From Sipunculus nudus (taxonomy: Eukaryota > Annelida > Sipuncula > Golfingiida > Sipunculidae): 64,000 nucleotides of DNA. The translations under genes and the position numbers were made by a program. Shown one piece after another: positions 1 through 64,000 of this stretch. Within the stretch, counting starts at the first letter, position 1; each line of letters starts with the position of its first letter. The DNA is taken from positions 71,693,618-71,757,617 of the forward strand of contig CM049317.1 of assembly GCA_026874595.1 (NCBI GenBank), written 5' to 3'. Under the pieces are notes generated by a model, which was not told the DNA's origin, ran no database searches, and was given only the letters and a program-made list of their open reading frames with translations.

Positions 1-1136
1 ACATCTGATGTGCTATTTCTGTCATAATATGGTTTCAGCATGTTAACAAGGCACAGTTGTTTCTTCTTACGCCTATCTGGTGTCAACAGTATGTAATCGA
101 AATCACTGACTTTCTTGTCAACAATGTAAGGACCAAAATACCTAGCTTGCAGTGGTCTGCCAGGGATAGGTAGTAAGGCAAGGACCTTTTTACCAGGCTC
201 AAATGTCCTATTTACAGTGTGCTTGTCATAATTTGTTTTCATTTTATTTTGTGCAGATTTTAGATTTGACTTTGCTATCTCACAAGCATTGTGTAGTTTT
301 GTGCCAAAGTCTGAGACATACTGCAACAAAATAAAAGAATCAGGATTTTCACACAAGATTTTTTAAAGCAATTTTAATGGATGTTCAGTTCGAGGTCTAT
401 ATCCGAAAACTAGTTCAGAGGGACTGAAACCCAAGGACCCTTGAAAGGATTCTCTGACAGCAAACACCAATAGGTTGATTCCTTCATCCCAGTCTTTCTG
501 TTTGTCATAACAATAAGTCCTAATCATGTTTTTTAATGTCTGGTGAAAACGCTCGAGGGCGCCCTGACATTCAAGATGGTATGGCGAAGAGCTGTACTGT
601 TTTATACCTAGCTCAAGCATGACTTGCTGGGATAAGCCAGACATAAAATTAGACCCTTGGTCAGACTGGACGGATTTCGGTAATCCAAAACTTCTAAAAA
701 AAACTTGGTCAGAGCCTTGACAACACTAATGGCATAAATTTGGTATTTCCTCAGGGAACCTGGTAGATGCGCACGTAACTGTCAGCATGTATTCATGTCC
801 AGATTTTGTTTTGGGCAGTGGTCCAACACAGTCAACAATTATCCTACTAAATGGTTCCTCGAAAGCAGGAATAGGCCTAAGTGGGGCTTTTGGGGGATTC
901 TGATTGGGCTTGCCTACCATCTGGCATGTGTGGCCTGATTTACAATATTATACAACATCTGTCCTGAGGTTAGGCCAATAGAAGTGTGTACTAACTTTCT
1001 GATAAGTTTTATTTTTACCTAAATGGCCAGACAAAGGAGCCTCATGTGCCATGCTCAGAATTTCATTGCGAAAGCTTTTGGGCATTACTATTTGATGTTC
1101 GATGGCCCACTCATCATCAGCGCATACATCAGGTGG
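1..1136 (-). pseudogene. Integrase of the Gmr1-like element, broken
   Basis: Integrase inserts element DNA into the host genome. On the minus strand from 1136 downward I see a His-His then Cys-Cys zinc region (ending in a C-x5-C near 940), then the catalytic core. Its three acidic positions are readable: D in VDCVGPLP near 840, D in SDQGSNF near 655, and E in GALERFHQ near 560. A C-terminal GPY-type module (RYFGPYIVD) lies near 130. The frame is broken by a stop in the zinc region and by a stop or shift near 726, between the first and second acidic residues. The frame stays open to the window edge, as expected if pol continues beyond it. Confidence 0.8.
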
Positions 1137-1972
1137 TCACCATTTACGCATAAGCACTCCATTTTTAACATAGAAACAAACTGGGTTCTGTGACAGTTCA
1201 TCTTTATAAACTGCCCTGGGAAAGAAACATGAAATATCAGGGTCCTTATGCAGTTCTGCGATTAGTTCTGACCGTGAAAATGCTGCGTCCTGTACGGGCG
1301 AGTCGTTAGACGAGTCACTAGTGACACCCAGAGTGTTATTATCTGGACCATCATCCTCATGTATGGTTTTCTTGGCCATAGATCTAGTTACAGCACATGA
1401 AGGATACAAACCAGGAATTTCCTGACTGTCAGGATCAGTGTCCTGATCAAGTGACAGCTTTTCTACCACTATTGGTAAAGGCTGTACTTTGTCACCTGCA
1501 ACATCATTGCCGAGCAGCACCTGAATTCCCTTAAAAGGTAAAGTAGTTCTTATGCCCACAGTAATATTCCCAGAAGTCAAATCTGACTTTAAATGTATAT
1601 TGTGAAGCGGAACTGAAGTATGCTTGTCTGAAAACACACCATTAACAAGTGCATGTGCACCAGTAAAGGACCTATTAGAAAATGGCAAAGTGTTTGCTAA
1701 CATGAGAGTTTTGCCTGAACCAGTGTACCTCAAAATTCTAGTAGGGGTACAGTCTGAAAAAAATCACTTGAAAGTGATATAAAACCATCATGTATGAATG
1801 GCTCAAATAACTCAATTTTAGAGTCAGGAGAGGAATCTACTATCTCAGGTTCATGACTGGCCTTGGTTGGATTCGGACACAGTGGACGTGGATCGAGGTG
1901 TAGCAATGGACTTTGCTGAACTATCAGGACTACTAGTACTGGGTGACTGCGCCTTAAACTTCTTTTGACCAT
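1137..1972 (-). pseudogene. Protease and gag-pol linker of the Gmr1-like element
   Basis: This is a retropepsin-type aspartic protease region. The active-site motif expected as D-T/S-G reads YTG, so the catalytic Asp is lost. Downstream LLGNDVAGDKV is the conserved second half of this protease type. After the protease comes a charged linker (VTRSMAKK) and then the segment FFPRAVYKDELSQNPVCFYV leading into integrase. A frame change lies at about 1733, between a proline-rich linker (1730-1972) and the protease. The direct protease-to-integrase join is the main reason for the Gmr1-like call. Confidence 0.7.
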
Positions 1973-1973
1973 A

Positions 1974-2945
1974 CTAATTTACATTCTTGTTTGTGAATGA
2001 CTGATTTGATTTGCTAGAAAAGAACATTTTGTGTGTTAATGAATAATCATCAGCCAACTGGGCAGCAAAGTCAAGTGTTTCAGGACTTTTCTCAACAAGA
2101 AAAGTTTTAACATCTGCGTTAATGCAGCGCTTAAAATCTTCAAGAAAAATCAACTGGCGCAAATTGTCATAATCTTTCATTACATTTTTAGAGCTACACC
2201 AGCGATCAAACAACTGCTCTTTTGTCCTAACAAACTCTATGTAGGTCTGTTCTTTGTGCTTTTTCCAATTTCTGAATTTCTGGTGGTAAGCCTCCGGAAC
2301 TAACTCATAACCTTTTAGGATTAACCGTTTTACCAGGTCATAATAAGCAGCAGCTTCTACTAAAAGCTCTGAATAAATTTCTCTGGCCTTGCCAGTCAAT
2401 ACACTTTATTACAGCATAGTCCAGTTTTCCTTATGCCATTTTAAAATTTTCAGCTACTTTCTCAAAGTGTTAGAAATATTTATCAACCTCTTTTTCTTGA
2501 AAAGGTGGGACAAGTCTTATGAGTTAAGCAACATCAAAACTGTGAGTTGGGGCAGCACATAGACTATGTTCTAGTTTGTCTTTCTATATCCAGTCGTTTT
2601 AACTCAATTTCTTTTTCTTCTTCTAGTCTTTCTCTTTCTATTTCTTTTTGTTTTTCTAATCCCCTCTCTTTTAATGCTAGCTCATGTTGCATTTCCAACT
2701 TTTTTAATTCTAATTACATAGCAAGGCTGTCATTATTTTTATGTTTCCACTTCACTCTCTTCAGTTAAACCTTTGCTGACTAGATCTTGCATGATTTTAG
2801 CAATGATATCAGGCTTTCTCAAAGCTTTTTTTTTCACACTTAGCCCTAAGTGTTGTCCCATACGCAACAACTGTTCCTTTGTCAACTGTTCAAGCTGATC
2901 AGGGTCGGGATCGTCAACAAATGTCTCAGGTTTGAAATCTGCTAT
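1974..2945 (-). pseudogene. Gag of the Gmr1-like element, SCAN-like capsid
   Basis: Gag forms the element's capsid-like particle. Starting near 2945, the minus strand encodes an acidic start, then a SAP-like helix pair (LTKEQLLRMGQHLGLSVK), then a Lys/Glu-rich coiled coil (about 2770-2550), then the capsid C-terminal region (YELVPEAYHQKFRNWKK, RTKEQLFDRW, RQLIFLEDFKRCI). That last region matches the SCAN-like domain of Gmr1-type gag. The expected start codon reads ATA instead of ATG. Stops near 2400-2530 and shifts in the coiled coil break the frame. Confidence 0.7.
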
Positions 2946-3090
2946 GTTAAGATGTTAAAACAATAACAAAAAAACCACTGAGATAAATCCTGTAAACAAT
3001 GTAATGTAAACAATATGTAATCTTGGAAACAATGCATTGTAAAACAATATGTTTAAGTCAAGGCCTAATAAATTTGCAAAACTATTAAAC

Positions 3091-3108
3091 ATCCCAGACG
3101 AGCCCACA
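3091..3108 (-). other. Primer-binding site of the LTR element
   Basis: Immediately inside the LTR the minus strand reads TGTGGGCTCGTCTGGGAT. This resembles the proline-tRNA class of retroviral primer sites apart from two bases, one of them within the TGG that pairs with the tRNA CCA end. The position next to the LTR boundary supports the call; the tRNA identity is tentative. Confidence 0.55.
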
Positions 3109-3109
3109 A

Positions 3110-3908
3110 TGTTATGTTACGGAACCTAATATCAACAGATCAGGTATGCGTGACGAACATAAACTATGTCATGGAGATAAAAAATATCAGATTCTGTAAC
3201 TATAGGCAGCGTGAAATGTCTTGGGGAATGAATAAAGAAGTCAGTGTTTTTTGTTAACAAATAACTATAATTTATTCTTAAAACAACCCTAACATTACAA
3301 TACACTAAAACAATACAATTACACAGTACAAAACAGTATAACAGCAAATCAATACAATCACACAGCATAATAAGCAAAGTGCACATTACCTGGATATCAC
3401 CACTGTCACAGCGACAAGTCCTATAAAATGTATAAGCCGGATGAACAGTTCACACAAATCTTCTCAGAGGAAACAGTCCAATGTAATCACAAAATCAATC
3501 TATTGTAATCTAAACGTGAAATCCTGGCGGTGATCCGTAAGGTAAACTGAAGATTATATATATGTACAATCCGTTACAAATTTCCAAGAAAAGCTAGAAC
3601 TGCCGCAATTATAGGAAAAGGTCAACTCTTCTGTGTCCACTGAAATATTCTCTCACATCTTCTCTTGGCTTTAAAACACAGCCCCTATTTAAAACCTTTC
3701 ATCCGAAAAATCTACAAAATTCCCTTTCATGAACAATCGAAAAGAACAATAGGCCTACACGTGCACATTCGAGACAAGCACGACAGCGAGAGTTCAACCA
3801 GTACGGATTAAACTGAGCCCGCAACACCCGGCCAGCTACGCCCGTGTCACACAATAAAACAGACACTTGCAAGACCTGTGCACACAACAAAATGGGGCAC
3901 CTGTAACA
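3110..3908 (-). repeat. Long terminal repeat (the one beside gag)
   Basis: The + strand begins TGTTATGTTACG and ends CTGTAACA, giving a 5-bp TGTTA/TAACA inverted terminus and a 799-bp length. The primer-binding site is 1 bp inside the boundary. Short frames within it are not genes. The partner LTR is outside the window, so identity and age cannot be judged. Confidence 0.65.
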
Positions 3909-4704
3909 ATGTAAAGCTGTTTTTGATACAATGTGCACAACTTTTCTTGAAATATTAATTCAAGAAGTAATCCAAGATGCCACTTTGTTCTGATGTAGCA
4001 TTTTTAAAAAAATTATTTCCTTTTAAATAATTAAACAAAATATGATTTAACCAATCAGTAGGCATAATTTGATAATATATAAAGCAAATCATGGATAAAT
4101 AAAGGTGCAATTTAAATTTTTAATTCATGAGTGTAATTTTCAAATATTTATTGATTTGCAATTTAAAAAATATATTTTATAAAAAAAATAAATAAATATA
4201 TCTGTGTGCATAATGTGATGTTACCTGACTAAATAAAGTATAAATGTTGATGCAATTTAGATTTATGAATCAGTTTAAATATTCAGATATATATGATATA
4301 CTGTAAATATAGTGACATTTATAAACTTTAAAAAAATGACTTAACAAAAGAAAAAAATAGGATCTAATGCAAATATTATTTCATTATTTTCTTGTCTCAG
4401 TAGAATGGGAATTAAAGTTATTTGCTTTGTTTTCCATCTCTCTGCCTGTTTTTAAATATTTAAAAATAATTTCATTTAAATTAAGTTTTATCCTTTACGT
4501 ATATGCAGAGGTGCTGTTATTCCCACCAGTCCCTGTAAGCACCATTGAATTTTATTCCGTATTCTGTATTTTTATCCTAAGGTGTTGTAACTCCCCCCCC
4601 CCCCCCCCCCCTTAGTCATTGAGCCCTAGTTCCTGAGCACTGAGGATGGTATTTTTATTGCAACTTCAAAAAATTAATGGTGATGCAGTTATAACAGTCA
4701 CAAT

Positions 4705-4738
4705 CAGCTGAGCGCCGTGACCCACGGGTCCCTTGTTT
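4705..4738 (+). repeat. Detached 3' end of a hairpin-headed repeat
   Basis: The sequence CAGCTGAGCGCCGTGACCC followed by ACGGGTCCCTTGTTT matches the 3' terminus seen at 16480-16514, 39040-39074, 44660-44694 and 53590-53621. Its 5' partner was not found. Confidence 0.6.
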
Positions 4739-5720
4739 TCCTGAAGCAAGCCGATTTACTGGTCAACGGCTGTCCCAGGTCTGCGTTTGGCTCGTGTTTA
4801 TGTTCTTGCTCCGGCAAATTCCTGTTGTTAAAAAGATGATTTTGATTCCGGTTATGTTTCTTGATATATAAATTGAAATTATGAAGCAAATGTATTAATA
4901 TTAACATCATGCATGGCACGGTGTTACAAGTGATTTTACTCCAGTAAAGGGTTGCCATTTAGTCCTAGTTTTGTTAAGTTAGCCTGCCGAAATAAGCTAT
5001 TTGTTTTTCATAAATACGTAGGCCTATAGTGTAATGTATTAAGGTCGCAACCGTCTCACTTGCGTGTTTAAACACCGTTTCACTGGGCCTACCCTTTCAT
5101 ATTGATTAACAAATGTGTTTCTCTGGAACCACTTGACATGTTATATATCTGAATTGTACAAATCTTCTGGATATACGTACATTATTATAGTACATAAAGA
5201 ATTCTCCAAATAGTTTGATTTTTTTTTAATTTGGGGTTGAAGATATCAATTCCGGTGCGGATCCGGGGTTGGGAGGTTGGGGTTGGACCCCCCCCCCCCC
5301 TTGCTATCAACTATGCAACGACCTTTTTTAAGACAAATCTTATGCATTACGAGGGGTTTTGGGGGTCGAGACTCCCCCCCCCCCCCCACATGTTCCATGT
5401 ACACATGTGAATGCATGTTTCATATATTGACATGTTTTTAGTTGATATATATTGTGTCATGGTTACAGAACAGTGTTGAATAAGAATTATGATGACAAGG
5501 ACATAACAAAGAAAATGTATATGTGTATATGTATGTATGTATGTTTTATGTAAGTTATCTTTTAATGTAAATGTATAATTGTATTATATGTTTAATAAAA
5601 AAAACTTAAACTTATAACTAAATTTTGTTGTTCTTATTTTAAAAATATATATACATACAACTAGTATTATAAGCCTAAGGTGAAATGTATTACGGTATAC
5701 TGAAAAGTAACCATTGACGT

Positions 5721-5753
5721 CGACGCAACAGGTTTCAGGTATCTGTTGCGTCG
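5721..5753. repeat. Perfect 11-bp inverted repeat with 11-base loop
   Basis: CGACGCAACAG at 5721-5731 is answered exactly by CTGTTGCGTCG at 5743-5753, and the surroundings are CpG-rich relative to the AT-rich neighbourhood. It may be the end or centre of a small inverted-repeat element; nothing else identifies it. Confidence 0.6.
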
Positions 5754-6952
5754 CCGGCCCACCAAAGGGCTAACTGGGGCTGTAGAACGATACGATCTGT
5801 TACTCTTCGAAAGAAAATTAAATAAAAATATTTCCTATGGTTTTAATAAACCAATGTTCACATAATGTTGTATGTCGAAAGGCCTGTAATAAAAAATAAC
5901 CATTCTGGAAAGCATGAAGCACCTGTAACATCAACAACTGATATTATTTGTCGAGAGAGAATTGAAGCATTAACAGCCCCGGTAGACATCTTGCATTTAG
6001 TGGCAGTCCTGTATAAGGCTTTAGGCCTGTGTACTATTATGTTCATATTTTAACTTCTTTGGTGCAAAATAGGGCTGAGAAGAGAACAGTAATGTTTTCT
6101 AGTGGTCAAATATACAATACACATATATGTACTGAACATTAATCAATGGATTTATATGTTAAATCTCACAGTTGTGTATGGAGTGTTATAATCACGGTTA
6201 ACTGCAGGTGCAATCTATGGACTCCACATTGCGTCAATCACTGAAAAAAAAGCAATTGAGGAGTTCATTCTTATGGGCTAACTGAAAAGGAGATATAAAA
6301 AATCTTTGGAGCACGTATCCGTCCATAGTTAAAACGAACTGTACAGATACGGACTGCGCATACGGACTACGGATGTATATGGATTACCCGCGTAAACTTG
6401 CATGGTTGTGTTTGCCGCTTTTAGTAACCATAAGAGCGCTATCTAGTGAACATTTTAAAAACTAATTTGTTTATTTTGTTTGCGGTAACACCAAGAGTTC
6501 ATGACCTGGTGTAAGGTCAAGTGCGTGTGGCTGGAAAAACTGAATCAAAACAAGGCTGGAAGTGTTACTTTTATCACGCTAATAATCCATGAACAATAAA
6601 GTCAACTTTAAATGATTAAGAGAACATAACCGGAATCACAAGGCCAATAGCACTGACGTAGCTGATTGACTTTAGATATCCTTTCAACAACAGGTGTTGC
6701 AGAGCAAAACATAAACACGAGCCGTACGAGAGTGCACCAAGTTTATCAGAAAAGACAGAACTTCACCAGAATCCGGTATGGCGTAATACGGTGATAGGCT
6801 CATTAACTTCTCGAGATAATTCTGTATGTACTATAGTATTCGTGAGGGACAGAGTTCATTAACAACGTACCTCAGCTCAGTCGAATCGAATTCACGTATT
6901 AATAAATTAAAGAAGTTAGAAGGAGAGAACCAGCCGCCAGACACGGTAATTG

Positions 6953-7010
6953 TTATATATATATTAATATATATGTTATATATATTTATATATATATATA
7001 TATATATATA
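6953..7010. repeat. AT microsatellite
   Basis: Near-pure TA dinucleotide repeats with occasional TTA interruptions. Short frames on both strands rich in I and Y come only from this repeat. Confidence 0.85.
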
Positions 7011-8172
7011 TTCACTCTGGTCCATACACGGGCCCTTTTAATCTAAAAAACAATGTAGATGCCACCCACTGCTTTGCTCGTGGCGAAAAAGTGAAGTCAA
7101 TCTATTATTTAATGAGTCTTATTATAAGAGCAGGGCCCCATATGTCCTCTGATATATCTTTGCAGGACAGACATTTCATAATAATATTCCAGCAGAGATA
7201 GGCCTATATACAGGTCAGGGACGACAGCAGTTTTAAGGACGTCCTTAGATTTAGGTACATACTTAAAAGGAAGGACGGCCGTCCTTTAATCGAAGTACGG
7301 AAAACAGAGCCTTCGTTTTACCAACTGGTGATCACTTTATCCATATTTCTCTGTATGAAGTCAATTTTTATTGGTCAGTTTTTGCTCTGAGCCACTGCCA
7401 ATGAGTTGAGCAACCTGATTGAATGCCAGTTGACAAGAATGCATGCACTTTTAGGCCGACACGAGATTATCTTTAGAGCCCTCTGTCTACAGGTCTCTTT
7501 ATCTTAGCTGCACTCAACTACCCCTCTCCGACTGTAAGATACCAAGTAAACTCTCACTAGCGAATCTCAGCACTGTTACAACTCAGCGTCAATATGAAGT
7601 CTCTCACCTGTGACTGGGAGCTCGCTAAACGACCAGAATTGCCTGTTTATCGGCAAAGATCACTACAGTCTCTGCAGTACTGCACACAGCACCAGAAGAT
7701 GGCTCCATCTAACTGACTGTCCATTTGTTATGGGTTCATAACTGAAATGAGATTTCAGTTAAGGGGATCCTCTTATGGAAAAGCGTAGCAAGGGTACATT
7801 AGGATATTTGCAAAATAAACGGAAAAAATTGAGGCAATTAAGCAAGTTTCTTACCAATAATGGCTAATAAACTGTTCTGGAGCAAAAATAAATAATGTAG
7901 GAGTGCTCTTATAAGGAAATTGCTTAGATTTCAACTCCTGTTGATTTTCTTGAGCCTGTCATGCTTTCATGTTTATCTTTTGTCACTGTGATGACCCTGT
8001 CCTTGACCTTATTGATTTGAGAAAAATTGTCCTATGATTATTGTCCCAAATAAATTACAAGGTAACCTGGTTGTTTGGAAAACTTCCATTAAATTAGCAA
8101 ATCTGTTAAAAACTTAATAGATATAGTCATAAACTTATAAAGGACTTATTGTAGCCATATGATTTAATTTAC

Positions 8173-9023
8173 TCTTCAGCCATGCTGAGCTATAGCAATG
8201 GGTCATTGTCAGTCGTCCAGCCATCCATTAGCAGCGCATACATTGTAACCATATGGGCTAGGATCATCAACCTTATGCAGTCTTAGAGGTCCATGAAAAA
8301 AACTCCTTGGAAACCTGAAAATTAGGTCTCTGTTACCCATATCCTTCCTGCTATGGGGCTCAGATCTACCCCCCAGAATAATTAAAAATTTGATACAAAA
8401 GCTCTAGTGTCTGAATAACTTATGCATTGATCACCATGATTTTTTTCATGCATATTGATCACGGAGTGTTTCATCAATTTCTGAAGACTGGTGGTGCCAA
8501 ATGGATTTTTTTCAAATTTTTAAGCATTATTTCTCTATTTTTGAGACCTTCAAAGATGAGGTCTTCCCTTAACAGGGCACAAATCGTAACCACTGGACCT
8601 AGGTCTCTGTTATCCATATTCTCTGAGCTATGGGGCTTATAAAACCCCCCAAAATAATTAAAAATGTGATACTTAAGCAGGGCACAAATCATAACCACTG
8701 GACCTAGAATGTACTTTTTAGCTCAGCTGAAAAAAAAAATCCTTACAAACCTTAAATAAGGTCATGGTGATCTATATTCTGCAAGCTGTGTTCTGGAAAT
8801 ATCAGTTTTCACAGTTTGAAGCAGTAGCAAATGTTCAGTCATGCCTAGTATCACTATTTTGCCCTGAACAATCAAGTAATTGCTTTATGCATACAAATCT
8901 TCCTGCCCCTCCAAAAAAACAATATTTGCAAACATTTTCTTCTTAATAAGATGACAGTTGTAAAAATTAGGCCATTATCTCATGCTTGTCAGCTGAGCAT
9001 CATGACCCATGGATCACTTGTTT
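8173..9023 (+). mobile_element. Hairpin-headed tandem-core repeat, about 0.85 kb
   Basis: It begins with the imperfect hairpin CAGCCATGCTGAGCTATAG and a GTCGTCCAGCCATCC tract. It carries about one and a half copies of the 335-bp core seen at 20430-22300 (TCTCTGTTACCCATATCCTT, then GGTGGTGCCAAATGG). It ends CAGCTGAGCATCATGACCC and ATGGATCACTTGTTT. It has no protein-coding capacity, so it is non-autonomous. Confidence 0.65.
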
Positions 9024-9189
9024 CCTTATTGCATCATAAAATGGTTTTTGGCCACAGGTTTTTTTTATTACACAGTGCAGATGCAATTTATACTAAATTG
9101 GCTTGTTTTAACATGCTTATTTAATTTTGTTTATGCCCATTTTAATTATTACAGCATTTTATTTTAGTTAATAAATTAATGTTTATTTA

Positions 9190-9364
9190 TAGACTTTGGC
9201 TCTATTATTCTATAAAATACAGGGTTTCATTTTAGCAGGGCCGTTTTCTCTTAGCTTTACAAATGCTAATATATATATTAAAAACTAAAATAAATAAGTA
9301 TATTTTGCATTTCCTAAAATTTTCCATAATTCAGCTTAGGAAAGTGACCCATGGGTCCCTTGTT
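9190..9364 (+). repeat. 3' fragment of the element family at 43128-44694
   Basis: TTTCATTTTAGCAGGGCC, TCTTAGCTTT and the terminus GTGACCCATGGGTCCCTTGTT line up with about 44555-44694. The 5' part of this copy is absent or unrecognisable. Confidence 0.6.
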
Positions 9365-9920
9365 ATTGATAAGTCATTGATTTAGCAGGCCTGTTGCTGA
9401 AATAAGCATATAATTTTATAAAACCCACAAGAGGCACGGGTTTGTCTATTATTGCAGACCATATTTATGGTTGTGATAAAAGATAAGCATTTCAATAGTC
9501 ACAGAACTTATAAACTCAACCGAGTATAATAAAACATTATGTAAGAGCACAATAAGATTTTAGTATAGCTATGTATGTTTTTGTCTGTGACTTTAGTATT
9601 CCTTCAGTCAAAACTTCATCATAATTTACTTTATCATTTATTAGTTTCACATGTATACAAAATCAGGTCTAACCTGTGTTTTAGACTATATAGTGTCAAT
9701 TTACTTGTAATACATTATTTTTCTACATTGATTGATGTTTCAGATTTAAAGTCGTTTCCACAAATATTCATTCAACTGCTCAAGTAAAAATAGATAAAAT
9801 TAGATAATATCAAGTTTTGCCAATTACATAATACATTTATGTGAAAAACAAGCCATGGTCTGTCTGTGTCATCAAATTAAATGCAGAATATTAAACTGGA
9901 TACCTCACATTACAGGTAAC

Positions 9921-9990
9921 ATGAAGATTAAATCCAGTTGCCAGAACCTATTTTGTGCCTTATTTTGTACTTTCCTCACTCAGGTATCAG
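9921..9990 (+). CDS. Exon 1: signal peptide
   Basis: ATG opens 23 codons plus one base, then the donor G/GTAAGT. The peptide has a basic start (MKIK), a hydrophobic core (LFCALFCTFLT), and with the next exon reads QVSA/FDC, an ideal small-x-small signal-peptidase site. An in-frame ATG at 9855 exists, but it would put a polar 22-residue stretch ahead of the signal sequence, so 9921 is preferred. CATTACAG just upstream of 9915 could be the acceptor of a 5' non-coding intron. Confidence 0.7.
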
Positions 9991-12900
9991 GTAAGTTATT
10001 AACAATTGTTTTTTCTCTAAACATTGAAGGGGAAAAGTCTTTGTTTATGTTAAGTGTGTTTCAGTTGGTTGCCCTGCTGTATCATGCCTGCTAATGCCTC
10101 CAACATGAATATTACAGAATCTTTTTATTGACAGCTCAGCTGACTTTCAGTCATGCTTAGCTATAGAGATAGCTCTTTGTCTATGGTCCATCTGCCCCGC
10201 CAGCAAGCTGTGTGCAGGGCATTATTGATAATCATTGTCCCTAGATAGTTGAGTCATGGTGATCTTTATCCTGTTGTCTACATTTAAGTCTGTACATAAT
10301 TTTAACACTTTGAAATTCAGACTGTCCAGATTGTTTAAAGCTGTTGAATAAAATTATACCATGGGATCTCATATTCATTGCAGAAATAAAATAATATCTC
10401 TCATATAATCTGACATGTATCCCTGACAGTATGCAAAATTTGATAAGACTTTGATCACTCAGGTCTTTAAATATGTCATTAGCACATTAATTAATTCCTC
10501 AATTCCATTTTATCAGACATGTATTCATGTAATTCTCCCATGCTTCAACAGGAGTTAGCCAAATAATCCAAAAATTACTGTAAAAATTGTGAAATTTCAC
10601 TACAAGCAATCCATTTTGAATAAAGATTCACACATTTTTAACTCCGCTAATCAGCTGAGCTATAGCAATTATTGTTTGTCTGTCTGGCTGTTGAAAGGAT
10701 ACAAATCCTAACTGTTGAAGCTAGAAACTTGTTATATTAACACCCAGTCAGCTCCTGGGAAAATCTCTTTAGAAACCTGATATTAGGCCATGTTGACCTT
10801 CTGTGAGCTACTGGGTGATTTTGAGCACTCTGAAAGTCAAACTTTTAACTTAGAGTGTCCAAGTGAGCTGAACAAATATTTTGTGTTAGTTTATAAAATT
10901 GAAATAATATATCTCATGATCACCATTAGGACTGTCAGCAAGTCAGAATTAGAACTATATTCTTATATTCCTATATTACAAGGCAAAGCTTGCATGTTTG
11001 TACCTCAGAAGTTAAGCTTATTGTTGTTAAAAAAAAAATCCAAAAGGCCAGATTTCTTTGAGAATGGCTGCAGATATTAATCATGTTTTCAATATATCAA
11101 TGTCAAACAGCTCTTGTATTTCGAAAATGATTGTTTTAACTTTCCCCACTCAAGACAGAATATATCACACACTGTAATGGTCAAATATAGCCCTGCCTAG
11201 GTTGGTGACTAAGGTCCTCTGTGTGTTTGTTTGTAGTTCATTTCATTGGTACAGCTGTCTGTCCATCTGTCACTCTCAAATTATAGCAAACCTGTGAGCT
11301 TATGCGATGGCGCAGCATCGTCCGTCCATCGTCAGCCGTCCGCCGTCCAGGCCTAGCTTTCCTCCGTCCATGGCTGTAAGTCAGAAACCGTCGGAGCTAG
11401 CAGCTCCAAATTACATGTAAGAATTAGTCACATGTGAAACTTGGTGCCCTGGAGCTTATTATTGGGTATCTGCATTAATTTAGATTTTATAGAGAAAAAG
11501 CTTAAAAACCTTTAAAAATCTTCTTCTCTGAAACTGTCCAGCCAAATTGTCAAATATTTCACAGAAATGATCCCTGGAACAATCTCTCTCAAGTTTGTTC
11601 GAATGGTTCCTGTTCGAAGATTTTTGGCCGAGTTACAGGAGGTTGAACTTAGACATCTGTCCAAAAAAGCACACTAAAATTAAAATCTCAGAAATGGCTA
11701 GAGCTATAAATACCAAATTTTATACCAATGTTTGTCACATATGTCATATCTGATTTTGAGGTATTTGTGGTGCCACCTACATTGATGTGTTTTTTACAAG
11801 CGAAAATGTAATTTTAAACTCTTCTAGCTTATACACTGATTTATGATGAAACTGTTAAGCTGATTGGTTTAAACTTTACAAGAATTATTCTATGGTAGGG
11901 TTCTGCCAGTTTTATAAGAATAGATTGGGTAAATACAGTTTTAAAAAAACATTGTAGCCAATTGAAAAAGGCTTTCTGTATTTGAAAACAGATTTGAGTT
12001 TCAGCAGCCAAGTCAAGAGGTCACTCAGTACAAACAGGTGGGGTCCAGACATTACCATGGCAACTGACCTGGCTCTGAGGGGAGTGTCTAGACAATGCGT
12101 CTAGACGTCTAGACACAGTGTCTAGACGTCTAGACACAATGTTTAGATGCAGAATTCTCAGATTATTGGAACTATATCTTTCAACTGTTTGAAAAAACTA
12201 TGTTTGCATTTTAAGCGAATCGGGTTTATCATCAGGTCACATGTGAACTGCTACAACCTAATTTTTGGTTGACCTCTGACCTTTCCTTGCTGCCCAGCGT
12301 CCATTTTTGCATCTGTTTCCACACATAAACCCACATATCTCGGGAACCGTTTGACCCATCAGGCTAAAAATTTTGCACAAATGTAGCCCTTTGATAGCTT
12401 TATAACATACACTAAAAATGGTGGCGCCACCTGCAACCATTTTTGCACAGTGTGCATCTGTTCATCTGCCTTGGGATAATATCACTCATATCTCAGCTTT
12501 GGTTTGACTTTTCCACCTGAAATTTTGCAGGTTTATACATCCTGGACAGCTTTCTCGATTTTATGACAGGTGGCGCCACCTACATTCATGTTTACTTTGC
12601 AGACATCCAAGCTCATATCTCGGGAACCGTTTGACGGATTTGGCCAAAATTTTGCATGTGTATAGATCTCACATAGCTCTTCATCATAGGCAAAACTGGT
12701 GGCGCAACCTGCAACCACTTTGCACAGCGTCAATCTGTTCAGCTGCCTTGGGATAAAATCACTCATATCTAAGCAGTGGTTTGACTTATCCACCTGAAAT
12801 TTTGTAGGTTTTTACATCCTGGACAGGTTTCTTGATTTTATGACAGGTGGCGCTACCTACATTCATGTTTACTCTGCAGACATCCAAGCTCATATCTGGG

Positions 12901-15900
12901 GAACCGTTTGACCGATTGGACCAAAATTTTGCATGTGTATTGATCTCGCATAGCTCTTCATCATAGGCAAAACTGGTGGCGCCATCTGCAACCATTTTTG
13001 CACAGCACCCATCTGTTCATCTGCCTTGGGATAAAATCACTCATATCTCAGAAGTGGTTTGACTTATCCACCTGAAATTTAGCAGGTTTATACATCCTGG
13101 ACAGCCTTCTTGATTTTATAACAAGTGGCGCCACCTGCAACCACTTATGAACACCGTCCATCTGTTCATCTGCCTTGGAATAAAATCACTCATATCTCAG
13201 CTTTGGTTTGACTTATCCACCTGAAATTTTGCAGGTTTATACATCCTGGACAATTTTCTAGATTTTATGACAGGTGGCACCACCTACATTCACGTTTACG
13301 CTGCAGACATCCTTGATAACATGCAACACACCTCACTCTATTCCCCTTGCCACTTAATCCATGCCTCACTTCACCCATCCCACTCTGATTTCTGCGGATA
13401 CACAGTCGCTTGTCGACTACCCATATTCTAATTTTAAAATATCCTAGTCTGAAACTTGCAGGTCCAAAATGTCCATCTTGCTGAAATCATAATGACTAAG
13501 GTAGATATGCAGGACTTTAAAGGATCAATATTAAATTTTAAAAATAAACCTCCATTCATACTCCCAAACTTTGCACAGGTTTGCGTTAGGCCTGTAGGCC
13601 TTGTTTATTATTGACATGTTATATTGTTTTTTTAGAGATTATTGAATAGTTGTCCTTCCAGAGAGGTTAGCAATTGTATATGATAATTTTTGATTAAAAT
13701 TGATTTAAAAAGATATTAATATATACATGTAAAAGAAAAAAAAATGACATACAATTTTATAAAAAGTGTTAAAAACATGTTTTAAAACAGGCCATAATGT
13801 TACAGGTCGTGCTTGTCAGCTGAGCATCATTACCCTTTGATCATTTGTTGAATTTGTAGAGACACAATGACATTGTACATTGGGGAAAAAATTTGCCTCA
13901 AGTCCTTTTAATTTCTCACTACCAATGATTGTAGCATAAATATATTGAAAATCAACTAGTCCTTGTCTTTGTGCTTCATTGCACAGACTTATTTTAACGT
14001 TTGTTTCTTTTGTCTTTCAGCTTTTGATTGCAATTCAGTCCAGAAAAAATGTCCTGACGGTTCTTGTGTCAGCATGACAAGCCGCTGTCGTAAGTAAAGA
14101 TGTAAAACGTACCTATAAGTGTCATGACCGATCATCAGTTATAATTGATGATTAGTCAATACACACCACTAAAAATATGAATGACCAGGTTCTTTTAAAA
14201 GTCAAATCAAATGGCTGAAACACTCACATAAGTACACTCCAAAAACTGAATAAGACCTATGTTAACAGAACAAATCAATATATTAAAGAAAGAAGACACT
14301 TACATTCTCTAGAGAGGTGCTCCATATGTACAAGCACTGATGATTATTAACAACCGATAATCAACACAGAAACAAGCACCAAGTCCGTTAAACACACTAC
14401 ACAGAGGTACAGTTCACACAACACACAGACTATTCTGTCTGGACTTAGAATCAATGTCTTTCACAGGTTATGTCTCATGGAATCATCCAGCTCTAGGTAA
14501 CCGAATATTCTTCCACACAACGACATCCAGTTACGATTTTAATAAAGTCCCCAGTATGTTCCTGGAAGTGCTCACAACAGGTATAATCACCAGATTATCA
14601 GGCCGTCGGCAAAATATGACACTCTCTCTGAAGTCTGTAACAAAGAAATAACCAGTCCTCAGACATTTACTGTCTACTCTTACAGACATCCTTTCTCAGC
14701 TGTCTAGACTCTTTAATGCACACAGACCCGCACCTGGACTACAGGCAGTACCACCCTGGCATCCTGTTTGGGCATATGTTTCGAACATCCCCTTCATCAG
14801 GACTTGTATTTGCATGCAGACATCACAAGTCCTGACCGTCCTCTGGCCAATCACCACTCCCTATTATGCCGACCGCCAATAACAACATGAATTCTAAAAT
14901 GGACATGCCTGCAGAGATAAAACCCTTAGAAAACTAAACTAAACAGGTGCTAGTACTTTGAAGTGTACAAAGAACAATAGTTTATATAGAGACCACCAAA
15001 CAGAGATGGCTTCGATGGAATTAAACTGTACTGAAATAACATCAAATGAGACGTGCTCTCTAACCAAAACTCTCACACTTATATCCAAAAATGATACTCC
15101 ATATAAATGTACAGTAATTTATCAAAACAATCATCTGGTTATACTCCCTACTTCAATATGCAATACAATGTCTAAGTCACAGTTCTCTGGTGACAGTCAG
15201 CTGATCATGTAGATGATCCATTGATCAGTTTCCCATCGCCACAAATGATTACAGAGGTTTCACAAAGGCTTGGCTTTACAGTGATGTAATGTATACTTTC
15301 ATAAAATTTATGCTACGAATTGATGGTGGTAACCGCCTCCATTTTTATATGCCCGTCATATGACAGGAGTATTATGGTATACCTACCAATTGTCCGTCCG
15401 TCTGTCCGTCATGCTGTCCATCCCTCCATTAATTTTTAGATCAGCTGACTATAAGTCATCTGAGCTATAGACGCGTGGTCCATTGTCCCTCGTCCGTCCG
15501 TCCGTAGATGTGGCACATTTTAATAACAAATTAAAGAAAAGTAGAAAAGGAATTTGTTAGTTTATAATAACAGAAAATTAACTTGCAGTTACTGATGATA
15601 TAAGAATCTTGTATCCATGGATAGAATGTCACATATTCCAAATAACACCATGCAGTATTTTTCAGTTCAATTTTAATGATAAAAAAGTAAATCATATTAT
15701 TCATTACTAATCATTAGGGATCATATGAAGGAAATTAATGATAGACAAAGATGCAGTTGATAATATTAATCTAGATTCCTACTGTGTCTAGTGTGTACAT
15801 TGATGTGAAATAAGTCCAAAATGAATATATTACATTTATTTTTTTTAACATAAATAAAAGCCATAAAACCAGGTACTTATGATCATTATTTAAATGTGTG

Positions 15901-18411
15901 AATTTTGTATATTCTGGATTCTCAACATCATTGTTTGGTGAAAACTATATAAATACCAGACATGGTGCAAATACTTGGCAATTGTCTTTAAATATGAATA
16001 TTTACTCCATTATAAAATTTCTTGCATAAAGAATGGGAATTCAGGTAAAAATGAAAGTATATGAATACCAGTGCAAATACTTTCAAAATGTATTCATGAA
16101 TGCATTCATGAATATATTCTTTAATATTATTTTAATAATCATTTCAGTTATATTTCATTATAAAAAATCATACAATTCTCTTATTATTTTTAATAAAATT
16201 TATATTTGGGACAATATTTGTAATTTTTTTTTTAATAAATAGTTAAACTCTTATATTACATGTTCTGCTTATAAGTTATATGGCCAAGTCAAAATCTGTG
16301 TTACAATAGTACTCCATTTGTTAATAAAATAAATGAAATCAGTCCTCTTCCCTGTCTCCAAAGGTACTATCAAAATCATACATAAGCTAAACAACAACAA
16401 CTCATAATACAGCTTATATTTATTACTACACAAAACCAGCATGTGCCTCATTTCTAAATCATGTTTTTTATCATATATAACAGCTGAGCGCCGTGACCCA
16501 TAGGTCCCTTGTTTAAAGATATGAAAGATTTTGATAAAACTCATCAGAAATGTTAATCAGTAAAATTTCTGGGCTATGTTTGATTTCAAGCAAAATCCAT
16601 GCATTATATGAGGTCAGAGGTCACCACACTTTGGAGGCATCATGGTGACTTACCAAAACGCCATTGGATTTTCATGAAACTCAATATACATATTTACTAA
16701 CTCAGATTCTCACCTGAATTACCTTCTCATCCAAATTCATGCATACTTAATGAGGCCAGAGCTAACCCGATACACGACAGGCGTATTATGCATTTTTGGG
16801 GTGCTCTTATTTAATGCTTGCTTAACTATGTATATGTGCACATGCAGAATTCCATTCAGGTTTCTAACTACATGACAGGGCCTTACACACAATATACCTG
16901 GTGTCAGCCATGCTTGGTGTATCACCCCTGTGGGTACTGGGTGTGTGTCATCCCCATAGCTGGGTCATACCACCGAGGTACCCCTGAAAGGAGCACTCAT
17001 TTGTGAGTGAAACAGCTGTTTGTCACAGTCTTACATTAAGCCTGCGGAGCACTCACACTTGGTGGGGCTGACCATGAAAATCTCAACACTGAGATTTGAG
17101 CTCACAAACTATCAGCCAAGAGCCCTTTACTCTAAACCTAGACCACAGAAGTGGTTAACTTCTTGATTATTACTAGCTGCTTATATTTTTAATATAATTA
17201 GTATTATTTATAAATTATTATAAATTTAAATTTATTAAGCAAAATTATTATAAATTTTATTAGAATTATTACTAGCACATAAAATCTGGAAATGAGTCAT
17301 CGTCCTCTTTGACACTTTCATCCTCATTAAAGATACTGCTACTAACAGGCCATAGACTTACCCTTTTAAATAAAAATGATTTATACAATTTTCATATATA
17401 CAAAGTAGAAGTCATATCATTCTGTATGCTCTTCTGAACAGAATGACCTATACAACATGGCTTGCTAGACAACACATGACTCTCACTTTTGAAGTTGACA
17501 AAGTCAAGAATTTTTCAGAAGGATACCAACACCATAGGTGCAGCCATAATAAGGAATATTTAGAAAATGAATCTGTAGACATTTCTATAAAACACATTGA
17601 TTCATACTTTATGTACATTTCAGCTGGTGAGTGTTTTGCTTGGCAGAGAAAATGTCCTGATGGTATGTGTGTGGATAAGATAGTGGGACAGTGTCGTAAG
17701 TATTGATAAAGCCACACCCGTTGTGTAACTGCAAGGATTTGTTGTTTTTAATTTCCTATTAAATTATTGGGGATAAAAAACATAAGAATGTCTTGTGATT
17801 TTGTTTATAAATATAGTACTTTACTGCCAAGAGTGGTTAAACAGGGGCAAATAGAACATTTAAGAATACGATGACTCAACTGAAAAGTGAGACTGAGGGT
17901 ATGGGATCGGGGTGATTTAGAAATTAAAAAAAAAAAATGGTGCAATCTAGGGAAACTGATAATGGTACAGTATGCAAAATCTGGCACAGCATTTCTTTAT
18001 ATGTGTGTATTGTTCTATTTCCCACCCTTTTGGGTCAAATTAATTCCCGGCCCTAAATCTGCCCCTGGGGACGGGAGAGAGGTTAAAATTTGTTAGCGGG
18101 AGTTTCAGATCTGAGGTAGATTCTGGAGACATGGGGACAAAATCACCTCCAAGAATATTTCAGAAAACAACATTTTTTTTACCCCACCAATTGCAGCCAG
18201 ATTCATAGGTCACATGCTAAATCAGATATATTTAACAGATGCTGATTGGTTGATATTTCCACTTCCCTGCTTACAGAAAGATATTTGTACCATGCAGGGC
18301 AACATGTTGTTCATCATTATATGTTAGTTTGAGGCCCTTCGGGTCCCAAATGCTCTTAGTTACTGAGAGGTTGGACTCATTGTAAATTGAAATATGAAAG
18401 GAATGGACAGA

Positions 18412-18493
<82 letters not shown>

Positions 18494-21400
18494 TATAGAA
18501 TATTTGTTTTTACATATGTTTTAAATTGTTAATACTAATAATCAGGTTGGTTAATTGTTTAGAAAATAATTTATTTAAAAATTGAGATATTGTCAAACAG
18601 AGTGCCAGATAACCTTTTGATGATGTATTGCTCGGCCTTTAGGAAAAGGTTTACCCTCCTCTGCAAAAGATGTGGAATTCAATAGCGCTATGTTGGAGTA
18701 ATTTATAAGTGGACTGGACCCTTTCTTTTTCAGCCGGAGAATGTGCACGGTGGGAGAGGAGATGTCAAGGTGGCAAATGCGTGAGCAAAACAAAACCTTG
18801 TCCTTGTAAGTAATGACATCGTATATAAATGGAAACAGTTGAATAGTTTAGCTGAATTAAAAGTCATCTGAGCTAGAGTGATGGTCCTATGTTCTATTGA
18901 TCATCAGTCTGACTCTGTGTCAACATTGAACAAATCAACTCATTACAGTTTCAGACCTGAAATTTTGTACACACATGGTTAAGGACAAAATATAGTTCAC
19001 AGAGGGATTCAGGGCTGTATATGCAAAAATATTAATAATTGAAAAAGAATCAATTTCAGTCAAATCGGTGGGTTGCAATTTAGTGCAAAGATAATTTGAT
19101 GCACTTCTTACAATCCTACAGGATACCATTCGAATCAGAAGCGAATCTGTAAAAATACATTATTAACTGGCCATGAATGTTATCAAGAGGATACAGAGAT
19201 ATTGTCATTTGATCTGTTCAGAACAAAATTCTGTGTCTATATCATAACTAAGCTCCTCCTGTAGAAGTTGTACACTCTAGTTGTCTCAGATATCCTTTCA
19301 TGTAACCACTGCATTATATGGCAAGGTTCTCTGGTCTGCAACAACAGGGTGAGCACAGAATTGTAATCAGACTACTAAAGCGTTGTATTGCACTGTGCAT
19401 CCAGCCTAAATTTTAAACCTGTGACACCGGCTCTCGTTGGTTTAATTACATGGGAAACGCTCTCATTGGTCAGATTCTTGGCCCTGTGCCAAAACGGGGG
19501 TTATCAGATCAACGTGTCATATATAACATGGTGCAGTAAATGATAAATCTAAAATTACTGTGTATTTTGTGGTAATTTATTTGAATTATAAAAATTTTTT
19601 ATTGGGGCCACATATCGGCCATATTGATACCCTCATATTGATTACTCTCAAGCCAGTGTTGAGACAATACAAATCAGAGTGGTTAATAATAAAATAATTA
19701 AATGGCTTGTATATCAGGAATATTTTACAGACTATATTCCATATCTTTACAGTTTTGATCCTGCTTGTGTGATTTTGAGATTCAGGTAAATTTTTTTTTA
19801 TAGTCTTATACTACTCTTTAACAGATTTCAGGTGTGAATGGTATGAAAAAAGATGTCCAGATGGCAGCTGTGTCAGGGATATCACAAGTTGTCGTAAGTA
19901 TGGATGCAAAATTGCATTAGGACATCATTTTGCAGCAAATCTACTTGCGTAACCATTCATTGTGATATGATGCAGCAGAGTATATTCTTTAAAGTCAGTG
20001 TTTTGCGCAGGATAATTATTTGTGATCTTCACCTTCAGGGTGCTAGATAGGGCTGGGACGGTTACCCGTATCTTGTATTTTCATGATTTTTGACAGCTAC
20101 AGAAATCATACCATCAACTTTCCTATTATCGCGATATCACATTATGCATTTTTGTCCATGACATATGTTCACAAGCAAGCCCTTGAAGTGTATTTTCTAG
20201 GGAAACTGGCATCATTAGAGTCTGTCAATGTTCAAAATCATGTTCATTTGCAAGAATCACATTTATTAGCTCAGCTGACTGAAAGTCATCTGAGCTATAG
20301 CGATCACTCTTTGTCCGTCGTCCGTCTGTCCGTATGTCCGTCCGTTAACCAGGCACAAATCATAACCGCTGAACCTAGAACCTTGTAACTTGGGATTCTG
20401 AGAGGTCCATGAGAAAACTCCTTGGAAACCAGAAATTAGGTCTCTGTTACCCATATCCTTCGAGCTATGGGGCCCCAAAGTACCCCCCAGAATCGTAAAA
20501 AATTTCATATAAAAACTTCAATATCTCAATAACTACAACACTGATGGTCATGATTTTTGGCATACATATTGATCATGAGATGTTCCATAAGTTCCTGCAG
20601 ACTGGTGGCGCCACCTGTATTTTTCGATTTTTTTACAATTTTTTCCTCTATTTTTGAGACGTTTAAAGATGCTGTCATCTGTTAACGTGGCACAAATCGT
20701 AACCGCTGGACCTAGAATCTTCATTCTTGACACACTGAGAAACCTATTCAAAGTCTCCGTGGTAACCATAAATTAGATCTCTGTTACCCATATCCTTCGA
20801 GCTATGGGGCCCCAAAGTACCCCCCAGAAAAGTCAAAAATTTAATACAAAAACTTCAATATCTCATTAACTACTTGACTGAATGTCATGATTTTTGGCAT
20901 ACGTATTGATCATGAGATGTTCCATCACTTCCTGCAGACTGGTGGCGCCACCTGAATTTTTCGATTTTTTACGAATTTAAAAATGTGAACAGCTGTTAAC
21001 AGGGCATAAATCATAAAGACTGGACCTAGAATCTTCATTCTTGACACACTGAGAGGTCCATAAAAAGTCTGCATGGAAACCTGAAATAAGGTCTCTGTTA
21101 CCCATATCCTTTGAGCTATGGGGGGCTCCCAATAACCCCCCAGAATAATGGAAAATATGATAAAAACAAACTGCAACATCTCAATAACTACAACACTGAT
21201 GGTCATGATTTTTGGCATACATATTAATCAAGAGGTGTTTCATCAGTACCTGCAGACTGGTGGTGCCACCTGTATTTTTTCAAATTTTCACAATTTTTTT
21301 TTCTCTATTTTCGAGACCTTTCAGGATGTAGTTATCTGTCAACAGGGTACAAATCGTAAGGACTGGACCTAGAATCTTCATTGTTGACACACAGGGAGAC

Positions 21401-24400
21401 CCATGATAAGTCTCTATGGACACCTGAAATTAGGTGTCTGTTACCCATATCTTTTGAGCTATGGCACTCCAAAGTACAGCTCAGAATAATGGAAAATTTG
21501 ATACAAAAGCTGAAGTATCTGAACAACTAATGCAGAGATCACCATAATTGATTTCATGGATATTGATCATGGAGTGTTTCATCAGTTTCTGCAGACTGGT
21601 GGCACCACCTGTATTTGTTCGGGTTTTTTTACGAATTTTTTCTCTATTTTTGAGACCTTTAAAGTTACGAACATCTGTTAACAGGGCACAAATCATTAAA
21701 ACTGGACCTAGAATCTTCATTCTTGACACACAGGGAGACCCATGAAAAGTCTCCATGGAAACCTGAAATTAGGTCTCTGTTACCCATATTCTTTAAGCTG
21801 TATGGCTCCAAATTACCCCCCAGAATAATGGAAAATTTGATACAAAAACTGCAGTATCTCAATAACTACAACACTGATGGTCATGATTTTTGGCATATAT
21901 ATTGATCATGACCTGTTCCATCAGTTTCTGCAGACTGGGTGCGCCACCTCTATTTTTTTCAAATTTTTACGATTTTTTTTCTCTTTTTTTGATACCTTTA
22001 AAGATGTGGTTATCTGTCAACAGGGTACAAATCGGAACAACTGGACCTAGAATCTTCATTCTTGTCATGCAAGAAGGCCCATGAAAAGTGCCTGTGGAAA
22101 CTTAAAATTAGGTCTCTGTTACCCATATCCTTCAAGCTATAGGACTCCGAAGTATCCCTCAGAATAATGGACAATTTGATACAAAAGCTGAAGTATCTGA
22201 ACAACTAATGGGGAGATCACCATGATTCTTTGCATGGATATTGATGTTTGTAAGTGTTTTTATTAGTTTCTGCAGACTGGTGGAGCCACCTGTATTTTTG
22301 TACCCGCCAAAACGAAGTTTTGTGGATACTATGTTTTTGACCGGGTTCCTCCGCCGTTGCCGCGTTCGTTTCCAGAGAGCTCCTCTGGGACTTGATTTTA
22401 TCAGCTTTCCAAGCTCATATCTCGGGGAACCGTTTGACTGATCAGGAAATAAAATTTATACTAATGTAGCCCTTGGATAGCTCTATAACATACACAAAAA
22501 ATGGTGGCGCCACCTGTAACCATGTTTGCACAGTGTCCATCTGTTCATCTGCCTTTGGTTAAAATCACTCATATCTCTGCAGTGAATTGACTAATTCACC
22601 TGAAATTCGGCATGCGTATACATCCTGGATAGCTTTCTTGATTTTATGACAGGTGGCGCCACCTACATTCTCATTCACGCTGATGACATCCAAGCTCTTA
22701 TTTCGGGAACCGTTTGACCGATCTGGCCAAAATTTAGCATGTATATAGATCTAACATAGCTCTTTATCATACGCTAAACTGGTGGTGCCACCTGCAACCA
22801 TTTTTGCACAGCGTCTGTCTGTTTGTCTGCCGTGCAATAATGTCACTCATATCTCGGCAGTGGTTTGACATATCTGCCTAAAATTTTGCAGTTTTATACA
22901 TCCTGGATGGCTTTCTTGATTTTATGACAGGTGGCACCACCTACATTCACGTTCACGCTGATGACATCCAAGCTCATATCTCGGGAACCGTTTGACCGAT
23001 CAGGCCAAAATTTTGCATGTGGATAGATCTAACATAGCTCTTTATCATACACAAAACTGGTGGCACCACCTGCAACCAATTTTGCACAGCGTCTGTCTGT
23101 TTGTCTGCCATGCAATAAAGTCACTCACATCTTGGCAGTGGTTTGACATATCTGCCTAAAATTTTGCAGTTTTATACATCCTGGATAGCTTTCTTGATTT
23201 TATGACAGGTGGCGCCACCTTTATTCTATTTTATGCTGCAGACATCCAAGCTCATATCTCGGGAACCGTTTGAACGATTGGGCCAAAATTTTGCATGTGT
23301 ATAGATCTCACATAGGTCTTTATCATACACAAAACTGGAGGAGCCACCTGCAACCATTTTTGCACATTTTGCACAGCGTCTGTCTGTTGGTCTGCCGTGG
23401 CCTAAAATCACTCATTTCTCTGTAGTGGTTTGACATAACTGCCTAAAATTTTGCAGGTTTATACATCCTGGATAGCTTTCTAGATTTTATGACAGGTGGC
23501 GCCACCTACATTCTAGATAATGCTGCACACATCCAAGCTAATATCTCAGGAACCATTTGACCGATTTGGCCAAAATTGTGCTTGTGTTTAGATCTCACAT
23601 AGGTCTTTATCATACACAAAACTGCAACCATTATTGCACAGCGTCTGTCTGTTTGTCTGCCGTGGGCTAAAATCACTCATATCCATGTAGTGGTTTGACT
23701 TTTCTGCCTAAAATTTTGCATATGTATACAACTTGGACAGCTTTCTGGATTTGTGGTAGGTTGCACAACCTACATACACATTTAGGCTGCAGACATCCAT
23801 GCTAATATGCAACATACCTCACTCTGTTTCCCCTTGCCACTCAATCCATGCCTCACTTCACTCTGATTTTGGCAGATACAAGTAGTCACTTGTCGGCTAC
23901 CCATATTCTAGTTTTTAAAGTTTACACATTTTTTCTCCTTTTTTTTAGATATATAAATACAGACTAAATCTTGGCCTGTTGGTTAATTTGTTTGATGCTT
24001 CAGTTGAATGGGTATCTACCATTCTGATGATAAAATTTCCTTTTGTGAATCTCTTCCCTGTCAGCTGAACGTCATGACCCATGGGTCACTTGTTTTTATA
24101 AACAGCATGCCTTAGAACACATGCTTGAAGGTGGAACTGTGTGCTTACAGACTTCGGGATTAGTTGGAAATGTCCGGAAATAGCAGGACGAATCAGAAAG
24201 GACAAAAGCGGGAAATTTCCAGGAGAAAACGTGATAAGAAAGAGCAATAAATAAACATATTTATTCTGTTATTACATGGAAAACAAATGTCATAGTGAAA
24301 GCGTCACTGGAACGAATATTCCTACCGGGTTGCATGTTATGCCATATAAAAAGGCAGTTTGAAAATTTAGACATGATGGTTATGACATGCTCTCTGAAAA

Positions 24401-26134
24401 TTCTCCGGGTTTTTTAGGGATTCTCCGGCTTTTATGTAGTTATTGGAAACATGGTGAAAAGTTCTCACAAGAGTAATTTGATGTTCAGGGCAGGAGTTCA
24501 CGTGCTTCAAGCTGGCACACCTGCAGCGACTTCATGCAACTTACATCACTTAATGAGTGAACCTGTGGTACTGACACAACGGGTATAAATGGCATTAATA
24601 GATACCCCTTGTATAAAGTCAAGACTGTAAGGGTGGTTGTTTTAAATAATATTATTGATGGCTCATTTATGGCATTATATATTATTAATGATATCGCAAT
24701 ATCATGGTATATCACGATAAAATTTAAATAATTATCATGATATCATAAACTGAGATTGTCCAAACACTAGTGCTAGATGTGTCTTTGATTACCTGGGAAG
24801 TCCTTGAAAATGGCCATTTTAGACAGTGTTTTTAGCTCAGCAACTGAGATATAGGAATGGTGCTTTGTCCGTTGTATGTCCGGTTGTCCAGGCATCATTT
24901 AGCAAATCACAAATCATAACTACGGACCCTAGAAGCTTCAAAATGAACATCCATGGAGGTCAATTAATCTCTTTGGAAAGTTGAAATCAGGTCACTGCGA
25001 CCTATATCCTCTGACTGCTTGTAAGTGCCCCCCAGAATAATAAAAAAAAATTGATAAAAAACCTCCAGTATCTTAATAATTAATGCATGGATTACCATGA
25101 ATCTTGCCTTGAATGTTGACCATGACTAGCTTTGACAGTTTCCAAAAACTGGTGTCACCACCTGTATTTTTTCTAAAGTTAATAATTTTATTTTCTATTT
25201 TTGAGCAATTATGTCAGTTTCTCAGCTGTGGTTTCATATAGTTGAACATGTATATGTTTTGAAATTAAGCGAAAGTTTCAATGAAAATGGTTAGACGTCA
25301 GTTGCAAAATACAAATCCGGTCAATTTGAGGGAACCAAAAAATGTTTGTTTGCCATTGAATGGAGCTCTCAACTATTATAATTCTAAATGTTCAGTCATG
25401 CACATTCATAAACTGACACAAATGTCCTTCATCAGAGTTCAAGTACAATTGCCATATTCAATCATTATGATCAGTTTTTTTCTCTTAATTATTTCATGAT
25501 AATAATCTTGTCCTTGAAAATGAAATAAGTATTGGAAATTTTTGTGGCTTATGATTTGATAAGCTCACGGACACAACAGGAAAGAACTCCAAGGACAGTG
25601 TCATGTTGAGAATCTGTCTATGGAGAGAGTTTGGTGGCCAGTAGACTGGTGTTTTCCCAGTAGAAGCTGGAGTAGTTACACTCTGGAGTTGACGATGCCC
25701 TCATCCACAAATTGTAGTATGGATTTCACTTGCAATTTTATCAGGGTGGGTTTTAGTGGTTCGTCCAAGGTTGGCTGTTTTCCCTTGGTCCCCTTGTTTC
25801 TTCTGCCTCTGCTGCCCACTGAACAGCACCATGAGAGCTGTGGAGAATACCTCACATTAGTTATTATAATTATTTGTACAATCCATGTAAAATAGATAAA
25901 GTGTTTCACTGGCTAAGTTGTGCAGTAGTATTTACTTTAAAGTTAATTTAATCTCCTTTGTCTTCTGCTTTTCAGCTGGTGGTTGTCAACCTGGGCAGAA
26001 AAAATGTCCAGACGGTAAATGTGTTGACAGATTAAGAGGAAATTGTCATGAGTACAACTTACTGATATATATACAGTAACTTTTAGCTTAGCTGGCTTCC
26101 TGTCATGCTGATATATAAATAAATAAATAAATAA

Positions 26135-26188
<54 letters not shown>

Positions 26189-29100
26189 AGATTTATATTT
26201 ATATATACTTTTATATTTTTATCCAAATTTGGTAACATAACCCAAAACAGACTAAGGTCCAAAGTATGTTCCCATTTCAGCCCTGTGAAATAAACATAGT
26301 TCTGTGTGTCTTGGGCTTCTCTGTAATATGGGCAAATATATCATGTACAAGCAATATCCACATCAAGAAGGCCACTCAGTTAAAAGTAGTTGTTCTGTGG
26401 ATTTGCTGCTACAGTTTTAATAGGATAATTTTGCAAATAAGGACTGGGTACTTGGTAAATTGCTAATTTATACTCTGGTCTTGTTTCCTATGGTGATGGA
26501 CTCATTTTTAGCTCAGCTGACTGTAAGTCATCTGAGCTATAGTCGTGGTCCGTTGTCCGTTCGTTAACAGGGCATGTTTTGAAACCATGAGACCTACAAA
26601 TCCAAAATTTTGCATACTGTTAGATGTCCCCAAAATCTCCTACCATACCAAAAATTGGGTCACTAGGTCTTCATTCCTTCGAGATATTAAGGAAAAACCT
26701 CCATTTTCCCATAAAAAAAAGCCATTGTTACACTTCAAGGCTGCCTAATATCAAAACCACTGATATGTTTTTGATCATATTACATATTCATATTTTTCCA
26801 TACATTTTCTGTGAACATACCAAAAATTAGGTCAGTATTGCATATTGTTTTGAAGTAATGGACCCAAATATAATGCAATTTTTTTAAAATCTGGAAATAT
26901 ATTTACCTGCTTAACATAAGAATTGCTGAAGCTGGAGACTTTTTTTTATTAGGAATATAACTTTTTTTAATAAAGATTCAATTGTTTACCCAAAATTAGA
27001 TCTGAATTTTGCAAATTTTTCAAGTTATTAGCATAAATAAAAAATCAATACCTTTAATTTTGTCAAGCTTTGGCAACGGCACGTTTTTTCCCTTTAAGCA
27101 CTGTTGATTTAATTTATACAGCTTATATACATCAGGATTTAATCTTTTAAAATCTGAAATTTCAAAGGAATTTATTGAAAAGAGTAGCTTTTATTCAAGT
27201 TTTCATACACCATGTCAAGTGTTGTTTTCATCTAGCCCACCCAGTAGTACAGCCTTCACTTGTGTTATGTAACCCACCCCAGGCAGCTTGCCTTGGCTCA
27301 GCTTGGCCACTTCGAGCAGGCTTCCCCTCTGCCCTGCACTCCCCCACATCCCCCTCCCCAAGATGGTGCATTAACTAGATGAATGTTATAATATTCTGTA
27401 TTTTATTCATTCTTATTCTTGGCTATGCTACATTTTAGATTTTGTATTGTACCACAAGGGTAACAATTATTAAAGTGCACATATAATTGTGTCCACAAAG
27501 GGTGTGTTGCTATGAAAGTGTGGATATTCATCAGATAAGTAATTCCTTACTTCAGAAGAGTTAAAAACTTCACCAGGTGGGAAATTGACTATTTAATCAA
27601 ATAATAAATTATAGCTGAGATAGTAATTAGCACAGTGATATTGTTTGTCCCTCATTCAACCAACAGTTTGTATACTTTATTTGAAAAGATGTTTTTATTT
27701 TATCAAATTCACTGAATCTTTTATTATTCATACAGGATTTCTCTTAAAAGGACCTATTCACAAGGTATATTACCATATTTACCTGTGTATAAGGCGATCT
27801 TGTGTATCAGATGAGGGTCAGTTTTAGGACCCAAATTTAGGTAAAAATTATTTTCTGCAAATGCCCAGGAGGTGGCACCCACTAAGAATTAGCATGTCAA
27901 GAGAGTCTTCATTACAGGGCATTGACACCTTACTCTTAAAAAAATTGAATTTATTTTAATGAATATCTTCTGCATAATCTGGGGGAGATCAACCCAAACA
28001 CTGCATATCAGCGTCCACATCCACTAGTGGCTTAAGGTAGACAAGTGAGAGGGCACGAAACCAAGGCCACCATGTTACTCTGCATAACCAGGCTTCCTCA
28101 GTTATTATCCCATGTTAATCTTAAACTATCAAATTTTTTTTTTCTGGCCTATCCACCACAATGTCACAGTCACCAAATTTTTCTACAAAATATATCACGT
28201 TAGCATAAATGACATCGGTTACGTTAAAATTGATTCTGTTGTGCCAGTGTGGAAGGAAGAACGTATTAAGGTAATGTCCGAATAGAACTACCATGAACTT
28301 TGTTATTTTATGACATTTAACTGTGTGCAATTTCAATGCTACTGTATAGAAACCAGGATATTGATTTGGTTAATATTTTACAGATCATTTCCCAATTTGT
28401 GTACGCACCAAATGCGGGGTTTCATTTCAATTGTGAGGAAATTCATCATACATATGTCCCTTGGAAACAGTCCCTTTTTTAAACTTTGTTGACCTTTTAT
28501 AATACATTCATTTAATGACGTAGTCCAGTACTACAAGCCTATCAAACATGGCATGTCACTTCACCTGAAGTAGGGTCACTTCATATTTATAATTATTACA
28601 CCTTACGAGTTGTCTTGTATTGGAGGTGCCATGTGCAAGTCTCTGTGTAACGTATGTCAGTGTTCGAGCCAGCTGACTGCATCCACATTCACTGAACTTG
28701 TGAACATTTTAAGTGGAAATACAGCACCTTGTGAAAAATTCATCCTTGTTTTAATATTCATATTACATGCTACTGGATGGCACATAGCTAAGTTCCCAGG
28801 CTGCCTTGCGCAAGTGCTGTGTAAAACACAGCCATTACAGATCTTGTGTACATTGGTGAGCAACGCATGCTGTTAGTGGTATCGGACAATTATATATCCC
28901 TGCACAAATGTTTCAAGTGAATTATCAAGATATTTTTGGCAAAAAATACATTAAACTTAAATATTTTCAGGATTGGGGATTCCGTTTCAGTCTGTCAATT
29001 TCACGATTCCGTCCGCGATTGCAGAAAATCACTAGCTCTACTGTCAGTAGGGCTGTCATATATCAATTCTGTTAAAATCCCTGTGTCAATGCGGCAAAGG

Positions 29101-32100
29101 CAAACCTTTTCTTAACAATCATTTAACCATGTGCACATCTAAATCTGATGTATAAATGATAAATTCAAACAAAAACAAAGCAATGTAATGTTCTTTATTG
29201 AGTGTATAGTACCATCATACTGACATGATCACTGATATTCACGGCAGCCAGTTCGGCTGACGTAATAATGATTGCTGTAAATTATCCTTGGCGGCCCTAA
29301 GGTCACTGTAAAAACTTGTACCCTTGTATAAGACAGCCAAATATTTTTAGGATAAAATTTATCGCCTTGTACATGGGTAAATATGGTATATATATACACA
29401 AAATAGTATTTTCTCCATAAAAAAATTATGGTATCTGCCAATATTTTAGTTTAAAACTATTTACTTACTTCTGTACACAAGTAAAAAAAACAAGCTGCCA
29501 CTGGGCCCAATCAGTGGCTCAAATAGAACATAGTGTGCACACCACCCAGTGTCTGTTCTGCATAAATTCTCAAAGCAAGATATTTCAAACTTTCAAGCAG
29601 TGTATCTTCTTTCATAATTCTTCTCCATATTAGGGATTGTCATGCATGTGCAAGACTGGACCTCTGGTCACACAATCCTTGTCACATGTGGACAATGTTA
29701 CCTCATACCATAAAAATATATATAAAATAAGTGAATTTTAGAAAGTCCTTTTGTTGGGATGTTTCTGCTGGGACTTTTGTATACAGCCAAAACGAACCAA
29801 TACTGTGAGAAAAATTACACATAAATTTGCAAATGATTATACACCTTAACATGCTGCTTACACGGTGATATTTCTGTTGTTTTGATCAGCTGGTGAATGT
29901 CGCGCTGGGCAGAAAAAATGTAAGGATGGCTCCTGCAGATATCGCTGTCGTAAGTAATGACTTGCACTGATTAGCTAAGTTTATGCTCCTTTCATAGATG
30001 GATGATATGAACTATCATGGCATGGGCTTGATCTGGATCTCAGTCTGTCTGTTTATCTTTGGTGTTGCCAAGAATAACTTAGCAGAAATTTGATTGATTT
30101 CAATTAAACTCAGTGTAAATATTTACCAGTAAATTAAGTTGCCAGAGATTGATTCCAAGCCAGTTATGCTTATTTAATGCCATCACCAGATTTCATTTTA
30201 GCATTGCCACAATAGCCTCCCAGGAATTTAATGAATTTTTGAAACTTGCATGAATGTGTACCACCAAATATCTCACTGGAGTTTGATGCTCAACTGGGTC
30301 TGTCCATATTTTATGAGGCCATACATAGGTCATCACTGCATATTATACTTTCTTACAGTGCTTTAGTTGATAATAATCCATAAAATGTTTCATAAGATAA
30401 TGTCAGCTTAGCATTTTTATTCTGTAATCCATCTGTCCGTTTGGCTGTCTGGTCATCCAGTTATTTTAGCAGGCATCATTATGTTACTGTTGGAGATAGA
30501 AACTTCCAGCTTGACACAATGGCAGGTCTTAGCCAGTTCTCATAGCAAACCATAAAGTAGGTCATTGTGGCTCAATTTCTAGAACCTATGCATGTTTTGT
30601 TGTTCCAGGGTGCTAAGCAAATGCCAGGCATCATCTGTCCTAGTCACCCTATACAGTAAAACCTCAAAATTGTAACAATTAATGTGACCTTGGTAAAGTG
30701 GTCGTGTATTTGAGATGGTCGTCTTAGCTAGGTCTTATATAAAGTGGCAGAAAGAATTGGGACAGTGAACAATTGGTCATGATTTTAAGGTCTTCTCTGA
30801 AAAGATTAGTTGTTAGGCAGAATTTGACTGTATTACCCTAGAACCTCCCATATATGAATAATTTTGGGGACATTAGATTTGTTTGGATAATCAATGATAT
30901 GGATATACAAGGACAACCATTTTAATAAGTACACAGCTATTATATTTGCATGATTCGATCAAGGTTCCATTATGGCAATACTGTCATAAATGTCTCTTCT
31001 CCTGTTGTATAATTTACTTTTTAAAGAAATCATAAAATTTCTCAATAAACCCACAGCTTACAACTGCAGCCTTTTAAATTACCAGGCCTTGGAGTTTGGA
31101 CGAAGCCTCCATAGTTAATATTTATGGCATTTGTGTGCTTTAGGATAACCTTTGCTGCTATCTAGGGGTAATGATGAACATGATTTTCATGTAGTTTTGT
31201 TTCATGAGCTTGTGTCATGTCATTTGCAGCAAAGTGATAGATTGAACAAAGGCTAATATCACACCTAATTGAAAAAAATGATCAGCCCATTCAGTTCTTC
31301 CAAACTACTGAAGACACATTGCAAAAAATGAGCTCCTTTGTTTTCTGTTTTTTAGCTGGCGAATGTTCCTCATGGCAGAAAAAATGTCAAGATGGAAGAT
31401 GTGTAAGCAGATTTTCAGGACGTTGTCGTAAGTCAATTATATATCTACAGTTCTCTCAGCTCCCCTGTGAGATATTGCCATGGGGCAGCGTTACATTTAT
31501 TTTTTTTTTTTTTGGTTTGAGCTCATAGAAAGTAAGACTTTTGCCAGTGTTCTGGGCTGCAAAACAGAAATTTAACACTCCAGCGAAATATCCTCCCTGA
31601 TATTGGAGTTACAGATTAAAAAAAGTTTTTCTATTACTAATAAATGTTCCTGATAGGTGTATAGGAGAATCAGTGAGATTAATTACAGATATGATGAAAT
31701 ATACAGACACAGAAAATAAAGATGGAATAATCATACCTTCAGATTGCAAAGCTGCCTTTGACTCTGTGGATCAATCATTTATGTTTGTTGTCCTCAAAGA
31801 ATTTGGTTTTGAAGAATCTTTGATAAATTGGATTAAATAATGCATCATATCTTAGAAAGTTGTATTTTAAACAATGGTAAAACCACTAGGTATTTTCCAA
31901 TAGAACGGGGTTCAAGACAAGGTGATCCATCAGCTCCTTATTTGTTTATTTTGGTTATTGAAATTTTAGCCTGTATGGTCTGTCAGAATAGAAATTTAAA
32001 TGGTATTAATATCAGGGGTACAGAAATAAAGCAGTGTATATTCCCTGACGATTGCACATTTTTCTTAAATGATGAACAATCTCTCCAGCACATGATGAAG

Positions 32101-35100
32101 ACATTGGAAATTTTCTCAAAATATTCTTCAGTTAAAATGAATTAAGATAAAACAGAGATTGCCTTGATAGGTAGTTCAAAAGATAGAACACACCACATTG
32201 GTGACCATAAATGGGTTAATCTAAATAATAAAAGTTTGAAAATACTGGGAGTTCATTTCCCATACAACACACAGTTATTTAATACTATTAATTTTAGAAA
32301 GCCTGAGAGAGATTTTAAAGCAGTTCTTAACATTTGGTAAGGAACATAATTAACTGTCTATGGAAGGATTCAGGTATTGAAGTCACTGGCATTGTCAAAA
32401 CTGTTGTATATTTGTAACTATTGCACAATTCTAAATGGTTAAAGTTTTATAATAGATATACAACAGGTATGTAACAGGTTTAATTGGAAAGGAAAAGGAC
32501 CCAAAGTGAAATTTACAACAGCAATAGGAAATTATTATAATAGAGGTTTGAAAATACAAATTGTATTTCAATCATTCAGACACAGAGGATAAAATGGATA
32601 AATAGGTTACTGGATGGAATGTGCAAAATTTGGAAAGCTTTTCCATTATTTAATTTGGAAAAAATAGGTAGTATTAATGCTATTGGACATAATTTGAAAG
32701 TAACAGCTGTAACAGCTGATTTATAAATGTTCCAGAGACTGGGCTTCATTTAATAGTAATACCCCAAAAACCTATCAAGAGGTTTTGAGAGAGCTACTCT
32801 TGAATAATAAATATATTTTAGTTAACAAGAAGAGTATATTTTACAGGGAATTCAGTGAGAGTAGAATTAACTATTTATCTGACATTTTTAACAGTAATGG
32901 GAATATGCTTAAAGTTTAAGAGGTCTTAAGTCAGTATCAAATTTTACAAAAAAATATTTATTTCAACTGAGTACAAAGTTACCACTCATTAACAAAATCA
33001 TGGATTAATAACAAAACTATCTACAAAAAGATAATTGAAAAGAAATTAACTACTTCATCAGCATTATGTTTTCTGGAAGAATAATTATAAACTGGATGAA
33101 AAACTTTGGGGGTACTGCTTAGAAGCAATTTATGGGGTCAGTATAGATGCTTATTCCAGTGAGTTCCAATATAAACTGCTAAATAATTATTTGCCTCTTT
33201 ATCAAATTTTATTTAAATGGAATCTAAAGGATAATGATAAGTGTTCATATTGTGTAGAAACTGTAGAATCAGTACAACATCTATTTTATGAATGTAGTAG
33301 AGCCACTTCTCTTTATAACAGAATTTCTAAATATTTTTCTGACAGTAGAATAACATTACCAGAATGGGAACTTCATGTTGCTTTGTTTGGTTGTGTACCT
33401 GCTAATAAGGATAATTTGTTAGTTAAACAAATTTGGCTTGTAATGAGAATAATATTGTATAAAATCATGAATTAACTCATGGAAATTTAGAAAGAGCAGT
33501 TGTACAGCAGCTCCATAAATTTTAGAATACTTGAAAAAGTACAACCTTTTCTAAACATATGTGGTTGTATGTGTAGTTTGTGTATTTTCCATGTTTTATG
33601 TTTTCCAAGTGCCAAAAGGAATTGGGATAATGAACAAGCGGTGGTTATTTTGAGGTCTTCTCTGCACACAGGTAGTTGTTAGGCAAAGTTTATTACTGTA
33701 GAACCTCCAATATCTGAATAATTTTGGGGACATAAGATTTGTTTAGATAATCAATGATATGGATATACAAGGACAACCATTTTAATAAGTACACAGCTGG
33801 TATATTTGCATGATTCCATCAAGGTTCCATTATGGCAATACTGTCATAAACGTCTCTTCTCCTGTTGTATAATTTACGTTTTAAAGAAATCATAAAATTT
33901 CTCAATACACCCACAGCTTACAACTACAGCATGTATAATCTTTTAAATTACCAGACCTTTAAGTTTGGACAAAGTCTCCACAGTTGATGTTTACACATGG
34001 CATTTGTGTGCTTTACCATAACCTGTGCTGCTGACTAGAGGTAATGATGAACATAATTTTCATTTATTGTTTAATCATGAGCTTGTTTCATGTCATATGC
34101 AGCAAAGTGCAGGCGCAGATCCAGGATTTTTTGCAAGGGGGGTGGGGTGGGTCAGCAGGAGTAACTGAAAGGGTCTGAATAAAGACATGATTGGGGATTC
34201 TGCTAAGATTCCAATAAAGTAGAAAATTTATGGGGTTTTATTAAATATAGACAAAAGAGTAGTGCAAGAATGTGCCTTCTTGTACTATTTCTGCTACAGT
34301 AAAAAAATAAGAAATCCGTTTAATTGTATATATTGAACTTTTAATTCTCATAATATACATGCCAAAAGCTGTGAAATTCCTTGTTTTGATATGAGATGTA
34401 GGCTCTAAGCTTGGTAATGTAATGGAGAAATTAATCTATGTGTTTTTTTGGCAATTAAACGGACAGTTTCACCAACATTGAGATGTTTTAACTGCCCCCT
34501 ACTGCTAAGTAAAATGAGTGCTTCTAGATGCTCTTTGGCCCATAGTAGACCGCAACACAGGTTTCACGCACCTTACAGTAGAGAAAGACTGTTCTACTTC
34601 ACAGCTAGTCACCATGATGACACACCCAATTTGCAGAAGTGGGTGGATATTGTGGAATGACTGCTTGGAGTAGGCTTTTAGCCCAGAAATAAGAGGGTTT
34701 GGGCTGTTTGAATCTTCCATTACATCAAGCCATCTCCCATGCCAAATTTCCAATTGGGTCCGAAGATTTCCGAATCAAGGAAGACCTGGTCCATATCCTT
34801 TGAGTTTATCGACAATGTCAGATATTTCACCCATTGCCACAGTTTTGATTGCACAGGGAAGTAATGATACAAGGGCCGGAATAACAGATACTGGTTCATC
34901 CAGAAACAGTTCACCAGCTGTGCAATCACGTCATCTAAAATGGAATTGCAATTGCTACCATGAAATATTGGTAGCCTGGTATGTACACACCTTAGCCCGA
35001 GGCACACGCACTTCTGTGCTGATATGGTCCGCCAAACCTAATACTTCCATCGGTCAAAGTGCTCTTCAATCTCATGCCTAAGGATCTGATAGTCGTTTTT

Positions 35101-38100
35101 GACAGTATGTAGAAGAGAATATGCCCTCTTCATGTCAAGGTCTCTTTGCTGCAATCTTGTGGTTATCTCTCGTAGTGGATAAAGTACGTTTTTGTTGACA
35201 ATTTAAGACACCAATGTTTCAAATTCTCCGAACAGACCCGGAATTCCTTGAGCCTTGCATTTGGATTCTGGATCCCAGTTCTATTTTTGGCTAATAAATT
35301 CTTGGACCTCCATATCATCATTGTACAGGTGAGGGTTTACTTTGATATCACATGTTGTCGATGAAGTTGTCAATAGCCTCACCGTCTTCAACATAACGTG
35401 TCTTTTACAGCCCTTTCAGCTTTTTCTGATTGAAATCTATCTCAGTTTTTCTGGAAGTGAGAATGTCTATCACATTTTCAAAGAAACTTGGAGCTTGTGT
35501 GAATGTTTTAAAAAAAGATATGCATCATTGGGGGCAGTTATGCTATTTCTGATCTGCGGAAGTTTCGATGCAGGAGCAATGACCAAATTCAGCCTGTGAC
35601 TATTACATGGCATGTATACTGCCATAGGAGTGTCTTTCAGATGATATCAGAAGCCATACAAGCGGTGGTATCCTATAATTGACCTCGTACCTCATCTGGG
35701 TTTAAACCACATTCAACCAATTTGGTCTGAATAAGCCAAGCTAAGTGTGCGGCTGTCCCTCTTTCTGTGTACCTGAAATCAAGAATTCTTTCGTCGATTT
35801 TATCTACATTAATGTTCCCGTCGTACATAATAAACCTGACACAGAGTGAAAGAATGTATTTGTTTGCTATTATCATCAGTCAGTTCATCAGCAATGATGA
35901 CACAGAATATGGACACTTATCATCGCTTATGTTAGAGATTATGGATTCATGTACAGAGTTTCCAAGAACACTTAAAATTTCATTTTGCACAGTTTTTGTC
36001 ACATATGTAGCATTCGCTGGGCATGATGCCAAGAAGGTTTCAGTAAATCATCAGTTTTTGCATGGAAAGCTGTGAGCTCTCGGAGGTTTCCACGATTGCT
36101 ATGGGAATCTGCAGAAGGGTCATCTCTATGGCCATGCAAAGCCAACCCTTGGCGACCCAAATAAATTTTACAACCTGCTATCCTCCCAAGGGCCTTCTTG
36201 TTCATATCAAATTAAGTCTGAAGCTGCTTGTCAATTCTAACATCTATCCCATGTGTTGGGTTTTCTTTTACATGCATCCTTTGGGTGAAAGCCATGACTG
36301 CTGACTTATGAAAAGTATTTTGCTGGTGACAAAGAAGAACTCCATCTTTCCCTAGTGCCTTCCGAAAATCGCTTAAAGGTCTTTCCACCAAAACTCCAAA
36401 CACACAGCCTCTGCCACGGGGTTTTGTAGCAAAACAGAGTGCAAGGCAGACATTATAAGTTTCATCATCTCCTTCAGTAATCCCCTTTTAATTAATTACC
36501 ATTGAAACATGTAACATTACTTTAAATGCTTTGTCTTGAACAAACCATCCAAAAATTGTTGTAAGAAAATACATCTACATGTATATAGGGTAGATAATGA
36601 TTATTACCTCTGTATCTCAGTACCAGCCATTACTCTTCTCAACATTTTTAGCTCAGCTGACTATAAGTCATCTGAGCTATAGTCCTGGTCCTTTGTCCGT
36701 CGTCCGGCCGTCAGTTAGCAGGGCACGTTTTGAAACCATGAGACCTACAAATCCAAAATTCTGCATACCATTAGATGTCCCCAAAATATCCTACCATACC
36801 AAAAATCACTTCATTAGAACATCGTTCCTTCGAGATATTAAGGAAAAACCTCCGTTTTCCATAAAAAAAGCCAATGTTACACTTCAAGGCTGCCTAATAT
36901 CAAAACCACTGATTTGTTTTTGATCATATTTAGTATTCATATTCTTCCATACATTTTCTGTGCACGTACCAAAAATTAGGTCAGTATTGGGTATTATTTT
37001 GAAGTAATAGGCCCAAATATAAAGCAATTTTTTAAAAATCAGGAAATATATTTGCTCACTTAACATGAGAATTGCTGAAGCTGGAGACTTTTTTTAAGGA
37101 ATATAACTTTATTTAATCAAGATTCAATTATATACCCAAAATTAGATCTGAATTTTGCAAATTTTTCAAGTTATTAGCATAAATAAAAAATCAATACCTT
37201 AAATTTTGTCCAAATTTGGCAGTGGCATGTTTTTTCCCTGTAAGCACTGTTGATTTAATTTTCACAGCTTATATACATAAGGATTCAATCTTTTAAAATC
37301 TGAAATTTCAAAGAAATTGTTTGAAAAGAGTAGCTTTTATTCAAGTTTTCATACAGCCTTCACTTGCATTATGTAACCCACCCCAGGTAGCTTGCCTTGA
37401 CCCAGCTTGGCCACTACTAGCAGGCTTCCCCTCTGCCCTGCACTTGTCCCCCCCCCCCAGCTGGTGCATAAACTAGATGAATGTTAAAATTTTCTGTATT
37501 TTATTTTATTCTTGGACATGCTACATTTTAGATTTTGTATTGTACCACCAGGGTTACAATGATTAAAGTGCACATTTAATTGTGTTCTCACAAAGTGATG
37601 TATTGCTATGAAAGTATGGATGTTCATCAGATAAGTAATGCTTTACTTCAGAAGAGTAAAACTTCACCAGGTGTGAAATTGACTATTAATTCCAGTAATT
37701 ATTTATAGCTGAGATTGTAAGTAGCATATTGATATTGTTTGTCCCTCATTCAACCAACAGTGTGTATACTTTACAAATATACTGAATCTTTTATTTTATT
37801 TTGGTGAATAAAATTAAGCATGTACTGAAAACTCCAATGTGCAAAACTTTTTAATAGGGATTCAAGGAATAATTTTGTAGATGCCATGTTGTGGCATTAT
37901 TTTCTTTTACATTCAGTTTAAACATTTGATTTAAAAATAATAAAATATATGTGTATGCATAATATGACCCAATATGAGCTACAACCTGGATATATAATGA
38001 TTGCAACTTAGAATTCTAATATTTTAACTTATATTTTCAGTTTTTATATTACAAATTTATACCACTTGTAAATAAAAAAATGAATCAGATAAAAACTATT

Positions 38101-41100
38101 AATGAAAAAAATGGATATGCTAAAAAAATAGGCTTATATATAAACTTAATTGCATTATTCCCTTGAAAGTGAAATAAAGGTATTAGTCCATTCTGTCCAC
38201 TTGCCTGTCCATCTGTAAATTTTTCATATGCATCACAGTATCTCAAAACTTTTACTGTTTTTCTTCATGACATTTTTGTCAGAGTATTAGTTTGCAATCA
38301 TATATTGAGAACTTTACTATAACCAAGTAGGAGGGCCCTTTCCTCTTAGCTTCTCATATGCTTATGTAGATGAAAAACATTACAATAGAATATTTTTCAT
38401 ATTTTGCATTTGCAAAAATTTCAAACTTAAGCTGGTTGTCATGACCCATGGGTCTTTTGTTTATATTCTGGATTCTCAACATCATTGTTTGGCTAAAACT
38501 GAATAAATTGCAGACATGGTGTGAATACTTGGCAAATGTATATGAATATGAATATGAATATGTACTCCATTATAAAATTTCTTGCTAAGAATGGGAATTC
38601 AGGTAAAAATGAAAATATTTGAATACCAGTGCAAATACTTTCAAAATGTATTCATGAATGCATTCATGAATATATTCTATAATATTATTTTAATAATTGT
38701 TTCAGTTATATTTTATTTTAAAAAATCATATGATTCTCTTATTATTTTTAATAAAAATTATATTTGGCACAATATTTGTTATTAAATTTAAAAATATAGT
38801 TAAATTCTTATCTTATATGTGCTGCTTATCAGTTATATGGCCAAGTAAAAATCTGTATGACAGTAGCACTCCATTTGTTAATAAAATAAATAAAAACAAT
38901 CAATCTCTTCCCTGTCTCCAAAGAAACTATCAAAATCAAACATAAGCTAAACACCTACAACTCATAATACAGCTTATATTTATTTCCACACAAAACCAGC
39001 ATGTGCCTCATTTCAAAATCATATTTTTTTATCATATATAACAGCTGAGCGCCGTGACCCATTGGTCCCTTGTTCTCTAAAAGTCACCATGCACATGCTT
39101 GGCTTCAGCCTGTTGCATTAGATTGAACTGACACACAAAAATGTAAAGTTGGTGCCTCGCTGTACATGATCAGATGATCAGGCACGCTGTTACTTGGAAA
39201 CGAGCAGTGGGAGTGAAGCATGGGTACAGCGCACAGATCTAAAAGTAACTATATTTGTACAGTGGGCATACATTTCAGCGTGATACTTGAAATATTCTAA
39301 ATAATCATTCAACGAGTCTAGGTTAACTTTTCCTATGGCTGAGTCCGCTAGGACATGTAGATAAACATTGGATGATTATTCCAAGCATTTACCTGTCATG
39401 GTTTAAATTTGGTCTAAAATAATATTGGCGGATGAGAGCAGGGGGAAGCCTCGACCCCCCCTCCCCCTGGATCCTAGCCTGAAGCGAGGCTAATATCCCA
39501 CATATTTGAAAAAAATAATCAGCCCAGTCGTTTTTCCAAACTGCTGAGGACACATTGCAAAAAATGATCTCCTTTGTCTTCTGTTTTTCAGCTGGCGAAT
39601 GTTCCTCAGGGGAGAAAATATGTCCAGATGGTAGATGTGTAGGCAGAACATACGGACGTTGTCGTAAGTCTATCTTATGTCTACAGTTCTCTCAGCTCCT
39701 CTATTAGATATTGCCATGGGGCAGCATTATGTATATTTTTACGTTTTGAGCTCGTAGAAAGTCAGAATAGAAAATTGAATTAAATCTAAAGGATCCCAAT
39801 TCACAGGCCTAAATATAAATTACCTTATTTTTGAGGTAGCGGCCTCCATGCTTTTATGCATAGTCGTCAATTCAGAATATTGATTTCATTTTATGTGTAC
39901 CATAGGAACTCTCCAGCATCTCATTTCACCTTTGAGAATTTTCGCACCAAAGAATCATGGATTCTCCAGATGTTTGGTCTATTGAAAGCAGTTTTATAAG
40001 AAGCAGATTTTATATCTTAACCATTTAAAATTCTATGAAAAATTAATTTTCAAGCTTGATTTCAACACTAGGAGAATTTTGAATCAAGGAAGTAGAACAG
40101 GGCTTTAAGCTTAAGCATCTGTGATGCTAATTATCTCAATCAGACACTTGGTCCTGGGAGTCCAGGTATCTGACTTGCTGCAGAAATTTCTGGCTGTTGG
40201 ATCCAGAGGATAAAATTGCTCTTCTAGCAGTTACATGCCACTTCCTCTAAGCAGTACATTGTGAAACTAAACAAATACCATATTTCCTTGATCAGACGCT
40301 GGGCCTTAAATAGTCGCATGCCTTATTTAGTAGCCAGGCTGGGACAATGTCTTAGAAAAATAAACTCTGGCCTTAAATTGATGCCAGGTCTTGTTAAGAG
40401 GCTGGGCACCTGAGACGTTTTTATGTTTGCCTCAATGCCTTTACCCGTCACCATGATGTGTGCATGTACCAGTCATATTGACCCAAGAAGAATGTCTATC
40501 TTTTAAGCGAACCTTTGAGCTTATGCTAGGGCGCATCGTAGTTGGTCTTTCGTCATTCATTGTCTGTTCATTAACCCATTCTATCTCAAAAAGCATCAGA
40601 GCTAGCAGCGCCAAATTACATGGAAGAATCAGTCACAGGTCAAACTCTATCAGATTTTGCTTGTTTTTTTTGCTATCTGCATTAACTTAGATTTTATATG
40701 CAAAAAGCTAAAAAAAACTTTAAAGATCTTCTTCTCTGAAACTGTGCAGCCAAATTGTTCAAATTGTTCAGAAATAATCTCTGAAACAATGTCTCTCAAG
40801 TTTGTTCGAATGGTTCATAATGTTGGTCACATGACTCATATTTGAAATTTAGGTATTGGTTGTCCACCTTCATCGACCTTTGTTGTACGGGGGTCATCAG
40901 TCATCAGTAATAAACCATTAATTTCTCAGAAATAGTTGGAGCTAGCATCCCAAAATTTTATGCAAAAATCTGCCACATGTTTTGTGCAAATGTTGGTCAC
41001 ATAACTCATATTTGAAATTATATGCACCACCTACATTGACATGTTTTTTACAGACAAAAACAGTAATTTAGCCTCTTTCAGCTTAAAAGTGTTTTATGAT

Positions 41101-44100
41101 AAAACTCAGGCTGAATGGTTTAATTTTTCACAAGAATTATCCTAGGGTAGAATTCTATCAATTGTATAAGAATACATTGGGCAACATTTTTTCTGTATCT
41201 ATAAATAGCTTGGCAGACTGCCAACTATTTTAGACTTGGCAACAGGTCAAGTCTCAGTCTGAATCTATTTATAGCTTCGGCAGACTGCCAACTGTATCAG
41301 ATCATGCAACAGGTCAAGAGTTCCCTCAGTGCAGCCAGGTACAGGTCAAAAGTTCACTCAGTTCAGCCAGGTGCATGTCAAGAGTTCACTCAGTGCACTC
41401 TAGCAATCTGTTCCGGTCCATATGGGGCAACTGCCTGCCTCAGCTGAGCCTTGTCAGCTGAGTGCACCTGACTCAAGAGAAATTTGATATATTGGCCTGA
41501 TATTTTGACCTATCTATGCATTTTGATGGCTTTATCATACACAAGACTGGTGTTGCCATCTACAATAATTTTTGCTATGTATGCTTCTGCTTATTCCTCA
41601 GGAATGATTTAACATATCAGACTGAAATTATCCATGTCTGTATTTCAATCTTGAATAGTTTTGTTGTATATAAGACTTGTGGTGCCACCTAAAAATGTTT
41701 TATACATCTGTGCATGAAGTTTTGCATGTCCATACATATTTGATGGCTTTCTCATGCACAAGACTGGTGGTGCCACCTACAATCATTTTTGTGTTGTGTG
41801 CTCCCATGCCAGTATTTCAGCAGTGACATTTGTGTAATTGGTGCATGTACTTGGGTTCAAAATGTTCAGTGCTTCCTTCGTAAATATACATGTCACTCTT
41901 ATACTTGAAAAGTAATGATCAAGCATGGAAGCATAAAACCTGATGTATATCCCATTCAACAGGTTTGCATTAGGGCCTGTAGGCCTTGTTTTTTGTTAAT
42001 AAAATGTTTAAATCCTCTATAAATCTTTCTTTTAACTTATGTGTCACTCTTATTTTTTTTTCATACCAGGAAGCAAATTTTCCCAGTTCATCCATTATGA
42101 ATATATCTGAACACCAATCTTATCAAAGGTGATTCAAATATAATGTCAACAGTGATGCCGCTATAACTAAGACAAGTACTTTCAAAACTCTCTGTGTCAC
42201 GCCAAATAGCGGTGCTTGCTTTTGAATGTGGCACCAAAAACCATGCTCCGAAATAAACAGTTATATATATTGTTTCCTTCTTGTTGCTAACCACTACACC
42301 AAATGGAATATTGCTGACAGTCAATGTTACATGCCAGCATATCCCAGTTCAAATGTACTTGAATATGCTATATATAATGAGCGGAAGCAGGCAAAAGTTG
42401 GGAGGAAAGTGTCATGAAAATGAATTGCGCAATGCAGTTATATGTATCAACCCCCATATTCTGATAGCACCAATATGCCCAGTTGTACATGTTGCACAAT
42501 TATTAGAAGAGCCACATCATGTTCAGATAGAAACCATCTTACCAAATGCATGCGGTAAACAGAACAGCCACATGAAACATCACAGTACATGGCCTCAAGG
42601 GCCCTCATTGATAGAATTTTATGGACAACTTCAAAATGCCACGCTGGGATTCCCTGTAAATTGTTATTATGATATGCGATTGCAGAGATTGTGCTTGTTC
42701 CATATGACAACTTATGGTATTTCCTAGACACAATACATTTACTGCCTATGTTCTCAATTATGTCCCTAAGTACTAGTGACCAGCAGGTTTATTGTTTTGG
42801 CATGTTGTTTTGTGCTTGTGTCTGCCAAACCTTGATAAAGTATATTTTTAATAAATGCTGGTCTTAAATAGATGCCAGCTTTGTTTAGACGCTGGTTCAA
42901 AGCCAGGTATGTAAAAAATTACGCCAGGCCAATTGATCAAGGAAATATGGTAATCCTGGAATGGTTCAGTACTTAATTATATAATGGTACAAAATTAAGT
43001 TAAAACAAAATAAAGGTTCAAATGAACACAATCTTTCAAAACTTGTCACGGATCACCATTAGCTTGGGATGCTCCAATTTCACGTCTGACATCCTAGAAC
43101 TTTAACCTGAACATCAAGGACACTTTGCTTTTTAGCTCAGCTGACTAAAAGTCAACTAAGCTATATAGCCATGGTCCTTTGTCCATTGGCTGTCCATCTG
43201 TCTGTCTGTCCGTCCATTAACTGGCACTTTTGAAACTGTTAGACCTACAGATCTGAAATTCTGTATACAGTTAATGTCCCCAAAATCTCCAGCCATACCA
43301 AAAATTGGGTCAATGTTCCTTCGAGATATTAAGGAAAAAGCTCAATTATTTATTAGAAATCTAATTTTTACACTTCAGGACTGCCTAATATCAAAACCTG
43401 GTTTTCTTCATATTTACGATAAATATTCCCCTATATAGTTCCTATGTGCATGCCAGAAATTAAGTCAGTATTATTTAGTTTAAACAAATAATGGGCCCAA
43501 ACATAATAAACTTTGTAAAAAACTTAGGCAAGATATTTGGTCACTTAAGACAAAAGTGTTAAAGGTAGGGACTTTTTTTCAGTAATACAACATTAATTAT
43601 TCAAAATTTAATTGTATACCAATAATTAGATCAAAATCTGTTAAATTTTTTTATATATTGGCAAAAATATAAAATTGGTACCTTAAATTTTGCCCAACTT
43701 TGGCCTCGGCACATTTTTTTATCCTGTAAGTACCGTGGATTTAATTTTCACAGCATATACACATAAGGATTAAATCTGTTAAAATCTGAAATTTGCAAAA
43801 TTAGGCTAGTAATTGAATTTATTTTGGAGGCTCTTGTTGTATTCCCTTACATTGGCAAGCAGTCCACTTTGGTGACTTTAGGTCATTAAGTGCAGCTCTG
43901 TCCACTGAGTTGAGCTTTATCAGGCTGTTTTCAGTTAATACCATACCACAGGGAGCCTTTTTCTCTGGCAACCCCCCCACCCCATTCTGTTGACAGACCT
44001 GTACTATGAACTAGATGAATCTTAAAATTAACATTTTTTTCAGCAACGAGGAGTAACAACTGAGACCCCTCCCCCCACCCACCCCTTCAATACACAGGAC

Positions 44101-47100
44101 TAATAAACAAGATGAATATTATACTTTTAATGTTATATAAAATCTTTTTGATGAGTCTTGGACAATTTTGATTGTTTTAAAGAAAAAAATTCAGGAATTT
44201 AATCCTAATATTCAAATGTGATAAAATATTAGGATCTAATGTAAGTGCTAACTAACAAGATTTGAGAAGATATAAATACTTAGTAGCATTTCATTCATAT
44301 CTCTTAAAGTTGGCGGGGCCTAGGTGTGAATAACACAGTTTACTTAGTATTAAAATTAGGAATATTGGTCAAACTTTGTGGGATTAATTTTTAACTCATA
44401 TGGCCAGATATTTAACTTTTGAAAACTTAATTACCTTCACACATTATTTGTTTATGAAATGTTACTTTTATATAACACTTACCGTAGGCCTATTTGTTCC
44501 CTTGGTGCATCACTAAATGGTTTAGCTCAGGACCATTATTCTATAATTTACAGAGTTTCATTTTAGCAGGGCCATTTTCTCATAGCTTTTCTAATGATAA
44601 TATACATGAAAAACCAAAAGAAATAAAAATATTTTGCAGTTACTAATATTTTCCAGAATTCAGCTGAGCGATGTGACCCATGGGTCCCTTGTTTCAGACC
44701 CTGCTTTGACCCGGCGTCTAAACAAGGCCAGAATCTATTCAAGGCTGGCATCTATTAAAAAATACATTATCAGGCTTGTCATACATAACTTAAAAAAAAA
44801 AAAACATGTCAAAACAATAAACCCGCTGGTCCCTACGTGGGAATTGAAAACATCGCTGGTACACAGATTGTGTTTACAAAATATCCGTAGATGTTATAGG
44901 GATAAGGGACACACGCAATTTCCACAATCACGCACCATATAAGAACTTACGGGGAATCAAAGTAAGAAATTTTGCAGTTGTCTACAAGAATCTGTCTGCG
45001 CTGGCCTCTCGAAACCAGGTGCCCTGGTGTTTAATGTGACTGTTCCATTTATTTTACACCGCTGCAATTGGTAACATTGTTTCCATCTGAACACGCGGTG
45101 GCTCTTCCATTAACTGTGCACCACGTACAACTTGTAATATTTCTTTTTTGGAAATATGGGGGGTTTGTACTTATAACAGCACAGGGTAATTTTTAACTGA
45201 TTATGCTTGACACAGTGTATTCAAGAGTTTCCGACCTGGTATAAATTAAACATGGGGCAGGTTGGCTCTTCCATTAACTATGCACCGCGTCCAACTGGTA
45301 ATATTGGTACCATCCAAATACGGGGGATTGGTATGGGCACTGGGCAATTCCCTTTTTTTTTTTTTTTTTAGCTCAGCTGACTTTCAGTCGTGCTGGGCTA
45401 TAGCGATGGGTCTTTGTCCGGCATCCTTCCGTCTGTCCGTCCGGCGGGCCGTCCGTCCATTAGCAGGGCACAAATCGTAACTGTAGGGGCTAGGGCCATG
45501 AACCCTATGCAGTCTTAGAGGTTATAAAAAGATCTCCTTGCAAACCTGAAATTAGGTCACTGCGACCTATATTCTCGAAGTTATGGGGTGTGTTTGCACC
45601 CCCCAGAAATAACTCTTTGAGACAAAATTTTCATCCCAAACCTTCCATCTTTCACATACAGCTCACCTACCAACAGGGGAAGAACCATAATTTTTTTAAG
45701 GTCAAAAGGTCAAAGGTCAGGGTCACTGGATCCACTTCTTTGAAAAGGTAGTGGACACATTTCAAGCTAGACTTTTCATTCCAAACCTTCCAGCACTGAT
45801 ATCGCTTCTCTGCCAACAGGGGAAAAGACCTGTTGATTTTGAGGTCAAAGGTCAAGTTCACAGCACCCACTTCTTGCGTGGAGTCATTTTCAGGCAAATT
45901 TTTCAATCTGTACCTTCCATCTGTCATATATGGCTTACCTACCAATACGGGAAGAAGCCTATTGATGTTGAGGTCAAAAAGTCAAAGGTCAAGGTCACAA
46001 TATTTAATTGTTCTAAATGCTTGTGAGCATATTTCAAGTGTAACTGTTCAACCCAGACCTTCAGTCTTTCACATATGCCACATCTATGCATCACTCAGTT
46101 TGACTCAAACTTCATATTTATGGGTCTTTTTGCTTGAATAAATAACTTATTGAATTTGGGGTCAGCTGGTCAGCAGGTTAAAGGTTGCAGGTCAAAGTTA
46201 TTCACCAATTGGTTGCCAAGTTACCCATCATTTAGAAAGAATCCAGTTGATATATGGGCAAAAGGCCAAGGTCATAGGTCAGGGATGTTCACAATTACTT
46301 ATTTTATAGACCATCTTTATTTTTCTTGTATATATAACCATCCCACTCCAGCTGGTACATCTCCCTGTGTGGCTGTAATTGTGAGTGACACTGGTGGCAT
46401 ATGACTTCCTTTTGTATCAGCCTATTAAGTGATAAGGCTCAGTGATAAGTACCTTGTTACTTCATAACAAAAACACTTGTCAGAATGCTTCAGCCAGGCA
46501 TTAAGACTATGAGAGTATAGTATTAAGGTTTAGCTACTGATTTATAAGATGATGGGAACATTTTGCAGTTTATTTTATGGAATCCCAGCAATAAACTTAG
46601 TTTCCTAGATATCTGAATATTTTAATATATATCACAACATATAAAAGCAAGTGTTTGTTCTCATAATATGTGGATGTGTACCTTGATTTAGGATGGCTTT
46701 TTGTTTTATTTCAAGACTCTTAGTCATGCTTTCTGCATTTCTTTTCTTTCAGGTTTGGCAGTTTACCTACCCTGCTGACCCCGTTGAAAAGCAGAGTGAT
46801 AGTAAAAAATATTGGACTTACACTTTTTACAATTGCATATCTATAAATCTGATATGAGGGCCTGGACATGCCTTTTGAATTATTTTGGGCATTTATTACT
46901 GGATAATTTGCCCCAAGTTTGGTCTCTTATTGGAGAATGTGGGATATCAAATGTCATACTTGTCAGAAATCCATTATGTCTGCCAGTTAGCCACCTTAGA
47001 AATTCTTTCTTCAGGGCAGTTTCAGTAATTTTTCTTTAATGTTTGGTCCGATTTAGAGAATGTTTGTTGTCTGATTTCAGACTTGTCAGAAGTCCAATAT

Positions 47101-50100
47101 GGCCACCAGGCAACCATCTTTTAATTCCTTTTGATCATATTATCTCAAGAACAGTTAAAGTGAATGCAGTTGGATGTATATTTATGTAATCTTGTAAAGG
47201 ATTGGGTCAAATATTTCTGAATAAATATTACCATCATTTATAAAAGTGCAGTACAGTTGGCTTGTATTGAATAAAAATTCATACAGAAGCACCTGTTTCT
47301 CAATAATTCTTGCATGTATTTCCTTGATTTTTGCTATATATTTTGATCTTATATTTGCACTTTGTGGTGTTCCTTTTGAGACTGACAGGTTTCAAGCAAG
47401 CTGTTGGAATAGTTCCTGATAGCTTAACAATCATGCATTTTCCTCAGACCATCAATTCACTGTGTTTTAACCAGACATAGGTGATATATATTTCTGTTGT
47501 CATAGAAAATTTTCAACAAATTGGCAAATTGGTTCTTCAAAATTTGACTGGAAGTTGTGAATCTCAGTCCATGATGTCACAGGTCATGCTTGGCAGCTGA
47601 GTGTCATGACCCATGGGTCACTTGTTTTTTTTTTATTCTCATAAAACAAAGAAATACGAAGTTTATGATTTAATATCTCCTTGATTACCGAACTTTTAGG
47701 TTCAATGAGGCGCTTTGCCCACATTACTCTCTGTGTCTTAATTTTACAGGCAACATCAGGTATGTTTATTCCTCCATTTTCAATTTTTCCAATGACTGTT
47801 TTGTATTTTACCTTGGGCTTTTTGGCTCTACAGATGAAATCACAAAGAAGTCTCTTTATGGATAACACAGTATTTTTTGGTGGTATTAAAACATTTGTAA
47901 CATAATATATTTTTGAAATGAGCAATGAACGTACAACTTCTGCTCTGCCATATAATGTGAGGTTTCTACATTTCCATAATGATAATGTAGATTGTAAACT
48001 ATTTTCAACTCTCTTAAAATTTTCTTTATGTACAATATCTTTATTATATGAAAACCAGATTCTAAGTATTTTCATACATGATTTTGTCAAGTCTATCCAC
48101 CTTAAATTATACACATCATTCACAAATTTCTTCTTTGATCCAATATATGCAGTCTCAGATTTTGCTGGATTTAACTTAAGTGATGAAAAATATTCAAAAT
48201 GTTTGATAACAGAAAGAACCTTGTCCAATGAATCAGTGTTTTTAACAAATATAGTAGTATCATCTGCAAACATGCACATTTTCAACACAGTATTTCCAAT
48301 TTGAATTCCATGAATATTTCTATCATTTCTAATCATTATTGCCAATATTTCTATAGCCATTATGAACAAATATGGAGCCAGAGGGTCTCCCTGCCGGGTT
48401 CCTCTATCTAAGTTGAAATAACCAGTTGTATAACCATTGTTTAAAACTGAACTTTGCATATCATGGTGTAAAATATTGACCCACCTAATAAAATTATTAT
48501 CAAAACCAAAATATTTCAATGTTGCAAATAAAAAGTCATGTTCTACACTGTCAAAGGCAGCTTCAAGGTCTGCTGCAAATATAATTCCAGGCTTGTTTTC
48601 CACATCAGTATAGTGTAAAACATCCCATATTAGTCTGATAGTTTCTCCTATATATCTCCCTTTGACAAAAGCATACTGATCAGGCTTTATTATATTTGAA
48701 AGATGTTTTTCTATTCTCATAACTAAAACTTTACTCAGTATCTTAACATTGACATTAAGTAAACTGATAGGTCTCCAGGCATTTAAATGCTTTAAATCCT
48801 TACCTGGTTTAGGTATTAGTTTCACAAGTGCTTGTTTCTGAGAAGTTGTTAGTGAACCAGTAACAAAGCTTTCATTCAAACAATCAGTAAGACATTGTCC
48901 CAGTTCACCAAATAATGCTATGTAAAACTCTTTTGTCAGCCCATCATTTCCAGGAGTTTTATTATTTTTCATTCCCTTTAAACATGAAAACACTTCAGTT
49001 TTTGTAATAAGCTTGCCACATGTCTGTGTCTCTGTCTGTTTTAATTTGCTTTCAAACACAGGGAGATTCTGAAAAAAGTGTGTAAACTCTGATTTGTTAC
49101 TCACTGATTTCTTCTTATACTTTTCTATAAAGGATTCCCTAATACATCTCATAATTTCTGTGTGATTTGCTATATCTCTTCCTTTATATGACAATATGCG
49201 TATTGTAGACCTATTTTTATTACGTTTTTCCAGGTTAAGAAAATATTTTGTACCCCTTTCACCTTCTTATAACCACTGTGCCCTAGATCTAACAATAATG
49301 CCTCTGGTAACATTATCATAGTATTCTTGCAGTTTTTGTTTTAATTCACAATATAACTCCTGTGATTCAGGATTCCCTTCACTCTGTATAGCCCCTTCCA
49401 TTTCAGATACCTTCATTTCCAAGTTTACACCATATTCTTTACGATTTTTAGCTTTAGCTTTACTGTATTTGATGGTGTATTCCCTTATCTTATATTTCAA
49501 ATATTCCCATATACCTTAAGCTGTTATCGTATTTACCTCTTCTTTCCATTCATTTATTTTACTTTTCACATTTTTTATATAATCTGTGTCATTTAGCAAA
49601 TCATTATTCATACACCAGTGTTCAGGTCCCGATTTTGTTTCTTTCGCTATATCAACTTTCAGCACCACTGCTGAATGGTCTGTGTTAACACTCGGTATAA
49701 TTTCACAACTTGAAACATAACATAGTAGGGTATCTGACACCAAAAAATAGTCAAGTCTCCTCTGAATAAAGGGTGTGGTTGAGCGCCAAGTATAAGCTTT
49801 GACAGAATCATGTTTTATAAGCCATACATCACACAGATTTAATGCTTCCATTATATTAACAATCTTATTAACTGAATTATGTTCCTCCAACAGCATCTTG
49901 TTCAGTGAGGTGTACATTAAAATCTCCTCCCCATAAAACTTCCACGTATGAATCCCTGAGAATTTTATCTATTTGCTGAGAGACAGTTTCGTAAAATTTA
50001 ATTTGTTGACTTTCAAAATTTGGTGCATACGTGTTTACCAGGATACAGTGCAACCCTTCAATTTCACATTCCACTATAATATATCTACCTTTATCATCTA

Positions 50101-53100
50101 TAGTTTTATTAAGCTCCTTGAAATCAACATTTTTTCCAATAAGAATACATACTCCGCATGACTTTGTATTACCAAAAGAAAGATACATTTCACCTCGCCA
50201 TTGTTTTGACCAAGCATTTTCATCTTGTTTTACACAATGACACTCTTGTAGAAAACAAACTCCTTTATGTGACTGATGTTTCACCATCCAATTGAAAATT
50301 TGTCTTCTTTTTACGTAATTCCTTAGTCCTCGTACATTTAGTGAGAGGATTTGCAATGTAAACTTATTTACCATAAATTGTATAAACAATATATAACACT
50401 CAAAATAACAGGGGTTTTCTTGTCATTATAACATTGTTTTCTTTCTCTCTACAATCCATAAATTAAATATCATAATTATTATACCTGTATATTCAAAGTC
50501 ACTGGCCTTCAAATTAACACATATACAAATTGGACACATATAATTCATTACAGATATCAGGTCATTTAAGGCCAGGCAGTATATACATATATAAAAAATA
50601 ACATGGACCATCACTCCGCTTTTGGTAAATCTGTCAAAGGTTCACCATATCTTACTGTATGAATGTTTCCCTCCATATCTTTAACAAATATCTTGCCATC
50701 CCAAGTCCATGCATCTGTTACTCTAGCATCTTTTCTCACTCTATTGTACAGGTCATGTAAATCTCTACACAAATCATCCACTATTACTATCCCAGTGTTT
50801 TTTAATTGCCTTCTCTCTTTCATCACTAATATTTTAACATCCCGTCTGACAAACTTCACAATGATTGCCCTGGGTTTACTATCATGTTTGTTTCTGTTAT
50901 ACTTTCCAGCACGATGAGCAGCATCAATATCTTTGGGATCAACTTCAAACCCAAGTTTTTCTCTACACAGCTTTTGTATTGTTTTTGAACAGTTTTCACC
51001 CCCTTTATTCCCATGACCCCTTTCCTGAACACCAAATATTCTTATGTTTGATTTTCTTGAGTACTGCTCAAGTTCAATGGTTTTTTTCATTGCCTCTTTA
51101 ATCTCACTGTTTGATTTACCATTTTGCTCTTCCAGCTCACTCATTTTACCATTTAGTTTTTCTAGATCAGTTTTTTATTGTTTATTCTCTGTCTCTAGGG
51201 TTAATACCTTAGCTTCCAACAATTCCATTGTTTTTTTCATACTTTTGTGTAATTTTTCTGACCAATTTTGTCTCCAAATCATCTAACATCTTTCTCAATG
51301 CTTCTTTAGTGATACCTGCCATTTCTCCTGTTTTTGACTTTATTTTAGTTTGAACTGAATGGAATTTTTTGTTCTGAGGACTAACTGAAGAGTTTGAAGA
51401 GGAACTTGATAATTCTGCTCTCTGTCTTTTTGGATTGCCACTCATTACAAATAACAAGCACAGAACATTGAAGAGGGAATATTGTTACATTGTCAACTGC
51501 CAGGCATTCAGCTCAGCTTAGCTACACATTATAATGGCACAAACAAAGTTTAAACCTGTTGACCCGAATGTTGAGAGACCTGGTGCACATGGTCGACTGA
51601 CCAGTGTGAAAAGACACAAATGATTATTTAACAGTTACTATGGTTCAAATGACAAAAGGTAGCTTGAACTGATAAACAAAATTCCAAATTTATAATTAAA
51701 AGAAAAAGTACTTCCCTTTTTGTTGTACTTTCTAGGTATTCCAAATCTCTGAGTAGTTATCTGGTTTTCTACCACTTTTCAATCATCTACATGAAATATT
51801 TCTCTACCAAAATCCACTTTCTTTGGGAGAGCAACAACTGTGTGTCTGCTCCCTTCCTTGCACCAAGCCTCTCACACTGGGCAATTCCTTTTCATGACAC
51901 ATACCTTCCTACTTTTAACTGATTCAGCTTGACACAGCATATTCAAGCGCTTTCGACCTGGTATATACTGGTATGTGACATTTACTGCCATTAATACTCA
52001 ACTGAATGTATAGTTGTCGACAAGAGCAAATACTATTTATAACTTTTAAGATTTTCTCAGAAGCGTGGTTTGAGTAACGTTGGGGATGCGCTTAAAAAAA
52101 AAAAAAAAATAAAAAAAAAAATGAAATGTATTTTGGCATGACAGTAGCTACAAATTATACCGCTTGACACCATCATTTTTTGTCTTAATACGACACAAGA
52201 AATATGTGCCCAAACATATTTAAACAGTTCCGTTCAACCATTCATGAGGCAGACTCTCACCGTACCAAGTTGAACCACTTGTGTCAAGCGGTATTAGTTT
52301 TGCCTAGCTTGACAGCAGTGATGGTGTAAGCCTTCTCACTGCTGACGAATTTGTGAAGCGTTTACTAGGATCGGTCATCGGCTTTAATCATAATGGACGA
52401 ATCAGGAATATTTGGTGTCCCCTATTGGAACATGCATGCATGTAAGAAAATAAAAAAGATTTATAGAGGAATTAAACAAATTATTAAAAAAAAAAAAAAC
52501 ACATACCTTAATTTACACAAAAATTTTTGGTTAATTTGACCTGTAAATGCACAAATTATAGTGAAGGGACAAGACATCTGGCGGCAAACATGGAAACTGC
52601 TCTGACACCCAGCCTCTGAACAAGATCGGCTTCTATTTAAGGCTGGCATTTATTTTTCTAAGACATTGTTTTGCCCGGGCAACTAAATAAGGCAGGCGAC
52701 TATTTAAGTCCCGGCGTCTGATCAAGGAAATACGGTACGTGGGAAAAAGGAACCTGAGACAAACCCAGACAGACTGGAGCCTGCTGAACACAGTTGTTAT
52801 GGAGACCGTTGTAATAGATCGGTTCTCACGACTTTAAGCTTAATGAGAAATGAACATCAAAGATGCAGGTGGCATATACTGATCGCTAAACTCCTTTAAT
52901 ATCTGCAACTATGTGTTTTTCTGAGTTTCTCATGCTGACAGCTCAACATGATATTACATAAAAATAAATTAAACTGCAAAACAATTATCTTGTCATACTC
53001 CCCATACCTAAATATATATAAAAAGTCACACAGTCCTCTGGTGACAGATGGCCCCAGATGTATTCGAAATGACACTATGTAGTCACCTTTGGGTAAAAAA

Positions 53101-56100
53101 ATGTTCAAATGTGATAAAAATAATCAGATCCTAGACCAGTTCTCATCATGATGTCTGTAATGTTAATAATTGTCTTAAGACTCATGCTATGTTTAGTGTG
53201 TAGATATGTGAATATTATAGGTTTAGTTTCTAAATATAAAATAAAGCCATAAAACCAGGTACTTATGATCATTTATTTAAATTTTTTAAATTTGTATATC
53301 CTGGTTTCTCCACAATTTGTTTGACTGAAACTGAATATATAAAATTTACATGATAAAATAGACAAAATTGTGTATACTTGCAGGTTCAGGCCATCAGGCA
53401 AGAGCCCTCCATTTCCAAATGTAAATAATATAAATGACATCAATCTTCTTCCCTATATCCCAGAATTTTTTCCAAATATTACATAATTTGAGTTTAACAC
53501 AATCATCTTATAATACAGCTTATATTACCACACAGAACAAGCATTTGTCTACCCCTTCTTCCAAATCCTATTTTGTGATCATGTATAACAGCTGAGCACC
53601 GTGACCCATGGGTCCCTTGTTCTTCCTGATTGTAAGAAACTTACGAATTTGTTTTTCATAGCGGGAGAATGCAAGTATGGGCAGAAGAAATGTAGTGATG
53701 GGTCATGTGTGGATAAATACACTGAACGATGTTGTAAGTATACAGACTGCCCTCATATATCTTAATGCAGTTAGTGAGTTTATCCTAATTAGCCTCTGGT
53801 ATTAAGAACTCAAGATTATTTGATATGTTTTATAGTTGTATTAGTATTTAGTAATTAGTATTAAACATTTTTGCATTTACATCTAATTTGTGGATGAGCA
53901 TGCTTGACACCAGATCATGTACTTTTTATATACAGTGAAACCTGTGTAATAATATCACCTGTGGGACTAGTCAAAAGTGGTCATGATTCACAGCTGGACC
54001 TATTAGACAGGTCAGTTAAAAGCAGTGTGAATGCTTTTGGTTCGCTCAAGGGTGGTCTTAATGGACAGGTGGTCTTATTAGACAGGGGGTCTTTCAGAGA
54101 GGTTCCACTGTGTAATGCATCAAGCAGACATAGCAATCCATAGACTGTGATGACATTTTATCTCCCGATTGAATTATTGTCTTTGCCTTTACATTATTCA
54201 TAATGCTATACACAGTTGGAATATAGAAGTTATATTAAAATTTGTTTAAAATATTTTATTGATATAATAAGTGACAAAGAATACTGTGATCTTGACGTGA
54301 ATATGAAGTTAGGGACTGAGTGCAGACCTGAGGGCTTACCAGTAGATTATCCATCAACATTTATTATAGTAAATTTTCTGTTTTCCAGTAATATATATAG
54401 CCAAGTACATATGATAATAGTTAAAAATGTGGGCCAATATTCTTCATTAGTCTTGTAAAGGTAAGCAAACCACCCTTCCAGGCTGTAGATAAAATGATTT
54501 CAAAGCAATAAGCTAATAAGTACCGTTAACTGCTTAGTGACCTTTTACCTTGCCGGTATATGATTAACATGGCACTTGTAAACTGTTATTGAATTAAGTA
54601 CAGCTTTTGATTGGCGGGTGAAATATCATCATTGTATCAACACAGAGACCTCTAATGATATCAGTATTATAATTTACGTAGTGTATCTTTACAGCCCTAG
54701 CAGTCATGCTTTGAACTTGATAGGGGGATTTTTGTTATATCACAATTTCAAAATAAGCATTATATACCACTGTAAAGTTTGCTGATACACATTCTTTTGT
54801 GACCAAACTGTGTCCTCAGATAGCTATCTCTTGAATGGAAACTGGCCTCAGGGTATTTTGTATCCCATGCCTGCACCCTTATTGAACCCTGACAGGTTCA
54901 TTCCTCTCAGTTTCTTGAAACCCCACATGTGGGCTGCCATACACACTAACACTTGGAGCACCTGCTGTATATCAAAACTATGGTGATATATCTGGAATTA
55001 TAAATTACATTATACATGGATATTTGTTTTTAATGAAAATTTTACATGATATAAGTCACATTATACATGAATAAAATCTGAATATGATGATTTTCTTGAT
55101 ACACGAATATTCATGCTCTTGTTGAAAATCTTGACATATTATAATTTTCACAATTCATAAATATTCATGAGGGAGAGTATATATACCATTGAAACAAGTG
55201 AGATATTTTGATTAATATGTCCTTCCTTTTAGAATAAATAACATTTTATTTACATTGTATATTAATATTCATAGTAGGAGGTTCGTGCCCATCAGGGAGA
55301 CCAATTGGATGTAGTGGAAGCAAGAAGTGCATATCCAGGTATCGTAAATGTGATTCTAACAGTGACTGTCCTCAGGGTGAGGATGAAAAAGGATGCGGTA
55401 GGTGAAACTTTAATATTACAGAATTTTGTTGTAAGGCAAAAAACAAAAAGGTTGATTTCTCAGGCACTGTGTGCATCAGTTTTGACCCCCTGCATCAAAC
55501 AATTTTATGTTTCCCCTCCCCTGCAGTGGCAGTCCGTAGTCTGTGTCATCATTTGTGTCCTTTCTTGTGAAAATGCTAATGTTTGGATGACTCAGTATTT
55601 TTCAAGTTCTCCATTGATTTAGAATATCGGTGACCTTGTCCTGGATCTTCAAGTTCTTTGTTTCTAGGATTTCTTGTGAATGTGATATCTAACATTTGAA
55701 GCATGCACTGCATATTCTTTCCTGAAATTTGACAAACAGGCTGTTTGGTTTTAGTTCAGCTGACGAAAAGTCTAAAAGGCCAGGCTTTATCTCTCTGTAT
55801 AAAACGAAAACCTTTTTCACACCATACCATAAAAAAAATGTGTGTTCTTGTAAAAGCATTTTTACCCTGCAGTCAGGTTAGGATATATCATTTTGTTTAA
55901 AAGAAAAATCCTTGTTCTCAAATCCAGCTGGGGATCATGGTCCATGGGATAAAAACATGTCAGCTGACTATTAATCAGCGCTTGTGAGTGATGATTCAGG
56001 AATAGTAATAAAAAACAGACCTAATTATTGTAAAAATTGATGATCACTTTATATATTGCTACCATTGAAATTATTATTACATTTTGTCCATTTTTAGCGA

Positions 56101-59100
56101 ACCTGTGAGCTTAAGCATTGTTTGGCATCCGTTGTCTGTTGTCAGTTATCTGTACATTAACCCATACTATCTCAAAAACAGCAGGAGTTAGCATCACCAA
56201 ATTTTATGCAAAAAAATCAGTCATCTAAAAAACTCTCAGATTTTGCTCAATATTTTGCTATCTGTATTAACTCATATTTAAAGGGAAAAGGCTAAAAATC
56301 TCTGAAACTGTTCAGCCAAATTGTCCAATATTGCACAGAAATTATCCCATGCAGTAACAGTCTCTCTCAAGTTAAATTTGTTTGAATGGTTCCAATTTGA
56401 TGAAAAAAAAAGCATACTAGAATTACAATATCAGAAAGGCCGGAGCTATCATCACCAAATTTTATGCAAATGTTGGTCACATGAGTCATATTTGAAATTC
56501 AGGTATTGGTGGCACCACCTGCATCAACCTTTACTGTGTGGGAGTCATAGGTCATCAGTACATTAACCCATAATTTTTCAGGAATAGCTGGATCGAGCTT
56601 GCATCCCCAAATTTTATGCAAAACTATGTCACACATTAAATGCATGTTGTGGGATTGTTCTTCTTGTGGGGCCACCTGCATCAACTTATATTTTAAAAGC
56701 TTGAAAAGCTTGAAAACCTTAGAAAATCTTTTTCTTAAAAATCATTCAGCCAAATTGTTCATTATTTCAAAGAAATTATCCCTGAGACGAGCTCTCTCAA
56801 GTTTGTTCAAATGATTTTGGTTGATGAATTTCGGCAGTTACAACAATTTTAACTTAGTTATTTGGCGAAAAAATGCATACTTACATAATAATTTAAAAAA
56901 ACGACAGGAGCTAGCATCACAAGGTTTGGTGCAAATGTTGATCACATGACTCATATTTGAAATTGAGGTTTTGTGGTACCACCTTATTCGACCTGTTTTT
57001 TATGGGCAAAAACCTTGTAATTTTAGCCCCTTTCAGCTTAAAAATGTTTTTTGATGAAACTGTCAAGCTGAATGGTTTAATTTTTCACAAGAATTATTCT
57101 AAGGTAGGGTTCACTCATTTGTATAAAAATAGATTTTGATCATTGATTTTTGGTAGAGTCAGAGAAAGCTTAAGTTGGTCTTGAGGCCATTAGTAAGCAT
57201 ATTTCAAACTGAGGGTTGTAATAATCTTCTTCTGCAAAACTGTTGTTTCAACTTCTGTAACATTGCACAAAAATGATCTAATATGGCCTTTGTTAAAGTT
57301 TTCAATGATTTTTGGCAGAATTATTGGACCTTTAACAATTGAAAGACAGATATTTTGATAAAAAAGCTAGTAGATTTAATGTATTAACGAACTGAGCTCT
57401 TTTGGTATATAAGCAGAGCTGTACAGACAACATAAATAATAAGTGTCCATGTCTAGATTATGTGTAAGATAAATCCATGAATAAAATATATCAGTATTCT
57501 GATTTTGCTTTCGATTTTGCTTTCAATAGGCATCAGTTATTATTCTAAACGTTTTGAAAAAAATTCTTGTACGCGGCTTGAAAAAGACACTGTAGCCAAA
57601 GTCTTTCAGTATGTAGTAAAAGATTTGGCATCAGGCAAAGTTTCCTTCTGGATCTATTGATAGCTTTGGCAGACTGCCAACTGTATCAGATTTTCCAACA
57701 GGTCAAGAGTTCACTCAGTGCAGCTAGGTACAGGTCAGAAGTTACTTTACAGTCCATTACTTAACGTTCAAATGTTCGGCGAGGTGCATTTATACCTGCA
57801 TATTCTGAACTACATGTTCCTCAGCAGATGAATATTCAAAGTTTGTTGGAAAATTAAACACTAGTTTAAGAGTTAAACTTTGATCACCTAAAGGATTTAC
57901 ATTCCCAGAAACATACAAATATTTCAGAAGCTAAGCTAGGGAACAGTTCGGCAGATATATTGCTATTTGTACTTGCAGATCTGAGATTGCTGCAGCAGAC
58001 TGGTGGTGCCATCTGCTGTCTTTAATTTTTTTAAAATTATTTAGAATCATCGACATTGATCTAAACTTCAGCAGGGCATAAATCCTTAGCATAAGGCCCA
58101 CAAATTTCAAACTTGACATGCTAACAGGTCCTGATGGGTCCTCTCTGGAAATTCACAGTTACAGGAAAAAAGCACAAGTTTCAGCACCCCTGAAGTTATT
58201 TAATACTCTTTAACAATAAATATATGTGCAAAAGTGCAGATTTCTCAGGAGCTACCAGATAAATTGTGATGATATTTGGTGTGATAATTGGGTGATAAGA
58301 ATAATAAAAATAAGAATAAAAATTCTGTTTTTTATGCATTTTTGTTTGTACTTGACCATTGAGAATGACAGTTGTTCATTGTATATCAGGGCACAATTTG
58401 GTAGCTGTTACACACAAGGTTCAAGACATGATGAAGTTTCTCAGGAAACGTGAACAGAGGTTGTACAAAGACATAGGTCTTAATACTTTCAAGTAGAGGC
58501 TCATACCCATGGCATGGATAACGTTATAAGCATTAGACTTGGGAAGTTCAGACTTTGCATTCATACTGGTTGTGGTAAATTTTCTCTGAAACCCTGGGTC
58601 AAGTCACTGACAATATTGATGTGATGTGGCCTCTAGTTATATGAGTAAAGCTGAGTGTCATGGCCCATTTGGCATCAGTTTAAAGCAATATTTTAAATAA
58701 TTTTAATTTGAAGAAGAACTACATTTATACATTTAAAAGTGTAAATACCTTGAACATGTTTGACTTACAGACATAATTCAGAACTTCTTTGAGAATGAAT
58801 TGGGTCTATCCCTGTTATAAAAAGATTCCTTTATAAAAATTGTTATATGTAAAGTTGACAAAAAATATGAAACACAGAGAACTTGTGTGCTGTAATATGT
58901 TGCAAAAGGGTGGATATATCATGGATAAAGTTTAGATAGAAGCATAATTTGTGGTAAAGTTGTATGAAAGTTGCTGAATATTTTCATACATTTTTTGACA
59001 ATTTTAAATTTTTTTGGTAATAATTTACACATTTTTTTCAGTGAGTTTACAATGGAAGAAATGGATGAGATTTGTTTCTTCTGTTACAAGATTTTCCCCA

Positions 59101-59607
59101 TGATTCAACAAGTTTTCCCTCATTGCTTTAAAGTTTTCATAGATTATTCTTGTCATTGCAGCTTCTTCAATGTCAAACTGGTGGTATTTTCTGCTGATTC
59201 CAGTATTCTTCTTTATATTAATTTGTATGTGCATATACAAGTGTTGCAAATATAAATCAGGTGAGTACAGTAACTGTTAAAGCCAAATATTACATACCAG
59301 GAATATTAAATATACATGAATTGTAGTGTATTCTTATTAGAATATTATGGTATTGCTCAATATTTCATTCTAAAAACTGTTTGCTTACTTCTTTACACAA
59401 GTGGAAAAAAAACTTGCACCTGGTGTGACAAGTTGTACAAAATATAAACATAGCACAAGCCACCTGGTGGCCATACCATACAACTACACCAGTCGAGAAT
59501 TTTCAAGCTTCCAACCAGTGTTTCTTCCATATTTGTCACCCACTCCGCTAATCCTGTTGACACCAGTGACACCTGACCCACACACCCATTGGAAAAAATT
59601 AGATTGA
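9921..59607 (+). CDS. Multi-exon gene: type I membrane protein with nine half-LDLa modules and one LDLa domain
   Basis: Thirteen exons (listed separately) join to 1128 coding bases, 375 residues plus stop. Every junction is phase 1, so each internal exon is symmetric and can be skipped without a frameshift. Residues 1-24 form a signal peptide, 24-233 nine four-cysteine modules, 234-274 an LDLa domain, 275-307 the transmembrane exon and 308-375 the tail. Seen directly: splice signals, cysteine spacing and the hydrophobic segment. Known: LDLa domains bind calcium and protein or lipoprotein ligands. Inferred: a cell-surface binding or uptake receptor; the ligand is unknown. Exon 6 has a defective donor, so the functional message may omit it (351 residues). 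No named family with this module array comes to mind. The first and last exons are the least certain. Confidence 0.72.
12084..12147. repeat. Nested TCTAGA/GACGTC palindromes
   Basis: TGTCTAGACGTCTAGACA, itself nearly a perfect palindrome, occurs twice with related half-copies on either side, separated by CAGTG/CAATG. It can fold into alternative hairpins. Confidence 0.7.
12240..13320 (+). repeat. About 278-bp tandem repeat, array 1
   Basis: The marker CATATCTCGGGAACCGTTTG recurs near 12335, 12611 and 12888, giving a 277-278-bp period. A sub-repeat with TCATCTGCCTTGGGATAA also recurs. Most units carry the palindrome AGGTGGCGCCACCT or a near copy. Short minus-strand frames in it are repeats of each other, not genes. 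Confidence 0.8.
14021..14089 (+). CDS. Exon 2: mini-module 1
   Basis: The acceptor is TTTGTCTTTCAG and the donor C/GTAAGT; 69 bases, phase 1 on both sides. It encodes residues 24-46 with C-NSVQKK-C-PDGS-C-VSMTSR-C. The spacing matches the first four cysteines of an LDLa domain. It follows the signal peptide directly and so starts the mature protein. Confidence 0.8.
14090..15341. other. Intron 2, unclassified unique-looking stretch
   Basis: No element ends or coding exons are recognisable. The region from TGTCATGACCGATCATC (about 14117) onward could be an old LTR or MITE, but no matching second end was found. Confidence 0.4.
15342..16812 (+). mobile_element. ATATGCCCGTCATATGACAGG family with nested insertion
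   Basis: The start is a hairpin (ATGCCCGTCATATGACAGG) followed by GTCCGTCCGTCTGTCCGTC. The end, GACAGGCGTATTATGC then GTGCTCTTATTT, lies at about 16785-16812. The element at 15433-16514 is inserted near its 5' end. This is a third family with the same hairpin-plus-TCCG-tract head. Confidence 0.5.
15433..16514 (+). mobile_element. AGCTCAGCTGAC-family element, 1.1 kb
   Basis: The head is TTAGATCAGCTGACTATAAG then TCATCTGAGCTATAG and a CGTCCGTCCGTCCG tract. The tail is CAGCTGAGCGCCGTGACCC, ATAGGTCCCTTGTTT. The 3' half matches 38463-39074 closely, including a perfect 24-bp palindrome at 16091-16114. Confidence 0.7.
16813..17623. other. Intron 2, 3' part, no recognised feature
   Basis: Mostly AT-rich. 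The stretch about 16870-17150 looks like a degenerate short interspersed repeat, but no polymerase III promoter boxes could be assigned. Confidence 0.35.
17624..17695 (+). CDS. Exon 3: mini-module 2
   Basis: The acceptor is ATGTACATTTCAG and the donor C/GTAAGT; 72 bases, phase 1. It encodes P-G-E-C-FAWQRK-C-PDGM-C-VDKIVGQ-C. The Pro of the PGEC linker comes from the split codon, a pattern shared by most modules. Longer frames on both strands across this exon are chance extensions into intron. Confidence 0.8.
17696..18733. other. Intron 3
   Basis: No coding or element ends are seen. It contains a long TA microsatellite (18412-18492). Confidence 0.5.
18412..18492. repeat. TA microsatellite
   Basis: About 80 bases of almost pure TA with one TTTA break near 18447. 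Confidence 0.9.
18734..18805 (+). CDS. Exon 4: mini-module 3
   Basis: The acceptor is CTTTCTTTTTCAG and the donor CCTT/GTAAGT; 72 bases, phase 1. It encodes PGEC-ARWERR-C-QGGK-C-VSKTKP-C-P. The usual PDG after the second cysteine is QGG. The exon runs one codon past the last cysteine, so the following linker starts with Tyr instead of Pro. Confidence 0.75.
18841..19130 (+). repeat. 5' fragment of the AGCTCAGCTGAC family (intron 4)
   Basis: TTTAGCTGAATTAAAAGTC then ATCTGAGCTAGAG is a worn copy of the family head; no 3' end follows. The rest of intron 4 (to 19824) shows nothing recognisable. Confidence 0.4.
19825..19893 (+). CDS. Exon 5: mini-module 4
   Basis: The acceptor is CTCTTTAACAG and the donor C/GTAAGT; 69 bases, phase 1. 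It encodes Y-F-R-C-EWYEKR-C-PDGS-C-VRDITS-C. A second AG seven bases downstream (TTTCAG) would break the cysteine frame and is rejected as the acceptor. Confidence 0.78.
20430..22300 (+). repeat. About 335-bp tandem repeat, six units
   Basis: TTACCCATAT recurs at 20448, 20784, 21099, 21441, 21780 and 22119 (spacing 336, 315, 342, 339, 339). Each unit also holds TGGACCTAGAATCTTCATT and CTGCAGACTGGTGGCGCCAC or variants. Small frames on both strands repeat unit by unit and are not genes. Confidence 0.85.
22405..23860 (+). repeat. About 278-bp tandem repeat, array 2
   Basis: The marker GCTCATATCTCGGGAACCG or a variant starts at about 22413, 22694, 22972, 23250, 23537 and 23801. It is the same family as 12240-13320, although that array belongs to an element with a different head. 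The palindrome AGGTGGCGCCACCT or a variant is present in each unit. Confidence 0.85.
24830..25240 (+). repeat. 5' fragment of the AGCTCAGCTGAC family
   Basis: TTTTTAGCTCAGCAACTGAG then TTTGTCCGTTGTATGTCC is followed by one worn 335-bp core unit (CCCCCCAGAATAATA, ACTGGTGTCACCACC). No 3' end was found. From 25240 to exon 6 nothing else is recognised. Confidence 0.5.
25976..26047 (+). CDS. Exon 6: mini-module 5, donor site lost
   Basis: The acceptor TTCTGCTTTTCAG is strong and the 24 codons are intact: PGGC-QPGQKK-C-PDGK-C-VDRLRGN-C. At the expected boundary, however, the sequence is TGTC/ATGAGT where other modules have TGTC/GTAAGT, so the donor GT is AT. Nearby GT dinucleotides give either a frameshift or loss of the last cysteine. 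Because the exon is symmetric, skipping it would keep the frame. It is either a dying exon, an assembly error or a rare non-canonical splice. Confidence 0.6.
26100..26205. repeat. AAAT and TA microsatellites
   Basis: An AAAT run (about 26115-26140) passes directly into TA repeats (to about 26205), about 60 bases past the broken donor of exon 6. A worn family head (TTTTAGCTTAGCTGGC) precedes it at about 26082. Confidence 0.8.
26505..27770 (+). mobile_element. AGCTCAGCTGAC-family element, copy A, 3' end lost
   Basis: The head TTTTTAGCTCAGCTGACTG starts a segment collinear with 36645-37800 (GGGCATGTTTTGAAACCATG, CAACCAACAG, GAATCTTTTATT). Similarity stops where the TIR element at 27771 begins. 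Confidence 0.65.
27771..29388. mobile_element. DNA transposon with about 28-bp terminal inverted repeats, 1.6 kb
   Basis: The left end TACCATATTTACCTGTGTAT then AAGGCGAT is answered by the right end whose complement reads TACCATATTTACCCATGTAC then AAGGCGAT (about 25 of 28 match). The left neighbour is GTATAT and the right TATATA, so a TA-type duplication is possible. No transposase is readable, so it is probably non-autonomous. Confidence 0.65.
29389..29640. repeat. Segment similar to the region of the proposed last exon
   Basis: TTATGGTATCTGCCAATATT, AAAACTATTTACTTACTTCT and TACACAAG line up in order with 59343-59401, and weaker similarity continues into exon 13. Here the sequence after CACAAG is TAAAAAAAAC, so the tail frame is not kept. 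It is either a copy of the exon region or a shared repeat. Confidence 0.5.
29890..29949 (+). CDS. Exon 7: short mini-module 6
   Basis: The acceptor is TGTTTTGATCAG and the donor C/GTAAGT; 60 bases, phase 1. It encodes PGEC-RAGQKK-C-KDGS-C-RYR-C, so the last loop is three residues instead of six or seven. The frame and all four cysteines are kept, consistent with a clean 12-base deletion. Confidence 0.75.
29950..30734. other. Intron 7, 5' part
   Basis: No gene is seen. A worn repeat head (GTCAGCTTAGCATT then CATCTGTCCGTTTGGCTGTC) lies near 30402. Confidence 0.4.
30735..31545 (+). repeat. Segmental duplication, copy A (contains exon 8)
   Basis: The order GAATTGGGACAGTGAAC, GGTCTTCTCTG, ACCTCCCATATATGAATAAT, GGATATACAAGGACAACC, then exon 8, then CATGGGGCAGCGTTAC is repeated at 33600-39765. 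Identity looks high outside the exons too, so the duplication is comparatively recent. Confidence 0.8.
31356..31427 (+). CDS. Exon 8: mini-module 7 (duplication copy A)
   Basis: The acceptor is TTCTGTTTTTTAG and the donor C/GTAAGT; 72 bases, phase 1. It encodes PGEC-SSWQKK-C-QDGR-C-VSRFSGR-C. The exon and its flanks are duplicated at 39592; the two exons share the linker, SS start and G-R-C end. Confidence 0.8.
31640..33560 (+). pseudogene. 5'-truncated L1/Tx1-like LINE fragment (intron 8)
   Basis: The fragment starts within the reverse transcriptase (GRYIGE-like region), continues through KAAFDSVD and RGSRQGDPSAPYLF, and shows FPDDCT where the catalytic FADD box should be, so one catalytic-loop residue is changed. 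It then decays through stops and shifts. At 33191-33475 a C-terminal zinc-binding domain (zf-RVT type) is still open: CSYC, then H and C (VQHLFYEC). It is related to the LINE at 47635-51457 and is dead. Confidence 0.8.
34470..36480 (-). pseudogene. hAT transposase, DUF4371/zf-TTF type, decayed
   Basis: This would be the DDE-type transposase that mobilises the element. From 36480 downward: an N-terminal segment with AVMAFTQR; LGRQGLALHGHRDD followed by SNRGNLREL; then ILDFRYTERGTAAHLAWLI and CGLNPDEVRGQL near 35700; and a C-terminal hAT dimerisation region near 34570 (VTSCEVEQSFSTVRCVK, LRSTMGQ). Stops and shifts separate these pieces, so it is inactive. The family call rests on recognising this order of motifs. 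Confidence 0.75.
36645..38462 (+). mobile_element. AGCTCAGCTGAC-family element, copy B
   Basis: The head is TTTTTAGCTCAGCTGACTAT then AAGTCATCTGAGCTATAG and GTCCGTCGTCCGGCCGTC. The tail is AAGCTGGTTGTCATGACCC then ATGGGTCTTTTGTTT. It is collinear with 26505-27770 for about 1.1 kb. It lies inside the hAT element. Confidence 0.7.
38463..39074 (+). repeat. 3' part of an element like 15433-16514
   Basis: It is collinear with about 15905-16514, starting at TATATTCTGGATTCTCAAC and ending in CAGCTGAGCGCCGTGACCC, ATTGGTCCCTTGTT. The head is missing, which suggests the copy at 36645-38462 landed in, or replaced, its 5' half. Confidence 0.65.
39592..39663 (+). CDS. Exon 9: mini-module 8 (duplication copy B)
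   Basis: The acceptor is TTCTGTTTTTCAG and the donor C/GTAAGT; 72 bases, phase 1. It encodes PGEC-SSGEKI-C-PDGR-C-VGRTYGR-C. Most differences from exon 8 change the residue while all cysteines are kept, so both copies look coding. Confidence 0.8.
39766..40275. other. Intron 9, no recognised feature
   Basis: No repeat ends, exons or long frames are recognisable. Confidence 0.4.
40276..42952. mobile_element. TIR element TACCATATTTCCTTGATCA, 2.7 kb, with nested repeat
   Basis: The left end TACCATATTTCCTTGATCAG matches the complement of the right end (TACCATATTTCCTTGATCAA). Subterminal sequences (AGACGCTGG, TTAAATAG) also mirror each other. Element 40501-41992 is inserted in it. The 42080-42740 part is shared with 44850-45350. 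No transposase is recognised. Confidence 0.65.
40501..41992 (+). mobile_element. AGCGAACCTGTGAGC-family element
   Basis: The head TTTTAAGCGAACCTTTGAGC and the tail GGCCTGTAGGCCTTGTTT match the ends at 11281-13606. Inside are units with ACTGGTGGTGCCACCTACAA and a short repeat AGGTCAAGAGTTCACTCAGT (about 41230-41400). It is non-coding. Confidence 0.6.
43128..44694 (+). mobile_element. AGCTCAGCTGAC-family element, 1.6 kb
   Basis: The head is CTTTTTAGCTCAGCTGACTA then GTCCATCTGTCTGTCTGTCC. The tail is CAGCTGAGCGATGTGACCC, ATGGGTCCCTTGTTT. It is related along its length to 26505 and 36645 and supplies the full-length 3' half for the fragment at 9190-9364. Confidence 0.7.
45361..47627 (+). mobile_element. 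AGCTCAGCTGAC-family element with AGGTCA-rich section
   Basis: The head is TTTTTTAGCTCAGCTGACTT then TCTGTCCGTCCGGCGGGCCG. The tail is CAGCTGAGTGTCATGACCC, ATGGGTCACTTGTTT. From 45700 to 46290 it holds repeated AGGTCA words at short spacing, within units that repeat about every 130 bp (ACCTACCAACAGGGGAAGA). It is non-coding. Confidence 0.65.
47635..49194 (-). pseudogene. LINE ORF2, reverse transcriptase part, truncated at its 3' end
   Basis: About 515 codons are open on the minus strand. Blocks in order: NAWRPISLLN, YAFVKGRYIGE, FAADLEAAFDSVEHDFLF, LDRGTRQGDPLAPYLFIMAI, then FADDTTIFV with the catalytic DD intact, and the thumb region. The frame then runs into an A-run (complement of 47625-47634) and into an unrelated repeat. 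The related fragment at 31640-33560 continues for about 260 more codons to a zinc-binding C-terminus, so this copy lacks that part. Belongs to the L1/Tx1-like group by overall pattern. Confidence 0.85.
49267..50389 (-). pseudogene. LINE ORF2, endonuclease part and linker, frameshifted
   Basis: This is an apurinic/apyrimidinic-type endonuclease that nicks the target. From 50389: LQILSLNVRGLRN, CFLQECHCV, VNTYAPN and WGGDFNVHL. After a frameshift near 49900 come RRLDYFLVSD and TDHSAVVLKVD near 49680. These are the metal-binding and catalytic blocks of the family in the usual order. A stop near 49510 and another break near 49267 separate it from the reverse transcriptase. Confidence 0.85.
50611..51457 (-). 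pseudogene. LINE ORF1, L1-type RNA-binding protein, broken
   Basis: ORF1 proteins of L1-like LINEs coat the element RNA. Reading from 51457: a Ser-rich basic N-terminus, a coiled coil (KMLDDLETKL to SELEEQNGKS), then the RNA-recognition block (LEQYSRKSNIRIFGVQE) and C-terminal domain (DIDAAHRAGK, RAIIVKFVRR). This order matches Transposase_22-type ORF1. A stop and a frameshift between 51208 and 51145 break the coiled coil. ORF1 precedes ORF2 by about 220 bases. Confidence 0.8.
52738..53129. other. Intron 9, 3' part, no recognised feature
   Basis: No exon, element end or repeat unit could be assigned. Confidence 0.4.
53130..53621 (+). repeat. 3' part of an element like 15433-16514
   Basis: GCCATAAAACCAGGTACTTA and the tail CAGCTGAGCACCGTGACCC, ATGGGTCCCTTGTT match about 15700-16514 with internal deletions. 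It ends about 40 bases before exon 10. Confidence 0.6.
53662..53733 (+). CDS. Exon 10: mini-module 9
   Basis: The acceptor is TTGTTTTTCATAG and the donor T/GTAAGT; 72 bases, phase 1. It encodes PGEC-KYGQKK-C-SDGS-C-VDKYTER-C. A transposable-element 3' end (53621) stops about 40 bases before the acceptor, so the branch-point region lies close to or inside repeat sequence. Confidence 0.78.
53734..55274. other. Intron 10
   Basis: No element ends are seen. Around 53936-54110 are short related phrases (ATTAGACAGG, GGTGGTCTTA) that look like a small degenerate repeat. Otherwise nothing is recognised. Confidence 0.4.
55275..55397 (+). CDS. Exon 11: complete LDL-receptor class A domain
   Basis: The acceptor is TTAATATTCATAG and the donor G/GTAGGT; 123 bases, phase 1. 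It encodes 41 residues with six cysteines: C-x7-C-x5-C-x6-C-x5-C-x8-C. After the fourth cysteine, D-SNS-D-C-PQG-EDE supplies the acidic residues that bind calcium in LDLa domains, and CISRYRKCD fits the family core. A TAG seen next to the acceptor is not in the used frame (split codon TTA). This is the only full LDLa domain in the window and sits next to the membrane segment. Confidence 0.82.
55747..55965 (+). repeat. Very short, worn AGCTCAGCTGAC-family copy
   Basis: The head TTTTAGTTCAGCTGACGAAA and a degraded tail (CCAGCTGGGGATCATGGTCC, ATGGG) are about 200 bp apart, suggesting a deletion derivative. Confidence 0.35.
56091..57740 (+). mobile_element. AGCGAACCTGTGAGC-family element, core copy 3
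   Basis: The head is TTTTTAGCGAACCTGTGAGC. Repeating units hold GCTAGCATCACCAAATTTTA, GTTGGTCACATGAGTCATAT and GGTGGCACCACCTGCATC. It closes with the short AGGTCAAGAGTTCACTCAGT repeat (about 57700). The 3' terminus is not clear. It is non-coding. Confidence 0.55.
57741..59161. other. Intron 11, 3' part
   Basis: Contains one isolated core-like phrase (GACTGGTGGTGCCATCTGC near 57998) and a worn repeat tail (GAGTGTCATGGCCC near 58654). No coding signal is seen. Confidence 0.4.
59162..59260 (+). CDS. Exon 12: transmembrane segment
   Basis: The acceptor is TTGTCATTGCAG and the donor TCAG/GTGAGT; 99 bases, phase 1. It encodes residues 275-307: a polar start (ASSMSN), a roughly 20-residue hydrophobic run from WW through ILICMCIY, then a basic, cysteine-containing inner edge (KCCKYKS). 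The charge pattern gives an outside N-terminus. The two juxtamembrane cysteines could be lipid-modified (inference). Phase match on both sides supports it as part of this gene. Confidence 0.7.
59402..59607 (+). CDS. Exon 13: cytoplasmic tail and stop
   Basis: The acceptor is TTGCTTACTTCTTTACACAAG; 206 bases to a TGA. Read in the frame set by exon 12, it adds 68 residues beginning V-E-K-K and is rich in Pro, Thr and Tyr (VAIPYNYTSREF, LSPTPLILLTPVTPDP). A nearby intronic segment (29389-29640) is similar, so this exon may have come from, or been copied into, a repeat. The antisense strand is also open for 124 codons. Another terminal exon further downstream cannot be excluded. Confidence 0.5.
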
Positions 59608-59931
59608 CATCATTTGACCCATGCGTCCATTGGTTGACCTTGATTTGATTTGCATAGACATCTTCTAACCTCTGACCCCCTTGTGACTGTCTGACCGTTG
59701 TTTTTGCATGGCAGAACAATCCCGCTTTGGCGGGCTGCTCGTAATACCTATCATCAAAGTAAACCAAAGAGCAAAATATTTGTATTTAACTTACCAAACA
59801 AATTATCTGCATTCACTGATCAGGCCATATGCATTTTAAATGTGCCAGTTTTTACCATTTGAACCAAATCATAAGATATAACCAGGTCTAATAGAGTGCC
59901 AGCAATGTCAATATTTTACATTGTCAGTAAT

Positions 59932-59937
59932 AATAAA
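59932..59937 (+). promoter_or_regulatory. Candidate polyadenylation signal
   Basis: AATAAA lies about 325 bases past the stop at 59607 in otherwise unrepetitive sequence. It is the first reasonable signal after the proposed last exon, but the motif is common in AT-rich DNA. Confidence 0.3.
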
Positions 59938-60146
59938 GTCTGCTCATTGCTAGTTTCATCTGAAAAAGCAGCAGACAGACTTTAGGTGCACAGTGCCCTG
60001 TGCAAAACTCTGCATGGTCTGCTATGCTGTCAGATGTCCTGTTGAATGGTTTGGATTATTTTAGTGGCTCCTCTCCCCCAACATATCTAATCATGTTATA
60101 AACAAAACAAACCACCTATGTGTGATAAGATTGGCATTTTCTGGCT

Positions 60147-63100
60147 TATTTTTAGCGAACCTGTGAGCTTATGTGATGGTGTGGCGTCATATGTCGTGCC
60201 TCGTCTGTACGTTTACCATAGCTATCTCAAAAACGGCAGGAGCTAGCATCATCAAATTTTTTGCAAATAATCAGTCATTTGAAAAACTCTATTGGATTTT
60301 GTTTATTTTTTCTAACTGAATTTACTTAGATTTTAAAGGGGAAAAGCTAAAAAAGCTCTAAAAATCTTCTCCAAAAATGTCCAGCAAAATTGTCCAATAT
60401 TTCACAGAAATGATCCCTGGAACAATCTCTCTCAAGTTGTTCGAATGGTTCCAGGTTGGAGATTTTAGGCCGAGTTACAGCTAGTTGAACTTAGTCATCT
60501 GTCCAAAAAAGCATACTAAAATTACAATCTTAGAAACGGCTGGAGCTGTCATCACCAAATTTTATGCCAATGTTGGTCACATGAGTCATGTCTGAAATTC
60601 AGGTATTTGTGGTGCCACCTGCATCGGCCTTTTTTGAACAGGGGTCATCAGTGCCCGTATCATACTGACAGCAACAAAAAACTTCTTCTCTGAAACCATT
60701 TGGCCAAATTGTTTAATATCGCACAGAAATGATCCTGGGGTAGTGCTTTCTGAAGTTTGTTCAAATGGTCTCAGTTCAGTGACATTTGGCTGAGTTATGG
60801 GAAGCTGAATTTAGTCATATGCCATAACAGCCCATTTTAGCTCAGTTGCTACAAAGATCTTCTTCTCAAAAACCACTGGGCCAAATTCTTAAATCTCACA
60901 CATTAATTATCCTTAGATGTTGATGATTCAAGTTTGTTCAAATGGTTTTGGTTCAGTGATTTTTGGCTGAGTTATTCGAAGCTTAAATTAGCCATTTTGC
61001 TTTATTTTCCCATATGAGTTATAAACCTGCAAAACGTTTTTTGACTGACGCCACTGAGGCCAATTTGTTTAATATTTTACAAAAATAATCCCCTGAATAA
61101 TTATTATAATAATTGTCTTTTATGGTTCCAAAGAATGAATTTTGGCTAAATAATAAAGATTGAATTGAGTCATTTTACCATATATTATAGCTGTGTGAAG
61201 CAGATACATCTAGCCTGAAACCAGTTTATCAGCATCTGTTACATCATGCCTCCAGACATTTAGATTTCAGGTTATCTTTGGTTAATATTGGCAAGAATGT
61301 TTTTTTAAAAACTTTAATAAAATGTAGATTTATAATTTTAGATATTCCTCATGCCAGGCAATGTTTACAATCACAGGTATACGTTAACCCATACTATTTC
61401 CAAAACGACTGGAGCTAGCATCATGAAATTTAATGCAAAAAATTAGCCATCTGAAAAAAATCTGCATTTTCTTAGATTTTATAGAGAAAAAGCTAAAAAA
61501 AACCTTTAAAAATCTTCTCCTCTGAAACAGTCAAGCCAATTTGTTCAATATTTCACAGAAATAATCTTTTATACCATCTCTCTCAAGTTTGTTCAAATGG
61601 TTCAAGTTCTGTGAATTTTGGCAGAATCACAGGAAGTTGAACCTAGTCATCTGTCCAAAAAAGCATACTAAAATGACAATCTCAGAAACGGCCAGAGCTA
61701 TCATCACCAAATTTTATGCCAGTGTTGGTCACATGAGTCATATATGAAATTCAGGTATCAGTGGCGCCACCTGCATTGACCTTTTTTTGTACAGTGGTCA
61801 TTGGTCATCTGTATATCAACCCATAATTTCTCAGGAATTGCAGGAGCTACCATCCTCAGATTTTATGCAGTTATCTGTCACATATCAAATGTTGTGGGAT
61901 TAGCTTTTTTTTTTTTTGCTATCTGCATTTACTTAGATTTTATAGGGGAAAAGCTGAAAAACCTTTAAGAGTTCTTGTAAGCGGTCCAGCCAAACTGTTC
62001 AATATTTTACAGAAATGATCCCAGAGGCAAGCAGTCTCAAGTTTGTTCAAATGGTTTGCATTTGATGAATTTTAGTGGAGTTAAATGAATTTGAACGGTC
62101 ATTTGGCCAAGTAAGCATACTGACATAGTTATCTCAGAAATGACAGAAGCTAGCATCGCTAAGTATTGTGCAAATGTTGGTCACTTGACTCATATTTGAA
62201 GTTGCAGATTTTGATGTGCCACCTCCATTGACCCATTTTTTATGGGCAAAAACCTCATAATTTTAGCCTCTTTCAGCTTAAAATGTTTATGATGAAACTG
62301 TCAAGTTGAATCGTTCAATTTTTCAAAAGAATTATCGTAGGACATGGTTCTTTCAATAATATCAGAAAAACTTAAGTTGGTCTTATTGCCATTATTATGT
62401 CTAACTCAACTGAGGACTGCAAAACTGTTCTTCTACAAAATTATTGTTTCAAATATAACTTCTGTTACATGGCACAAAAATTATTCTTAGGTGGCCTTTG
62501 TTCAAGTTTACTTGAATGATTTTTGGCAGATTTATTGGACCTTTAACAATGAAAGAACTGAATCTTTTATTTTTCTAGATATTTTGATAAAAAGTTTATG
62601 AATATTTCAGCTTGAAAAAAAGCATTTTAGCCAAAGTCTTTCAGTATGGGTAGCAGATTTACCAACAGGCTAAGATTGTGTCTGTATCTTTAAATAGGTT
62701 GAGAAACTGCCAACTGTTTCAGATTTGGCAACAGAACAAGAGTTCATTCAGTGCAGCCAGATATGGGTCAATTGTTCAATCAGTGCAGCAAAGCACAAGG
62801 CATGTGTTCACCTCATGGGTGACATGTGAACACCTCATGGGCACCATGTACTTCATGGGTGTCATGCCCCTCAGGGCAGGGCCCCTGCATGAGCTTATGC
62901 AATGGTGTGGCTACTATTTCATATATGGCAACAGGCTAGAGGTCAGTCTGGATCTATTTATAGCTTTGGCAGACTACGAACTGTATCAGATTAGGCAACA
63001 GGTCTAGAGTTGACACAGTGCAGCCAGGTATGGGTCAGGAGTTCACTTAGTGCAGTAGCTGCATTCTGTTTATAGCGTTGGCAGACTGCCCACTGCAGCA

Positions 63101-63705
63101 GATTTGGCACCAAAGTTCAGCCTAGATCTATTTATAGCTTTTGGCAACTGTATCAGATTAGGCGACAGGTCAAGAGTTCACTCAGTGCAGCCAAGTACAG
63201 GTCAAAAGTTCCCTCAGTCTAGCCAGGTGCAGGTCATGAGTTCACTCAGTGCAGTAGCCTGAGCTAGCAAATTTGTCACAGTTCACTAGGGGCAACTGCC
63301 TTTCTCACCTAAGCGTGGTCAGCCCCATGCATCAGACTTAAGGTAAGTTTGATGTATTGGCCTAATATTTTGACCTGTCTATGTGTCTTTGATGGGTTTC
63401 TCGTTCACAAGACAGGTGTCACCAACTACAATGACATTTGCACAGTGTGTGACTTTTAAGCCCCTTATTTCTATAGAGGAATTTGATATATCATCCTGAA
63501 ATTGGGCATATTTATACCTATCGTATTTTAATTATCGTATACTTGTCGTATACATGACTGGTGGTGCCACCTACAATATTTTTTGCACAGTGTGTGTCCC
63601 TGCTTATTTCTCAGGAGGGGTTTGATATGTCAGTCTGAACTTGGGCATATGTATATATCTCTGAAACCTTTTTGTATACAAGACTGGTGGTGCCAGCTAC
63701 AATCA
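60147..63705 (+). mobile_element. AGCGAACCTGTGAGC-family element, largest copy
   Basis: The head is TTTTTAGCGAACCTGTGAGC. Several divergent units carry CTCTCAAGTTTGTTCAAATG, AGCATCATCAAATTTT and GGTGGTGCCACCTGCATCGG or GTGGCGCCACCTGCATTGAC. A final section (62680-63280) repeats TTTATAGCTTTGGCAGACT and AGTTCACTCAGTGCAGCCA. Its 3' end is interrupted by another element at 63706. Confidence 0.6.
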
Positions 63706-63893
63706 TTTTTAGCTCAGCTGACTGTAAGTCAACTGAGGTATAGGAATGGTGCTTTGTCCGTCATCCGTCTGGTTGTCAGGCCGTCCATTAGCAGGGCACA
63801 AATCATAACAGCTGGTCCTAGAAACTTTTAAGTGAACATCCAGGGAGGTCAATTAAAAATTTCCTTGGAAACCTTAAATTAGGTCACTGCGAC
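63706..63893 (+). mobile_element. 5' part of an AGCTCAGCTGAC-family element
   Basis: TTTTTAGCTCAGCTGACTGT then AAGTCAACTGAGGTATAG and a GTCCGTCATCCGTCTGG tract. It is cut short by the next head at 63894. Confidence 0.6.
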
Positions 63894-64000
63894 CTTTTTA
63901 GCCCTCAGCTGATAGGCTGATGGGCTATTGTCGTCACCCAAGCTGTCCGTCCGGCCGGCCGGCCGGCATCCGTTAACTTTTACCTTGTGAGCGGGATATC
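63894..64000 (+). mobile_element. Head of a fourth hairpin-headed family, runs off the window
   Basis: TTTTTAGCCCTCAGCTGATA then GGCTGATGGGCTATTGTCG, followed by GTCCGTCCGGCCGGCCGGCC. It has the same hairpin-plus-TCCG/CCGG layout as the others but a different stem. Confidence 0.5.

Follow-up and report, generated by a model that had tools for sequence, protein, structure and literature searches.

The window, that is, the whole stretch of 64,000 nucleotides that was analysed, carries on its + strand a gene of 12 or 13 exons that join into a single open frame. A signal-peptide exon is followed by nine mini-exons, an exon for a full LDLa domain, a transmembrane exon and a proposed tail exon:

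9921..9990, + strand: exon 1 with the ATG and a signal peptide, judged by eye, MKIKSSCQNLFCALFCTFLTQVS; ends in phase 1, donor GTAAGT
14021..14089, + strand: mini-module m1, FDCNSVQKKCPDGSCVSMTSRC; recovered by a leave-one-out profile
17624..17695, + strand: mini-module m2, GECFAWQRKCPDGMCVDKIVGQC; recovered by a leave-one-out profile
18734..18805, + strand: mini-module m3, GECARWERRCQGGKCVSKTKPCP; recovered by a leave-one-out profile
19825..19893, + strand: mini-module m4, FRCEWYEKRCPDGSCVRDITSC; recovered by a leave-one-out profile
25976..26047, + strand: mini-module m5; donor ATGAGT, not GT; probably skipped
29890..29949, + strand: mini-module m6, GECRAGQKKCKDGSCRYRC; loop between C3 and C4 shortened
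31356..31427, + strand: mini-module m7, recent duplicate of m8; leave-one-out profile and m7-m8 comparison
39592..39663, + strand: mini-module m8, recent duplicate of m7; leave-one-out profile and m7-m8 comparison
53662..53733, + strand: mini-module m9, GECKYGQKKCSDGSCVDKYTERC; leave-one-out profile, structure predicted
55275..55397, + strand: full LDLa domain with six cysteines; PF00057 E 1.7e-6, above the cut-off
59162..59260, + strand: transmembrane exon, SSMSNWWYFLLIPVFFFILICMCIYKCCKYKS; Kyte-Doolittle
59402..59607, + strand: putative exon for a cytoplasmic tail, ending at TGA; support weak

The nine mini-exons, 60-72 bases long and distributed over positions 14021-53733, encode one four-cysteine module each. 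They are preceded by AG, start with two codon-completing bases and end with a single base, which places all of them in phase 1-1 with lengths that are multiples of three. The LDLa and transmembrane exons are likewise in phase 1, in agreement with the shared phase claimed in a sequence-only reading of this DNA. A GTAAGT donor follows eight of the nine mini-exons, the exception being m5 with ATGAGT. Joined without m5, the frame comprises 351 residues plus the stop codon and is free of internal stops. The LDLa exon, with its six cysteines, scores 28.6 bits against PF00057 (30.3 bits with m9 added) and by eye retains the acids D-SNS-D and D-E, which we take to be the calcium ligands. In the transmembrane exon the best 19-residue Kyte-Doolittle mean reaches 2.49 and the inner flank is basic. 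The signal peptide, the LDLa domain and the membrane segment of the same reading were thereby recovered, the first of them on inspection by eye. Taken together, the product appears to be a single-pass surface protein encoded by an animal-like gene with putative splicing. Immediately before the LDLa exon lies a NAGNAG acceptor (ATAGTAG, 55270-55280); with m9 upstream, use of its second AG would lead to an immediate TGA, and a soluble form might result.

The mini-exons were readily distinguished from the rest of the window. Leave-one-out DNA profiles, built from eight modules and run against the window, recovered the omitted module in 9/9 cases with E-values from 2.2e-5 to 4.6e-16; the best match outside the modules had E 0.28. 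In a separate search, a profile of eight modules detected the ninth, and no other site in the window rose above the inclusion threshold. Similarly, a strict search of the window for an AG, the four-cysteine spacing and an in-phase GT yielded ten rows, two of which are nested alternatives, and returned 8/9 exons, m5 being without the GT. The same pattern occurred neither on the reverse strand nor in 60 dinucleotide shuffles. Cysteines occupy all four positions in 9/9 modules, and so does the G before C3; a D is present in eight of nine, as is a V after C3. The exon array is real and regular, and the regular cysteine pattern reported earlier holds.

The claim of nine modules in 13 exons fared less well. 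All nine exons share the four-cysteine pattern, but the m5 donor is broken and the tail exon is weak. Since m5 is without a GT donor and the nearest GT results in a frameshift, eight usable modules are expected; m5 is probably skipped, and on the sequence at hand we work with a count of eight. In m6 just three residues separate C3 from C4. The tail exon is preceded by the acceptor AAG, and its start is located within a dispersed repeat (59307-59413, 78% like 29389-29491). Moreover, of the 1186 sites in the window that resemble an acceptor, 26, counting that of the tail itself, are followed by an open frame at least as long. The tail is accordingly the weakest and an uncertain part of the gene model. 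An antisense ORF of 124 codons (59393-59767, - strand) overlaps it and gave no Pfam match at E<=1. Pfam matches of the membrane-plus-tail piece to Alpha_E1 (E 0.0089) and WBP-1 (E 0.01), as well as matches to Orthoreo_P10 and DUF7657, fell below the cut-off in hydrophobic or cysteine-rich stretches and were rejected.

We asked what kind of module the mini-exons encode. An LDLa domain has six cysteines paired 1-3, 2-5 and 4-6, with the calcium-binding acids in its second half. The modules keep cysteines 1 to 4 in most cases in the spacing C-x6-C-x4-C-x6/7-C, together with the DG-containing hairpin between C2 and C3 and a V or I after C3. In contrast to LDLa, they span about 23 residues and lack the calcium acids as well as cysteines 5 and 6, as had been noted before, and the array is net basic. 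As the second half is absent, the mini-modules would have no calcium site. The array alone scored 21.1 bits against PF00057, below the curated cut-off of 24.1; nevertheless, PF00057 is the only Pfam family that it matched at E<=10. The matches fall into seven stretches, and the strongest one covers profile positions 2-25 of 37 (E 3.5e-4). In a PDB profile search the nine modules retrieved four sequences at E<=1, three from LDLR (E 0.094, 0.42 and 0.48) and one scorpion potassium-channel toxin (E 0.47). Adding the LDLa of the window as a tenth row, which biases the search in that direction, yielded six sequences, all from the LDLR family (E 0.09-0.56). In the EGF control, 77 sequences were retrieved, and the best 60 of these 77 were led by teneurin, were of EGF type and in no case named LDLR. 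The profile comparison with hhalign gave 60.8% for the nine modules with five LDLa modules versus 8.6% with five EGF modules as the control; these comparisons rank rather than prove, because each E-value refers to one pair and the aligned segments are very short.

Structure prediction for m9 yielded a hairpin with pLDDT block means of 87 and 88 over residues 11-30. Among the best 50 of 58 Foldseek matches, none of the structural matches being significant, we counted 29 LDLR-family members manually, including 5oy9_D, which was identified via the PDB profile search. Growth-blocking and paralytic peptides were also present among these 50, and VIA-align returned no match for the m9 model. The m7-m8 pair matched the family of these peptides, PF02425, weakly in Pfam (E 0.14). 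The resemblance lies in a small disulfide hairpin core; growth-blocking and paralytic peptides are free cytokine peptides with one disulfide and, different from the modules, are neither arranged in tandem nor membrane-bound.

The modules could instead be convergent four-cysteine hairpins that are not derived from LDLa, in which case their likeness to the bacterial and protist proteins described below would be convergent as well. Their length of just 19-23 residues, the score under the curated cut-off, the toxin and peptide matches and the absence of a PF00057 match in 11 of 15 relatives are in line with such an origin. However, LDLR-family entries make up 3/4 of the PDB profile matches of the window modules and 6/6 of those of 16 modules picked from relatives, hhalign prefers LDLa to the EGF control for both sets, and a full LDLa is encoded in the same gene. 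We regard convergence as less likely than not, though it deserves to be kept in mind. The half-LDLa identity proposed by the sequence-only reading is supported in that several weak tests agree, with none strong alone: PF00057 as sole family, the LDLR matches in the PDB and the preference over EGF speak for it, whereas the sub-threshold score of the array does not. In short, the array is probably a known domain, LDLa, in an uncommon form rather than a new kind of thing.

When 5.8 billion proteins were searched with the joined protein, five of 1118 candidates matched at E<=0.01, with E-values of 5.9e-5 to 4.2e-3 for what are short cysteine-rich modules. The metagenome-derived and EukProt relatives are designated P0001-P0036 and the bacterial loci L001-L007. 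The protein search with P0005 returned 28 proteins including the query, and that with the repeat region of P0027 returned seven, including the query and one isoform of it. The 15 relatives that were read all are or contain arrays of C-x6/7-C-xDGx-C-V-x6-C, with some irregular copies. Four relatives come from EukProt transcriptomes (P0027 and P0032-P0034, with the sequences of P0027, P0033 and P0034 read), one of them source-labelled Trimastix. By eye, P0027 ends in a hydrophobic segment with basic flanks resembling a membrane anchor, and P0033 and P0034 are large microbial proteins with long arrays and a hydrophobic stretch at the end. In GTDB genomes, query A1 produced 55 pattern matches and seven loci, which belong to five Candidatus Melainabacteria MAGs, one Caenarcanales and one Neisseriales and contain 3 to 23 strictly matching modules per locus in single uninterrupted frames. 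A scan of genome contigs with P0007 gave 42 pattern matches and no relatives; in viral contigs, the window array as the query detected no related loci, and of the 16 stretches fitting the pattern with A1 none was confirmed.

The window array conforms to the tandem C-x6/7-C-xDGx-C-x6/7-C pattern of the relatives, with a departure in the last loop of m6. Linker length varies among the relatives. The regular expression for the spacing sometimes slips register (e.g. a 4,6,5 spacing, or m1 of the window), and its six-cysteine counts were left unused because tandem mini-modules mimic the six-cysteine geometry. The unnamed arrays differ from the one in the window by usually starting with C-P, by the lack of the basic pair and by other partner domains. 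With hhalign, the 16 modules picked from four relatives reached 96.1 with the window modules, 86.6 with LDLa and 8.5 with EGF, and in the PDB the profile of these modules retrieved only the LDLR family, 6/6 sequences at E<=1. When the 15 relatives were scanned with Pfam, P0028 passed the PF00057 cut-off, P0002-P0004 remained below it and 11 had no PF00057 match; two of these 11, P0005 and P0010, have EGF-type matches elsewhere in the protein. No dedicated Pfam model for the half-module emerged from the 15 relatives scanned, NCBIfam gave no match for P0009, P0011 or the window array, and in the titles and abstract openings returned by a literature search we recognised no description of such modules. 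In L001-L005 and P0005-P0010 a conserved helical domain with RSS..AR and CIP motifs follows the half-LDLa arrays. It was predicted for P0007 with block pLDDT values mostly of 77-94, and the VIA-align matches of the P0007 model fall mostly on this helical C-terminal part and barely cover the modules.

The earlier statement that no named family is built in this way, taken as a claim of uniqueness, is not supported, since EukProt proteins and bacterial MAGs also contain comparable modules arranged in tandem. Judging from these sequences, the architecture exists elsewhere too, and a curated family for the half-module was not found in the libraries searched. A much wider reading, which we consider improbable, is that the half-LDLa hairpin constitutes an autonomous calcium-free family shared by bacteria, microbial eukaryotes and a genome of animal type; it would be separate from the six-cysteine LDLa and might even predate it, and both forms would be present here as exchangeable phase 1 exons.

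A fragmented LINE-type retroelement occupies 47584-51144 on the - strand, within the m8-m9 intron, and contains reverse transcriptase (PF00078, E 2.1e-35) and endonuclease (PF03372, E 1.2e-6) domains. Upstream of the gene, a gag-like ORF with a SCAN domain (1974-2399, - strand; PF02023, E 2.7e-14) adjoins an ORF at 1137-1733 for which Pfam gave no match. Tandem arrays at 12414-13285 and 22408-23808, separated by about 10 kb, have a common unit of 277-278 bases, and a different one (20400-22207) is built from a 339-base unit. Direct repeats at 26557-27209 and 36708-37355 share 87-92% identity and lie about 10.15 kb from each other, with little variation in that distance; they may be dispersed elements or, alternatively, stem from a segmental duplication, which could have aided exon copying. 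Rfam and tRNA scans of the window were without matches.

Over a length of 288 bases, intron included, modules m7 and m8 share 84% identity. Their differences are about equally frequent in the exon (11/72) and in the flanks (20/146), and dN is about equal to dS. Among six modules, with m1, m4 and m6 left out, dS/dN is above 2 in 6 of 15 pairs and below 2 in 5, m7-m8 among the latter; in 4, dS was not estimable. By this comparison, the cysteines of old modules seem to be under constraint, and young copies seem to be free to vary or diversifying. The pattern fits turnover of the array, and it also fits early decay. A former receptor gene with exons no longer under selection would be consistent with the ATGAGT donor of m5, the equal exon and flank divergence and dN about equal to dS of m7/m8, the weak tail exon and the LINE and tandem repeats within introns. 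Yet twelve exons join without stop codon or frameshift, the cysteines are kept in 9/9 modules at each of the four positions, GTAAGT donors are retained in 8/9 mini-exons, and dS/dN is above 2 in those 6 of 15 pairs (5 lower, 4 not estimable, three modules not compared). A decaying gene seems improbable to us.

With regard to the fold, each mini-module would form a bead that corresponds to the first-half beta-hairpin of LDLa and has no calcium site, connected to the next by a short linker, mostly P-G-E. The bonds per bead would most likely be C1-C3, as in LDLa, and C2-C4, which would take the place of the missing 2-5 and 4-6. The even cysteine counts, the module-wise exons and the variable linkers in relatives speak for two bonds per module, both of them internal. 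Compared with the different fold or the pairing between modules raised previously, such intramodule pairing would fit better. A continuous disulfide ladder between neighbouring modules would gain from the three-residue distance between C4 and the next C1 at 6/9 script-listed junctions (with the register slipped at m1) and from the absence of C5 and C6, which leaves C2 or C4 free to bond across modules. Against this stand the four cysteines in every module, the symmetric exons and the broken m5 donor, which imply that modules are removable singly, the varying linkers in relatives and the pLDDT of 87-88 over residues 11-30 for a lone module; we consider such a ladder improbable. In the preferred arrangement of separate beads, the symmetric phase 1-1 mini-exons would allow the array to gain, lose or skip modules with the frame unchanged; skipping one module also keeps the cysteine number even. 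The LDLa next to the membrane would be the sole calcium-binding unit.

K or R occupies the two positions preceding C2 in 9/9 and 8/9 modules, respectively, and the nine-module array has a net charge of +17 over 200 residues. Because of these repeated K/R residues and the net charge, multivalent binding of polyanions, e.g. sulfated glycans or microbial surfaces, by a repeated basic face is the most economical guess. The gene shares with the LDL receptor/LRP family a signal peptide, cysteine-rich repeats and one membrane segment, and in that family, as here, the repeat exons are in phase 1. It differs by having one true LDLa, by the absence of EGF or YWTD propeller Pfam matches at E<=1 in the protein joined from the exons recognised here, and by the lack of NPxY in the proposed tail, itself an uncertain exon. 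The product might mainly be a structural coat or matrix adhesin instead of a signalling receptor: by eye, the long arrays with a terminal hydrophobic stretch in P0033 and P0034 suggest surface coats, and the tail is weak in the window gene, but the transmembrane exon is clean and its inner flank is basic. We hold this to be a possible, though less probable, role. On balance we lean slightly towards a receptor or adhesin at the cell surface whose array of autonomous half-LDLa beads is subject to change; the beads would be calcium-free, contain two internal disulfides each and present a basic face, with splicing, disulfides, ligand and function all putative.

If this is true, LDLa would be reducible to its first half and still usable as a repeat, which would alter views of LDLa evolution and of its calcium dependence. 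The results also point to a family of repeats that has not been curated and that the libraries of domain models searched here either overlook or assign to LDLa with scores under the cut-off. The main value of the finding would lie in this uncurated half-module family and in its possible spread across kingdoms.
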